Shown: in pieces, positions 1-64,000 of the stretch
Layout: each line of letters starts with the position of its first letter
Numbering within the stretch: the first letter of the stretch is position 1
Program-made: the position numbers and the translations under genes
Assembly (NCBI GenBank): GCA_028554795.2
Contig: JAPYKE020000263.1
Location: 2,125,001 to 2,189,000 of the forward strand
From: Sinohyriopsis cumingii
Taxonomy: Eukaryota > Mollusca > Bivalvia > Unionida > Unionidae
DNA: 64,000 nt
Direction: 5' to 3'
The notes under the pieces: model-generated
Told to the model about the DNA's origin: nothing
The model's input: the letters and a program-made list of their open reading frames with translations, nothing else
Database searches by the model: none

Positions 1-2564
1 AAACAGTGACAGAAAACACAAATCTAACCATAGTGTAGACGATATCATCTAGATCGTAGATAAACCGGAAGGCAAACAAAGCTAATAGCAATATTTTTAT
101 GTTTATTTTTCTGCAACAGTAATAATATGGTTTATTTTTCGTTACCCATGAATGTATTGTTAGTATTGTTCAGTGAATTTTGTACAAACTTGTGACTAAT
201 GCTAGGAATAATGATTTAAATGAATCAGTGGAATTTCATTAGGGTTGATAGCTTGGTTTTTCTACCTCGTTCGTTAACTTTATTTGAATTTATTTCCAAA
301 AATAATTATATCCAGCAGAATGTTAAGGCTTCGTGCACATATAATGATTCATTGTTAAATTAAATTTTATTGTAATATTTTGAGTTCTGATTGAAATAAT
401 TTCCGAAACGTAATCCTATCCAGCAATACTTGCAGAATTTGTGCAACTGTATGAATTAGTTTATGAAATATAAGGTGTATGGTCACTATAAACAAGTTGA
501 AAATGGAATTCATACCAAAAATATCCATCTTCATTGATACATGCATGCGGGCATAAAAGTAAGCATAAACATTCTTCCAGACTGGATGATATGAGGCTGT
601 GGGAACATTTTTATGATATACAGACGTATATAGAGAAGGATATGTATCCAGATATAGCCTGTTGATTGTTAATAAGGATGTTAGTTGTAGTTATACGGGA
701 GGCACCAAAGAAATACAGCTGATATAAGTTTGTCCTCCGCAACATATCATGTTTTTATTTATGCTCATATTAATCAGATCAGACATATCATGTTTTTGGC
801 TTTTATTTTTTCCTCTTTTTCATTATGATCTTCAAACAATACAACAGGTCGTAAGTATTACGTCTGGACATCTTGTAGTACTGCCTTTAAACAGTGATCT
901 AAAAGACTGAAGGAAATATTATAAAATCAGTTTTTTCAAACTTGCATATAGATTTTTTTGTGTGAAATCAACTCCAGAAAAGCATGTATGGAAAAATATT
1001 CAAATCTGTGGAAAAATTTTTTTTTAGATTTTACGATACTTTAGATCATGCATGCTATATCATAGAACACAGCCAGGTCACAAACAGATTATAGAGTAAT
1101 GGAGTATTTTAGATATAGCCATACATAGCATGGTGGTTCTTAAAAGAAGGAATTTAAGTAAAGTTGTTATAATTTCTCCATTAAAATAAATTATATCATT
1201 TTGCTATTAATAGTGATATTTATTAGCATCATTATTTTCACTTCTTCTTTTTCATTATTTCCTTAAAAAAGCGAGTAAGTATATCTCAACCTTTTCTTAT
1301 ATTTTTGATGACGGGTCATCAGTGATATAGAACAAAACAGTTGAAATGTTCTTTGATAAAACGAAACAGTATTTCGAACTATACTGTAAATGATGTTAGC
1401 TAAAACAAAAACAAGAGTCAGATGACAAATAAATTATAATTTTCTTCAACGGCAATATTGTTAAATTTTGCTATATTTTATTTTCTGTAACAACAATGAC
1501 ATGTGAAAGAAACACAAATCTGACAATTCTTTAGACTTTGTAAGCCTCATTATAGAAAAGTCTGACAGCAAATTTTAGATGTGTCTGATATCAATATGTT
1601 TAATCTATTTTTTTCCTTTCCTGAACACTTTTACCATCCTTTTTCTTAAACTCGTATTAATCAAATCTGTTAAAGAACTGTATTTTTTTTTCCTCTTTCA
1701 TTATGTTCTATAAAAAAAAACAGTTGACAAATATATATCTGGACATTTGGTAATAATTTAAATAATGATCTAAGAGACAGAAGAAAAAAATATATATTAG
1801 AAAATCCGATTTTTATGTATGTAGAAATGCACTTTTCCTTGCTTAGTTACACGCGGGAAATTATCGAACAACCTAGTGTATGAGAACAAGTCTTCTAGAA
1901 TACACATAAACAAACAAATGAAGTAAATTACCATACAAAGCTTGGTGATTCTTCAAAGAATGAATTAACTTAGACTATTAGTGAGGATGCACAAACAAGT
2001 AAATTTGATATGATTTATCCATTAAAGTAAATTATATCATATTGCTATTAATTGTGATATTTATTAGCATCATTATTGTTACTTCTTCTTTTTCATAATT
2101 TCCTTAAAAAGCAGCAATTAAATATGAAATTTCAATTTGTATTATATTTTTATGACGGGTCATCAGGGATACCGAACAAAAGAGTTGAAATGTTCTTTGA
2201 AGAAAAAATACTGCAAATCATGTTCGCTAAAACATAAACAAGAGTCAGAAGACAAATAAATTATAATTGTCTTTAAAAGCAATATTGTTCTATTCCGCTA
2301 TATTTTATTTTCTGTAACAATAATGACATTTTTTTATTTTTGCATGATCATTCATCAAAATGATGTTGGAATCTTACACTGACTTTGATATTAATTTGTT
2401 ATTATAATCAGTATACATGACCTGACTCGAGCAGTGGAGTCCGCATGAATGAAAACGTCATATTATATGTGTACTTTTTTCGTTCACTTCATACAGACGA
2501 CTATTGTGAAAGTCATATCGACATACATAGATTATTGATTGTTAATAAGGAATACAGTTATACT

Positions 2565-2754
<190 letters not shown>

Positions 2755-3732
2755 CTTAGTCTTTTGTTCTTATGTAGTTTTATTTTTTCATTATATCCTT
2801 CACTTAACAGGGGGTAAGTATTTTATAGCAACATTTTCTAAGGTTTCCTTTAAAGAGCCACTTAAGAGACAGAACCTACGAGTAAATGATCAAACTTTTT
2901 TCATCAAATAATGTTGGTCAGTCTCCGATAAAATAAAAATAAAAAACGAATGCCGAAAATTTGAACGAAAACACAAATCTGACTATACCTTAGATTTTGT
3001 AAGCCTTATCATATAAACGTCTGACTACAAATTTTAGATGTGTCTGATATCAATATGTTTAATCTGTTTGTTTTCAAAAGAAGATTATAACTATTATATC
3101 TCAACATTTTCTTTTGCATGATTTAAATAGTCATCTTACTTCTAGAACATGAAATTAAAAAGTATAATTGTTTTCTTCCAATGACCCTATTTTGTGTGTA
3201 AATAATCCTTTAGAATAAAAAAACGAGGAAAAATTTCAAAAATTTTGAAAGAAGAAACATGTCTAACCGTAGTGATGATGATATAATCTAGATCATAGAT
3301 AAACAAATTATAGACTTCTTTGGTAGCAATATTTTTATATTTAGTTTATTTTTTTAGACAAAATATTAATATGGTCATTTTATTTATTGCTACACAGCTA
3401 TGCAGTATTAGTACCAGTCAGTGAATTTTGTATACGTTTGTGACTGTATCCAGGAAACATGATTTAAATGAATCGGTGGAATTTCATTAGCATTATATAC
3501 CTTGGTTTCGCTATCTAATTCTTGAAATTTATTGAATCTGTTTCCAAAATAAGTTATATCGAACAGAATCTTAAGGCCTTGTGTACATATAACGATTCAA
3601 TTTATGTTTTTAATTAAATTCTATTTTAATTGTTCGAGTTTGAAAAAATTTCCAAAATTGTATCCTACTTGGCAGTACTTGTCGAATCTGTGCAATTATA
3701 TGATTTCATTTATAATATGAACCGTAGATGTT

Positions 3733-3737
<5 letters not shown>

Positions 3738-3829
<92 letters not shown>
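3738..3829. repeat. (TA)n microsatellite
   Basis: About 90 bp of pure TA dinucleotide inside the duplicated AT-rich block. It sits at a position comparable to the first TA tract relative to its neighbouring repeat copy. Confidence 0.98.
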
Positions 3830-3831
<2 letters not shown>

Positions 3832-5299
3832 GAAATAGATATAGCCAGCTAGCTGATTGGTAAGAAGGAATTTAGTTGCATTGTTAATCAGAACACAGCC
3901 AGGAAAACAAAATGTTGATATAATTTGTACTCTTCAAAACATACCATGTTGTTACTTATACTCATATTAATCAAATCAGTTATAGAAATGTAATTTTGTA
4001 CGTTGTTCTTGTTTAATTATGTTCTTAAAAATGGTTGGTAAATATATATCTGGACATTTTGTCATACTGCCTTTAAATAATCATCTAAGAGACAGATTTT
4101 TTTTTAATAGAAAATCCGATTTTGATGTACATAGAAATGCACTTTTATTTGGTTACCTACACGCGGGAATGTATTGGAACATCCTAGTTTATAAGAATGA
4201 GTGTTTAAGAATACACACAAACAAACAATTGAAGTAAATTACATATAGCCATACATAGCTTGGTGATTCTTCAAAGAAGGAATTTACTTATAGTATTAGT
4301 GCGGACACACAACAAGTAAAGTTGATATAATTTATCCATTAAAGCAAAATATATCTTTTTGCTGTTACTAGTCATATTTATTTCGCTTTTGGTATTTGCA
4401 TTCATCTGTTTTCATTATTTCATTCAAGAAACAGTGAAAAATGCAACTGTAGATCTAACTATACTGTAAACGATTTTAGCTAGAGCGTAAACAAGAGTCA
4501 GATGACACAAATTGTAAATATCTTTGATATCAATATTGTTATATTTGCTTTGCTTTATTTTCTGTAATAATTATCACATTTTCAGCTTATTTTATTCATG
4601 ATCATCCAGCAATATTTTATATCGGTATCGTTCACTGACCGAAACCAATTTCTGACTATATTCAGTAAACATAATCCCAATGAGTCAGTGTAATCAACAT
4701 GTATAAAACCCCACTAAAAAGCAATTTAAGATACAGAACGTAAGAGTAAAGACTCGTACATTTTTCATCAAATATTGTTGGTTTGTTCGTAAAATTATCC
4801 CTGATAAAAAATAAATATTACCGAAGTTGTCAAACAAGGAACAAGAAATCTGATTATACTTTATGTATGTCGTTGTCATTGATACAAATATTGTTATATT
4901 CAGGTTGTTTTTCGTTTCGTAAGAACATGAATGTATATAGTATATTTTTCGTCAAGCAACGTAATGCAAGTATTTATTTATACTGAATTGTATTATTTAT
5001 ATCCAGTAAAAATGTTCCATTTCAATATACCCTCATCATTATATGATTATTTGATTAGTTATCATTTTATTAAAATTATATTTGCATTTATTAGCAAGAT
5101 GTATTGTTATCTAATGGAATGTTAAGAAATTGTGCACATATATTAATTCATTTTATAATTCAACTTTTGTTTGTAACAATATGTAGCGCTATCATTGGTA
5201 TATGAACACTTTGTCACTCCTCATTATACTGATAATAATATTTATGTTGTGCTTCTCTTTCATAATATCCATCACAGATTAGCATGTAAGTATTATATC

Positions 5300-6150
5300 T
5301 CAACACTCTTTAGTATTTAAGCATAAAGCAAACAGAAAACAAAGAGTGGAAAAGCTATATATGTCCTTCAAATAACTTTGTTTTGTGTATGAAATAATCT
5401 ATGAGAAAAACTGAAGAATTGGTTGCAGAAACTGAAAGAGGAAACAACCAGGTTGCAGACAACAAAAACTATTAATAATGATCAACTGCCTTTGATAGCA
5501 AATATTGTTAGGTTTAGTTTAGTTATTGTTTTCTTTTTTGTAAAGTATTATGTGTTTAGTTTATCTATCATTCCAATAAAACAATATAATCGATGTATAT
5601 TTCACTGCAATTTATGTATCTTGTGAACGTCATCCAAGTCATCAGTGAAATCAGATTAGCTTCGGAGAAATTCACTTTTGATCTAGTCCAAATTTTGTTT
5701 GAATGTATTTCACAAAAAAGATGTAACCACCACAATGTGAGGACTTTGTTCAATTATAACGACTATTTGTATAATTCCATTTCTTTCTATCATTTAAGAA
5801 GTTTTTGGGAAATAAGTTGCAAAACTGTTTGCTATCGGGCAGTAATATGAAGATATTTTGAAACTGTATCGGTCCATTTTGTAAAATATAAGCTGCAATT
5901 TCATCATAAACTGGTTAAGAACGACTATAAAGAATGCATCCATACAAACAAAACAATTTAATGGTTAAATGCATATTCACATGCACATGAACACGCATAC
6001 ATTATTGGAACATCCTATTTCTATTGGAATACGCTTGTTATAATATATACAGACAAATGTAGTAAAAAATATTCAGGCAATACTTTGCTTATTGATCGCT
6101 AAGAAGGAACGTACTATTACTATTATAGATGACACACTAAACAATTGCGG
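5300..6150. other. AT-rich DNA, nothing recognised
   Basis: No gene, RNA or repeat family could be supported. Short frames at 5423-5850 have no recognisable motif and the composition matches the surrounding non-coding DNA. Confidence 0.6.
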
Positions 6151-6154
6151 TCTG

Positions 6155-6450
6155 TGATGTGATTTTGATTTTTAACGTAGCTTTAACAATTTTTCAGTCA
6201 TATCGCTACGATGTCTGCAATGTGGCAGTTTATAGTGATGTCTAGCAATGGGGCATCATGCCGCAGACATGTAACATGATGTCCCACCCAGTCACATTAT
6301 CCTGACACCATGCCGAGCAGTCCTAACACTAAGCTCTTAATGCTGAGCGCCAAGCGAGGCAACTGTTAGTACCATTTTTGTAAGTCTTTGGTATGACTCG
6401 GCCGGGGATCGAACCCACGACCTCCCGCATCCGAGCGGTGAACAATTACG
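6155..6450 (-). mobile_element. SINE with tRNA-like head, copy 1
   Basis: On the minus strand the segment begins with a tRNA-like region containing a good pol III box B (GGTTCGATCCCCGGCC, complement of 6401-6416). It continues into a body with 'GTCAGGATAATGTGACTGG' and 'CTGCGGCATGATGCCCCA'. The body recurs in the opposite orientation at 30440-30600, which shows that it is a dispersed repeat. Similar bodies are common in molluscan genomes, as far as I recall. Box A is degenerate. Confidence 0.75.
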
Positions 6451-7251
6451 TCATCATGATCCTCTTTATATTGATATTAATCTGTAGTCTCATTATTTTT
6501 TCTGTTTCTTATTTTTCACTATATTTCTGACAAATCAAAGATTAAGTACTGTATCACGACATGTTCTAATACTTGTTCTAAACAGAAATTAAAGGGGGAG
6601 AAAACAAACAAGTAGAAAATAACACAATAGATTAGCTCTGAAAAATTTAAAGAATGTTTCATATTATTTTAAAAGTGCACGTTATATATGAAAAATTTGA
6701 CTTTCTATTTTAAGGATCGTGCCTTCTTTTTGCCTTTGATATAATGCTTTTGTTATGGATACCTAAATTTGCTTGGCAGTATATTACCAGGTTGGTTCTG
6801 ATTCCTGTTAAATCCTTCACATTCTCTGCATTTTGTTGTTTGCTAGTTTTATGACCTGTCAAACTGACCAATGTGTCCAGGTCAATACCACATTAATCTG
6901 TATATATTGTCTGCATCATACTTGCTGTTTTCAGTGGTTTCTGGAGACTATCTAAAACCTTTGGAGTATACAAATTATTTGCATGGAAAACCCAGTATTT
7001 TCATCGAAATACATTTGTGGAAGCAAATCCTCATAGTTATTATTATCGACATAGACCTTTAGATTTCTTTAAAAACTTAGTTTCAACTTTTTTATTGTGA
7101 TTAATATTATAAATTGTACGATCCGATGACTGGTTTAGGCTTCGTCGACGACTAGTCAATTCTTACTTGTACCAACAACCACATTAATTGGTGCTATGAT
7201 CATTAGGGTAGATGTATACAAGTACATGTTGCGTGCAGATATTGTGCATTT

Positions 7252-7498
7252 ATGTTGTTGTTGTGGAGCTTAACGCCATTTTTCAGCACGCGATAGGCTA
7301 TACATGGCGGCCAGTATTAATGGTGGAGGAAGAACCCGGGAAAATGCCGGAAAGAACCACCGACCCACGAGAAGCTACTGGCAAGCTTTCTCACATACCC
7401 ACATTGGCTGAATCCTAGACTCGAACCGCCGCAGACAGAGGCGAGATGGCAGTGATCCGTAACGAAGAGCGCTTTAGACCACTCGGCCACTCGGGGCC
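7252..7498 (-). mobile_element. tRNA-Leu/Ser-like SINE
   Basis: Read on the minus strand, the unit starts with GTGGCCGAGTGGTCTAAAGC, a textbook tRNA-Leu/Ser box A. About 60 nt later comes box B GGTTCGAGTC. An unrelated body follows, and the unit ends with 'GTTAAGCTCCACAACAACAAC', the short AAC-type tail typical of tRNA-derived SINEs. The distance between boxes is that of a class II tRNA with a long variable arm. There is no CCA or mature acceptor stem, so it is a SINE and not a functional tRNA gene. Confidence 0.8.
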
Positions 7499-7499
7499 C

Positions 7500-9280
7500 C
7501 CTGTGCATTTATAGTACGTATCATTTGCAAAGCTGATAGAGGCAGGTACAATATATAATTAATAAAACAGGTTTGTGTGACAATTTCATGGGATACAATG
7601 TGCTTCATGACATGTATTAATCAATGTATGGGAACACACTGAAGACTGATTATAAAACTGCATGAGTAGTTTATAAGTTAGTCGTTTTGTCTTCAATGAA
7701 GGTAATGAATGAGATTAACCGATATGATGATAAGTCAAACAATCCTGAGGCACCCAGAGTTAAGACAGAAAATTTGATAGCCACTTTCTTGTGAACCACA
7801 TCTCGCATATAGATAACGAAATTATGCTGAATGCTACCTTAAAAGTACTACTTTGTACTTTTAACCTGTATTCTCGTGTATATGCCTTTCTGCTGATGAA
7901 CTAAGATGTCCAGCATTCAAAACACTCGACATGCATATCACTGATCACCTACTGTAATAAGAGATAAGAAAGTAAAACTTCCATCAAGATTCAAACGCAG
8001 ATCCAATAAAATACAGCCAGGTACACAGTTGCATCATTTGTTTAGATTACGTATGATTTGGAAGAAAGAAGAGTACCTGGATTTTATCTGTCGGGTTTGT
8101 ACCTTTTAAGCATGGAAAAAGAAAAGGGGTCGGGTAAGAGATGCAGAACAGCAATAACGCAAGGGCATGCATAGTTTCGTAATTTTTGTGTAATAACAGG
8201 GCAGGATAAATTATTTGGCATTTTGATACATGTCTGTCTTTGTATGTTTGAGACAATTTACATTTGACAATGATTTGAAACAGATACTATTCCGGTAGTG
8301 ATATGTTAATACGTTAAGTACTAGCTTCTAAATTTAACCAATACTTCAAGAGGAGATATATAAATTTTGAACACGTGATAAGTGACGAAATCGATTATAG
8401 GAATGAAAATTATGTCATCTAGCCAAGTGGGTAAATCAAAACATGAAGAAACAATACAGAACATGAGCATCGGTTGTTGGATACTGTTATATCTACAAAA
8501 TGATCATTTGTTGTTGAGGGCATGGGTCCTGTTTCCGGGGAATATCTTGTGATATAACCACAGAATGAGCATTGATTATGGATTAATGGGTACTGGTACA
8601 TCAACAAAATGATCATATGCTGTCAGGTCTTTACATTCAAGTTAGCAGTAATCAGAAAATCCACATCGAGTAGTGCATAATACATTAGATAAAAGTATCC
8701 CTTGTGAAAACATTATCTCAATTTAAGAAAGGATCATGCATATAAGTGAAAAACAATTTTATAAAATTATATCACTTGTTGAGACTTTTTTTAAATGCAT
8801 ATAATAAAAAATGACTGAATGTATGAAGAACCACATAAACACATGTTAGGTTTAAATAAGGTGTCTTGTTCTACTATATTTGACATACAAACAAATAAGA
8901 ATGTAGATATTTAGAACGTACAGTATGCTTAAATGCAGCACTTAATGAGTAATATTATGAAAATAATCACACAGGAATGAAATATCATACATATGAGAAA
9001 CATTTAATAGGTATATTTTATTTAATAGTCCATATTTTCTTATCCAGTGCACATGCATTACTATGGTGAAAAAAGCACACGCTGAAGTTTCCTTTGTGAA
9101 AATCAATCAATCATTCAATCAACTGATATTTAGTTCTTCCTTTCTTTATTTTTCGTACTCTTGAATAAATATTTTCCATGCAAAAAATATGATAAAACGA
9201 TTCGGATGACATAATCCATATATAAGTCGATTCAGATTATACGATAAAACTAAGATTTTATGGTAATAAGGTATCGGCAT
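7500..9280. other. Non-coding host DNA, nothing recognised
   Basis: No supported gene or RNA. Two similar short phrases near 8450-8620 (the words 'ACAAAATGATCAT' twice, each followed by a hexamer-poor stretch) hint at a local duplication of about 135 bp, but no element was identified. Confidence 0.5.
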
Positions 9281-9284
9281 TACG

Positions 9285-9625
9285 GAATTACAATGATGTC
9301 CAAAAGACTAATTTACAAACTGGGCCAGTAAGTATTACAATGATGTCTAAAATGCTAAGGTACAGAATGGCCAGTAAGTATTTGGTTGAAAACCAAAATG
9401 CAGAGGTGTACATTGGACAAGGAAGCATTATGATTATATCCAGAAGGCTAGTGTACAAATTTGACCAGTGAGTAGTAGAATGATGTCCAAATGTCTAAAG
9501 TACATGATAGGTCAATATGAATAAGGAAAATGTTCAAATGACTAAGGAACAGGTTGGGCCAGTACATATTCAAATGCTGACCAAAAAGGCTGTGGTAGAA
9601 ATTGGGACAGTAAGTATTAGAATGA
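9285..9625. repeat. Minisatellite, unit about 45-60 bp
   Basis: Repeats of a unit built around 'AATGATGTCCAAAAG', 'CTAAGGTACA' and 'GGCCAGTAAGTATT' occur at about 9290, 9345, 9435, 9480, 9540 and 9600. Units are diverged and irregular. The open frame across the array (from 9517) is a product of the repeat. Confidence 0.7.
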
Positions 9626-9839
9626 TGTATGACTTTAAGAAATATATCATTAGAAATTGTCTCATCAGTCAAATTATTGCAGGACGTCTTGAGATGAACC
9701 ACAGCGTCAGTCAGTCTTCAAGTACATACACTTCACACTGTCAGTCTATTCATACTGAAGGACATGCATGTTTTACACTGTCAGTCTGTCCATTTTCAAG
9801 TATATACACAAGCTTCACTCTGTGAGGCTGACACTCTTA

Positions 9840-11929
9840 ACGTTTCAATGTATATCTATATTGGGTATTTAACTTTTGTTCATGATTACATATTGTAAGG
9901 GTTATATGTTAGCATCATAATACAAAGCTGACTTTTTCCATGACATTATTGTAAGGTAATGATCATTTGTAAACAACATGTTTACTTGGATTTGTGTTCA
10001 GGGCATTGGTTTTTCCCTTGGAAAATCCTTGGTCTAGCTGACTTTTGTTACAAATTTCCATTAGAAATTACTTAAGCCAGGGCATTTTGTTATATCCTAA
10101 GTCAGGTGACAGTCTATATATCAAAGAAGATAGCACTAGTCATTCCCAGTTTTGGTTCAGCTTTAAAATCAGTGTTAATTGTATTCAGATATAATTTGAA
10201 AGGCATCATGTACTAAATAATTATCCATTTTCAATTACAAAGTGAACTGCAAAGTGCTCACTGATATTTGGATTAATTCACTGCTTTGGGAATGAATTCA
10301 AAGACATTTTTGAATATATCATAGTCATACATCGAGAATATTTCTACATTAGCTCATCCAAGACTAATGGAACATCAAAAAATTTAGTACTGGAATTCAT
10401 TTCAACACTCTGTACTTTTGGAATTGTGATAACACTTTTAGGACTATTTGGGATTTGATACATGCTACTGAAGTTTGTTTTAAATTTTCACTTTGTGTTC
10501 TAGTAAAATAAAATATTTGTTGAACTTTACTAAACATCTTCGATTTTGCTTTGTTGTTACTTAGTTTAAGACCATAAAATCGTAACAATGTCCATGGTAG
10601 TAATCTATGTACATATACATGCTCTTAGTAACAAGTAAACTTTTGTGGGACATTGTACTGTATTTCCTTTTTGTATACTGTACCTTACTGTACATGTATT
10701 TAAATTATCGAAGTTTCGATATACAGTAAATCAGTTTCATATGCATTCAGATTTGTAAATTTTAACAAGGGAATTATCACAGAGGCTGCTAATCATTGCA
10801 ACATGACATCTGGCCTCTGTTTGGCTAACATTATTATACAAATATTATTAGGATTAACAAGACTAGCAAAATGTTTAATTGCACTAACAATTTATGACGA
10901 AGTCTTTCAAATACTGAATCAAGTCATACCCTTTAGCTGCAAAAATGTACATGTCACTTCTTTGTATACACTGGATTTGATAATTATTTTTTTTTATAAT
11001 GTAAAAGACAGACATTGGTATGAACAGGTCTTTGGAATAAAAGAAAAGCAGAATTTTCACAGAAAACATAATCTGACTTGGTGATCATTTGACTATATAC
11101 TTGAAAAGTCAAAGTATATAGTCTTATATTAAGAGATTGCCAATTCCTGGTTGTGGATTTTATACTTATTTTTATGTAGTGTAACTGTACTTTAATACAG
11201 CCAGAAAATGTAATTGCGTCAACCAGGGAATGTGTGGACACTTACTTGTATGTAGTCTGACTGTACTTAAATACATACTAATTAAGGAAAAAAGATACTA
11301 CAACTTATTGCTATACTGCTTACAAGGCCCATAACTTTAGTGCAAGGCCCAGAACTCCTCTACCAATGTGCTTTCAACCCCATCTGTCTTCATGGAAGTG
11401 AAATTCTTCTTAAGAGGGATGAATGGTACAACACTTGACTGTTTAGTGCCGGTAAGCTCTCAGTTCCAGTCTAAGACCCAATTTGTTTTCTTCGTATCTA
11501 ATATATGACAGATAACAAGTTAGTGTTATCTTCATTAACTGGAAATGAAAAATAATGCAAGACAATTCAAAGAAAAACAAAGGGTAGAGTGATAAAAAAT
11601 AATAATAACATTACAAGTAGGCAAATACATATACTATATGATATAGTACCATAACACGATATGCATACATACACATATAGTAACATAACATGACATGTAT
11701 CCATATATATGATATTTTCACAGAATGTATGTAAATACACAATCTGGAGTCTGACAGTCATAATCTCACATCTAAATTGTAATTTCTGACTGATCCGCGA
11801 TCCATCACTCCTGTACAATGTTGTAAAATCATGTACGATCTAGTGACGTAATTACATAGCTTACGCAATTTTTTTTAAAAAGTTAAAATAATTCGTAACA
11901 AAATTGCTTAAATCAAACTTTGCTTTGCG

Positions 11930-11930
<1 letters not shown>
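9840..11930. other. Non-coding host DNA, nothing recognised
   Basis: AT-rich sequence with short frames on both strands (10397-10588, 10803-11084, 11567-11818) that show no domain, no codon bias and no splice context worth reporting. Confidence 0.5.

Positions 11931-11966
<36 letters not shown>
11931..11966. repeat. (ATT)n microsatellite
   Basis: About 12 tandem ATT units. Confidence 0.97.
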
Positions 11967-11968
<2 letters not shown>

Positions 11969-11969
11969 A

Positions 11970-13520
11970 ACAATTACAAATAGTACTATCAGGCTGTATA
12001 GCAATGTATACACCCAAAATATGTAAATAAGCGTGTATTCGGTGTGTTTCGGTGTATTTCGGTTTTTTACCGTATTTAGTGGTTTCTAGCCGCCGGCTCC
12101 ATCGCGCTGAAACAAAAATCAGCCTGAATTAATCTAAAGTACACTATCTTTAGCAGCTGTTAATATAAGGAAAAATAATTTTGCCAGACTAGAAAATACC
12201 AGCATCTGACAGTGTAATGGATGAGGTATCAAATATATAAAATGTAAAAAAATGTTATCGACTCTGTTCTTTACAAATTTAACTGTGAATTTCAGGAAGT
12301 GAAAGTGACCAAGTGGAGCTAGCAGTTTTTAGAAAGATGCACATCTGGAGTAAGGCAAAGCCGTATACTCTACAACCCACATTACATTCATCAATCATAC
12401 ATCAAAATAAAGAGAATTAAAGGTTCTTTGAAAAATACTATGCAAAATACGAAACTGTAGAGGGCCACAATAGGAGACAGGACTACCTTATTGCGAATTA
12501 CCCGGATGTTCGGGACAGATAACTCGGTATATGCAAAAGGAATGATGCAAATTTTCTTGAACTTTTATTTCTGTTCTTTTTTTATGGTTTTAAAGCATAA
12601 AATCATTAGATTATAATAATAACTGACAGTCATGGAATCTATTGTATAGGTGGATAATATTGGCAGCTTGCGCACGTTTTCAACAAGTTTTCTTACTTTC
12701 ATCAAGTGATGTTATTGACATTAAAATAATATAAATGAAAATACTGAAACAATAAAAATAAGAGTAAAGCATACTGTCTTAGTTTTTAGTACATGTTAAA
12801 GAAAATAAATTGGATTCACAATAATTTTGACATCTTGTCATTATACACTTGATAACACATTTATATAGTTAATTGGAATAAGAAGTAGTTGCAATGCCGG
12901 ATTAAACTCTGTGGAGACCATTAAGCCCTTAGGCAGTCAAAATCTTGGTGTCCCCCTCGCAAATAATCTCCTGAAGTGTGATAAAGGAGAAACCTGCCAG
13001 TTATTAAATATTCATATATTCAGATATGCAAATGTCCCGCTAAAAACGATGGTTTTGATTGGTTGAACTATACATTCTCTTGGAAACAATCCCATAAACC
13101 GACAATTCTACTTCCTGCTTCCACTTGAATAAAAATTCGTGCGGACACCTTTCAGATTTGAGCAATAACGATCATTAATTGCTGCAAATTAGTTACCATT
13201 TTTTCATTTATATATATTCAAAAATTATCAGACATATAGGTAATTATAACTGCTGACGCTTTGATTTATTTGAGAGTTTATCTTAGTGTGCCAATTTAAC
13301 AAACTAATTTGTATAGACCATAGTCACGTTACCAATTGCCAGACCAATTTGAATTTTTGTTTCAGTCTTTTATCAATTTGACTTTATTTTCTCTTTTTCT
13401 GAATATTGCTAAATTTATTTTATATTGTACTTACATTGCTAAGTTTTTAGTTCATTTATATGTCTTAGCGTTTAAGTTTATAACTTCGTAGGTAAGAAGT
13501 TGAGCTTGCTTATTCGCATA
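11970..13520. other. Non-coding host DNA
   Basis: No gene recognised. A phrase at 12895-12950 ('TGCCGGATTAA' followed by 'CCCTTAGGCAG') resembles termini of non-autonomous DNA transposons but a matching second end was not found. Confidence 0.45.
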
Positions 13521-14225
13521 CTACTTTAGTCTGACTATTCAACCCCCTACCGATTTCAATAACGAAAACGTTTAATGTGATAAAAAGTGCACAGAACTAA
13601 GTCAACTGAATCATTGATTTATAATTTCTAACCTGACTGTGACCAGAATGGCACTAATGCTGGCATTCCCTGCACCCTTTCGGGCTTAACGGACTTTCCA
13701 TACTAACGCGGAGCCATATTTTTCTTCACTATAGGCAAGTTTATTTCCATCAGACAACATAATGACGTAGTTCATCCTGTTCAGCAAAAATTACGTTGAT
13801 TGTTTGGAATTATATCCCTTTGCGCACATTGAGATAGAAATTAAACCGCTTGTTAAATCCACGTGAAATGTAAATTTGTTTCCATTATTTTTCTTTGGTT
13901 CATTCGACATTGTAAATATCGGAAAGCATACAACTTATGTATGTACCTATGTAGTCGTGACACACCCATTTGATGAAAATGGACTTGTCCACGAACTGGA
14001 AATGGATGCGAGCATGTCCATCTATTACGTTGAAAACTTCCTTTAAGCATGAAACGCACAGATGGTCACGGTGTTAGTGTCACTCTACTGACACTCAGGT
14101 TAGGAAATATAAATCAATGAATGAATTGACTAAGTTCCTTGCACTTTTTATCACATTAAAAGTTTCCATTTTTTAAATCGGTAGAGGGGTACAAACAAAC
14201 GGGTTAGTATTGTCAGACTATAGTT
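13520..14225. mobile_element. Inverted-repeat (MITE-like) element
   Basis: The segment at about 13528-13665 is the reverse complement of about 14075-14215. Both arms share 'TAGTCTGAC', 'CTACCGATTT', 'TAATGTGATAAAAAGTGCA', 'TTGATTTATA' and 'CTAACCTGA', at roughly 80 percent identity over some 130 bp. The centre of about 400 bp has no coding capacity that I recognise. This arrangement fits a non-autonomous foldback or long-TIR DNA transposon. Target duplications could not be defined because the outer edges are diverged. Confidence 0.6.
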
Positions 14226-14449
14226 AAGGTATTATTAGAACTGCTAGCGTAAAGAATATACTAGAAAGTATATTCATTTGATAAGTGTTGACACGTTTGT
14301 ACCGCAAGATAGTAGTTTGTTTTCTGAAGTGTTTATGATTATCTTCCATTTTTATTACACTTGATATAGGGTGAAAAGGTCATATAATTTCATGTTTATG
14401 TCATTTCATATTCATTATATATTTTACATAGCTGCTGCATATTTGCCAG

Positions 14450-14680
14450 AATGTCCAGGATCATTTTCATTGTAGGTGATTCAAATATGAAGCAGCTCGG
14501 TGGTCTTCTAAATCTTCCCAACTTATTCCTGTTGTGCATTGCTGGTGCAAAATTGGTTGGAGATATCATCAATCTTAAATCCAATGTGTTAGATGTTGTC
14601 CTCCGAGCCTACAACCCTGACCTGCTGATTCTTCACATAGGTTCCAGTGATGTTGGAAAAGATGTGAACATATTTACAAG
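14450..14680 (+). pseudogene. Exon-like fragment with SGNH-hydrolase-like motifs
   Basis: The frame reads IIFIVGDSNMKQL near the start and PDLLILHIGSSDVG about 50 residues later. These resemble block I (GDS) and block III (xxGxND, here GSSD) of SGNH/GDSL hydrolases; such domains are frequent as stand-alone exons or in tyrosine-recombinase retroelements of invertebrates. The block sits between a plausible acceptor (TTTGCCAG, ending 14449) and a donor (ACAAG/GTATTT, GT at 14681). No partner exons were identified, so it may be a single exon of a larger gene or a transposon fragment. The Asn of the usual GxND block is Ser here. Confidence 0.4.
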
Positions 14681-15040
14681 GTATTTTTGCTTGTCAATTT
14701 TACTTTTTTTTAAAAAAAAGAATGTTATTATTTGTGCCCGATAGTTGCAGCAGAACTATTAAACATTTGTATTGTATATTTAATTTATTATATTGATCTT
14801 ACAGAGTAGAACTGGCTAGTGATGAATTCTAAATATTATCTCTAAATAGAATAAGACCAGCATAATTTTCAAGAATATTTTTGCATGTTAAGCATCGATA
14901 TTGACTAGTCATCCTACAGTCTAAGACATTGACCCCAGTATTTATGTTTTGGTGTCACCTATCGGCATAATGAAAAGTTAGATTTCAGAAATATCTCACA
15001 CTTTTTGCAGCCCATCTCGACGCTTTCCTACAAATTAAAA

Positions 15041-15761
15041 TCATAATGTAACTACGAGCTGATTTAATATTTCAATATATTTGATGATTTCACTACGTGG
15101 TGATGACAAATCAAAAATCTGTTCTTGGAAATTGTGCCGTAGTAGCTGTATATGTATTGTATGCTCTCGATTAATTTCTTTTAAATATTCAATAATTTGA
15201 TTTAGTTTAATAAATATAACTTTTCTCAATTCTTTTTCGGGAGATAGCTCAATAAACGCCCATTGAATATCGTCTTTATTTCTAAAGATAAATTCATTGC
15301 CTAACTTTTCATTTATTATTTCAAGTAATAGTTGTTTGCATGATGGATTAGCATCGTGGTATGATCGTTTGTCTGTGAAATAATCAGACCTTTTCGGTTC
15401 TGGTGGTATCGGTGGTGTCGGTGGTTGAATTTCAGGCCATCCTAACACTGTTCTGATCGAACTGTGATATATATCCACGGCGTAATTGGGAGAATTTATC
15501 TCGATGACCGAAGACAGCGTTGGTTCATGAGCTGTTATTGCTATCTTGGATTCTTTTCCTGTGATATTTTTTATTCGACTTTGTAATTCCTCATTGATTT
15601 CTTCGATTTGATAACTACCGGTTGGTATTCCAACAACGTTCCAGTCGGGTGTACCATCTTGTTTATTTTTATTTGAAAACACAAACGAATTATTTGCTGG
15701 TAATCCACCAAAATGATTTTGATCTGATATTTGGCCAACTATGATATACTCGTAATTGTGC
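15041..15761 (-). pseudogene. Penton-like protein relic with unusual C-terminus
   Basis: The frame is open from 15761 to 15041, with no ATG at its upstream end; the first 110 or so codons hold GIPTGSYQIEEINEEL, then VDIYHSSIRTVLGW. This 'P.GSY.IEDIN...' plus '..SIG.LLGW' signature is typical of the penton/minor capsid proteins of adintovirus-like elements. After a Pro-rich linker (PPTPPIPPEP) the frame continues for about 110 residues of Lys/Glu/Ile-rich helix-like sequence that does not look like the usual penton C-terminus. It is the longest uninterrupted frame in the relic. Function: vertex capsid protein by family; this copy lacks an N-terminus and is probably not functional as a penton. 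Confidence 0.6.
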
Positions 15762-15784
15762 TAGTGCGATCTCAGGATTCAGGA

Positions 15785-16045
15785 TTAATCTAGCTCACAG
15801 CTATCATCGTAGTCTTTGGAGCAGTTGTATTTGTCACGAACTGTTGAAGTAGCTCTCCTGACGTTGTCAGTGATGTCATTATTTAATATATTTGTACCGT
15901 TAATACCAGTGTAGTTGTATATTTTAATCATCTCTGAAAAGTCGAAATCAGATATAATTCCATCACTGAGACTTGCTGATAACAACGAAGATAACTTCGA
16001 GTATGTTGTTTTCGCCGTATGTAATTTTATCGGATAACTTTTCAT
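15785..16045 (-). CDS. Small conserved adinto-like element protein
   Basis: A frame of 86 residues whose N-terminal half (HTAKTTYSKLSSLLSASL followed by DGIISDFDF) matches a short helical motif that recurs in invertebrate adinto-like elements, where it has the form 'H-x-K-I-x-x-L-A-x-x-K-L...K-A-x-x-D-x-x-I-S-D-x-E-F'. The C-terminal half is diverged. Its ATG (16045-16043) overlaps the TGA of the upstream membrane-protein frame as ATGA, a normal tight viral arrangement. Function unknown. The frame is intact but the neighbours are broken. Confidence 0.45.
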   Translation of the reverse strand: MKSYPIKLHTAKTTYSKLSSLLSASLSDGIISDFDFSEMIKIYNYTGINGTNILNNDITDNVRRATSTVRDKYNCSKDYDDSCELD

Positions 16046-16230
16046 TCGTGCAAGTACATAATTTTTGCAATAATATTGAAAACACCAGCAATTGTTGTTA
16101 TAATTGAAATACAGATTGTCACAGCTACTGATGCAATCATTGTCATTGCAGATAATAACACACCGGTTTCAGGAACAACAGGGGGTGCTGAATAAACAAT
16201 TACGTCAACGATAACTAGTCATCGTCGATA
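16042..16230 (-). pseudogene. Small single-pass membrane protein relic
   Basis: The frame ends in a hydrophobic stretch rich in Ala, Val, Ile and Thr (about 35 residues: from LLSAMTMIASVAVTICISII onward) preceded by a Pro-rich YSAPPVVPETG. It stops at 16042 with a TGA overlapping the next ATG. No ATG was found for the frame. A small membrane protein next to the conserved helical protein is common in related elements. Function unknown. Confidence 0.4.
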
Positions 16231-16369
16231 TTTTTTAATTTTTATCGTGTATTTTTAGATGATATTTTTCAGCGATGTTTGCCATTCACGTGCTTGATTG
16301 TACCTGTAATGTTGCGATGCAACATCATTTTGAACGTCGATTAAGGTACTCATTATATTTTACGCAGTA

Positions 16370-17381
16370 AACAATTGAGGTGTTTCAGCTACAAATTCCA
16401 AACACCACCAATAAGATGTTGCGATTGAGTTCTTATCAGCTGCTTCCAGAATAAATTCTTCCTCGGTTCTTTTATTTGATATGATAGTCACAACCCCGGA
16501 AAACGTGTCGGTGGAATGTCGCCATGGATACTTTGTAAATATTTAAAATTTTGCAACACTGAACACAGACAGCCTGTACACATCATTAACTGTTGAGGTA
16601 TATTTGATAGTTTTATTTTGCTGTGACCATGTTTCGAATCCAGATGATACTGTGTATACGATGTTGATAATATGCCAGGGAGTTATTCTGTGTGGAATTT
16701 TAATCAAATTAATTTTATTAAAGATCTCGGGAATTTCCCTTACGATATCTTGCTGTGCTTGTTTGATCGTATCAATATTCGTCTTGATACCGGAGAGTTT
16801 TGTGTGAACGGTGAGCGGATTGCTGAAAAAATCCTCTGCGGTTTCACTAATTTTTCTAAAATTTCTACGGAGATTTACAAACGCGTTTACGTGAACATCA
16901 TACTCGGCCCGCAACGTGGATAGTTTACCATCTACAGTGTTGTAGTTAACGTCAACATATCTTTTGTTGCTGCGTCTTCGTCGGATGTTGGATCTCTTAA
17001 AACAAGTATCTTGTTTCCGTTCATGCTGAGTATACCTGTTATTGTGTCACAGGTATTTTTTTAGTTATTAGCAACACGTTTTGCAATTTCATCTCTGATG
17101 GTTGTAAAGGATATACTTGAGCCTTTGATTTTTCCGCTGTGAGTGAACACAGGGATGTTACCCGGAATAGCCCCAATAACCCTACGAACTATTTCATGCC
17201 ATTCGATATCGCTCATTAGTTTTCCGTATCGGTCTTGAAAAATAACAACCTCATCTGGGTCTATCCCGTAGAGAGTCAAAAGATTATCAATCTCATCTTT
17301 GGTCGCATATTTTGATAAATCCACATCGCCGCGTTTTTTACTTTTACTCGTACTGAGAGATCTTCCGTAAATAAAAACCAT
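16370..17381 (-). pseudogene. Tail-fibre-like protein relic
   Basis: The gene starts at 17381 with an intact 106-codon frame (MVFIYGRSLSTSKSKK, then DLSKYATKDEID), stops at 17061, and is followed in shifted frames by GILSMNGNKILVLRDPTSDE and DAATKRYVD. That is the fibre repeat known from phage and virus tail fibres, of the form 'G-x-L-x-M-x-G-N-K-I-x-x-L-x-x-P-x-x-x-x-D-A-A-T-K-x-Y-V-D'. A further frame (16543-16914) predicts helical, possibly coiled-coil sequence. At least one stop and one or two frameshifts break the gene. The family role is host attachment from the virion vertex. Confidence 0.6.
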
Positions 17382-17434
17382 TATTCTTCAGGGGTTTGTT
17401 TAATTTATCCGTGGTATAATCGTGCACGACTTTG

Positions 17435-17742
17435 TGAGGTGGTTAGGTTGATTTTAATAACGCGTCAAGAACATTAATTAATTCACGGCAACATATTGGT
17501 GGATCAGTTCATGTTTGTGTTGGTAGCGTTGAGTACCAGACTGGAATTCGAGGAGTACATCGTACTCTATGTAAGTATTTTAGAAATTCAAGCTCGGTGC
17601 TAACCCATACGAATCGAAATAAACAATTCCACGTGGATGTATCGCGTAAGCAACCCAGTGACCATCGCTGTTATCGAGATTAATAATTCCAGTTTCTGGA
17701 TTATTCGGTTCACGCGGTAACTGATCTCTCATAAATACACCT
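17435..17742 (-). pseudogene. Adenain-like cysteine protease relic
   Basis: The frame includes DNSDGHWVAYAIHPRGI followed by VYFDSYGLAP. These match the catalytic His and Asp blocks of the adenovirus-type maturation protease and closely parallel the intact protease at 39495-40055 (GTHWVAVYF, EYFDSYGLPP). Upstream, FRGVFMRDQLP matches the usual N-terminal block. A stop follows the Asp block at about 17583, and the remaining C-terminal frame, with a further stop, retains only a weak trace of the Cys block. The protein would have cleaved capsid precursors; this copy is dead. Confidence 0.75.
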
Positions 17743-17756
17743 CTGAATTGTTTATA

Positions 17757-18300
17757 TTTAATTGTTTAGCGGCATCGAGTAAACCAAATTTCGACATCGG
17801 TAAAACACTCTGTGTTATCAACGACGTTTGGGGTACCATGAGTGTGGAGTTCCTGGTAGTCTTAGACCCTTTCCGTACCACGAAGGCGGAGTTCCCGGTA
17901 ATCTTAAACCAGATCCCTTTTTTATATCCTTTTCCTGCTGATTTTTAATGCCATTCCAGCAGCTGTTCCAACAGCACCTAACGCAACTGCTTTTGCTACG
18001 TATGGAGCATCAGCAGCTATTAACGCTGGTATTGCTCCAAGAAGTGGGAAGATACCAACTGTTTTAACCATATCTTTAATGTCACTCGGAGAAAGAACAA
18101 GTTGAGCTCCAGTTTTTTTATTTCAGTGCTTTATTGAAGTGTTTGATCTGATTCTTGGTTAGTGACAGTTTATTTGGGCCACCACTAGAAATCTAATCTT
18201 GTTTTAACGTTGTTTGTGTTCCACAGTATTTTGTTGAATTTGATTGAAGTTTCTTGACCTAACCGGGAGTCAGAGTTTCGTTAACATGACTGTATGACAT
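17757..18300 (-). pseudogene. pX-like hydrophobic/basic capsid core protein relic
   Basis: Starting at ATG 18300, the minus strand encodes a diverged N-terminus, then KLSLTKNQIKHFNKALK, then LVLSPSDIKDMVKTVG and a hydrophobic Gly/Ala-rich segment (IFPLLGAIPALIAADAP). It ends in basic Gly-rich repeats, GLRLPGTPPSWYGKGLRLPG. This order (short 'LTK.QI' repeats, hydrophobic core, 'GKGL.L' tail) is characteristic of pX-like proteins of adinto-like elements. Two in-frame stops and a frameshift in an A-run near 18120, plus a stop and shift near 17945, break it. Confidence 0.65.
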
Positions 18301-18335
18301 TTTATGATAAATACTTGTGTTTCTAAATAAGACGA

Positions 18336-19688
18336 TTAAAGATTTTCTACTGGTGCATCAACGACTCTCATTCGAAGGCTGCCGCCTTCAAGTAACATTG
18401 CTTTGTCACTTAGTATAACCGCGATTACTCTGTAATTAACACCACCACCTGTATATAATGTTGCTTTGAGATGTATATCAACAACAGATTGTTTGGATAA
18501 ATCAAAATGATCCAGCAAAAAGTAATAAATCGGATATAGAGTTCTGAAATCATCTTGTGATATTTGCAAACTGGTATCCACAATTTAATCAAGTACCACG
18601 AATGGCATCAAACGATGATATACACGTCCTATAATATTTTTTTCATAATTAAGTTGTATATTTTCTGTTGGTTTTTGTTGTCCGTTTATTCGCAAAGAAA
18701 TATATGTGATACCTAGTTTATCAAATGTCATATGAGTACGTTCTTGATTATTTAAACGATCATAGTTCTGAAACGCAATAAAAATATTCCGCGGTGCAGA
18801 AACACCTTGTTTTGATGCTATATGCCATGTAACCTGACGGTCAGTATCACTTTGTATACAATCCGTGCTTGTTGTCAACCATGACAACAAGGAGTTACCA
18901 CCTGTGTCCATGAAAGAAAGTATTTTTTGTTCTTCTGCGATCGTTGGAGTCGTCACCGGCATCCACAAGGAAAATTTTGTTAATACTACTTTACCAGCAC
19001 TGCCAGCAGGTCTCCAGATTGTATCGTTATCATCAACCTTTCTTACAAAAACAACCGTGTGTCTAGCTCCAAAAATAACTTTTCTAACATTCCTACAAAA
19101 CCCTAAAATATGCGATAATGGAATTGTACATGGAAAACTTCTATTACCTCCTGGCAACATATTTTTACGCGCTGCAAATCCCAAGTTGAAATTTGGATTA
19201 GAACCATGAACTACTGGCGCCACATCAGCGTCAGTGTTTCCTGCAAAATTTCTTGGTCGTCTTATGTTATACGGATTCTCATGGGGGTGACTAGTATTAT
19301 CTTTAACAAAACATCATTGTCTTGTATAACATCTGAATATCTTGCCAATCCTATTATTGAAGTAGCAATGTCGACATCTTTCTGAATTTATTCAATATTT
19401 TTTCCATCAATTATATATGTGACGCTGTCAAACAATGCCATAATACCATTGTAGACAAAACCAACTTGTACTGCATCTGCGTAATTAGCATCGTTTGTTC
19501 TTACAATTGTACCTTCTACCTCAATAAAAACCTCAGCAGGTAGAAAATATCTGCTTGTGTCATGAACATGTAGTTCAATTCATCCACGTTGTTCTGGTAA
19601 TCGTGCGTCATAAGAAATAAAACTGATAATCACGTAGAGACTCATCTTTAAGGGCAGGTGCTTCCATGTCAAATGCTGTGTCGGACAT
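18336..19688 (-). pseudogene. Double-jelly-roll major capsid protein relic (adinto-like)
   Basis: From ATG 19688 the frame reads through LRDYQFISYDARLPEQ-like N-terminal sequence, then VTYIIDGKNIE, which is the conserved 'EIRYELNGxEI' block of this capsid family. After a frameshift near 19260 it continues as an open frame 19223-18585 and, past one in-frame TAA at 18585, as FRTLYPIYYFLLDHFDLSKQ and VVDIHLKATLYT to 18336. This C-terminal 'D-x-x-T-x-Y-P...D-x-S-K-Q...V-x-D-I' block is the usual end of the protein. Total size, about 450 codons, matches the family. Breaks seen: TGA near 19579, TAA near 19390, a frameshift near 19260, and TAA at 18585. Confidence 0.75.
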
Positions 19689-19759
19689 GCACTTGAACAT
19701 CTTATTATAATTGTTTTCGTCTAACACGTTGATTACCGCGTTCAGGAAATTCCGATTCC

Positions 19760-20180
19760 TGATATTACACTTGAAATATTATTCCCTGGTTCACCGAGTT
19801 CCTTGATCTGCTAACGCCGCCAGTTTTTGATTTGTAGCTTGATTTATTATTTTACTGACGTCTGCGGGCATAATTTCAGTTCTTGGTAGTTTTACTGATG
19901 GTTGTGATTTTCGTCGCATTAATCGTGCTTTTCTATCTTTGATCGCCGAGAACGCCTTACCAGCAACGTTGATAAATGCACCAGGAGCTTATTCACGAAC
20001 AACATCAATAGCTTTCATCGATAATTGTTTTGCAACATGCGTTACGTTTGGAACTAACCTTTTAAATAATCCCTGAACAACATCACCAAGTCCATCTCCG
20101 TAAGTTGCTCTGTAGATTGGTAATCGTGAGTTTACTGCTCTGACCGGTACGGATTTACGATGATTATTGTGTACGATCAT
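19760..20180 (-). pseudogene. pVI-like minor capsid protein relic
   Basis: An ATG at 20180 opens a basic protein with RAVNSRLPIYRATYGDGLGD and GLFKRLVPNVTHVAKQL, the Gly/Arg-rich start and amphipathic helix of pVI-like proteins, directly upstream of the capsid gene. This mirrors the order in the intact element (42327-41911, then the capsid gene). An in-frame TAA at 19989 interrupts it; the same frame then continues with Lys/Arg-rich sequence to about 19800. Confidence 0.6.
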
Positions 20181-20209
20181 CTTATTTTATTTACCATTTA
20201 TCTAATCAT

Positions 20210-21303
20210 GGTGACAACTAGTCACTATAATCATCAGTGAGTTCATCAATAAGTGATACCACGTTGGAATAATCGCCGACAAGTATCAGCTGCTTCACTG
20301 GTTATTTCTGGTGGGTTATTTCCGGCACGTTTTCCACCTATGAGAACTTCTAACCGTGACACGTCATTGATGATATTATCAGGACAAACATAATTATTTC
20401 CCAGACCACTTCCGGTTGCTCCTTCTTTTGTTGTTTTCTTAAATAGTCTTAAGGGTGATCTTTCTTTCTTTTTTTTTTTTAAGTAGCTTTTCAGACCTTT
20501 TAAGTTCCGACATCAACATTTGCTGCGGTGAAAAAGACTGTTGTTGTTCTATTTGTTACTGCGGTGGAGAAAGTTGATAAGAAGGTTCCTGCTGGGAGAA
20601 TTGTTGTTGTTGAAGTTGTTTATGTGTCTCTCTATAAAGTCTTCGTACTTCTTCATCAAGACTTCTGTAAATCATCATATCTGACTTGTTTTCTTTTTTC
20701 TTCTATATACGCGATATATCCATTTAATATGATTATCATCACTTACAATTTCATATTCAGGTTTTAAAATATCAGATGTATTAAATATACTAATCAATAT
20801 TTTTTCAGGTATTTTTTCTCTTTTCGCATTTCTAATATCTTCAACAACACCTTCGTTAAATTTTGTAATCAGTTCTATGTTTTGTTATTGATTTAGATGC
20901 AATTTTTTTTTTTCACGTCGGTAACTTCAGTACGAATTTTACCAATATCTTCAAGTATTTCTTCACCAACGGATGGAGGTTGAGCTGCAGTTATAGCAGT
21001 TGGAAGATCTCGTAAACTCATTTTTTTTTTTTGTTTTCCTAGTTCTCGCTGCTATTTTTTCAGTTTGTTTTGCGTTTTGTTTTGATACTGGAAGAAGATC
21101 TTCCTTGATTACAGTTGTAACTTTTTCAGTAGCTGCAGTCACGGGTTTAAATAACTTTTAATGTCTTCTTCGTATTCAACTTGTGCTTGCTGCTGCGCTT
21201 ATAGGTATTCTCTAAAAGAATCTCAAACGGGATGAAAGTTTTTTGTTTGCTTCTAATCGTTCTCGGGCTAACCGGGCAGTATGAGATTCCGGATGTACCA
21301 TTA
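20210..21303 (-). pseudogene. Coiled-coil, Gln-rich element protein relic
   Basis: Frames from 21303 downward give MVHPESHTARLARERLEANK, then MSLRDLPTAITAAQPPSVGE, a Gln-rich stretch near 20600, and RLEVLIGGKRAGNNPPEITS followed by EAADTCRRLFQRGI near 20260. The last block resembles a recurrent C-terminal motif of adinto-like elements ('L-x-G-x-K-x-A-G-N-x-x-x-x...'). Homopolymer A-runs at about 20470, 20900 and 21030 coincide with frameshifts. Function unknown; assigned to the relic by position and orientation. Confidence 0.5.
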
Positions 21304-21309
21304 TTTATT

Positions 21310-24135
21310 AAAACATATTGATTTAATTACAGCAACATGGGAGGTGCGACCTGAAATTGGTTTGTTTTTGTAATGTAATTGCTCTCGAAGAGTTTTTCTG
21401 TACTAATAACGTTGACTAACGCCCAAGAGGGAAACTATTTGAGGATCTCTGGGACAGAACCCTCAATGTAGTTAGTTATTTCGATTTTTAAAGTTATTAA
21501 TCCCTTTTTCAGGAAGGCTTATTTCGGTATTTGGACGCTTTTACAAAATTATCTGTTCACCCCCACCCCCTGCTGCTAGATGCGGGTAAATCAATTATAC
21601 CACAAGTACAGGCTGGAATTGTTTTAAGAAGAATTCTAATTTTTGACATTAACTGTGCTGTTGGTTATATAAACTCACACACAGAAACCTTGCAACGTCA
21701 AGGTATGGTTCAAGGGTTGAAATAGACATAATGTAGCTTTCTCTTGGCTCAGAGTTTGAAATCCTGTCAAAATTTCAAAAATAGTTTGAGAAATTGTTCA
21801 TATGAATCAGATGATGTTAAGTCCACTCACACTCCAAAAAATCAATGTCAGTTTCTCATAGTTTAGTACATCAAACTTGGTGTTGTAGCCATGTCTGTAA
21901 AAAATTAGCCTAATGCGCCACATCCTGGATATAATGATTTTCACACTGGTACATAGAGCAACAGTGGCTGGTTGGTTTCAGTGATGTGACTTTCAGGCTT
22001 AACCATCTTACTGAATGTTAACATGGCATTAAATATCAGTTCCACTGCCATCACACCATTTCCTTGGAACATCAAAGAAGTGGATGTGGGAGGAGACATT
22101 TGTGTTTCTTATTAAATTTAATATGCACTGAAACAGTTTATAATTTGTTTTATTTGTTATTGTTAGTCTGTTTTCCAAACTGTTCATAGCTCTCTTGTTT
22201 TCATACGTTAGGTGTCGCAGTTTAGGCAGATATATCAAGCAAAAGAAAAAGATACAAATTTTGACATGAATCATTTTTATCTCTGTTTTATATTTATTGT
22301 GCCTTTCATATAAATGACACTCCTTTCAGCCTCATAGAACTAGAATTTGTTCTCAGAAAAGGTTAGTCTTTCTCGTGTTTTTATTATGTTGATTCCCTTT
22401 GTGATATTTCCTTTCTGTTCGTTGTGTACATTTACAACTAAACTGATTAAAGGGGGTTATTTTGTACCCCAATTGTCAGGTTAAGTTATATCATTATTCA
22501 TGTTGGAAAAGCGAAAATATTTCACATTTTAATACAGAAGAATTTTTATTTACAGAACAAGTTTTATTTCTGAGCTCATATGATTCAGTTGGTACCTTCC
22601 TAGTTCTAGTTGAATTATAAGATCAGAAAGTTACCTCTATGATGTTGCAGCTTATTTGTATTGCAATCACATTTCAATAAATGTATGAGATTAGCCCACT
22701 GTCACGATAATGTGTGACATAATATTGTCTTTGGCATGTGTTTGACATCACTATGGACCATGGGTGCACAACCCCTGGCCTGTGTGCCGAACCTGCCCGC
22801 GAACGTTTTCTGTCCGGCCCTTAGGACAAATTTAAACAACACAGAAATATGGCCTGTGAACAGTAATAATATTAACGAAATGTGTTTGTGGCCCTAGAGT
22901 GGTCTTAGAAAATGCAATCTGGCCTTTGGCCGAAAACAGTTTTGCACTCCTGCTATAGATTATGACAAGAAAACCATATAGTTATGTAACTGATAAAATG
23001 GTAAAGCTTCATAAAAGTCCAATAAAACAAATTTGACATCTTTCTCAGATGACTCAAATTGCTATCTATCAGTTACGAAAGAAATGATGATATAAATCAT
23101 GCCTCCTTGTAAAGTTAATGTAATCTCAGAATGTGCATGTTAATTTACAGTAAAATTATCCTTGTCAGAATATGCATGTTAATTTACCATTAAATTATCC
23201 TTTCTTCAGCCATAATAGAATCATTAGGTGTGGCATATCTTTATTCATAGTACAAAAGCTCAGTGTGTTTATTACCTTCTATATGGCTATTATTTCTAAA
23301 GTTACTATTTATTATTCAGTCAAAACAAAATGTGTTTATTATGAACCAAACTGGCTTCTTTTTTCTTTCAATTCATTTTAAGAATGTACACACGTCAGAA
23401 ATGAAATCTGTTTTATTGTTACTACTAACAATATTTTTTTAATTAAAAAAGACATTTACCTGGCCCGCAAAAGTCTAAAACCATTAAAAAGAATACCAAC
23501 AACACTCAAGCAATGGGGATTTTGAAATTTTCAATTTCTAACAAAGGTATAAAAACCGTATTGGGGTTCCTGTTGGTATTTATGACAGCCAGTCGGTTTC
23601 ACAATTTTGTGAGTACTTAACTTTTCAATTAATTTTATAATTTATAACCTAAATGCTTCTTGTTTTTACATCATTTGTACATTAATTATTCAAACAATGT
23701 TGTTTACTGCTTTAATAATTGATTTATCTTTTGCCCAAAATTTACATGAGACCTAAATATTCTAATATTTGGCCATCTTAGAAATAAAGGTTTGGTACTG
23801 TACATTGAATCTCTTATGTAAGGCCATGCCTGCTATATTTTCCAATTATAGAGATTATGATCAATCCTGCAGCTTAGTTAAAACATATATTAACCTATTC
23901 TGCGTGTCTATTTATAGACGATAAAACTGAATCTGTTCACTCTTACAAAAACAAAATCTGTGCACAAATCATGTATTTGATTCAAGTTTATACAATTTGT
24001 ATGTGTTCATTAATACATACATTATGTGTGGATTATTGCAGACTATTGGAACCTGGGTAAATGCAGCTTCAGTTTACATGCTTTGTTAAAGTTGTTACTA
24101 TTTAATATTGTTATATTTCTTGTCTTTATTTTCCC
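21310..24135. other. Non-coding host DNA
   Basis: Apart from the hAT-like fragment at 22755-22960, no gene or repeat was recognised. The right boundary of the upstream relic is not marked by any inverted repeat that I could match to 14.7-15.0 kb. Confidence 0.5.
22755..22960. mobile_element. hAT-like MITE
   Basis: The left end (GGTGCACAACCCCTGGCCT) and the reverse complement of the right end (GGAGTGCAAAACTG, then GGCCAAAGGCC) form imperfect short inverted repeats, and the interior is locally GC-richer than the flanks. Flanks carry a diverged possible 8-bp duplication (CTATGGAC / CTATAGAT). Both traits fit hAT-type non-autonomous elements. Divergence makes the call tentative. Confidence 0.45.
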
Positions 24136-24139
24136 GTTT

Positions 24140-24790
24140 TCCAAGTGATATTTTTACTTGAGCAGGAAAATAATCATCAGTGATGCTATTGATGGCTGAT
24201 AATAATTTACTGATATCTGTACAGCTACTTTGCTACATTATGATTACTAAGTCATCTGAAAATTGTAAACTGTTAGCGATTATGTGCTGAACATATATTG
24301 AGAATGGCCTATTCATTTCTGTATGTGGAAAACTGACATTGCCAGCAATATGAATCTATCTTACACTTTTTACATAAACTGTAAATTTGCAAAATGGTAA
24401 TAATAATGGAAATTAAATTTGTATGCATCTTTATTTCACAAAAATGTTGTTAGAGTGAATATTCTTCTCCAGATTCCACCCCTTACAGCGTATGTGTGTA
24501 GCCATCATTATAATATTGTTTGCATATTCTTATTTTTCTTTGTTTATCTCTTGAAAGACTTGTACTTGTTTTTACAGTTATACTTCCAGTGACACATTTA
24601 CATGGTCTTTTATTTAACTGTAGCAGGTGTCCTTTACATATGTGTCAAGAGTTACAGCTGATACTTTGTGAAATTTGGTTTTATTAATCCTTTTGTTCCT
24701 CAGGAAGATAACCATTGCAAAGTTTTTGCTGATATATAGCTTTTATGCAGATTAGAGCAGCATGAGATATTAGTGAATGTCAGTGAGGAT
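24140..24790. repeat. Diverged direct repeat, copy 1
   Basis: Matches 26330-26955 in the same orientation over about 620 bp (shared 'TTTTTACTTGAG', 'GGAAAATAAT', 'ATTCATTTCTG', 'TATTTAACTG', 'CAGGTGTC'). About 2.2 kb separates the copies, which suggests an old tandem duplication or two insertions of one repeat. Confidence 0.65.
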
Positions 24791-25671
24791 GTTGCTGAAA
24801 ATTTCTTGATTTTGATGATGCATTTTTAAGGCTGTATCTTAAAGCTTTTGCATTTGTTTCTCTACATTGTAAAGTGTGACTCAATTACTGTCTGATATTT
24901 CTTTTCTCATTCATGTATAATGTAGTCCTTTAAACATAATAATAGTGCACTGAAGCTTTAGAAAATTTGAATTACATGCTACTGTCAGCACAAATTGGTG
25001 ACATCACAAACAAACTTAAATAAGCTGGGCTATGTAAAATTAATTTGCCTAGAAAAATCTACTGTGGCAGATAATGGTATTTTGGTCCTTATGAAGACCT
25101 TAATCATAATTATAGTAACTTTGTAATGACAATATTAACTGCTTCATTATTAGAATTGTACTTATTTGGCTGAAATATTTCATATACTGTGTAACATATT
25201 AAAATAATATTGTGCATAGTAACAGTGAGAAGTTATTTTTGTTGGTTGTTAACCATTATTGAAGAAATGTATTTCAGCAGTGGCATGTGAAGCTGGAAGA
25301 GGAATTTTCTTTTAAAACCAACTACAGCATTAGTGATAAAAAAAAACAATTATTTTTGGTAACCTAACCATATTTTGGGTTACTTACCATGAATGTCTTT
25401 ATGTATAAGTTGTGAAAACCTTACCATTGGTGAATGAGACCCCCCCCCACCATTATATATCCAGTTGTTTATTCACTGTTACGTTTTTAAGGCCATCTTG
25501 ATTATCATATGAGTAAATCGTGGAGAACAATTGAATGTTCAGAATATATTTTGATTTCCACTTCTTTATCTACTGTTCTCTGGAACATACGTGATATTTA
25601 GGTTTTATTGCAATGAAAATAATTGCATATTTAAACATTTTAATTTAATTTTAATTTTATCACTTTTGCAG

Positions 25672-25773
25672 GAACAGTTTTCTTTTCATTCCATTGAAGA
25701 ATGGGAACAAGCTTTACCTATAGGACAGTTATCAAAAATAACTACTGATCTGCATTTATGTCTAGTGCCATTG
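25672..25773 (+). other. Possible short coding exon
   Basis: A 34-codon frame (QFSFHSIEEWEQALPIG...) lies exactly between a strong acceptor (TTTTTATCACTTTTGCAG-like, ending at 25671) and a donor (TTG/GTGAGA, GT at 25774). It begins and ends in phase 0. It could be one exon of a host gene lying between the two diverged repeats, but no domain is recognised and phase does not connect with the next exon-like piece at 27326. Confidence 0.3.
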
Positions 25774-26329
25774 GTGAGATATTACAATAATTGTCATTAG
25801 AAATGCGTCTTGAAATTAACAGATACATGTTTTTGGTTCACTTTAGTTATATCTGTGACGTAGATTCCATGATCATATCAGTTATCAATATTTTATGGCA
25901 TAGTTAAACTTATGATTTCTTAATTTTCTTTGATCTAGTTTTTCCTTTATTTAACACGAGTTGAACACGATGTTTTCCATTGGTACATCAGCCTTGAATC
26001 ACACTTCTGGACTTTTCAAATGCATATTTTCCAGATTGACAATAACAGAACATTATATTGTATTATACCTTTCCTGAAAACTTACCTGACTTATGGAGAA
26101 AATCTACTACGATACTTATGCCTTATTAGGGTTGGATGTATCCATTTTACTTCCCCACCATTAATACTGTCAACCATATACCACCATTTAAGTGTCAACA
26201 TTAGTATTAAAACCTCAATTCCACCACCATTACACCAAAGTTTTTAATATTGTCAATACTAACAGTGACTCCGTGTTTGTAAAAGAAACTAATACAAACA
26301 ATATCTGTCCAAAGCCATGACCAGCGAAA

Positions 26330-26955
26330 GTTACAGTGATTTTTTACTTGAGTAGGAAAATAATGAGAATGATGCTAATGTTGGCTGATAGTAATTTACC
26401 GATGGCTGTGAAGTTGCTTTGTTACAACATGATTAACGCTTAGGGATTATATACTGAATATAGATACCAACATACATTGATAATGGCTTATTCATTTCTG
26501 CTAGGAGAAAACTGAAGGTGCCAGTAATATCAATGTATATTATAGTTTGTTCATAAACTGCATATATATTTGCAAAACGTTTATAAAAATGAAAAGTACA
26601 TGTGTATGCATATTTCTTACAAATTAATTTTTTTTATTGATCTACATGAATATTCTCCAAATTCCCCCATTACAGCCCATGTGTGTATCCTTATCATATT
26701 GATGGCATTTTCTTAGTTTTCTGTTGTTGTTTGTTTCTTGAAAGGCGCGTTTATTTCGACATTTATATTTCCAGAGACACGTGTGTATGGTCTCTTATTT
26801 AACAGGTGTCTTTTTCTTTTTTATCAGGAGTTACTGCTGATACTCTGAGTAAGTTCATTATATTCAGGTTTTATTTTTTTGGAAGGAAGATTTCGTTTTA
26901 AATGTGTGCACTGATATATACCTTGCTGATTAGGTCAGTATGAGATAATAGTGAA
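26330..26955. repeat. Diverged direct repeat, copy 2
   Basis: Second copy of the sequence at 24140-24790, with roughly 75-80 percent similarity by eye and several small indels. Confidence 0.65.
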
Positions 26956-27325
26956 TGTTGGTGTTGATATTCCTGTAATATCACAAACAGCTATTCATAA
27001 CACATACAAGGCAATTATTCAATGCTACGGTATAATTGTATCAATCAGAAAGATTCTTTTTGAAGCAATAATGGACGAAAAGACTTATAATTGGGGTATT
27101 ATACTTTATTAATGCAACTACGGTGAAAGTAATGTCTGTTCTGAGAATTAACTTCTGGAAAAAATAATGGATAATGTGGTAATTAGAACGGTAGTTACAT
27201 ATAAAAATAATTTTGATGCACAATGATGCTGTAGGCAACTTTTACTACTGACCATATTAATGTTGACATTTTTTGTGTGTTACCGGTAGCTTTCATTTCT
27301 TGCCATCACATAATTTTTTTTAAAG

Positions 27326-27403
27326 GATCAACACATTCATGCTGCCTTTACGAACCAGTAGCCAAAGATGAAATGATTATTGAAGAGAATTGCCCCTGCA
27401 AAG
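27326..27403 (+). other. Possible Cys-rich exon
   Basis: Between a polypyrimidine/AAAG acceptor and a GCAAAG/GTATGT donor, the second frame reads HSCCLYEPVAKDEMIIEENC, rich in Cys. Splice signals are good but there is no recognised domain. In phase 0, the phase needed after the exon at 25672-25773, it contains a stop. Confidence 0.25.
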
Positions 27404-27643
27404 GTATGTAGAAAAAATGTTTGATCTTTTATTTTCGTATCCTATATTTGTTGCGACTACTGCATTTACAAATGACCAGTAAAGGTAAACTCTTATCTTT
27501 AGATGTGATCAATTTTTCAATCAATATTCTAGAAATATGGTAAATAACAAACTGTTATTTAAAACAATGCAGCATGGTTAACATTTATTTCGTTTTCCTT
27601 TTGCATTAACATTATAACTGTTGAAACTGTTCTTTCATTATAG

Positions 27644-27793
27644 GTATTCAGCTGTTCTGAGTGTCCTGTGAAATTCACTAAGGAAGACTTCCTTTAGAAA
27701 CATTACCTGTGCAGGCAATTTCATCATATAAGGGAACTGGAGGAGATTATGTGCATGTTTCTAAAGCATTTATGCCAAACTTTGAAATAACTG
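27644..27793 (+). pseudogene. Zinc-finger-like exon with a stop
   Basis: After the acceptor TCATTATAG the frame reads VFSCSECPVKFTKEDFL, then a TAG, then KHYLCRQFH. The spacing C-x2-C-x12-H-x6-H would be a loose C2H2 finger, with the TAG inside the helix. It may be the remnant of a zinc-finger gene or of a retrotransposed copy. Confidence 0.3.
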
Positions 27794-27799
27794 TTCAGA

Positions 27800-30390
27800 A
27801 TTTAATCCATTAAATTTTCCTCTTGGCAACATAAATGCATTAAAATTTATGTATTATATATTTGATGTTTTTAACTTGGAAATTTGTGATATGAAGTTGC
27901 ATTGGTTGCATTTTCCAGCATAGGTTCACAAGTATTGTTTTTTCCCCAGAAGTAGTATATCAGCTCTTTTGGGTCCTTGGGTTATGGCAGTCGTCACCAT
28001 TTTTGAATGAGGAAAAATCTACTTTTTTTCTTCCTGAACTTAACTACATCACATTATACATTTTTAAAATTAAGATATAAGACGTGCTGGTTGCAGACAC
28101 AATTCACTTTATTTCTCTGTATATAGTGATCCAAACTGTATTTACATTTATTGGATAAATATTTCAAAATGACTCCAGTGTCCATATACTATTGAAGAAC
28201 ACAACAAATACTTTTGAATGCTATACAAATGCAGTGCTCAGGAATTTCAGTAGCAAACTGCAGATTTTTTTAAAGATACAGCTTCTATGGAAAAAACTGG
28301 ACAAATGGTGACAACATAGGAGTTATATCTCCCATCCCCAATTCTTTAATGCAGGAAACCTCATTACATCATCCAGATGCTAACACTACAATCGTAAAAG
28401 AAAATGTGATTTATAGGAAGTTACCATTGCAAAAACTATGTTTACAACCAATTTGGAAATATCTCATAAAGCCATTTGCATTGAACATGACATTATCACT
28501 CAGTTTATAGAGTGCCATTTCATGGATTCAACAAATAAGCACCTTCAACTGTTTGAAGATGTTATTATCAATGTATCCACTTTTCCAAATTTGTTCAGTG
28601 TAGAGGGGGAGTTTTCGTATTTACCTTACTTAAAATACAAGTACCTATTTATAATATATGAAATGAAAATTGGAAGTTGAAGGAAATGCATCGAAATATA
28701 ATTATTATAAATGTCTTTTGCTTTTGGAATTTTACTTAATGCAAGATTTTTAAACTTTGATAATCATGTATACAGTGTACATTAAATACCTTCTTATCAT
28801 CCTATTTTTGAAATTGTATTTGTACACATATTAGGATCCCTTGCTAAAGGTATGATGTTAACCAAAATTTTCTGGATTTAGATAAGATTTATTTGTGATT
28901 GTGATAATAGCTTCCTTATGTGTATAGTATACAAATTTTCAGGTTTTTAACACTCTAGCCATATTGAAGAGTAGAATACTGTTGTCACTGTGTAATGATA
29001 ATATTATCACTGTTTAATGATAATAGCATCACATTTGCTTGTATGCCCATTTGGTAGTTTTATTATTATTTGTTTTCTTTATTATTATTTTCCATGCAAA
29101 GGTAGCAGTAGTTATGGGATCCATCCCACAAACTATTCGTTCAACACTAGTACATAGTATTATATTCTATTTCTAAGTAGAATACATAAATACTATTGGC
29201 ACAGAGAGAAAACATGGATGCAGAACTTTTGTCAAGAGCAAGTTGACAATGGGCAAGTAAATTGAAAGCTGGCTTGTCTATATAAATGACTCTCTTGTCA
29301 TTGTTCTCATAGTGAAAACAAATAGTGGAAGACAGGACTGTTAAAAAGTTTACTTTTATTAAGCTGCACCATATAAATACATGCAGTTGAGATCTGTGAC
29401 AGCTAAAATACACTGGATATTTCAGTTTCTCTTAGTTTTGTACTTTTTATTATTACGGTCTACAACTTTAACAAGAATGCATTCCTAGTCTCTAACTGCT
29501 GCAGAATCAGTAGTAGCATCTGAAAGTACAGATAAGAATTTAGCTCTATATATTATATCCTCGAACTTTTTCCAGTAGGTCATCCGATTCACAGGTTTTT
29601 TATTTGTACCTCACAACAACTTTATCTTCTGCAAAAGATTTTCTCAGCATTGCTATAGTATATGATATGTTAAACAGATACTTGTAAAGCTCAGTTTGGC
29701 TCACATTATATTTATTGATTACTCTATCTAAATCACCCACAACATCTTCTATATCAGATTTGACCTTTTCACTAAAACATGTTAATTGATATGTATTGTG
29801 CTTTGCACTTTTTGATTTGTTAACAGTGCATCTTTCCTTGTGATAAAATGTCCTGCAAACAATCCGCTTGTTTTCCTTGGTATCAGGGCCATATCTTACA
29901 TGCATTACAACCTGCAATTATTCAGTCTTTGTTGGCATCGTGCTACAGAAACATCTGCAGCCAAGAATCTTTGAAGTTCAATTTCTTTCTTTATCATATT
30001 CCATGCTATAGTCCAGTTTAGTTTCAAGCTTCTTTTTTTAATAACATTTTATTCAACTTTTCTTCTTCTTGCACAGGCTCTATAAGAAAACCATCCATCC
30101 AGATGCATTCTGAAGAAAAGCCATCATAGTCGCACATACAATGGTTTCAAGGAACCAATTGACTGGTTCAAAACAGCAGATTACTTGGGGGAAACCCTAT
30201 CCTCCAGTCAGTGAAATTTGTTCTTGTGGAAAACAGTACTGTCTGCTTCCATTGTTTGTATCTACAATAGCTGTGTCTGCTTTCAGCCCTAACCAATACA
30301 TTTCAGTAAATAGACAATGTACTGGTATTGTACATGCTGGTCAGAATGAATGACATTTGACCGAGTCATATGAGACACTTATAAAAATGG
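27800..30390. other. Non-coding host DNA with unassigned frames
   Basis: Two frames stand out only by length: 28438-28680 on the plus strand (80 residues) and 29600-29917 on the minus strand (105 residues, listed separately). Nothing else is recognised. Confidence 0.45.
29600..29917 (-). CDS. Unrecognised frame of 105 residues
   Basis: The frame has a mixed, protein-like composition (charged residues, Tyr, Val, few repeats) including EDVVGDLDRVINKYNVSQTE. It starts at ATG 29917 and stops at 29600. I do not recognise a domain. It could be an exon or transposase fragment, or chance. No promoter or partner exon was identified. Confidence 0.2.
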   Translation of the reverse strand: MQVVMHVRYGPDTKENKRIVCRTFYHKERCTVNKSKSAKHNTYQLTCFSEKVKSDIEDVVGDLDRVINKYNVSQTELYKYLFNISYTIAMLRKSFAEDKVVVRYK

Positions 30391-30391
30391 T

Positions 30392-30600
30392 AATAGCGGC
30401 TAGCTCACTTGGTGATTAGTATAAAAAGTATAGTGTAAGGACGTGTCGGCCTGGTGACAGGATAATGTGACTGGGTGAGACATCATGCTACAAGTCTGCG
30501 GCATGATGCCCCAGTGTTTGACATCACTACAAACTGTCGCACTGCATATATTATAGCGATATGACTGAAATTTTTTTAATGATGCGTTAAAATTCTAAAA
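30392..30600 (+). mobile_element. SINE, copy 2
   Basis: Shares GACAGGATAATGTGACTGGG, 'CTGCGGCATGATGCCCCA' and 'ATAGCGATATGACTGAAA' with the element at 6155-6450, in the opposite orientation. The upstream end (GCTAGCTCACTTGGTGATTAG) has a degenerate tRNA-like box A. Confidence 0.7.
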
Positions 30601-30609
30601 CACACACAT

Positions 30610-32360
30610 AAACTTGATGTCATTTCTTTATTTATTGTCATGATGGTTAACTGAAACAACAATCGTGGTATTAATCAACAAAAAACTTAATAGAGAGTCG
30701 GAAATCATTTCATTTCTTTGATGTAATAAATTTGATAGCTGTTCCAGTTCAGAATATTTCCGTACATTGGACAATTTGTCTTCCTTTTATTTTTTTCTTC
30801 CACGAGTACTAATTCTAGAGTGACTGCAAGTCAATTCCTACTGGACATTATGACATAGTTAACGGTTATCACTGCTCAGCTCCTTAAACTGAAGGTAGTC
30901 TACACATTATTGGGTTTTTCCCCCCTCCTTTCATCATGGTATATAATCAGTAATTCATTTGTTAACCCCAACATTTTATGCACATTTCAATTCCATGAAT
31001 AAATGGGTCTTGATTTTGCTTTGTTATATGATGTCGACGTGAAATTGACCGGAGCTTTTTGAAATTTTAATATTGACCAAAATTGAGCAACTAATGTTTC
31101 TTTTTCATATTATCAGCTGTCGTCTATTGTATCGTTTTTTTAGTGAAACTCATCAAACGTCTTCATGAGATGAACACTTTTGTTCAATATTTGTATTTGA
31201 ACCGCTCTATTGATGTTACCATTGTTAAAAATAATTCATGTTTTCTAAATTATTGTATGTTGTTCGTTGTGGATGGGAATACATAATGAAAGTTTCAAAT
31301 GGCTATTATTTGTTTTTGTCACCCATCCGACAGAAAAATCAAGCTGTTTTGCTAACCTTACTTTTATTATCTCAGTCCAGTCATCTCAGACCAGTCGTCT
31401 CAGTCAAGGTGTCCAAGCTCTCATAACTACTTTAAAAAAAGAAACCCTTGTTGTCTTCTGCCTGACGTAGTTCTTCTAAAATCAAATAACAACAACAAAT
31501 ATATAATAAAAATAGTAACTTAAGGTCAATCTAACGTTGAGAACATACCATACAAAAACGTTTTGAGTAAAGATACGTATAAGATGTCGAGTTTTTTTTA
31601 TATATTCTACTTGTTCGTTCCACAGAGCATAGCAAATTTTATCCTATATGCAGGCATTGCTCAGTACATTTTCAGTTCAGCGTCATTAAATGTAGCTAAA
31701 GCTACCTAACTAGTTTTAGATACTTCATGTGAAACAATATAATGTTTGCAATATTTAATGACGCTGACCTCGAAATTAAATGTGCTACAGATAGGACGAA
31801 ATTCTCAATGCTGTGTGAAATGAACTATGACAGAAAACACTGGTCTATGCATACAGACTACAGACCTACACACTTCATAGCCTCCCAACTCTCTTATCAA
31901 CTATATAAAACTTAAAAAGAAGAGTTATATACGATAGTGACACATATCACTACTTACCCCTTGAATAACCCAAGCATGAACACATGCAACATGTAACTTT
32001 TCGTTATAATAATAGCCTCTACTACTACAAAAGAGGTGTAGGCCCAGTATCGTTCCATTATTTACAATATTATTTTCTAAATTGCATCTGATGAAACTTA
32101 AACATTTTAATGTAATACATATTAGCTATTTCCTGTTAATTTCATATAACATCCATATATTAAATGTAATAATAACACAATACTATGCAACGTTTTAAGT
32201 TATATTTTGGGGTTCTTTGGATGACATGGTCATGCCACAGTCTTTATTTGTATTAATGCACCGCATGTAAATATTTGTGAGTGAACTATTTTTCAAACGT
32301 GAGAAGTTCGTTTCTACTTTAAAGGATATTATTGGGTGAGAAAAAGAATCTATGTTGGGT
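30610..32360. other. Non-coding host DNA, nothing recognised
   Basis: AT-rich; frames at 31238-31470 have no recognisable features. Confidence 0.5.
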
Positions 32361-32361
32361 T

Positions 32362-32478
32362 TTGTACCGACACAAGGAAATCCCATTCAAGGGGTTACAT
32401 AATATTGTCTCCCGCTCGGCAAGCCTCGTGGGGAGACAAATAATGTAACCCCTTGACTGGGATTCTCTTGTATAGGTC
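32362..32478. repeat. Foldback hairpin sequence
   Basis: Two arms of about 45-50 bp pair almost perfectly: CAAGGGGTTACATAATATTG on the left against CAAATAATGTAACCCCTTG on the right. They extend outward through 'AATCCCA' / 'TGGGATT', and inward to 'GTCTCCC' / 'GGGGAGAC'. The loop is about 17 bp (GCTCGGCAAGCCTCGTG). It is probably a small foldback transposable element or a hairpin-forming palindrome. Confidence 0.65.
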
Positions 32479-32499
32479 CAAACCACAACATATATTATA

Positions 32500-32870
32500 T
32501 ATGTCTCTTTCTCAATCTGTCTCCATATGTATGTCTCGTGCTCTTTCTATCTCTTGCTCTGTCTCTCTTGTTCAATCCCTCTCTCCCTCTTGCTGTCTCA
32601 CTTGCGCTTGCTGTCCGTCTTCTCCCTGTATCACTTTGTCTCTTGATATCTCCGTTCTGTCTCGCTCACTTGCTCTCTCACGCTCTCGCTTTCTGTCTCT
32701 CGTGCTCTGCGTCTCGCTCGCTCGTTCTCTGTACCTGTCTCAAGCTGTCTCTCGCTCGCTGTCTTTCACTCGCTCTCACTGTCCCAAGCTTTTTATTTTG
32801 CTCTGTCTCTCGCTCTCTGTCTCACACGCACACACTGTCTCTCGCTCGCTCTGTATCTCATACTGTTTCT
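32500..32870. repeat. TCTCGCTC-type low-complexity tract
   Basis: Pyrimidine-rich irregular repeats of CTCTCG/CTGTCTC on the plus strand. They generate spurious Ser/Leu-rich frames at 32453-32990 and an Arg-rich one on the other strand. Confidence 0.9.
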
Positions 32871-33750
32871 TCTGTTATCTACATTTTGAGCGTCTGTGTA
32901 TTGCATGCTGTGTGTCCTGTTAGTTCTAGTGTATGTGCACATTTGTTTTGGTTTATTCTTTATCCGTATGGCCCAGAAAAACATAGTTGACACCAATTCG
33001 TCACTAATTGCGTTGCACCTAGGTAAATACCAGTTCATGTCTTCCTTGTGATAAGGTGTGTAAACAAACACTGCAAGTACATACGTTCAGAAAATGACTA
33101 TCATCCAACCTGTATTCGTATCCTATATTAGTGACTGCGACATAAACACACACACAGCCCTGGTCATGTACACCCCGGTCACTATTCTAGCCGTTTGGCG
33201 ACAAAGAACAGTTTTCAATTCAACGGACGTGTAATGTCAACGTCTTAGCCCCTGTACACTAATCATTTACAAATTCTCCAATAAGTAATTATTTACATTT
33301 ATTCAATAATTATAATTTTTCATAATTAATATCGATACAGTAAACATCCGATCAGTATTTTATTTTAAAGTTTAATTTTCTTACAAACACGCACAAATTT
33401 ATGCACATATGTCTAAGCACTGTATATATATATATTAAAGTAACCGATACAAGAATGTTCTTGACAACATCGTATTCATGAGTCCTGGGAGTGTTGAAGA
33501 TGTTAGCAGAAGACAACATTTAATGGTCATTACCTGTTTATTACATATTTTTCAATAGGAATTATCAACTGCAGATTAATTTAAATTTTATAAAAGAAAA
33601 ACTTTGCATTTGTGCAACTGGCGTGAACACCACGAAGAAGTAAGACTAATACTTGACGTGTCATCGATATCAAAGATAAAACTTTGATATGATTAACTAT
33701 GAATACAGATTTACCTTTATCCATCATAGGAAACCTCTTATGACAAAAGG
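32870..33750. other. Non-coding host DNA, nothing recognised
   Basis: No gene, RNA or repeat could be supported; a short (TA)n lies near 33423. Confidence 0.5.
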
Positions 33751-35560
33751 GACATATGTATCGTAGAACTCCGATGATCCGTCCGCCTGATACAGCACCA
33801 AACACTCATTTCACATTATAGGGGGCGCTGTATAGACATACAGACGAACCATTTTAAATTACGCCTCGCTAAGGCTGATCTAGCAAAGCAAACCACATGA
33901 CAAAATCCCATGAGTTACTGAAATATTGATGTTACTTCACTGATAGCCCTAACCCTAACTCTAAATGACAAAATTCATTTTCCTACCCACTCTCTGGACT
34001 GATTTTCATGAATTAACTAACTATCTATCAGGCTCAATGAGACATGTATCGTAGTGAAAACTGCATCCAGATCACCCTATCCGTTAGTAGGCTATTAACA
34101 GAAAACTGTTACCCTAACCCTAACCTATGCTACATCTATGGGAAATCACAAGAATCCTAATTTCTCCCAAGCTAGTAAAACAATTTTCATGAACCAAGGA
34201 CCGATCTTTCGGGCTCCATGAGACACGTATTGCTGTCAAATCGTATTGTCTGTTCTTGCATTATTACCAGAAGCACATAACCCTAACCCTAAGTCACAAG
34301 AATCCTATTTTCTAACGAATGCATCGACCGGTTTTCACCAACGATGTATTTTTGGATTACTCTCATCAAGACGCATCTTTGGAAATAGGTATCATACAAC
34401 TCCGATGATCCGTCCGCTACCTAAGTACCAAACACTCATTTCACATTATAGGGTGCGTTGTAGGTCGCAGACAGGCGGACGAACCATCCCTATGCTTGTC
34501 TCACAAAGGCCGCTCTAGCAAAGCAAACCGCATGTTAAAATTCCAAGGCGGTATCGATAGAATCAGAAAATAGTGATGTGGCAACTAGGCCATTTTACCT
34601 CAAGCGGACTGTCTTACGGTGCTAATTTTGAAGACGGGCTTTATTTCAATTTATGTCGTTCAATGTCTGTTTTGTCACTCGAATCCAAGTAACTCCATAA
34701 GCCCTCAAGCTACCTTCATAGGCAAGGTGTCTCAGCATGCGTCTTTACCGAGCTCATCTGGTAGGGCCAATGTAAGCAAGCAATTCAAAGGGGTTACCAA
34801 AATATTCACCGAAAAAGACTAAATTCATTTAAAAACGACGCAGTCAACATTTTATGGAAAGGCTATAACTTAGCAAAAACAAAAATCAAGCTCTCTATCT
34901 TAACAAAGTTGCTTCATGGGTAACTATAAATACTAACACAACATGAAAAAAGTTTCATTTTTGCTCCAAAATCTCTCGACCGATTTTCATGAACCAAGTA
35001 CCTATCTATCGGGCTCACTGAGACGCGTATTGCAGTGAAAAGACCATAAAAATCGCCGAGTCCATTCTTTCGTATTACCATAAAACTGCAACCCTAACCC
35101 TAACCTATGATAAACATATGGGAAATCACAAGAATCCAATTTTCTCCCAAACCACTTGACCGATTTTCATGAAAGAAATACTTATCTATCGGGCACTATG
35201 ACACACGTACTGCAGCAAAAAGCGCATCAAAATCGAAGGGTCCATTCGTACGTTAATACCAGAAAACCCTAACCATAACATATAAAAAAAAACCATATGG
35301 GAAATCGCAACAAATCAATTTTCTCATAAACTATTCGACCGATTTTCATGAACGAAGTACCTATCTATCGGGCTCCATGAGACAAGTATTTCAGTGAATA
35401 CGATATCCAAAATGGCACTATCTGTTCGTACGTTACTACCGGAAAACCCTAACCCTAAGTCACAAGAACACAATTTTCTCACAAAAGCCTCAACTGATTT
35501 TCATCAACGAGGTATCATTGGATTCGTCTCAAGATGCATCTTTGCATTATAAATTCTGTA
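33750..35560. repeat. Diverged tandem array containing telomere-like CCCTAA words
   Basis: Units of about 165-190 bp share 'ATTTTCATGAAC', 'CTATCTATCGGGCTC', 'ATGAGACACGTATTGCAGTG' (whole or in part) and 'AACCCTAACCCTAA' followed by 'GGGAAATCACAAGAATCC'. CCCTAA runs occur near 33945, 34110, 34277, 35093, 35267 and 35444. The 33755-33910 segment is also duplicated at 34390-34545. The hexamer equals the complement of the animal telomere repeat TTAGGG but is embedded in a longer satellite-like unit. Confidence 0.75.
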
Positions 35561-35844
35561 CTTGATTATTTCGATTCCAGTCTCTCTGCTTTTACCACAG
35601 TACATAGTAAAACAAAAATAAAATCCAAAAGGTACAAAATGCTCCTTATTTTGTCAATGAATTCCTATCATTGAGTACTTACCTTCTATGCGTGGCATCC
35701 TTCACAGGCTTCTGGTTATATCAAGGATTAAATAAAAAGTGACTTCTCTGTTAAACATTTTTTATATGTCAAACCCTAAGTACATTGTTGAGTTCGTGAC
35801 AGTTGCACTCATCTTCTGTATTAATATCATCATTACTCCCAATG

Positions 35845-35993
35845 TTAGATTAAAATACATTGGAAAGCATCCTTTTGATTATCAGGGCCCAACTTTGTGG
35901 AATAGTCTGCCTCTTCAACTTAATCATAATGTAACTGTGACACAATTCATGAAAGCTCAGAAAACTCACCTTTTCTGCAGTGAACCGACTTGA
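35845..35993 (+). pseudogene. 3' remnant of a non-LTR retrotransposon reverse transcriptase
   Basis: The frame ends with HPFDYQGPTLWNSLPLQLNH and FMKAQKTHLF just before a TGA at 35991. 'GP.LWNSLP..L......F...LKTHLF' is the standard C-terminal motif of many LINE reverse transcriptases (CR1/Jockey-like and related). Only this last segment of the coding sequence is preserved. No poly(A) tail was clear. Confidence 0.7.
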
Positions 35994-36562
35994 GCTATTT
36001 TTCAACTTTATTTTTTATCTTAAGCATTTTTGTCTCAGTATGTGGTATTTTCCATTGATACATTTATCCAGCCTATAATAATACTTGGATTGCTACTATT
36101 ATTATTATTAGTTGTAGTAGTAGTATTTGTGCATACTACTTACCTTTCTGCTTTGCATTGTATGTGTCCTTCACATGTTACACTGCAATCTTATTTTGTG
36201 TATAACTAATTTTTGGCGTTTATTTAACACGATCTTAAAGGAACTAATTGTCATCTTGTTCCTGTTAAATCTCCATTTAGATTAAAAGAGATTTCTATTA
36301 ATGGAAGATGATTTAAGTATCGTTTCAAAACCTCTTCCCTGCTTAACCACTAATGTCATTATTAGTACAGTGGTAGCTCACCATGAAGTGTATTAAGTAG
36401 TATTTGAAGGTGACATTGAAGGAGACATATGAGCCTTCATATTTAAGTCAATACAAATACTGATGGAACTGAACTTTGGCGGCATGTGTCCCAGTTAAAT
36501 ATTACTGTTTTACGCAGATGCTACAAGAAATATTCAAGAATCTGTCTTCCCTGAATCATGTG
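35994..36562. other. Host DNA flanking the element insertion
   Basis: AT-rich; contains a short ATT/AGT microsatellite at about 36092-36125. No gene was recognised up to the target duplication at 36563. Confidence 0.5.
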
Positions 36563-36568
36563 GATGTT
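36563..36568. repeat. Target-site duplication, left (GATGTT)
   Basis: The six bases GATGTT directly precede the left terminus and are repeated exactly after the right terminus at 57248-57253. Polintons are known to make 6-bp duplications. Confidence 0.93.
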
Positions 36569-36582
36569 AGTAGTAATGGGGG

Positions 36583-36800
36583 CCACCATAGCCTCAATGG
36601 GAATTAGCATTACAGACCCCCCCTGGGCCACTATAGCCTCAATGGAAATTTAACATGGAGAAAAATCGTGGGCCACTATAGCCTCAAGGGAATTTAACAT
36701 GGGAAATAGTCTTGGGCTACTCTAGCCTCAAGGGGAATTGAACATGGGAAAAAAGTCTTGGGCCACTATAGCCTCAAGGGGAATTGAACATGGGATTTTT
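36583..36800. repeat. Subterminal 45-bp direct repeats in the left TIR
   Basis: Five units of about 41-46 bp each begin GGCCACTATAGCCTCAA (variants CCACCATAG, GCTACTCTAG) and continue with 'GGGAATT.AACATGGG'. The same five units occur inverted in the right TIR at about 57017-57235. They could be binding sites for replication or transposition proteins; that is inference. Confidence 0.85.
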
Positions 36801-36872
36801 TTTTTTTCTAAATTTTTTTTTAAAAAATGGGGTAGGCAATGGAAAGTCATCCTCTTTTCGAGAAATATGGGT

Positions 36873-36888
36873 GGCCCTGAAAAGGGCA
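36873..36888 (-). terminator. Histone-type 3' stem-loop 1 (in left TIR)
   Basis: The minus strand reads TGCCCTTTTCAGGGCC then ACCCA, with GAAAAGAGG 17 nt further on. It has a 5-bp stem with a TTTC loop. It lies about 140 nt past the stop at 37028 and faces outward toward the host. Confidence 0.8.
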
Positions 36889-37027
36889 TTTGGGTTTTTC
36901 TTCTTCTGCTTCTAACTCCTTAACTTCTTCCACCATCCTCTTATTTTTTCCATCATTCCTTTCTTCTTCTTTTATGTTTCTGGCATCCAGTCCGGGTGAC
37001 CTATGGCTCGGAACTTCTCTTGTATTT

Positions 37028-37504
37028 TCATCCAGTTAGCTTTAGTTTCTCTAGTTCTTCCTTTTTCTTTCTATTTTCTTCTTCTTTTCTTTCCTTTGAC
37101 CACTTTTCTTTGATCTTCTTGACCTCTTCGGTCAGCACATTCCTCATTACTTCTTCCGCTTTCTTAAGCTTGTCTAAGCCCCACTTCACAAAAGACCAAT
37201 CTGTCCATTCTACAATGTCTTCTAAAAAACACCTTACACTCGTCACATAAACTATCGCTTCTTTCAACTTATCCACTTTCACATACTGTGGGTTAATTAA
37301 ACCTCTGATTCTCTTTTCCTCATCCTCTATCATTTCTTTTACAATATCGATGGCTAAGTGGAGGCTGGTTACTTGTCTTGAGACGAAGTCTTTTGTCACT
37401 GCATGCCTCCATTCCTGTTCAAGCCTTTCTGCTACATTCAATCCATCCACCATCCAATACCAACTTCCCATAAGGTTGTTATACAAAGCTGAAGCTGCTG
37501 GCAT
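37028..37504 (-). CDS. Terminal cassette 1: helical/coiled-coil protein
   Basis: The ATG at 37504 lies about 50 nt below a TATA box (37556-37562), itself just below the shared GGACGTGAAGGAAAACATCC-type motif. The 158-residue product is predominantly helical and ends in a Lys/Glu-rich coiled coil (KEKWSKERKEEENRKKKEEL). The 3' side reaches a histone-type stem-loop at 36873-36888. Two similar cassettes follow at 37947-38276 and 38930-39174. No known domain; function unknown. Expression as a histone-like, replication-linked mRNA is inferred from the 3' signal. Confidence 0.7.
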   Translation of the reverse strand: MPAASALYNNLMGSWYWMVDGLNVAERLEQEWRHAVTKDFVSRQVTSLHLAIDIVKEMIEDEEKRIRGLINPQYVKVDKLKEAIVYVTSVRCFLEDIVEWTDWSFVKWGLDKLKKAEEVMRNVLTEEVKKIKEKWSKERKEEENRKKKEELEKLKLTG

Positions 37505-37555
37505 CGTCTTGTTTGCTTATTCCGTAGAATGGGCTCCAATGGCAAACACTGTTAG

Positions 37556-37596
37556 TTTTATACTTAAAGCGCGGACGTGATTGAAAACATCCCCCT
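37556..37596 (-). promoter_or_regulatory. Promoter of cassette 1: TATA plus shared upstream motif
   Basis: On the minus strand a TATAAAA box (37556-37562) is preceded by GCGC-containing motif copy 37569-37596 (plus-strand core GGACGTGATTGAAAACATCC). A second, better copy of the motif lies at 37637-37664. Confidence 0.7.
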
Positions 37597-37636
37597 AAGA
37601 CATAAAATTGATATTACCTAGATCATGACCAAACAA

Positions 37637-37664
37637 CGCGCGGACGTGAAGGAAAACATCCCCC
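37637..37664. repeat. Second copy of the cassette upstream motif
   Basis: Plus-strand core GGACGTGAAGGAAAACATCC followed by a C-run. Between this and the copy at 37569 lies a stretch (ATAAAATTGATATTACCTAG) repeated next to the motif at 38341. Confidence 0.8.
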
Positions 37665-37900
37665 TACTTTCTTATTTCGTATAATAAAACCCAAACTATA
37701 CTCTTCACATACGCTAAGAAACAATAAACAAACCCATAATCTACTATTCACACAAACTTACGTGAGCAGTTACAAACACAAACACAAACACAAACACACA
37801 TACACTCTCACTATGAAAAAAGAGTTAGTGTTTATATTCACACTACTCTACCTACACACATTGGCAAGTTAATAGTTATTTCTTTTCTAGAGTATTGGGT

Positions 37901-37916
37901 AGCCCTGAAAAGGGCT
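37901..37916 (-). terminator. Histone-type 3' stem-loop 2
   Basis: The minus strand reads AGCCCTTTTCAGGGCT (perfect 6-bp stem, TTTC loop), then ACCCA, then AGAAAAGAAA 12 nt later. It lies 30 nt after the stop of the cassette-2 frame, a spacing usual for replication-dependent histone mRNAs. Confidence 0.88.
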
Positions 37917-37946
37917 GGTGTTTTTTGGAACTTCATGGACACCTGG

Positions 37947-38276
37947 TTAATGGTGGCACCTTCCAGGCCTGGCGCCACATACACATCTTGTTCCCCAGTT
38001 GCTTTTTACTTTTTTGGGGGAGAGAGCAGAGGCAGGATATGTGGCTTCAGAATCCCAATTTTCGGTTTCTGGGATTCTGAAATTTCTTCTTCTTCTCTCC
38101 TTTTCCTCCTCCTCTTCTTTGTATCTTCTCTCCTCCTCTTCTTTGTTTCTTCTTTCCTCCTCCTCTCTCATCCTTCCTTCTTCCACAATGGCCTCCGCGG
38201 CCAGTTCGTTCAACAGGTGCCTGGCATATTCCAGATGCACATGAAGTTCCAACAGTTTCGCCAGTCTCGTGTTCAT
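37947..38276 (-). CDS. Terminal cassette 2: acidic/basic coiled-coil protein
   Basis: ATG 38276 lies about 50 nt below a TATA box (38327-38333). The N-terminus (MNTRLAKLLELHVHLEYARH) is clearly related to that of cassette 3 (LAKLNEAYVNLHRVRH). The middle is a Glu/Arg/Lys-rich single helix (EEEERRNKEEEERRYKEEEE). The product is 109 residues and has no known domain. The stop is 30 nt from stem-loop 2. The frame extends upstream to 38291 without an ATG. Confidence 0.7.
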   Translation of the reverse strand: MNTRLAKLLELHVHLEYARHLLNELAAEAIVEEGRMREEEERRNKEEEERRYKEEEEEKERRRRNFRIPETENWDSEATYPASALSPKKVKSNWGTRCVCGARPGRCHH

Positions 38277-38326
38277 TCTGGTGTTAATCAATCAACAAGG
38301 GTAGCTGGACTGCCGAACGAGTTTCA

Positions 38327-38366
38327 ATTTATACTAAAACTGCGGACGTGAAGGAAAACATCCCCC
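38327..38366 (-). promoter_or_regulatory. Promoter of cassette 2: TATA plus shared upstream motif
   Basis: Minus-strand TATAAAT box at 38327-38333 with the shared motif at 38341-38366 (plus-strand GGACGTGAAGGAAAACATCC), the same spacing as in cassette 1. Confidence 0.75.
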
Positions 38367-38755
38367 TAAAAAACATAAAATTGATCTTACCTAGATCATG
38401 ACCAAAAAACAACGCGCGGACCTAAAAGAAACACTCACTCACTTTTTTATACTGCTCATCACTATTCTAAAAAAATTTTCATTAATCACTTCAATATACT
38501 ATTCACATACGCAAAGCAATCCAATCCAACCCCCAAATCTACTCTCCCCACACCTCAAACACCAAAAAAGACATCATTTTAATCTACTACCCATACCAAC
38601 GTACGTGAGCACTTACAAACACAAACACACAAACACAAACACAGAAATACATACCCTCGTATTTTTAAAAAAAAAGACTTAGTGTTTATATTCACACTAC
38701 TCTACCTACACACATTGGCAAATTGATGGTTATTTCTTTTCTAGAGTATTGGGGT

Positions 38756-38771
38756 AGCCCTGAAAAGGGCT
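38756..38771 (-). terminator. Histone-type 3' stem-loop 3
   Basis: The minus strand reads AGCCCTTTTCAGGGCT, then ACCCCA, then AGAAAAGAAA. It is identical in the stem to stem-loop 2 and lies about 160 nt after the TGA at 38930. The open frame 39008-38730 reads across it, which argues against that frame being the real gene end. Confidence 0.85.
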
Positions 38772-38929
38772 GATTTTTTTGTTTTTTTGTTTGCTATGGC
38801 AATCTTTTTTAGTTTCTAAGAATGCGATGTCCTCTGAGGATAGACTTTCTGGCAATAGGTCTGCTTCTTCGGAAAGAGAAGAAGAACTCTTTGGTGTCGA
38901 TACGACAATCGACAAAGCCTCTGTCAGGT

Positions 38930-39174
38930 TCAGGTTGCTTCTCCTTTTTTTGTTTTTTGTTGTTGCTGTTGCTGCTGCTGTCTCTGAAGTCTGTACTTCT
39001 CTGTCCATTCTTCTTTCTCCCTGTTCACTTCTTCTCTGAAGAGCTCTTCTATCAGGTCTTCAGTGACTTTTAACATTCTCACATTTCTATCTCTTCTGGC
39101 TTCGGTATCAGACTGTGTCTGACCCTATGCAAATTCACGTAGGCTTCGTTGAGCTTAGCTAGATTGGAGCACAT
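38930..39174 (-). pseudogene. Terminal cassette 3: paralogue, apparently frameshifted
   Basis: ATG 39174 opens 31 codons (CSNLAKLNEAYVNLHRVRHS) related to cassette 2, ending at 39079. The next frame carries LKVTEDLIEELFREEVNREK and a Gln-run, ending with TGA at 38930, and resembles the coiled-coil tails of the other cassettes. A one-base shift near 39090 would join them, so the gene is probably broken, or the two frames are separate. A third frame (39008-38730, 92 residues, Ser-rich) runs through the stem-loop and is less likely. The shared upstream motif lies at 39241-39267; no clear TATA box is present. Confidence 0.5.
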
Positions 39175-39240
39175 CTTCGTAGGAGGATGAGTCGACAATG
39201 GATGGTTAGACTGGAAACAACACCGGTTCTTAAAGTCAAA

Positions 39241-39267
39241 GCGCGGACGTGAAGGAAAACATCCCCC
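39241..39267 (-). promoter_or_regulatory. Shared upstream motif of cassette 3
   Basis: Fourth strong copy of the motif (plus-strand GGACGTGAAGGAAAACATCC and a C-run). Where cassettes 1 and 2 have TATA, this unit has CTTTAAG. Confidence 0.7.
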
Positions 39268-39394
39268 ACACGGATTTCGAGTCGCAACGTTCAATGAGTG
39301 TCATGAGAGGGATAGTAAGAAATTAAAGAGGATCAATCAAACATTCTTATAGCTAAACAAAAGACAAAGGCATTTTTTTCAAAACACAACATTT

Positions 39395-39400
39395 TTTATT
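39395..39400 (-). terminator. Poly(A) signal of the capsid/protease gene block
   Basis: AATAAA on the minus strand about 95 nt after the protease stop (39495), in an AT-rich 3' region. In contrast to the terminal cassettes, this transcript end looks like an ordinary polyadenylated mRNA. Confidence 0.65.
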
Positions 39401-39494
39401 CAAAAATCACTTAACACTAACCAACAGCAACTCTAACATTTTTTAACAATAATCCAACATTATAACATCAAACATTTTTTTCTCAGTTCACACT

Positions 39495-40055
39495 CTACTT
39501 TAAACAGGGCTGACAACGTTGTGAATGAAATTGTGATTTCCACTGTTGGAAATCATTAGGCCATTGATGGACACTACGTTTCCTAGCTTGAGACAAAAGA
39601 TAAGCATAATGGTCACAAAACCATCGATACACTTTCACATCGTTTCTAGAAGAAGAACGAGGATCAAAATGAGTCACTAAATGTTCTAAGGAATAGCCCA
39701 GGCTGCGATGATGCAGAAAATACACACAGTACTGTCCACACACCAAGGAATCTGTGCCTTGTAATTTCACATTATTGAATCGGGTGGTTTGAGCATTTCT
39801 TCTCATAAAGTCAATGATATCGTCTTCCAAAGGGGGCAATCCGTACGAATCGAAATATTCCACACATCCTTCTTGAGGAAAGTAAACGGCTACCCAGTGG
39901 GTTCCTGGGAGATGACTGTCGTCCGTGTTGATCACGTAAGCTAGATGGTCTTTAGGTTTGCGATGAGGGAGTTCATCTTTAGCACAGACGACAGGATTCC
40001 AAGAAGCCGTATACGAACTGTGGTTCAAAAGGTAATAAAGTTCCCAGGGATCCAT
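39495..40055 (-). CDS. Adenain-like maturation cysteine protease
   Basis: The 186-residue protein has the triad of the adenovirus-type protease: His53 in GTHWVAVYF, Asp69 in EYFDSYGLPP, Gln99 in LQGTDS for the oxyanion hole, and Cys106 in LVCGQYCVYFL. In this family the enzyme cleaves capsid precursors inside the assembling particle. Its length is normal (180-210 residues). It starts at ATG 40055, 23 nt after the stop of the upstream Cys/His gene, and is the last gene of the capsid block. The frame is intact. Confidence 0.93.
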   Translation of the reverse strand: MDPWELYYLLNHSSYTASWNPVVCAKDELPHRKPKDHLAYVINTDDSHLPGTHWVAVYFPQEGCVEYFDSYGLPPLEDDIIDFMRRNAQTTRFNNVKLQGTDSLVCGQYCVYFLHHRSLGYSLEHLVTHFDPRSSSRNDVKVYRWFCDHYAYLLSQARKRSVHQWPNDFQQWKSQFHSQRCQPCLK

Positions 40056-40077
40056 TTGTGTGTTGTTTTTTTCTTCT

Positions 40078-40581
40078 TCACGGGTAATAATACGTTGTCA
40101 ATTCGATCCTGACCTTTTGCTTGAAAATGTCTGACGAATAACCGTTTCTTCGTTTCGTTTCCTCACTCTGATTCAGGAGAGCTTCGATACGATGGATCTC
40201 TTGAGTGGTTAATGGTGGACAAGAATGTTCACGCAAGTCTTTATACCACTGGTGCAACACGTCTTCGTCCGAGATGAGACTCCAAGCCTCGTCCAGATAC
40301 TCGTCCAATTTTTCTTCTTGACTCAACATCAGGCATTTATCGTGTTGAATTTGACTGGGATGATCGTTTTGACATCCATGGCAATTTTTCTTGATCAATT
40401 CCGTCATTTTTTCGGCCAAGTGTTTGGCAAAACAGCAGACTAAATGGGCTTCTTGTTCTGGCCATCTTGACTTCATTATGACAACGTCTTCGTCTTTGTC
40501 TTGAGATTCTTCTTCCACGGTCTCCTCACATTTCATCTTTAAAGTTTCTCCACTAGGTAAAGAGGGATAACAGTCTTCCAT
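40078..40581 (-). CDS. Conserved element protein with Cys/His motif
   Basis: A 167-residue protein with an acidic N-terminal region, then CHGCQNDHPSQIQHDKC at residues 67-83, a C-x2-C-x3-H-x5-H-x2-C pattern that could bind zinc. I recognise a similar 'C-x-x-C-x-x-[DN]-H-P-S-Q-x-x-H-x-x-C' block from other Polintons, where it lies next to the capsid or protease genes. Function unknown. It starts 6 nt below the capsid stop, so the two genes are tightly coupled. Intact. Confidence 0.75.
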   Translation of the reverse strand: MEDCYPSLPSGETLKMKCEETVEEESQDKDEDVVIMKSRWPEQEAHLVCCFAKHLAEKMTELIKKNCHGCQNDHPSQIQHDKCLMLSQEEKLDEYLDEAWSLISDEDVLHQWYKDLREHSCPPLTTQEIHRIEALLNQSEETKRRNGYSSDIFKQKVRIELTTYYYP

Positions 40582-40586
40582 GGCTT

Positions 40587-41897
40587 CTAATAGTCTAGAA
40601 TGACTTCTCTCAAACTGTTGATTTCTATGGTATTATCGAATTCTGCATACAGGATGACGTTCACTGTCTCGTCCAGTGGCTTTGCAAACTGAAGTTCCAC
40701 ACGAATCTGGCCAGATTTTATAGGGTGGAAATGTCCCTCGTCGCTGCCTTGGTCTGGAGTGAAATCGAAAGCCCACAAAGCATAACCTCCTGCGTAATCC
40801 TCGTACGTAATGCCGTGACTGGTGTTGGTTCCTAACTTTCCAGTGGCTTCGTACAAGGACAAGTACGACCTCAAATAATTCCCGTCACCAAATTTAGGTT
40901 CGAAAGGTCGGGTACACAAGGTCTTGCCATCGCGACTGACTTCGATCTTGGACACGTCAAAGTGTTGAAAGTAGAAAGGATTTTTAGCGATAGCTCCGTT
41001 GAAGGCTGTATTCTCGACCATACCAACGATTAAACGTTTGGGTAACTGTCCTTGGAACAGATGATCTTCGATAATGGATCGATGTCCCCTAGGAATGGTG
41101 AAGGTTTTCACTTCCACACGTCGGATCGGATACTTGGCGGTCGTTCTGCTCAACGTCTGACTGATGTCGTTTCCCACTTTAGGTAACACTTCCACGCGGC
41201 GTACGTAGAGTCTGGCTTCTTGGATTTTGGTTTTGTAATTATCGTCACTATCAGCCAATAAATGGAAAGCGGTACTGCTCCGATTCAGTCTCAGGCGGAC
41301 ATCCACCCCGTTTAGCAAATATTTCTCTTGCAACCACATGTCCAAATGCAAACGATCCATCAGTTCTAAACTCTTTCCATCTTTGATTCTGTCTCTTCGT
41401 TCTACAAATCTAGCATTGTTGTCTTTGTATGCAGCACCTTTCAATGTTTCAAACTGGCCTGCATCGTCAGCTTCCCATACCACACAGGCATTCAGATGAG
41501 TGTTCTTGGCGTCTATTCCGTACGTCAAGAGATTTTCCAGGTACGCTCGGTAAGGGTAAGTATCCATGCTGCTACTGACCAGTTTGTTATTCAAGTACAA
41601 GTCCACTCCGCTAAACAAGGAATGCATGAAATTGTTGACGGGAGCTACTAGCTCAGTGTCTATAGTATTTCCATCCTTATCTTGAACTTTGACTTTCAAG
41701 TACAAGTAACTGCTATTCAGATCGATGTAATCTTCGGGCTGTCCTTTGATTTCAAACTCGATGGGAGCGGAATCGGTCAATGAGGAGACGGGATGAAATT
41801 CCACCCATTGGGATTCTTGCATGGTCATCATGGTGGGTGGCATTGCAAACAGATCCAGTTCCGTCTTGGAACAGGCGCAAGACTCTCGGTGCATCAT
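40587..41897 (-). CDS. Double-jelly-roll major capsid protein
   Basis: 436 residues, with the family signature near the N-terminus (ESQWVEFHPVSSLTDSAPIE), then DYIDLNSSYLYLKVKV, FMHSLFSGVDLYLNNKLV and YPYRAYLENLLTYG, as expected for the Polinton/adintovirus double-jelly-roll capsid protein. Length is normal. By family it forms trimers that make pseudo-hexameric capsomers. It begins 14 nt after the pVI-like gene. Two ATGs open the frame (41897 and 41894); the conserved block starts at about residue 17. No breaks are present. Confidence 0.95.
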   Translation of the reverse strand: MMHRESCACSKTELDLFAMPPTMMTMQESQWVEFHPVSSLTDSAPIEFEIKGQPEDYIDLNSSYLYLKVKVQDKDGNTIDTELVAPVNNFMHSLFSGVDLYLNNKLVSSSMDTYPYRAYLENLLTYGIDAKNTHLNACVVWEADDAGQFETLKGAAYKDNNARFVERRDRIKDGKSLELMDRLHLDMWLQEKYLLNGVDVRLRLNRSSTAFHLLADSDDNYKTKIQEARLYVRRVEVLPKVGNDISQTLSRTTAKYPIRRVEVKTFTIPRGHRSIIEDHLFQGQLPKRLIVGMVENTAFNGAIAKNPFYFQHFDVSKIEVSRDGKTLCTRPFEPKFGDGNYLRSYLSLYEATGKLGTNTSHGITYEDYAGGYALWAFDFTPDQGSDEGHFHPIKSGQIRVELQFAKPLDETVNVILYAEFDNTIEINSLREVILDY

Positions 41898-41910
41898 TTT
41901 TTTCTGTGTC

Positions 41911-42327
41911 TCAATAATCGAAAACGTCTAAGTCTCGAACGGTTCTTCTTTTCTTGGCCTTTCTAGCTTGAAGTCTGGTGAAAGGGTGTTTTCTTCGTCG
42001 TCTCTTTCTGCCTTGTCCTTGCTGAATGCTTGACTCGGTAGCGTGCAGGGCATTTATAGGTGTGTCTCGTCGGCCCAAAAGGTCTTTGCCCGTTTGCAGC
42101 AAGACATTTTTGCCTGCCCTCATGAAGGCTTCTTTAGGGTTTTGTTTGTCGATGATGACATTTTGGAGAAATTCTTTGCCTTGCGTCAGTGCCGCATCTT
42201 TCAAGGTGTGCAATCCGCGTGTCACCATCGGTTTCAACACCGGGGCCACCGAACGAAAGGCCGATTTTAACATATCTTCTAAACCGTGTCCTCGCTGTCG
42301 AGCAACCCCTCGGAACACTGGATACAT
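41911..42327 (-). CDS. pVI-like minor capsid protein
   Basis: 138 residues with a Gly/Arg-containing start (MYPVFRGVARQRGHGLEDML), amphipathic helices, and a strongly basic C-terminus (GRKRRRRKHPFTRLQARKAK). Position immediately upstream of the capsid gene and this layout match the pVI-like proteins of adintovirus and Polinton elements. By analogy with adenovirus pVI it would line the capsid interior and be processed by the protease. The start is 3 nt after the penton stop. Confidence 0.75.
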   Translation of the reverse strand: MYPVFRGVARQRGHGLEDMLKSAFRSVAPVLKPMVTRGLHTLKDAALTQGKEFLQNVIIDKQNPKEAFMRAGKNVLLQTGKDLLGRRDTPINALHATESSIQQGQGRKRRRRKHPFTRLQARKAKKRRTVRDLDVFDY

Positions 42328-42330
42328 GAC

Positions 42331-43260
42331 TTAGGAGTCGTAAAAAAACCGTTTTCGAAAATGGAGTTTCACCGTGACTTTTCTTTTGGTGAATGGAATA
42401 TTTTGTCCCAAATCTCCTTTTATAGTAATGTTGACCGTGTCCAAATACGACTTGCTGACGGGCAAATAGTGAGGATGGACAAATTCGCGGTGGACGTGGT
42501 AAGTGTTTCCACCTTCCTCGTCAGCGTTCGTGGCAGAATCCACTTTGAAAGGAATGACACGCAGTAACGGCACGGAGGTGTGTCCCACCACGTTGTACTC
42601 CACCACATCGGAATACACGAACATCAAATTCAGTCCTTGATTCAGTTCTACTGGGGTACGAAATAACTTGGTAAAAGACTCGTTGTCGTAAACGATGGGT
42701 AATTCGTTTTTCTTCATCATGGCCATTCTCATGTTCATGTCTCCGCCCAACATGTCAAACAATTCAGGACAAAATAAAATGGACATGATTTTACTCCGTT
42801 CAAATTTCATCGAGAAGCGACGAGTTGCTTTGTGGTACTCCATGGTGACACTTTTGTTGACATGCTCCAAAGCTCTAAGAAACACGCCATTAAACCTGGA
42901 GGCTATGGTGCTGACCAAATGTTGACAACTAAAATAATAGCCTGGGGGAATGAACAAGTGAAAGGTGGTGTACTTTTGATTTTGTGAACGGGTTTTCTTG
43001 TCATATTTGACATTGCCATCCAACCACTGTTGCATTTACTCGTCATGAACTTCCACATCAAAAAAATTTTGATTGGGAAGGACATTGAGGACTTGGGTCG
43101 GGTGAATGATTTCCACTAAAGCCACTTCCCAATGGGCTTCGTGATCTAAGGGGATGCCCTGAGGTAATTTGGCCGTGTAACAGCACAACGTGTTGTGGGG
43201 AAACACCTCCATGGAACTGTCACTGGGTAAGGTTAAGTAAAATTGGTTTTGGTAACTCAT
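42331..43260 (-). pseudogene. Penton (minor capsid) protein with one in-frame TAA
   Basis: The first part (43260-43036, MSYQNQFYLTLPSDSSMEVF...) carries the N-terminal strand and 'W-E-V-A-L-V-E-I' block of the penton. The second part (43035-42331) has FHLFIPPGYYFSCQHLV and the rest of the single jelly roll. Both are in the same frame, separated only by a TAA (43038-43036), with an ATG immediately after. The family normally encodes one protein of about 300 residues. So this is a nonsense mutation, or readthrough/reinitiation at the TAA-ATG junction. The remainder is undamaged. Confidence 0.85.
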
Positions 43261-43661
43261 AATTCCAGAGTTCTGTGGCTGTCCGAGGGGTTACTGGACG
43301 TCAGAGGCGTGTCTCCGCCCAAAATGGGGTTCTGGTTGTTGTTGTTGGAGTGGTGACTGGCACTGGCACTGGACACAAGGTTCCCGTTGGAAGAGAATTT
43401 CAGGGAGGGATTGGGAAGCAGGTAACCGATGCAACTGCTCAATAAAATGGTCCACAATTGTTTGTCTCCTTGTTGCAAACTCAAATTCGCAATTTCTGCC
43501 CCGATGACACAATACACCACGAAGATTTGGCAGAAAAAGACGATTTGCGTTTTAGGCACACGTTCTCCGCACCACACCCACAAGGGTTGTTTTTGTAAAT
43601 CTTGCACAGAAGAACTAGGTGAAGGAGTGGTCGACGTAGCTGTGTCTGTGTGAAAGGGCAT
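43257..43661 (-). CDS. Two-helix membrane protein conserved in Polintons
   Basis: About 134 residues with VPKTQIVFFCQIFVVYCVIG forming a first membrane helix, a short polar turn, and a second, weaker hydrophobic stretch ending LLSSCIGYLLPNPSLK. This 'VPK.[QE]IVFF.Q' and 'LLSS.[IL]GYLLPNP' pair recurs in Polintons next to the penton. The ATG at 43661 is preferred over the upstream GTG (43670); it lies a few bases below the integrase stop, and the gene end overlaps the penton ATG by 4 nt. A role in membrane association of particles is possible but unknown. Confidence 0.75.
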   Translation of the reverse strand: MPFHTDTATSTTPSPSSSVQDLQKQPLWVWCGERVPKTQIVFFCQIFVVYCVIGAEIANLSLQQGDKQLWTILLSSCIGYLLPNPSLKFSSNGNLVSSASASHHSNNNNQNPILGGDTPLTSSNPSDSHRTLEL

Positions 43662-43666
43662 GATGG

Positions 43667-44790
43667 TCACTTCTTTTTATAGTCGATGACTTGCGAAGCG
43701 TCGATCCAAGAATCAAAACTGGGTGGATATCCTTTCCAACGTACTTTGACTTCTTTGACACGTCGTTTGCCCACTTTACGGGTTCTGCGTTCGAGAATGC
43801 TTTCGATGTCGTACACGTCGTCTTCTTTTTTGGTGACACGTTGTAACTCGGGCAAATAAAACGTTCCTTTGAGCACTTCTCCGTTCATGTCTTCCAATTT
43901 ATAGACGGTAGGATGACGGCCATGCACTCGTCCAGTGACACGAAACAATTCGGTCGTCCAGTTAGGTAAGTAACCTTTGTCGAAAGTGCGTTTGGTTTTG
44001 CCAATGCGCACCCAATCTCCTGCGGTCAACTCTCCACTTTTCTTGGGGACAGCCCTCGTCGGGACGTACCAAACAGGCGCTCAAACAGCAGAACTTCGTT
44101 GTCGGGAGTCACGTCTTGCGGGGCACGTCCGATGCTTCGATGGTAAGATTGGTTGTACGCTTGCACCAGGTGCGGTAAGATGTCGATGTACTTCAGAGTG
44201 TGGTGATGCGTAAAATATTTCCACATGCGTTCTTTCAAAGTGCGTTGAAAACGTTCCACGATGCTGGCTTTGGTTTCGGGATTCTCGGTGGTAAAAAAAT
44301 GAATGTCACGTTTCTTTAATTCTTTTTGGAAAGCTTGGTTCAGAAATTCGGTGCCTTTGTCCGTTTGCCATCGAAGAGGGTGACGACCGCTTTGTTTCAA
44401 CACCCGTTGCAGGGCTCGCACTAATTCGCTGCTCGATTTGGAAGTCAAGGGCACGACCCAGGCAAATTTGGAAAAGACGTCGATGACACAAAACAAGTAT
44501 TTGTAGCCACGATTGTAGCTGGCCAAATGAGAGACATCGGCTAAATCGGCTTGCCATTGATGATCGATGCCTTCCACTCGGGTGCGACTTCTGGCAAACT
44601 TGCGTCGAATGGGTTTGTGTAAAGTGTAGGTAGCTTGTTCTTGTAACCATCGTTGCACTTGAGGTAAACGGAGACTTTTCAGTCGACTTTTGGCAGCACG
44701 ATACAATTTTTAAACTCCTGCGTAACCTGCAGGATGCGAGGGACCGTAGTAAATGCTGGCTAAGACTTTTTCCGTTTTTATTTTTTTGTG
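43667..44790 (-). pseudogene. Retroviral-type integrase with C-terminal chromodomain, broken
   Basis: The main frame (44706-44026) contains the rve core: WQADLADVSHLA for the first Asp, then WQTDKGTEFLNQAFQ for the second, and the Glu in TKASIVERFQRTLKER. The last part (44029-43667) has the DNA-binding segment (AGDWVRIGKTKRTFDKGYLP) and a chromodomain (YDIESILERR...VRWKGYPPSFDSWI). The conserved N-terminal block (ASIYYGPSHPAGYAG) lies upstream in frame but is cut by a TAA at 44710-44712. A one-base frameshift near 44045 separates core and C-terminal parts. No in-frame ATG was found near the start. The enzyme that joins the element to DNA is therefore probably inactive in this copy. Confidence 0.88.
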
Positions 44791-45505
44791 TTTGTGTGTT
44801 AAAAGCAACCCACTCTTCGGTGATGCTACTTTGGCTGGGTCGAAAGGGTGGTTTAGAAACGGATTTACGTGTCCGATGGGCTACGGGAGTAGAAGTCGAA
44901 GGTAGTGGTGGTGGTGGAGGTGGCAATGGAATGGCTTTGGTTTTCTTTTCTTTTTTCACTTCTGGTTTCCCTTCTTTCTTTTTCACTTCTGTCGAAGGAG
45001 GAGTGGACATCATCTTTTTAACCCAAGCTTTCATTTCTTCTCGTTGGGATGTGGGGGACGGGGTCAACAAGGATGCTGCAATCTTACTCGAAATGGGAGC
45101 TGCTGACAGTGTTTGAAACACTTCTCGCATCTCTTCTTCCTCAGGCCTTCGTGGGGTAGCATCTCTGGTGACCCCTGGAGATGGTAGTAGTGGTGGTGGT
45201 GGTGGTAGTGATGATGGTGCTGTACTTTTCATCACAGTCTTAAAATCTTTCAGAGTGGGTAGAGCTGTTTCGTCTAAAGCTTTCTGGTGAAAGAGTTGCA
45301 GTCGTTGCAAGAGTTGACCGTACTTTTGCGATTTTTCTGTTTCGGACAAATCTTGGCGATCCATCAAGGACTGCAATTCGTGTTGTAACTGGGACATCTC
45401 GCTCAAATTGGGATTGGGAGGTAAATGCGGGGTGCGTTGTTCTTGCCACCGATAGTATTCCATCCATCGTTTGTAAGGTACTAAAGCTAGTTTTCGTCCT
45501 TCCAT
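44306..45505 (-). CDS. Proline-rich conserved Polinton protein
   Basis: ATG 45505 opens EGRKLALVPYKRWMEYYRWQ, followed by a helical stretch LQSLMDRQDLSETEKSQKYG. This 'MALVP...' start and 'L-x-R-x-D-L...K-x-x-x-Y-G-x-x-L-Q-R' block recurs in Polintons between the core protein and the integrase. Long Pro-rich linkers follow, including SLPPPPPLLPSPG. The conserved part ends near 44810; the frame then runs to 44306 across the integrase in another frame, and that tail is likely not conserved. The start overlaps the end of the pX-like gene by 19 nt. Function unknown. Confidence 0.65.
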   Translation of the reverse strand: MEGRKLALVPYKRWMEYYRWQEQRTPHLPPNPNLSEMSQLQHELQSLMDRQDLSETEKSQKYGQLLQRLQLFHQKALDETALPTLKDFKTVMKSTAPSSLPPPPPLLPSPGVTRDATPRRPEEEEMREVFQTLSAAPISSKIAASLLTPSPTSQREEMKAWVKKMMSTPPSTEVKKKEGKPEVKKEKKTKAIPLPPPPPPLPSTSTPVAHRTRKSVSKPPFRPSQSSITEEWVAFNTQTQKNKNGKSLSQHLLRSLASCRLRRSLKIVSCCQKSTEKSPFTSSATMVTRTSYLHFTQTHSTQVCQKSHPSGRHRSSMASRFSRCLSFGQLQSWLQILVLCHRRLFQICLGRALDFQIEQRISASPATGVETKRSSPSSMANGQRHRISEPSFPKRIKET

Positions 45506-45867
45506 GGGGTTGTCAGGGGTCGATTCTGAGATCTTGGGACTTCCGAGGGCCTTTTTATCTTGCTCCCACCAGTCCTCCCAACATGGTTCCCAAGACTCCT
45601 TTTCAGTATGGGGCCTAACAAGAGAGGCAAAATGCCTCCACGTTTGACCAACATCTTCTTTTGCCGAATGGGAATTTTCTTTTGAACCATTTGGCAAAGA
45701 ACGTGACGATGTTTGCTTAACCATTGTTTCTGGTGTTTGGACAAAGGGATCGTGCCTTTCAAGACGTTCAAACAACATTCGCACACGGTATTGATGACCT
45801 CTTTGGAGGCCGATTGAATGAGTTTTTTTCGTAGTGGTGGAGAAGCTTTGGACAGGAAAGATAACAT
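45487..45867 (-). CDS. pX-like core protein B
   Basis: 126 residues: FLSKASPPLRKKLIQSASKE, CECCLNVLKGTIPLSKHQKQ, then a basic His/Lys/Arg region and a GGILPLLLGPIL hydrophobic segment. The order ('LKGN.PL...KK.LR.H...L..L......KK..L...GGFL..LL.P') is a well-known small protein of Polintons, compared with the adenovirus pX/mu core protein because of its basic and Gly-hydrophobic parts. A weaker paralogue lies immediately upstream (46001-46957). Intact. Confidence 0.7.
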   Translation of the reverse strand: MLSFLSKASPPLRKKLIQSASKEVINTVCECCLNVLKGTIPLSKHQKQWLSKHRHVLCQMVQKKIPIRQKKMLVKRGGILPLLLGPILKRSLGNHVGRTGGSKIKRPSEVPRSQNRPLTTPWKDEN

Positions 45868-46000
45868 GTCCCCATGTTTGACTGAACGTGGTGGTAGTCC
45901 TTTCCTTTTCTTTCATTTGGGGTTTTCTGGAAGGTGACATCTTTGAGTCTTCAGGAGCACCAAAAAACACTGATACCCGCTACTTGGTCACAGGCCTTTT

Positions 46001-46957
46001 CTATACTGGAACGCGTCGCCACTGATTGTCTTTACGTCGTATCAGTTTGAGGACAGGCATGACCCGTCGTGCAAGGGTACGTAACGGACTAAATCGAGCC
46101 AGTTCTTGCTTGGACAAGTCCAGTAAACTTTGTAACATGCCCGATCTTTCTTGGACTTTGATTTTGGGAGAAGGTACTTTGTGAGCAGCAGCCACTGCCA
46201 CTAAATTGGAGGGTCCTGCCACTGGGGAAGTTCTTTTTGGGGTCATCAACGGAGAAGTTCTTGGTGTGATCAACGTCTCCAAGTACTCTTCAGTTCTTGG
46301 TGTCATCAACGGAGAAGTGGATGAACGTGAGGCTGCCGGAGACGTAGTCACCGCTGTGGCAGGTCGTGGTTTGCGAGTGTAAGGTTGCGTCCTAGCCGAA
46401 GAAGAAGTGCCTCTCTTGCGACTAGTTTTCTTCTGTGGACTTTTCTTTTTCTGGGGACTTTTTCTCTGTTTCTTTTTCTGGGGGCTTCTTTTCTTTTTCC
46501 GGGGTGGTGTCTGGTAAGAGGAGGGTCCCGCCACTGGAGAAGTTCTTCTTCTTGGGGACCTGGTCTTTTTCTTATTCTTGGAACTTCGTTGGACTTTTTT
46601 CTTGGGTATAACTTTGGGGGCATTAGGTTCCCATCTAAAGAGAGAGCGAATGATGACCCCTCCAAGAGTACGGCACCCTCCAGGTTTCAAAATGATTTGT
46701 TTTTTGGTTTGAGTGTCGATGCGGGGATCGGCCAGTTGGACCAAAGCGACTTTGTTTCGATCGAAAAAGCGTTTGGTTTGATGAGGAATCTGAATGATTC
46801 CTTGGAGTATTTGACGTGCCGTCACCGTGAACCATCGTAAGACTTCTTTGAGACTAGCTTCTAAGACACGAGCTCGTATTTGTGGATTTTTTTCTCGACT
46901 GATGCCATACAAGGCACGAATCAATTTGACGGGAAGATGCGGCTGAAGGGACGTCAT
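46001..46957 (-). CDS. pX-like core protein A with long basic tail
   Basis: ATG 46957 is chosen because it lies about 40 nt below a TATA box (46996-47003); the frame itself is open further upstream into the ATPase gene. The first 110 residues (LVKLIRALYGISREKNPQIR type helices, ARQILQGIIQIPHQTKRFFD, KKQIILKPGG) parallel core protein B block by block, so the two are tandem paralogues. The remaining 200 residues are very basic and Ser/Pro/Lys-rich (SPQKKKQRKSPQKKKSPQKK), like a histone-tail or protamine, which suggests DNA packaging. Two repeats of TSPLMTP occur near residue 230. Intact, 318 residues. Confidence 0.65.
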   Translation of the reverse strand: MTSLQPHLPVKLIRALYGISREKNPQIRARVLEASLKEVLRWFTVTARQILQGIIQIPHQTKRFFDRNKVALVQLADPRIDTQTKKQIILKPGGCRTLGGVIIRSLFRWEPNAPKVIPKKKVQRSSKNKKKTRSPRRRTSPVAGPSSYQTPPRKKKRSPQKKKQRKSPQKKKSPQKKTSRKRGTSSSARTQPYTRKPRPATAVTTSPAASRSSTSPLMTPRTEEYLETLITPRTSPLMTPKRTSPVAGPSNLVAVAAAHKVPSPKIKVQERSGMLQSLLDLSKQELARFSPLRTLARRVMPVLKLIRRKDNQWRRVPV

Positions 46958-46995
46958 GTTGACGTTGTGTGAGACAGACGAAAAAGGGTCTGAGG

Positions 46996-47003
46996 TTTTT
47001 ATA
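46996..47003 (-). promoter_or_regulatory. TATA box of core protein A
   Basis: Minus-strand TATAAAAA, about 40 nt above the chosen ATG. Confidence 0.6.
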
Positions 47004-47025
47004 GATTTTTTTATGTGGAGTGAAA

Positions 47026-47754
47026 TTAAGTCGAGGAGGGAGACGTGTACAGGACAGGCCCTCCGTCTTGGCACCAGTGGTGAAACAAGTGGGTACGAAA
47101 TCGCAAATCCTCGGGGGTTGTAGGTTTCAAATCGACGAGTAAATAGGCGTGTGGAGTTTGAGTGGCATCGTCGTACGCCTGAGTCAGCCAAGGCGTTCCT
47201 AACTGTTTGGCTAAGACTTGCACTTGCGATTTATCTCGAGGGCTTTTAAACAAGACCACGTAATGCGCATTGAGACTGATGGTGCGATGGGCTTTACTTT
47301 GTTGAAACAAATTTTGGGTGATGTAAACGACACTGGCATTACGGTGATGCCCTTTGCGCGTAAACCACAGTTTAATTTCTTCTTCGTCTTCTCCTAACAT
47401 GTCGTCGAAAATAACCAAATGGGTTTGACGGGAGTCAGAGACGATGCCGTCGTCTTCTTTAGGAATGCCTTCCACAAACACGATGGAATCGCCTTGACTT
47501 TCTCTCAAGAGGCTGTACGCCGATTGCCACTCTTTGTAACACCACACGATCCGTTGAAGTGGCCGATCGATCAAATGATGTTTATGTTCGATCAAACGTT
47601 TGACGAATTCGGTTTTGCCTGAACCGCTAGGTCCAGCAATGAGCATGTTAAAGGGATGGCGAAAATACAAAGCCTCCCAACTGGCACGATCTAAGTGTTC
47701 GTCGATGACTTTGACAGTAGAGGAAGAGGGAGCAGAGACAGCAGAGGTAGCCAT
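47026..47754 (-). CDS. FtsK/HerA-type genome packaging ATPase
   Basis: From ATG 47754 the 242-residue protein has a Walker A motif GPSGSGKT (residues 41-48), Walker B LVIFDDM (113-119) and a sensor-like YITQNLF (144-150). These identify the A32/FtsK-like packaging ATPase of Polintons and related viruses, which translocates DNA into the capsid. The ATG is preferred over the upstream start of the open frame (47859) because it lies below a TATA box at 47801-47810. Length is normal and the frame is intact. Confidence 0.92.
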   Translation of the reverse strand: MATSAVSAPSSSTVKVIDEHLDRASWEALYFRHPFNMLIAGPSGSGKTEFVKRLIEHKHHLIDRPLQRIVWCYKEWQSAYSLLRESQGDSIVFVEGIPKEDDGIVSDSRQTHLVIFDDMLGEDEEEIKLWFTRKGHHRNASVVYITQNLFQQSKAHRTISLNAHYVVLFKSPRDKSQVQVLAKQLGTPWLTQAYDDATQTPHAYLLVDLKPTTPEDLRFRTHLFHHWCQDGGPVLYTSPSST

Positions 47755-47800
47755 AGTGTGAGAAATGTCACTTGTGACACGAAAACAAACAAGACAAGAG

Positions 47801-47810
47801 TTTATATACT
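47801..47810 (-). promoter_or_regulatory. TATA box of the ATPase gene
   Basis: Minus-strand AGTATATAAA about 50 nt above the ATPase ATG. Confidence 0.65.
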
Positions 47811-47836
47811 TTTTCAGAACACGTTTATTGAATGTT

Positions 47837-48208
47837 TCAAACATGAATACGAAAGACAAAAATACATAAAAGCCAAAGGCTTAAGTACAAGGATAAAAGG
47901 CACATGATAACCATTAACGTGGAATAAACACAAGTGTCTGTACAACAACATGTTTTGGGTAATGTTCTAACCAGTTCTATAGTAGGGGGTAAGGTCACAC
48001 AAGTGTCCTCCCGAAAGGGTCTTTCAGGCCTGTCCACGACAGTCCCGTCCTGTGTGACGGGTTCTTCTGGCACCGTCACTTCCACAGGTTGAAAAGTAAC
48101 TTTTTTCCTTGAACAACTCTCGTGCATACTGGGCCACTTCTTGGGTCCAAGCCTCAAAATCCCATTCTTCCCAGGCACGGACATCTGTCCAATGGGGATG
48201 TAAGTCAC
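47837..48208 (-). CDS. Small protein with C-terminal membrane anchor
   Basis: The frame ends in a strong hydrophobic helix (LMVIMCLLSLYLSLWLLCIF) next to a Cys cluster (CCCTDTC). The N-terminal side is polar and Pro-rich (VPEEPVTQ). The start is uncertain (ATG 48208, 48184 or later) because the frame overlaps the gene at 48024-48347. A tail-anchored membrane protein is the best description; function unknown. Confidence 0.5.
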   Translation of the reverse strand: MTYIPIGQMSVPGKNGILRLGPKKWPSMHESCSRKKVTFQPVEVTVPEEPVTQDGTVVDRPERPFREDTCVTLPPTIELVRTLPKTCCCTDTCVYSTLMVIMCLLSLYLSLWLLCIFVFRIHV

Positions 48209-48347
48209 AAGCTACACACACATCGTCATACACGTCTTGGGTAGCTAAAAGTTGACGAATCTTTTTTTCCTGTTGAGGTCGAGAAGTATCCAGATGAAAC
48301 CGCAAGGCTTTGAGCAAAAGGAGTTTTTCGTGACCATTTAAGGCCAT
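48024..48347 (-). CDS. Unrecognised small acidic protein
   Basis: ATG 48347 opens ALNGHEKLLLLKALRFHLDT followed by an acidic Trp-rich part (RAWEEWDFEAWTQEVAQYAR). 107 residues. The start overlaps the end of the upstream gene (48338-48562) by 10 nt, and a TATA-like box at about 48573-48582 could serve this region. Function unknown. Confidence 0.5.
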   Translation of the reverse strand: MALNGHEKLLLLKALRFHLDTSRPQQEKKIRQLLATQDVYDDVCVACDLHPHWTDVRAWEEWDFEAWTQEVAQYARELFKEKSYFSTCGSDGARRTRHTGRDCRGQA

Positions 48348-48562
48348 TGAGGTGGTAAGTACTGATCGTAAAGAGTCCACAAAAAATCGGCTGGTAAACG
48401 AAATCCCAGAAAACAAGTCACTAAGACACACACCACTTGTCGACCCAAACTGAATGGATACAGTTCTTGTAATAATCGATGGTAATGATCCACAGTTTGA
48501 ATATGGTCATTGAGTTCCTTCCACGGAATCTGTTCAATGACATGTGACATAAGTCGTGGCAT
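48338..48562 (-). CDS. Unrecognised small protein
   Basis: 74 residues from ATG 48562 (or 48550), including EQIPWKELNDHIQTVDHYHR and a moderately hydrophobic centre with VVCVLVTCFLGF. It lies between the MDTLQENI family and the next small gene, overlapping both slightly. No domain recognised. Confidence 0.45.
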   Translation of the reverse strand: MPRLMSHVIEQIPWKELNDHIQTVDHYHRLLQELYPFSLGRQVVCVLVTCFLGFRLPADFLWTLYDQYLPPQWP

Positions 48563-49024
48563 GGCAGCCTGTTTTTATATTCTCTTTTTTTAGGATGCAA
48601 TACACGTACTTTCTAGCCAGAGATCTTCGTTCTCCAGTAGGGAATTTAAATGTTACATACTGTAACCGAAACGTCAGAGTTCGTTTAGAAGTTTCGTCTT
48701 CCGCTAAGCAGATTCCACGTAACAAATGTTGGTAATCCTTTAACTCGTCTTCCTCAAAGCGTTGCAGTAGGTGAATCTCGAAGTAACCAAAATTATGAAC
48801 ATGTACATCATTGGCGACCTCAAAGTTTTGAACAATGTCTGCCCATTAAAACAATTTCTGACGAATCAGTTTTCTTATACCATTCAGGTACCAGTAGTTA
48901 AAGATCTGGTGACGTAACGGATGCAATTGTTCTTTACGTTTGACTTGTATTTTGACCAGCTCTCGGTAAATCCTTTCTCTCAACTCCTCAGGCAAGCCCA
49001 AAATGTTCTCTTGTAAAGTATCCA
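48534..49024 (-). pseudogene. MDTLQENI-family protein, copy 3, with in-frame TAA
   Basis: The start MDTLQENILGLPEELRERIY parallels copies 1 and 2. The frame meets a TAA at 48848-48846, at the place where copy 1 has HWTDID. After it the same frame continues with DELKDYQHLLRGICLAEDET, matching copy 1 (EELTNYQHLLRNVDLVKEET), to a stop at 48534. So copy 3 is a full-length paralogue carrying one nonsense codon. The 'LP.EL.ERIYREL' helix is weakly like an F-box; function unknown. Confidence 0.65.
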
Positions 49025-49260
49025 TAAGTATATACACTGTTTTTGGAATCCTTGGGTGGTGGCCAATAGCCTCGTTTAACTTTGTGCCTAATGTAATATC
49101 CACTCATAATCAGTCTTCTTGTACTTTGGAACAGAGCATAATTTAAAAACTGTTGAATAACTTTGCGTTTGCGTTTCACTTGTATTTTGATCAGTTCTCG
49201 GTAAATGCGTTCTCTCAATTCCAGAGGCAAGGCACGAATGTTCTCTTGTAAAGTATCCAT
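48988..49260 (-). CDS. MDTLQENI-family protein, copy 2 (short)
   Basis: 90 residues: MDTLQENIRALPLELRERIY and REL..KIQVKRK as in the other copies, then a divergent basic tail that runs into the start of copy 3 in another frame. It looks like a partial tandem duplication truncated after the first helix region. Function unknown. Confidence 0.5.
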   Translation of the reverse strand: MDTLQENIRALPLELRERIYRELIKIQVKRKRKVIQQFLNYALFQSTRRLIMSGYYIRHKVKRGYWPPPKDSKNSVYTYGYFTREHFGLA

Positions 49261-49272
49261 GAATAGGTCATA

Positions 49273-49728
49273 CTAAATCCTCTTTGGTCTGACACAAGAC
49301 ATGTACTGTTTGCACAGACATGGTTTTAATTCATTGTCGAATCTAAATCGTTTAGTTACTAATTTACACGTTACAATTCGTTCAGAAGTTTCCTCTTTCA
49401 CTAAGTCGACATTGCGTAAAAGATGTTGGTAATTCGTTAACTCTTCCTCTGGAATTCGATGCAGTACGTTTACAATGTAGTAGATAGAATCATCCACAGC
49501 AAACCATTCCTTTTTAAAACCAGGGGGTCGTTGATCAATGTCTGTCCAATGGAACACTTTCAACTCAATCAGTCCTTGTATAGCCTGAAGGTACCAGTGG
49601 TTCAAACACCGGTGACGTAACGGATGCAATTGTTCTTTACGTTTCACTTGTATTTTGACCAGCTCTCGGTAAATGCGTTCTTTCAACTCCACAGGCAAAG
49701 CACGAATGTTCTCTTGTAAAGTATCCAT
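49273..49728 (-). CDS. MDTLQENI-family protein, copy 1 (intact)
   Basis: 151 residues, the only uninterrupted full-length copy. It starts MDTLQENIRALPVELKERIY, has a helical basic segment (VKIQVKRKEQLHPLRHRC), then a C-terminal part with EELTNYQHLLRNVDLVKEET and YMSCVRPKRI at the end. The N-terminal 'LPxELxxxIYxxL' resembles an F-box or similar ubiquitin-ligase adaptor helix, a weak comparison only. It lies directly below the BIR genes and may be part of a host-interaction block. Confidence 0.6.
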   Translation of the reverse strand: MDTLQENIRALPVELKERIYRELVKIQVKRKEQLHPLRHRCLNHWYLQAIQGLIELKVFHWTDIDQRPPGFKKEWFAVDDSIYYIVNVLHRIPEEELTNYQHLLRNVDLVKEETSERIVTCKLVTKRFRFDNELKPCLCKQYMSCVRPKRI

Positions 49729-49750
49729 GAACAGATTATGGTAAGTTACT

Positions 49751-50389
49751 TCAATGTCTCGGTCCCACTAAGGGTAAGTAATGACAATTCGGTGACCATC
49801 GAGCATGTTCTACGTAGGCCGAATCTTGCGGTTCCCAGTGGTGAAGTGACACACCGCAACTGAAGCACTTGACTTTATCTCCTTCGCCCAAGTAGAAAAA
49901 TCCGGCTCTGGCTAATTCTTCGGGGGTCGGTCCTCCCAGATACTTAGGCCATTTTCCTTTGAACGATTGAAGACGATTTTCAAAGTCGCAGTATTCCGAC
50001 AAACGCACAGGAAACGAATATTCGTCTTTCACAGGTTCGTTTCGATGAGGGTTGGGTGACATGAACAGGAGTTTGCTCAGGGCTGGATGACATCCGTAGG
50101 GGGGTAGACGTGAAGGTGAACATTCCCCTTTAAAACGAAACCCAGTAAAATGTCCAAGAGGACGAGCGGCATGGCTTTCGCATCCCTCAGGTTTGACACG
50201 CACAGCATCACTTTCCATGATACGGGTAGTGACACTAAAGTTCCCATGATGCTTTACGGCATCGCTCAGGTCACAACGTACAGCATCGTACCCATCGCAA
50301 GGCTCACAATCGCATTCCACTTCCGAAGCCTCACACTTGAATTGTGCCTTTCTAAACAACTTGTTTTGTGTTTCTCTGAAAGTATTCAT
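49751..50389 (-). CDS. BIR-domain (IAP-like) protein A
   Basis: 212 residues. The C-terminal half (about 126-205) is a single BIR domain: 'GGPTPEELARAGFFYLGEGD' and zinc ligands Cys175, Cys178, His195, Cys202 with the canonical C-x2-C-x16-H-x6-C spacing, and the conserved Trp-Glu (HHWEPQD). The N-terminal 110 residues are Cys/Asp-rich and unfamiliar. No RING is present. Related proteins in large DNA viruses block caspases or ubiquitin-dependent cell death; that role is inferred here. It has its own TATA box at 50441-50452, which overlaps the 3' end of the other BIR gene. Confidence 0.85.
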   Translation of the reverse strand: MNTFRETQNKLFRKAQFKCEASEVECDCEPCDGYDAVRCDLSDAVKHHGNFSVTTRIMESDAVRVKPEGCESHAARPLGHFTGFRFKGECSPSRLPPYGCHPALSKLLFMSPNPHRNEPVKDEYSFPVRLSEYCDFENRLQSFKGKWPKYLGGPTPEELARAGFFYLGEGDKVKCFSCGVSLHHWEPQDSAYVEHARWSPNCHYLPLVGPRH

Positions 50390-50440
50390 CTTGTTCGCTC
50401 GGTCTTGGTAGTCACAATGAACTATCGATCTTGACCATAG

Positions 50441-50452
50441 CCCCTTTTTATA
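50441..50452 (-). promoter_or_regulatory. TATA box of BIR protein A
   Basis: Minus-strand TATAAAAAGGGG about 52 nt above the ATG at 50389; the stop codon TAG of BIR protein B (50448-50450) lies within it. Confidence 0.65.
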
Positions 50453-50906
50453 CTAGTCGCAATGCAGTCTCCAGCTTGTACATCGTTCCTTTTTTACGTT
50501 TTTTATGTCTTGTTTTGGAACGTACCGTCTCTAAGGTACCGTCAACATTGTACCGTAGTGTGATGGGTGGAAAGGCCATAGAAAGGTAAGGGCAGTGCGG
50601 AGACCATCGAGTATGTTCTAGAATAGCTGAATCTTTATAGATACATAGATCCATTCGTAACTTCAGTCCGCAAGCGAAACACTGTACCTCGTATCCCAAT
50701 CCTGACTCAGGTCCCAAGTAGACAAATCCTGTTCTAGCTAAAGCATGCGAAGAAGGTAATCCTTCCCTATCCGTAGGCCATTTCTGAAACGTGTCCAATC
50801 GACGGGCACAATCACAATAGTCAGGTAAGAAGACTGGAAAATGGTAGGGTTTGAACTTGGAGTTCTCATCGGGTTTCTCACTCGATTCTTGCTGTGGCGA
50901 AGTCAT
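50448..50906 (-). CDS. BIR-domain (IAP-like) protein B
   Basis: 152 residues with one BIR domain at about 22-110: 'FLPDYCDCARRLDTFQKWP', ALARTGFVYLGPE, then Cys76, Cys79, His98, Cys105. The C-H spacing is 18 instead of 16, and the usual Trp after the second Cys is replaced (RMDLCIYKD), so peptide binding may differ. A basic tail (KTRHKKRKKG) follows. It lies 24 nt below the polymerase stop. The two BIR proteins share the layout 'F-P-V-x-L-x-[DE]-Y-C-D' and 'H-[AT]-R-W-S-P', so they are probably old duplicates. Confidence 0.82.
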   Translation of the reverse strand: MTSPQQESSEKPDENSKFKPYHFPVFLPDYCDCARRLDTFQKWPTDREGLPSSHALARTGFVYLGPESGLGYEVQCFACGLKLRMDLCIYKDSAILEHTRWSPHCPYLSMAFPPITLRYNVDGTLETVRSKTRHKKRKKGTMYKLETALRLV

Positions 50907-50929
50907 CCTTCTAGCGGGTGACTATCCTC

Positions 50930-53900
50930 TTACAACCAATGTTTTATACCAACGTGTCCATACGGTAAGGTGAAATGATTGGGAAGTCGCACTCGCTTCT
51001 GGTACACGATTTGATAGACTTTTTCCAAGGGCCGACTGACGATGTGGTGAGTGGGTAAACGTACAATCTTGTTCGGTTGATAGGTGGTCACTTTAAAGTG
51101 TTCATCCTCTCCCGATTGCAAGGCTTCTTTCAATACCCCAAAGTTGACCACTCGACTGGTACGATAGTTCAGAGTCAGTCCTTTCACTTTGCACGTCGTG
51201 TGCACTTCTCTTTGTTTGTCCCGGTATTCGTAGCCGTAATTTTTGGGACCGCCACTGACGAAACGTAGAATCTTGTCGTCGGGATGCTCGTCTGTCCAGG
51301 CTCCTAAACGGTCTCCTTCGATGTTAGGGTGCTGTTGACTTGGGTGATGGATGTAAATGCAACTGTCCGTGTCAAAGTACAGGATGCGTTCTCCTAACAG
51401 TTCTAAAGCTTCGTACAATTTTAAGCGAGCATGGGCTGTCACGTAAGCCGCAATGATGACATTTCCAAAAGGGTCGTCTTGTACAAAGTCCAGATCTTCT
51501 TCGTAATTGACCAAGATCAAATCCTCACGAACGACGTCCACGTGTTTCATGTATTTGGTTTTGTCGTGAATCATCTGGAAGTAGCGGGAAGGTTCTGTCA
51601 AATACTCCGTCTTGGGTAAACACGGTCGTTGTGCCATTTTACCCCACAAGCAATTTAACATCACTTTGGCAAACGATCGCCTGCCTTCGTTTTTCTCGAT
51701 GTGGTCTAAAGAGATGCCTTTTTGTTCATAGTATTTCTCTTTGAATTGTATTTGGTCTTCGGGAGTGTGACACCAGGACGGATAGCCGCTGGCTTCTTGC
51801 TTCAGTTTCAAAAAGGCATCCACGTAGTCGGCGAAAATGCCTTTCTGCGTGGGGTCACCCTTGTGGTATTGTTGTGTCTTGGGAAAGTGGCAAATTTCGT
51901 ACACTTCTAACAGTTGGTATCCCATGTCCATAGCTTTGAACAATTCTACTCTGACCCAGGTTCCCGTCAAGGCACGTTCTTCCTGGGTGTGCTGACAAGG
52001 TTGGTCTTGGTTGCACGTTTCGGCACAAGTACGGCACAAGGGAAAGATCAGTTTGCCTTGACAATGGTGAGGTAAGACGGGATGGTATAGGTTCGTGGGA
52101 GGCAAAACTTTACACTTGATCAAGCCTTCGTATTGTCGAATGTTTTTCAGGTCGATGTGTTCCGTCAGCAATTGTGGGTGCCCTACAGGAAAGCGACAAT
52201 ATTTGCACACGTAGGGATACAGCGAACACACGTCCAAGTATTTGATTTCTTCTCCTTTCTCTTCGTCGGCTTGGTACAGCAAACAGGTGGCATTGGTCCT
52301 TCCTCCGTACAAACTATCCCTCGGGTTCAGCGGGTCCATGAACTGGTAACTTTCCACGAGGCATTTAAACTCGGGATCGGTTTTCATACGGTGATCGTAC
52401 TCGTGTTCCCACATTTCCACCACTTGGTATCCTTCCTGTTCCAACTTTAAGCGCCGCTGACATGTGTCCTGGTATAAGTCTTCCATGGTTCGTTGCAAAA
52501 ACTGATTTTTAGTGCCACGGTCAGGGTAACAAACGGAACATCCGTGAAATAAGCAACCGTTAAACTCGTACACGATCTTGGGGTTTTCTAAGTCCCAGCC
52601 ATCTACCGAATACGTTCCGATTGTCTTTTCACCCCCTCCGTTGCGAGCATGCTGAATCCACTTGTCTTCCTTGTCGCACAAGTAATGTAACCAAAGTAGG
52701 GCTTTGACCGAGTATTGACGTTTGACATAGTGGGTCGTTTGAGGGCTGATGACAGCTACGGTGTTTTCAGGCATGAATCGTTGTCGATACATTAAGGAAC
52801 ACGCTTTGGCAATGGTGCAAGCTTTTTTCAAAGGATCGACCCCTCCGTGTTCCATGAACAGTTCTCGAAATTTTCCACAGCAACGCCGTAAAATGTCCAC
52901 GTCGGAACGACAATACTTTAGCATTTCTTCCTGAAAGTCGAAAGGGTCCGAGGCGTGAGCCTGGTACCAAGCGTAGAAAGCTTCTCGTTGTTCGGTACGC
53001 ATGTTGTCGGGGTCGTAATAGTGAGCCTCAGGTAAATGGGGTAGAACGGCGTGTTGATTGGCTTCCGTATTGAAAAAGTGTGGAAAGTACCCTTTAGCCA
53101 TTTCTGTCATTCCAAACGTTTTAGGCATTCGACTCAAAGGCATGGCCAAATAGCTCATTGAATCTTTAAACTGTACTTGTCCCACTTGCATGAAAATGAT
53201 TTTGGCTCCGTTCAAAGTCACTTTAGGACGCTCGGTGCCTTGTTCCGTATATTATCTCAAAAGAAACTGTCCATCGTATCCGGAGAAATTGTGAGCCATC
53301 ACCGTGGCATGACGATGACAATCTCCGTAACGTTCGATGTCCTCTTGGCTCCACGTCTTGTCGATGGGGTCTACGACCCATTGGGCAAAATCGGCTAACG
53401 TGTTCGGTCCCCGAAAGATTTTTTCACGCCCTCCAGGAATCTTGCTGCAGTGAGGGCAATGACTGAAGATAGGTTCTTGAATGCACTTCTCGCACGCTCG
53501 ATGAGCCACGCAGAAATTAGGAATGTGAATGCCAGTCTCTTGCATGCATTCGAAATCAAAAAAGATGAAATTGCCTTTCTTCTTGTGACCGTCCTCTTTC
53601 TCTGGTGGGGGTTGGTATTTTTGCACGTAGCATTGGTGTTCCAAGTCCACGATGTGGTGACAAATGTGACATTTTTTCTTTCCTCGACATACGTGTGCCT
53701 TGGCCTTATTGGTAAGTATGCCTTGTCCACAGGTAGGGCACAATCTCAGCAGTTGACAAGCACATTTCTTCTGTGAACCTTGTGTTTTCAAATGTTGTTG
53801 GTAACAGGTAGGGCTGACAAACGTGCGCAGACAAGTTGAACAAGGCACTGGTCCTTCGCTCAGACAGGGTGGAGAGGCCAAACATCCTGGGCATTTCATT

Positions 53901-54970
53901 CCACAATGTTTGTGTTGCTCTCGATTATTATAACCACGGTCACATTTCTCACAGTAATATCTGTATCCCAGGAATCCGATGATAGTGGTAATGGTATCGA
54001 AATGGTCATCGTGATAATAAACATGAATGTATTTTCCGTCCTTAAAATCTTGGCCTCGAAACAACAGAGGTCCGCGCACTTCTTGAGGGTGCACTTTCAA
54101 GTTGTAGCGTGGAGCTAGGGCATCTTGCAATTTTTGCATCTCAGGAATGCCACAGGGTGCGTCTTTGGACAGGTCAGCTTGTTGCAACAGGAGTTCTGCT
54201 TCGTTTCGTTGTTTGGCTCGGTCCGATTGTCGAATAGTTTTCCAGGTTCTTTTCCATTCTGCCGTGTCGTTCTTGTTGGCATAGGTTCGTCCCACCACGA
54301 TGGCTCGAGCTAAACACATCTGGTCTTGAGGATTGTGAATTTGGACAAGGCTGCTCTTAATGCTGCGAAGCTCGTTCACCAATAACATCTTTTTGCGTCC
54401 GGTCCCTTGAGGAGGAGAGACGTGGGTCATGTCCAATGTGGCTTTTCCATCGGTGATGTCAAACTGGTCATTAGATTGTTGCACGTGTTGAATCTTGTCC
54501 ATGACTTTGGAAGCGGTCAATTCTGCAAGGGTGCTAAACTCGATCCAAACAGGGGATCTCAAACCGTCATGTTGTATGGAAAGTCTCAAGCGATCGTCTT
54601 CTTTGGGTTGACATTGTCGCTTGAGTGCGGTGAGCAAAGAATCCCACACCCCAGTGATGAACACTTCTGCTTTCTCTAACGGTACTTCAGCCTTGAAATC
54701 TTTAAACTTCACTGTGTATTTGTAAGCCGTGATTCTAAATTTTCTAGAGGAGCGCTTTTCGGTCTCTCGAATGGAATAGTATTTTTCAGGGTTGACTAAG
54801 GGTGGTGAACTTGGTTTAGAGGGTTCGGATTCTGGTTCACTCATGTCCTGTTCAAAATCACTGGCATGAATTTGTGCCAAGATTTCAGCCCTGGTACGAG
54901 GCGATAGATCACGTTTCTGCCTCTTACTTTCTTCTTCATCTTTCTTCTCGAATGAATAGGATCGTTTCAT
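50930..54970 (-). pseudogene. Protein-primed DNA polymerase B, one in-frame TAA
   Basis: Two frames in register, 54970-53252 (572 residues) and on to 50930 (763 residues from the next ATG-like codon), are divided by one TAA at 53254-53252. The first part has a zinc-binding region (several C-x2-C pairs at about 345-440), exonuclease motif I FFDFEC (471) and motif II HNFSGYDGQF (560). The second has exo III YCRSDVDIL (103-111), motif A YLDVCSLYPYV (D330), motif B KVMLNCLWGKMAQRP (K519) and motif C YFDTDS (617-620). Family members copy the linear genome by protein priming. The stop separates exonuclease motif II from the rest, so this copy should lack polymerase unless read through. TATA at 55017-55024. 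Confidence 0.92.
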
Positions 54971-55016
54971 CTTGAGTGCAAAACGTCAAATGACTCAAGT
55001 TTAAACACCATAGACT

Positions 55017-55050
55017 AATTTATAGTCATGGCAGACCAGCGTATATAAAA
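55017..55050. promoter_or_regulatory. Divergent promoter of polymerase and CCHC genes
   Basis: A minus-strand TATAAATT (55017-55024) serves the polymerase ATG at 54970. A plus-strand GTATATAAAAGGG (from 55041) serves the ATG at 55105. The two boxes are only 17 nt apart. Confidence 0.7.
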
Positions 55051-55104
55051 GGGTGTGTGTCTTGTCCTTTCACTATTCATTTCACTCTCAAGCCGAGCAC
55101 AACG

Positions 55105-55629
55105 ATGGAAGAGACTAGCCAAATCGAACGTTTCGTCAGAGCTTTGCGAGGGGTCATTAGAAAATTCTCTTCAGACCAGCCCACGGACTACTCTCCTTCC
55201 TTTCGAGATAAAAGTCAAGATACTTGCTATATCTGTCAGAAGAAAGGGCATTGGTCTTCAGAGTGTCCAGACCGTCAAAAACGACAAAAAACAGGGACTA
55301 AAAAAGACAAAAGTAAAGATACCTGTTATTATTGTCAAGAAAAAGGACATTGGTCTCCAGATTGCCCAAAAAAGAAACAAGAGGAGTCAGAAGAAAAGAG
55401 GAATTCTTCAGAAGAAGAGAGGGATTCTTCAGAGGAAGAGAGGGATTCTTCAGAGGAAGAAAGCAGACAGGTGAAGAAAAAGAAACAGGAGAAGAAAAGA
55501 AGTGAAGAAAGTGAGGAGGAAGAAGAGGAAAAGAGTGTGACGGTGAAGAAATTTAAAAAACAGAGACTAAACAAGGAGAAAGAAGAAGTCAATGAACTTT
55601 TTATTAAAGTGTTGTGTTGTGAATTGTGA
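55105..55629 (+). CDS. CCHC zinc-knuckle protein with Ser-Glu repeats
   Basis: 174 residues from ATG 55105 (the open frame extends upstream to a GTG at 55057, but the TATA box favours the ATG). Two zinc knuckles fit C-x2-C-x4-H-x4-C: CYICQKKGHWSSEC and CYYCQEKGHWSPDC. They are followed by tandem SSEEERD repeats, Lys/Glu-rich sequence and a short hydrophobic end. Zinc knuckles bind single-stranded nucleic acid, so a role with genome or mRNA is likely. It is one of the few plus-strand genes. AATAAA at 55652-55657 suggests ordinary polyadenylation. Confidence 0.8.
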   Translation: MEETSQIERFVRALRGVIRKFSSDQPTDYSPSFRDKSQDTCYICQKKGHWSSECPDRQKRQKTGTKKDKSKDTCYYCQEKGHWSPDCPKKKQEESEEKRNSSEEERDSSEEERDSSEEESRQVKKKKQEKKRSEESEEEEEEKSVTVKKFKKQRLNKEKEEVNELFIKVLCCEL

Positions 55630-55651
55630 ATTGGATTGTAACAATGGATAT

Positions 55652-55657
55652 AAGAAT
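55652..55657 (+). terminator. Poly(A) signal of the CCHC gene
   Basis: AATAAA 23 nt after the stop codon, followed by T-rich sequence. Confidence 0.6.
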
Positions 55658-55826
55658 AAATTTATGATATAAGGTAAGTGTCTTTGAGTTTTGATTTTAA
55701 AATAAGAAGCTACACTCACGCACTCATACAAAGACACGTACTATAGGGGGTAAAATGGGTTGTTTCTTTGTTTTTTTTTGAGTTATTGGCAAATTGAAAG
55801 GCTATCTCTTTTCGAGAGACGTGGGT

Positions 55827-55842
55827 GGCCCTGAAAAGAGCC
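55827..55842 (-). terminator. Histone-type 3' stem-loop 4
   Basis: The minus strand reads GGCTCTTTTCAGGGCC (6-bp stem with one G-T pair, TTTC loop), then ACCCA, then CTCGAAAAGAGA 14 nt further. It lies about 100 nt below the stop of the coiled-coil gene 55946-56440. Confidence 0.87.
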
Positions 55843-55945
55843 TTTTTATTTTGGTGCGGGGGTGAGTTTAAGCAATCAGCTTTAACTGCCTTAAGCCTTT
55901 GCCACGGCCAAGGCCTACTTCTGTACTGCGTAATGTTGATGATGA

Positions 55946-56440
55946 TTAGGTTGAAATCACTAAGGGTGGTTCAGTAGGCTTAGTCACAGGGTTAACGTGT
56001 TTAGCTCGGGAAGGTCGTATTCTCTTCGGTCGTAATAAAGAAGTCTGATACATTTGTTTCAGACTTCTTAACTCCGCTAAAATGTCCAACAGTACCGTGA
56101 CCGTTTGATTTTCACCCTCTTGTTTCTTTGCTGCTACTTCTTCTTGCTGTTGTTGCTGTTGTTTTTTTCTTACCTCTTCTTCTTGCTGCTGCTGTAGGAG
56201 AAAAACTTGTTCTGCTTCCTTTTGTCGTTGTATAAATTTCTCCAATTCTTCTTTCTGTCTCTGTCTAAAATTCTCCACTTGCGGTAATGAAGAAGGTCAC
56301 GAAGGTTCCGGAACAAATTCTTGCAAGGTAAGAAAATCCACAAAATCCCAATTCTCCTCTTCTGAAAGTAAGTCCGGGTTCCCTTGGGCAGTCTCCCCTG
56401 CTGGTGCACCCCAATGGATCGTTTTCTGAGTTTCCGTCAT
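55946..56440 (-). pseudogene. Gln/Glu-rich coiled-coil protein with in-frame TGA
   Basis: ATG 56440 opens TETQKTIHWGAPAGETAQGN and an acidic segment (SEEENWDFVDFLTLQEF), then a TGA at 56299-56297. The same frame continues as ENFRQRQKEELEKFIQRQKE, a Gln-rich coiled coil, and a basic end (LLRPKRIRPSRAKHV), stopping at 55946. The stop may be a nonsense mutation, a readthrough site, or the border between two products (ATG 56278 opens the second). The gene starts below a TATA box at 56488-56494 and ends at histone-type stem-loop 4. Function unknown. Confidence 0.6.
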
Positions 56441-56659
56441 GTTGAATCACTGTCGCATAGATTGACTGCACACAAGCGCTAGCGAATCTATATAGACCAA
56501 GTGACGTCACAGACTGCTCTCTTCGGATTGGATGCGGGCTGACTGAATTTTGTAACGCGTGTTCGGATTGGTGAATGAACTCAATCCATTTCAATCCTTC
56601 CTCTACCTATAAATAAACGCAGTTCACTGCATTGATTCACCTGTTCTCGTCGCTTCAAG
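56441..56659. promoter_or_regulatory. Divergent promoter at the right end
   Basis: Leftward gene: minus-strand TATATAG box at 56488-56494. Rightward gene: TATAAAT at 56608-56614. Between them lie a palindromic CRE-like TGACGTCA (56502-56509) and two CGGATTGG copies (56524-56531, 56565-56572), which are CCAAT boxes on the minus strand. Paired TATA and CCAAT boxes between divergent short genes recall metazoan histone gene pairs. Confidence 0.6.
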
Positions 56660-56782
56660 ATGTGGACCACAGTCAAATCATTCACCCTTGTGTCTTCCAT
56701 GATGTTTAGGACGGACATGCTCATGTATGTCTGGTCCAAGTGGAACGTTGTCAACAAGTCAGACACCAGTCTGTGGATATGA
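56660..56782 (+). CDS. Right-terminal small frame 1
   Basis: 40 residues (MWTTVKSFTLVSSMMFRTDM and on) from the first ATG about 46 nt after a good TATA box (56608-56614), with a favourable context (AAGATGT). It ends with a TGA that overlaps the next ATG as ATGA. The frame is short and unrecognised; support comes from the promoter and the stem-loop downstream. Confidence 0.4.
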   Translation: MWTTVKSFTLVSSMMFRTDMLMYVWSKWNVVNKSDTSLWI

Positions 56783-56907
56783 ACAGTGTACGTAGAAAGA
56801 CAAGGTTGCCTCAAGAGGACACTGATTTATGGCCCTCGAGTAAGACGCAGCTTGAGGACAAGAAGATGCCGCAGATGCCCTTTATGTTAATGGATACATT
56901 AACATAA
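56779..56907 (+). CDS. Right-terminal small frame 2
   Basis: 42 residues (NSVRRKTRLPQEDTDLWPSS and a Met-rich end), its ATG overlapping the stop of the preceding frame. The stop at 56905-56907 is only 7 nt before the histone-type stem-loop. It could be the second product of the same short mRNA. Unrecognised. Confidence 0.35.
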   Translation: MNSVRRKTRLPQEDTDLWPSSKTQLEDKKMPQMPFMLMDTLT

Positions 56908-56909
56908 TT

Positions 56910-57247
56910 CCAAAGGCCCTTTTCAGGGCCACCCATATTTTTCAAAAAGAGAATGACTTTCCATTGCCTACCCCTTTTTTTAAAAAAAATTAAAAAAAAA
57001 AAAAAACAAAAAAAATCCCATGTTCAATTTCCCTTGAGGCTATAGTGGCCCAAGACTTTTTTCCCATGTTCAATTCCCCTTGAGGCTAGAGTAGCCCAAG
57101 ACTATTTCCCATGTTAAATTCCCTTGAGGCTATAGTGGCCCACGATTTTTCTCCATGTTAAATTTCCATTGAGGCTATAGTGGCCCGGGGGGGGGGGGGT
57201 CTGTAATGCTAATTCCCATTGAGGCTATGGTGGCCCCCATTACTACT
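56910..57247 (-). repeat. Right terminal inverted repeat
   Basis: Reverse complement of the left TIR, ending ACTACT at 57247. It holds the same five subterminal repeats (about 57017-57235) and a longer G-run (about 57187-57199). The high identity of the two TIRs indicates a young copy or recent replication. Confidence 0.95.
56915..56930 (+). terminator. Histone-type 3' stem-loop 5 (in right TIR)
   Basis: The plus strand reads CCAAA, then GGCCCTTTTCAGGGCC (perfect 6-bp stem, TTTC loop), then ACCCA, then CAAAAAGAGAATG about 14 nt later. It is the best match of the five to the metazoan histone consensus, including the upstream CCAAA. It faces outward, mirroring stem-loop 1 in the left TIR. Confidence 0.9.
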
Positions 57248-57253
57248 GATGTT
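57248..57253. repeat. Target-site duplication, right (GATGTT)
   Basis: Exact copy of 36563-36568. Confidence 0.93.
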
Positions 57254-58045
57254 TATGGCAACTTTTCCCCATTAGATGTGTTACATCAATGAAAAGACAC
57301 ATGGAGTTGAACTTAAAATTCAGGATATAAACTAAAGCCAAACTTGAGTGTTACACACAAACATGGCATTAATTCTATGAAACATTTAGTTTGTTGAATA
57401 AATCCTCAGGCCCATTTCAGTTAACAAATAACCACAATTTCTTGTTCTATAAGACTGATATTAATGATTGTTCTACTTGACTGATATTAATGTCATTGTC
57501 ATTCACTTAATCAACAAATAATATTTTCTCAATCTTAAATCTGTTAGCATGCTGACTGCCTTCAGGTTTCAGTCATTCTCCTGTTCTCACCATGAAAGTA
57601 AGTAAGCATATATACTTTGTATGAAGCTGCTGAAATAGACAATGTATTTTCCTCAATATGCTAATTTGGCAAACCTGCATCCTCCCTTCTGGGAGCTCAG
57701 GCAGCTAGGAGAGTCAAGTTAGATTTCACATTGATTACACAAAGTGAACATTACTGACAGGCTTGATGTATGGTCCCTCTTTACAGTTATATTGAACTAT
57801 TAGCCACTTGGATTTAGCCTCAAAGTAAAAGCAAAAACTGCAAACGTTATACTGTGATCCTATCTACAATGCTTAAAACAAAGTCCCTGGTGAGAGCAAT
57901 ATCAAGCAACAGAGTTACCACAAAGAAGTGTCGGACTGGCGGTTTAGTGTCCCATCTTTCAGAAAAGCAGTTGTTCATTTCACACAATTTAACCTTGTTG
58001 CTATGGTTCCACAAATTTTTGTGATAACATATGAAGCATAGTCTA
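57254..58045. other. Host DNA, nothing recognised
   Basis: AT-rich sequence right of the element, continuous with the host DNA at 36.0-36.56 kb before the insertion. No gene found. Confidence 0.5.
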
Positions 58046-58720
58046 AGCTATCCAACAGTATATACAATGTGTAGGTATCATGTTAAATAAGTCTTCATTT
58101 GTCTGTGCGTGCGCCTATACATAAGTTTTCCGTATAGGTAAATAAGTCTTACCATTCGTATACAACCACAGATCTGAACAATTTTGATATCAATTTATAC
58201 GTTTCTCGGCAATCTAAATCGATGTATGTCATTAGATTTGTGTAAAAATGAAAAATAAGAGTTGGTATTGTTTTCTCAATATTGCTTAGCTAAGCAACTT
58301 TATGGATATAAATATTCATGATATGTGCTTGTACCCTTACCTTGTTATGATGTTTCCACGTAAATGAGCGATAATACTATAGATATAAAGCAGAGAGCTA
58401 TATAAAATGTGTAGGCATCAAGTTAAATAACTCTTCATTTGTCTGTCCGTGCGCTGATACATAATTTTTCCTTATAGGTAAATAAGTCTTACTATTCATA
58501 TACAACCACAGATTTGCACAAATTTACTATTAATTTATATGTTTCTCGGCAATCTAAATCGATCTATACCAATAGGTTTGTATAAAAACGCAAAATAAAA
58601 ACGCTGGCATTCTTTCCTAAATATCGCTTTGATAAGCTACTTTACGGGCTATGAGCCTCTAGCCCTGCGCCTTGTTGACATGCTTCCACGTATTCTGGTG
58701 ATAAATTACCATACTAAATA
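58045..58720. repeat. Tandem duplication, unit about 345 bp
   Basis: Two diverged copies in tandem begin near 58050 and 58396. They share 'ATGTGTAGG', 'CTTCATTTGTCTGT', 'TAGGTAAATAAGTCTTAC', 'TTTCTCGGCAATCTAAATCG' and 'TTCCACGTA'. No coding capacity. Confidence 0.8.
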
Positions 58721-60130
58721 TTTTGTGGCAACTTAGTCATTTTCAAGCCGCTTTACTTGCATAAATTAAGGATGTATACAACGTTATTTGTATTGTATTG
58801 TGAAGAGTGTTTTATATCAATCTCAACACAAGGAATACAAGTATACCAAACATTATAAAACAAAATGCAACATATCTAATTTAACAGAACTATAAGACTG
58901 GCAGCTGGTGTAATAGCATTGATGTTCTATAATTCCAGAAGTGAAGTACACTGGTCAAACTGATCTATTATAGTAAATGTACGCACATAGTTAGTGGATG
59001 GGCATACTTTTCTAAAACATACTTGCAAAGTGCATCCCTTTGTATTGTTTTGACTCTAATAATGAGAGAGATACACTTTAATGTTACACTAATCTCACAG
59101 CTTACTTTCCAGGTTACTTAAATTATACATTTGGAAATTCACAATGCACTGTAAAGGTGTTTTGTATAACTGTTTGCAATTGTACAGAGGAAACGAATAT
59201 ATTTTTTAACAGTTTTGTGACCACCAGGTAACATTGTGTAAACCTTACTTAAAAGGTACAATAGGAGTATGAATGTCTAATACATTTACAGTATATAAGC
59301 TGGTCTCATTGAACAGTCTGTGTTTTGACTGTGACTAAAAATACATTTAAACAATTTGGAAGGCAGAATAAAGTGTAACTATACCTGAATGACACCACTG
59401 CACTTGTAGACATATTGGTGCCTGGTGTATTTATATTTATAAACTTAGACATGACTCTATATGAAATAAAATTATGCAACTATACTCTGCTCCTTCATTA
59501 CCACATTATACATAGTTTAAGCTAGCCAACAATTCTACATTTCCACTAACAGTATTTATATTTCATTATTTTTCTTCAGTTATAAATTACAAATTATTCA
59601 CTTGAATCTCTAAGTTTGATTAGTTTGCAAATGTTAATAAATTGTTCTATTGAAACATATGCATCTTGTATTCTAAAATTTATTTTGTATATGTGGTTTT
59701 CATCATTCTTGCAAGAGGAAGAATTCTGCAACCACAAACATGCAACTTTTTGCTACATTGGTATTACTTACTTTTTAAACCCGGACTGGTATAAGGTGAA
59801 GTGTGCATTTGCAACAAGCAGAATGGATCGAATGTTGACACACCTCTATTCTGCTTTCATGTACTGTGACTGAAAATGTTTTTATATGTGATATGAGAAA
59901 AACTGCATGCTGCCTAAGGTAGATGGCGGATCAAAAAATGGCTGCACCCATGTGCTCAAGAAATGAACTTGAAATAGTCCAATGTACACAAACTTTAGCA
60001 GTTATTAAAATAGGGAAAATTAATTTTGTGACTGTGGACAATACTAACTTCTAAAAGTGCAATAAATGAAATAACATAAACAGAGTCCCTCAATGGGACT
60101 GACACTTTATTGGGCAAAATGAATTTCCAG
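58721..60130. other. Host DNA, nothing recognised
   Basis: No supported gene; the frame at 59616-59873 has no domain and lies in AT-rich sequence. Confidence 0.5.
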
Positions 60131-60139
60131 GAATTCAAG

Positions 60140-60930
60140 ATAAGACAATTTTTTCCTTTGAACTGTCGAGTATTAAAACCATCTACCGTATCCTTCAGGA
60201 ATAATAAGATTTTCAAATTCGCGGCTGTGGTACTCACATTGGATGTCAACTTGGCACCAATTTCACTTAGGACAAAGTAGACATCATTAAAAGTGTATTG
60301 GTGAAAACCATGTGTCACGATGATCATTCATTCAAGGGGAGCAATGACAACAAGATTTAAAGCCAGTCATCGTGATAGCCATATTGTGATATAATTCTTC
60401 TTACACCAGTTTCATTTAGGACTTGGCGAAAAACCCATCATAATGATCATCCATTCAACATGGGGTTTTCACTAAAGACTTACGATCTTTAAGACAGTCA
60501 TTGTGGCAGCCATATTAGATATACGACTTGCACCATTTTCATTTAGGACCAACAAGGTATTTTAAGAATTCTATTGGTGAAAGCCCCATGCTGATATAGC
60601 CATCCATTTGGAGAGGAGTAAAGATAACAATATCTTCAAGATATGACTTTCCATTCAGGAGTAGCAGCAATAACAAGATTTTCAAGATGGCTGCTGTGGT
60701 GGCCATATTAGATGTCAGATTGGCACGATTTTCAATCAGGACCAACTAGGCAGCATAAGAAGTCTTTTTTAGTGAAAACCACATGTTGATATAACCATCC
60801 AACAAGGAACAGTAGCGATAAGATTTTTCAAGATGGCTGCCATGATGGCCATACTAGATGTCAGATCAGCACCATTTTCATTTAGGACGAACCAGATATC
60901 ATAAGAAGTCTTTTAGTCTTTAGATCAGAA
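60140..60930. repeat. Diverged tandem repeats, 'ATGGCTGC' type
   Basis: Units of about 110-180 bp share 'AAGATGGCTGC' with 'GGCCATATTAGATGTCAGAT' and 'CACCATTTTCATTTAGGAC', plus 'GTGAAAACC' and 'CATCCA'. Copies occur at about 60210, 60370, 60500, 60690 and 60830. They generate short false frames. Confidence 0.7.
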
Positions 60931-62060
60931 ATATGATATCCAGAGTGGTAACAAGTTCAGCCAAACAGGTGCAAGATCACCTTATTAATATGTGTTAATC
61001 TCATTCACTATCAAATCCATCTGAGATCTGGATGATATATGCGTATATTCCAAGTTTGATAAAAATCAGATCAGAAATCTGGCCTCCAGAGTGGTAACAA
61101 GGTCAGCCAATCAGATGCAAAGGATTATCTGTGTGGATCTTAATACCAAATGTATTCATGATCTCGATGATAAAAACCCTTATTGCTTGTCAGATAAATA
61201 TCTAATCAGAAAAAAGGCTTCCAGAGAGGTAACAAGAACAGCCAATTTGATGCAAGATCACCATATTAATATGCGTGGATCTCACTCAATGTTAATTTGA
61301 ACTTAACCTTTAATGACATGCAACCCCCACCCCCACATTAATGAGAATGAACAAATACAACATTTCCAAGAGTAATTGTTTTAAAATGTATAGATCGCTA
61401 AAAGAATGTCCTGGAAACACTTATAATGAAGGACCTTCCAGGGCCTTTGCCTCCTGGGCCACCACCAGTTTCCATCCTACAGACATTATGCCTACTTGTT
61501 TACACTCCCCAACAATATTCCTAGATCTGCCACTGTTGACCAAGATCTTGATGATTTAAGCACATATTCCAAACCTGATAAAAATCGGACTGGAAATGTG
61601 GCCTTCTGAGTGGTAACAATCTAAGACAATCTGATGCAAGATTATCTGATTAATATATGTAGCTCTTGTTCTTCCATCCAAGATCTTAATGATATAAGCC
61701 CCTATTGCAATTCTGATTAAAATAAGATTTAATAAATGGCTTCCATAGGTGGTAACAAGCTCAACCAATCAAATGCAAGTTCACCTTATTAGCATGTATG
61801 GATCTTGGTCATTAACAATCTTGTCTGAGATCTTAATGGTATAAGGATATATTCCAAGTCTGATCAAAATCAGACAAAAAATGTACGACCTCCAGAGTGG
61901 TAACAAGTTTAGATCGGATCAACTCATTAATATGCAAGCATCTTACTTATTATTGAACTTTTGATGATATAAACATATATTCCATGTTTGACTGAAATTG
62001 GATCAGAATATGGATTCCAGGATGGTAAGAAGCAACTGTCGACATACGGATGCAGGGCCT
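60930..62060. repeat. Diverged tandem repeats, 'AGTGGTAACAAG' type
   Basis: Units with 'CCAGAGTGGTAACAAG', 'GCCAATCAGATGCAAGATCA', 'TATTAATATG', 'GATCTTAATG' and 'TATTCCAAG...TGA..AAAATCAGA' recur about every 115-150 bp from 60950 to 62030. Units are roughly 70-85 percent alike. No gene is carried. Confidence 0.75.
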
Positions 62061-63690
62061 TACAATGGCATACCTGCCATATTTCCAGATGGTTATTGAG
62101 ACTCAAAAAGGTGTTTTGTGGGGGGGGGGGGGGGGCAGTGTGCTCACCATCACCCCAAAGCATGATTGTCCAATTCAGAATAAACTCTTTTCATATAAAT
62201 CTATTGAAAATGACTGGAAATTCAAACCTTAATATAAGAAACTAACGCGTTTTCTTTAAAGCATTTAATATGCTTACAAACAAAATATAGTTGGTTCACT
62301 TTGCATTGTCAAATATCATCAACAAACAAACACATGTGTGCACTCACATAATCACAACCTCACAGACATTTAAAAAAATGCACAACATTTCTGTCTTCAA
62401 AATCAAATGGACATTGCAGTATAGTCTTAATTAAATGCAGTCTATCAATAGTTCAGTTGGGGGTTTGAAAATATAAATGTCATTTGTGTCTGTCTTTGCA
62501 CTCATTTAAGACTGGATGGTACTGTTATTCAAAGTTCCCTGCTGGATTCTCTGAGCGAATTATGGTCAGAACTGAGCTGTTCTTGCCAACCATAATACTG
62601 GCTTTATCATAACCGTATTCGATGCAGTGTGACCACGTGATATGCTGGTTCTGTAGAAAAAAAGAAAAACTGCATTAGAGGCTGAATCTTTTGTTTCAAG
62701 ATTCCCTGTAATTTTATTCTTTTATCTGTTGTTTGATGATATAAAATAGGGGTTCATGGCTGCTAATTACAATACTGATATTCCTGTTTGTCTCTTGTGT
62801 AATGATGTCTATATTGACAACCAATCACACTTGTGTTAAATGAATCAAGCAATTAAAAAATAAACAATAATAAATACCCTTCCAATACATTTTGATATCC
62901 CAAAAAAAAATACAATTAAACATGATAATACATCTACTGGAATCTTTCTGAGAGTGTTATGCATTCACTATCATACACATATTTAATCATGCATGCCACA
63001 TCTCATTTTTAAACAGAGACAATGTCACGTGGTGACCTGCATAAAAATAACAGTCAAAACAATGGGAGTTATATACCTTCACCAAGGATAGTGTGATGAA
63101 GACACAAAGCAAACATTGTGGTGACCAAGACTGGGGAAGTATGTGATGTTATTCATTAGTACCAAAGTTTTGAACTTTTGATAAAACAGTAAATTGTTAG
63201 AAGTAGATGAAATTGGTAAAGTGCTAGGTTACTTTATTAAAATAGTGATTGGCTGTTAAACTTAATGAGTGGAACAGAGAATTAAATTACATGATGTACC
63301 AAGAGGGCCCCATAACATAAAAACAGGTGTGCCAAAGAAGGAAAGTCTGTGGTATTGGCATGGCTGCAGTCAATATAAAGTTCTGATAAAATATTCAAAA
63401 ATATTTAAAAAATCAGCATTTGCAATCTGGCAACTCTGCCTGTTATAAAAACAAGTATCATAAGATCTTTAGAAGTTATATACACAAGAACAAGAATCAA
63501 GATAAAAAGAAAAAACAGTCTTCTTGATCTAATGACTCGGCAAAATCTATTTGTTTATTTGTCAGACCTTGTTCTTTCCAATACTACTGATAGTAATCCT
63601 TCTTTAGCTGCCATGAATTAAGGGCCTAAATTACCCAAATTGATTGGCAGGCAATAGTGCTTAAAGGCACATCATCACATTTTGACTATT
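62061..63690. other. Host DNA, nothing recognised
   Basis: Contains a G-run at about 62119-62134 and AT-rich sequence; no gene or RNA supported. Confidence 0.5.
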
Positions 63691-63694
63691 CATT

Positions 63695-63965
63695 GCTAAG
63701 GCTAGGGGAGTCAAATTCTTTGCTCTGAGACCCACAGCAGCCAACCCAGTTAATCAAGGCAGGATTCAAACTGGCGACCAAATGATCAATAATCCAGCAT
63801 ACTAACTACTGAGTCACTACCCAATTAACTGGGCAGGAATGGTGTCATGTTAAAACCCGTCTCAGACTCATAAAAGCCATCCCAATTAAGCGGTGAAGGA
63901 TTCAAAGTGGCGACCAAACAATCATGAATCCAGCATACTAACCATTGAGTTACTTCACAAGTAAC
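63695..63965 (-). mobile_element. Two tandem tRNA-like SINE fragments
   Basis: On the minus strand, two similar units read 'TCAGTAGTTAGTATGCTGGA' (box A-like) and 'GGTCGCCAGTTTGAATCC' (box B-like), at about 63760-63820 and 63895-63955. They are diverged copies of one tRNA-derived repeat; the second runs up to the window edge. Confidence 0.55.
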
Positions 63966-64000
63966 AGGGAGGGAATAGTGTCATTTTGATACTTGTCTAA

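Follow-up and report, generated by a model that had tools for sequence, protein, structure and literature searches.

Histone-type promoter motifs and 3' signals at the small terminal genes of a Polinton from Sinohyriopsis cumingii

The small terminal genes of a Polinton/Maverick element of Sinohyriopsis cumingii appear to be built in the format of replication-dependent histone genes and to be processed by host SLBP and U7; the probability assigned to this reading is about 0.85. At the sequence level the format is evident in three parts: a promoter motif, confined to the left-end genes; an uninterrupted short reading frame, as found in other copies; and a set of 3' signals. At the 3' end, the stop codon mostly stands 15-40 nt before a stem-loop with a 6-bp stem and a 4-nt loop, ACCC(A) comes next, and then a purine-rich element whose core and spacing are those of host H3, H4 and H2B. 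A preliminary description of the same DNA had proposed that the element borrows the histone 3' processing machinery, and this proposal is supported by Histone3 matches, by other copies of the element, by the host histone 3' ends and by the left-end promoter motif.

The DNA analyzed (the window) comprises 64,000 nt of contig JAPYKE020000263.1 (assembly GCA_028554795.2), positions 2,125,001-2,189,000 of the forward strand. The Polinton within it has terminal inverted repeats (TIRs) and is bordered by a 6-bp target-site duplication, GATGTT (36563-36568 and 57248-57253). It carries pPolB, an rve integrase and a packaging ATPase; the domains detected were DNA_pol_B_2, a Pox_A32-type ATPase, the rve integrase core and a chromodomain. 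The names of the protease and of the product of 40587-41897, which we take to be the major capsid protein, are presumptive and based on homology. The capsid protein has 691 homologs, and the named bivalve proteins among 120 of them are F54H12.2-like; for one relative there is a match to a double jelly-roll-like domain. Scans of IMG/VR with the capsid protein found no relative. In its pPolB, its integrase with chromodomain, its A32-like ATPase, its TIRs and its 6-bp duplication, the element resembles known Polintons/Mavericks and adintoviruses; it differs from them in that its terminal accessory genes carry histone-type promoters and 3' ends. All features are listed in Table 1.

Table 1. Positions of the Polinton, its histone-type signals and selected genes in the window
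Feature	Position	Strand	Remarks
Complete Polinton/Maverick	36569..57247	.	20,679 bp; TIR ends and target-site duplication
Left TIR	36569..36893	.	aligned with 56910-57247; hairpin site 1 at inner edge
Right TIR	56910..57247	.	aligned with left repeat; hairpin site 5 at inner edge
Site 1	36848..36893	-	hairpin 36873-36888, ACCCA, GAAAAGAG; Histone3 28.5 bits (at 36888), E 1.8e-4
Site 2	37876..37921	-	AGCCCTTTTCAGGGCT ACCCAATACT CTAGAAAAGAA; Histone3 30.1 bits (at 37916), E 4.7e-5
Site 3	38732..38776	-	like site 2 but ACCCCA; Histone3 27.7 bits (at 38771), E 3.8e-4
Site 4	55802..55847	-	GGCTCTTTTCAGGGCC ACCCACGTCT CTCGAAAAGAG; Histone3 31.1 bits (at 55842), E 2e-5
Site 5	56910..56955	+	GGCCCTTTTCAGGGCC ACCCATATTT TTCAAAAAGAG; Histone3 42.5 bits, above gathering score 34
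Site-1 small gene	37028..37504	-	158 aa; frame shorter than relatives'
Site-2 small gene	37947..38276	-	109 aa; stop codon 30 nt ahead of hairpin
Site-3 small gene	38772..39174	-	frame disrupted in window copy
Site-4 small gene	55848..56440	-	frame disrupted in window copy
Site-5 small gene	56660..56782	+	40 aa in window copy
Promoter motif, site-1 gene	37569..37591	-	lies within the 26 nt identical to host H1 promoter
Second tandem motif copy, site-1 gene	37638..37660	-	sequence match to histone promoter motif
Promoter motif, site-2 gene	38340..38362	-	sequence match to histone promoter motif
Promoter motif, site-3 gene	39241..39263	-	sequence match to histone promoter motif
H4-promoter word	38411..38431	-	21 nt identical to host H4 promoter
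Adenain-like protease gene (presumed)	39495..40055	-	Peptidase_C5 E 0.0099, below cut-off
Major capsid protein gene (presumed)	40587..41897	-	homology; no Pfam match of its own
CCHC zinc-knuckle gene	55105..55629	+	contrast gene, AATAAA downstream

The five hairpins of the preliminary description were all recovered where it had placed them (minus 36873, 37901, 38756 and 55827; plus 56915); they are real, lie on the claimed strands and are far above chance. Each was said to begin with A or G, but the hairpin at 36873-36888 begins with T, and its outer pair is therefore T-C. Stems have six pairs at four of the five sites (one of them a T-G pair at site 4) and five at site 1. The general form is a 6-bp stem with a 4-nt loop and then ACC(C)A, and ACCC is present 3' of the hairpin at all five. 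The downstream element reads CTAGAAAAGA at sites 2 and 3, CTCGAAAAGA at sites 1 and 4 and TTCAAAAAGA at site 5. With the Rfam Histone3 model (RF00032; gathering score 34 bits; E-values computed in 22 kb), which had been suggested as a check, site 5 exceeded the curated score; the other four sites (27.7-31.1 bits) were significant yet fell below it.

The host's own histone genes give stronger support than the checks that had been proposed. They form a tandem repeat of about 8.3 kb with H3, H4, H2B, H2A and H1, and each of the five carries a hairpin of the Polinton kind 27-38 nt 3' of its stop codon. The downstream element lies at 10-11 nt, a spacing nearly that of the Polinton, and four of the five genes (H3, H4, H2B and H1) have TAGAAAAGA. 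The Polinton element is thus like the species' own, the word given above for sites 2 and 3 being identical across host H3, H4 and H2B.

The promoter end is a feature that the preliminary description had missed. A motif, GATGTTTTC(C/A)(T/A)TCACGTCCGCGC, lies ahead of the three left-end hairpin genes (sites 1, 2 and 3), where four copies were found, each with at most 3 mismatches, and ahead of host H1 (26 nt exact) and H2B. In host H2A it is reversed and weaker (4 mismatches); H3 lacks it, and H4 shares a different word. A TATA box follows the motif in two of the three left-end genes of the window, and the motif is absent ahead of the right-end genes (sites 4 and 5). When the histone repeat was compared with the whole window, the best match was to the H1 promoter (37568-37593) and the second was the H4-promoter word. 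The longest word common to the repeat and the element ends is 26 nt, versus 12-17 nt when the repeat was simulated 60 times with a Markov model.

The Polinton genes share with the replication-dependent histone genes of metazoans (the stem-loop, SLBP, U7 snRNP and CPSF73 system) the 6-bp stem, the UUUC-type loop, the A-rich 5' side, ACC(C)A, the purine-rich downstream element at near-equal spacing, the stop codon close to the hairpin, the short uninterrupted frame and, at the left end, the promoter motif common to H1 and H2B. They differ in that their small proteins are not histones and in that they sit in a mobile, virus-like element.

The shortness of the hairpin motif and the four scores below the Rfam threshold would fit chance, or an ordinary terminator-like hairpin, an explanation whose probability is negligible and which is contradicted at the sequence level. 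When up to 3 mismatches are allowed, the 16-mer matches the window 9 times where 1.98 matches are expected, and 0 of 100 shuffles attain 9. A scan of the 64 kb for a hairpin plus downstream element returned exactly the five sites, and in 300 sequences of 64 kb simulated with an order-1 Markov model there were 20 bare hairpins and none with the element. The five are not independent of one another: the inner edges of the TIRs form sites 1 and 5, and the cassettes of sites 2 and 3 are neighbors that look alike. Genome-wide, the 21-nt core of the promoter motif occurs in 33,659 exact copies (reversed-pattern control, 0). Twelve clusters (the first 12 listed, on one chromosome) were chosen by the motif alone; 22 of their 23 promoter units have a hairpin no more than 1 kb further on, and the downstream element accompanies 22 of the 23 hairpins in this sample.

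Every hairpin had been placed just after a small gene. In the window copy this is clearly so at site 2, whereas the frames at sites 1, 3, 4 and 5 are shorter or disrupted. Three relatives of the site-1 protein (47-51% identity) are 190-195 aa long and have a longer C-terminus. The site-3 gene encodes 119-120 aa in two other copies (L089 and L090), its stop codon lying 32-40 nt ahead of the hairpin; the corresponding figures are 183-192 aa and 19-27 nt for the site-4 gene in five other copies, and 66-78 aa and 21-24 nt for the site-5 gene at ten other sites (nine loci). Of the 48 hairpins in S. cumingii copies, the window's five included, 36 are preceded at 7-40 nt by the end of a frame with 30 aa or more; three of these 36 frames are short and unassigned, at 7-12 nt. 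For the remaining 12, no frame of that minimum length ends 5-45 nt ahead. For the five small proteins, each represented by a single copy, a Pfam search returned nothing at the cut-off and no histone match; the LxCxE motif was not found among the 36 frames, and a PHROGs search with three of the proteins gave a weak match to phrog_3031 (E 0.0053).

The many small frames broken in copies, together with a promoter and a 3' end that are both histone-like, would accord with histone gene flanks that were once acquired and persist through copy number rather than use, any transcripts being polyadenylated. This account is considered quite improbable. Among 17 sites of the site-2/site-3 type in the 12-cluster sample, mean pairwise identity is 1.0 for ACCCA and 0.99 for the downstream element, neither of which was required by the scan, against 0.62 upstream; it is 0.88 in the downstream flank and 0.97 in the hairpin, the last value being helped by the scan's requirement for a hairpin-like site. 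In five sites of the site-1 type, ACCCA stands out less clearly (0.80 vs. 0.68 upstream). The site-5 gene has a median dN/dS of 0.105 (43 pairs, with dS close to saturation). The format also recurs behind five different small genes and, with yet another gene, in a distant Polinton.

That Polinton, on contig L084, has a capsid protein 32% identical to that of the window and a Histone3 hairpin (35.8 bits) 28 nt past the stop codon of a C2H2 zinc-finger frame. A search of related Polintons for the same signals, as had been recommended, thus succeeded in other copies and in one distant contig, which suggests an ancient origin of the hairpin habit or more than one origin. A capsid-protein search turned up five Polinton-like loci in prokaryote bins, of which one has a hairpin. 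Four IMG/VR contigs carried the hairpin pattern; three (L002-L004) have phage-like frames and were taken as chance, and the fourth, L001, is represented by coordinates only.

The position of sites 1 and 5 at the inner edges of the terminal repeats, and a copy (L088) that is broken off inside the hairpin, raise a role at the DNA level, in which the hairpins would belong to the inverted repeat or to replication or packaging signals and not to RNA. Sites 2, 3 and 4 are internal, however, and strand, stop-codon distance, ACCCA and the downstream element obey an RNA rule common to the host histone genes; such a role is rated very unlikely. In favor of histone-type processing, the hairpin at the opposite ends of five elements is kept at all five sites that have element sequence on both sides.

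The preliminary description had spoken of Polinton genes in general as ending in the histone manner. This applies to the small terminal genes but not to the protease and CCHC genes, which have AATAAA downstream (at minus 39400 and plus 55655, respectively). Near site 4, AATAAA occurs just ahead of the hairpin (minus 55850) and again 237 nt past it (55605), and ATTAAA lies downstream of sites 3 and 5; polyadenylation could therefore take place at these three sites. Some histone genes in non-dividing cells use downstream poly(A) sites. An arrangement of this kind, with functional histone-type signals and with downstream poly(A) sites used too or even mostly, is improbable, albeit the least so of the alternatives; it is opposed by sites 1 and 2, where the 300 nt downstream contain neither AATAAA nor ATTAAA on the reading strand.

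On the preferred reading, that of histone-type processing, host SLBP would bind the small-gene transcript, U7 snRNP would pair with AAAAGA(G/A) of the downstream element, and CPSF73 would cut 4-5 nt past the stem-loop, leaving an mRNA that ends in the stem-loop with no poly(A) tail. For U7 snRNA (RF00066), 65 of 801,960 candidates were scored and gave no match, control genomes being likewise silent; a pattern search gave 166 matches against 176 in the control, i.e. the control level, and the 12 loci inspected held no match. An intron-blind search for the SLBP domain returned no match at E 1e-3, and its controls were equally silent. From the signals we infer that the small terminal genes are expressed in S phase and that their mRNAs lack poly(A) tails. 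Expression would then track host S phase, a time at which Polinton DNA might be copied as well, and the elements would therefore act while the genome is copied. The signals suggest that expression of such elements is in part coupled to the host's DNA replication. Most likely, histone-gene flanking sequence was recruited and then multiplied with the element. That a mobile DNA virus family has adopted the complete replication-dependent histone regulatory format, promoter and 3' end, for accessory genes expressed with S phase is favored with moderate confidence.

The abstract of PMC6303110 describes histone mRNAs as the sole known protein-coding mRNAs of animals whose 3' end is a stem-loop rather than poly(A). 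Polinton accessory genes with histone 3' signals, and in part the promoter motif, would break this rule and, if the reading is correct, would be the first metazoan class of stem-loop mRNAs encoding no histones. Among the titles and abstract openings searched, nothing was found on histone stem-loops in Polintons, viruses or transposons. Adomaviruses are likewise animal DNA viruses linked to histone biology; according to PMC11071296, in which "stem-loop" occurs 0 times, their "Histoid" genes encode histone-like proteins, whereas the Polinton has regulatory signals in common with histone genes and encodes unrelated proteins. With about 33,000 promoter motifs, Polinton units could be the animal's most numerous histone-type transcription units, perhaps present at, or competing with, the host histone processing machinery. 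They would exemplify an element that couples expression to host DNA replication by cis-signals alone and would supply many naturally occurring non-histone genes from which the requirements of a histone-type gene could be learned. For annotation, mobile elements can swamp Histone3: in the genome search all 75 scored matches were over the threshold, and the 20 examined were all Polinton copies.

The Polinton carries hairpins of histone type at all five positions named in the preliminary description (sites 1-5), and a scan for a hairpin with its downstream element returned exactly these five in the window, versus none in 300 simulated windows. The proposed match to the histone stem-loop model (Histone3, Rfam RF00032; gathering score 34 bits) held above the gathering score for site 5, but sites 1-4 scored below it. 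The five sites are not independent, because sites 1 and 5, both outward-pointing, each make up the inner edge of a terminal repeat, and sites 2 and 3 lie within look-alike cassettes. The genes before sites 1, 3, 4 and 5 are shortened or disrupted in the window copy, and longer versions occur in other copies. Tandem units of ~45 nt were seen by eye inside the terminal repeats (window 36620-36790 and 57020-57190), with apparent variation between copies.

Features of the Polinton in the window (hairpin scores are Histone3 bits) and hairpins of the host histone genes
Feature	Window position	Strand	Detail
Complete Polinton	36569-57247		terminal repeats 325 + 338 nt; perfect 6-bp duplication GATGTT
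Hairpin, site 1	36873	minus	28.5
Hairpin, site 2	37901	minus	30.1
Hairpin, site 3	38756	minus	27.7
Hairpin, site 4	55827	minus	31.1
Hairpin, site 5	56915	plus	42.5
Promoter motif copies	39263, 38362, 37660, 37591	minus	upstream of left-end hairpin genes
Two BIR-domain (inhibitor of apoptosis) genes	49751-50389, 50448-50906	minus	Pfam
Host H3 and H4 hairpin			GGCCCTTTTTAGGGCC
Host H2B hairpin			GGCCCTTTTCAGGGCC
Host H2A hairpin			GGCCCTTTTAAGGGCC
Host H1 hairpin			GGTCCTTTTCAGGACC

Pfam searches of the element identified DNA_pol_B_2, an A32-like ATPase, two BIR domains and CCHC knuckles, with an rve integrase core and a chromodomain in neighbouring frames. The names capsid and protease are putative, based on homology and weak matches. 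Among the 120 capsid-protein relatives listed, those with names come mainly from oysters, and the named relatives of host histone H1 come from Mytilus, oysters and other molluscs, in line with a molluscan, probably bivalve, host. The protease gene and the CCHC gene seem to use ordinary signals, each being followed by AATAAA.

The host tandem histone repeat (~8.3 kb) was sampled as three 9.9-kb stretches, two of which were scanned with Histone3. Each of its five genes has a hairpin 27-38 nt past the stop codon, and those in the two scanned stretches scored 35.0-39.4 bits, below Polinton site 5 and above the other four sites. The sequence CTAGAAAAGA stands 10 nt past the stem in host H3, H4 and H2B and likewise at Polinton site 2; the downstream element of site 3 is spaced one base further than that of site 2. 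In host H1, CTAGAAAAGA stands at 11 nt; H2A carries CCCGAAAAGG instead.

As set out in PMC7026596, the stem-loop is bound by SLBP and the downstream element by the U7 snRNP, and CPSF73 cuts between them; the cut lies 5 nt (mouse) or 4 nt (Drosophila) past the stem-loop. The matching cis-signals suggest that Polinton transcripts may be processed by this SLBP/U7 snRNP/CPSF73 machinery. Host U7 and SLBP were not identified in searches of a kind that cannot show absence. No description of histone-type 3' ends in Polintons was found in the literature, as judged by titles and the starts of abstracts, with few subscription journals covered.

The likeness extends to promoters. The motif GATGTTTTC(C/A)(T/A)TCACGTCCGCGC is common to the three left-end hairpin genes (those before sites 1-3) in four copies, one ending CGCAG, and two of these genes have a TATAAA box behind the motif. 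With up to 3 mismatches allowed, these four left-end sites are its only occurrences in the window; the right-end genes (before sites 4 and 5) are without it. In host histone promoters, GATGTTTTCCATCACGTCCGCGC is a putative factor-binding sequence. The motif lies 105-107 nt ahead of the start codons of host H1 and H2B and is reversed, with 4 mismatches, at H2A; upstream of H3 and H4, no copy was found within 7 mismatches. The best two matches between the histone repeat and the 64-kb window were exact, 26 nt in the H1 promoter and 21 nt in the H4 promoter, and both fell within the region of the hairpin genes; from rank 8 down, some matches of 15-22 nt occurred outside the element. The longest word shared by the repeat and the element ends was 26 nt, versus 12-17 nt when the repeat was simulated 60 times with a Markov model. 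Two GGATTGG (CCAAT-like) boxes were noted by eye in the divergent promoter region of the right-end genes (window 56440-56660); CCAAT boxes were also seen in the host H3 promoter.

The 21-nt core of the motif has 33,659 exact copies in the genome (2.9 Gb, 1138 contigs), compared with 0 for the control, a number that suggests a very large expansion of Polintons. Among 100 places listed, the core matches were grouped with spacing like that of this element's left end. The host histone array can make up only a small share of the core copies, given that the histone matches listed numbered 150, a lower bound. Twelve clusters, the first listed and all on one chromosome, were picked by motif regardless of hairpins; a hairpin followed within 1 kb at 22 of their 23 promoter units (the miss being locus L094), and the downstream element was present at 22 of 23 hairpins. 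An earlier sample, 20 of 75 Histone3 matches, was chosen by score and hence biased; all 20 fetched loci were Polinton copies (0 histone genes), each with an additional hairpin-like site nearby, several with stem or loop substitutions (e.g. L008, L022, L024). The opposite ends of five elements were also examined; at L086 no element was present. Wherever element sequence lay on both sides, the hairpin was kept (5/5: L087 site 5; L088 site 4, its loop now TTTG; L089 sites 2 and 3; L090 site 3). Four sites were absent (L088 site 5, L089 site 1, L090 sites 1 and 2) because element homology ends before or within them. At L088:2500-2530 the copy is broken off within the outermost hairpin of the right end.

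For 17 sites of the motif-chosen sample resembling window sites 2/3, mean pairwise identity was 0.97 for the hairpin (a value favoured by the scan, which required a hairpin-like site), 1.0 for ACCCA and 0.99 for the downstream element; the upstream flank gave 0.62, the short spacer 0.89 and the downstream flank 0.88. Five sites resembling site 1 gave 1.0, 0.80 and 0.89 for the same three parts, with the upstream flank at 0.68 and the downstream flank at 0.66. At 36 of 48 host-copy hairpins, the window's five included, a reading frame no shorter than 30 aa ended 5-45 nt (observed 7-40) ahead of the hairpin, and no such frame was found at the other 12. Thirty-three of these frames belong to five genes; three short ones fall outside them. 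Median dN/dS was 0.105 for the site-5 gene (43 pairs, dS near saturation), 0.49 for the site-4 gene (10 pairs) and 0.27 for the site-1 gene (2 pairs), all rough values from short genes. The encoded proteins are small and charged, and matched no Pfam family at cut-off.

Hairpins of this type, for which a search in related Polintons had been proposed, were present in other genome copies and also in a distant element. Scanning GTDB contigs with the capsid alignment yielded five Polinton-like loci (L081-L085) in prokaryote bins, namely symbionts of Escarpia and Bathymodiolus, Breoghania, Bacteroidia and Rubrivirga; these contigs are probably animal contamination of the reference genomes. One of the five, L084, matched Histone3 (35.8 bits, E 8.9e-7 in 54 kb); no match was found in the other four (L082 21 kb, the rest 4-12 kb, with element ends possibly outside). 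An 89-aa C2H2 zinc-finger frame has its stop 28 nt ahead of the L084 hairpin, which is followed by AAAAAAGAGA. This locus has an rve integrase and DNA_pol_B_2, with a chromodomain match under cut-off, and its capsid protein shares 32% identity with the window's and 34% with the one from the tubeworm bin. Upstream of the zinc-finger hairpin gene (L084:840-1060), several GACGTCA sites and a CCAAT-like box were seen by eye.
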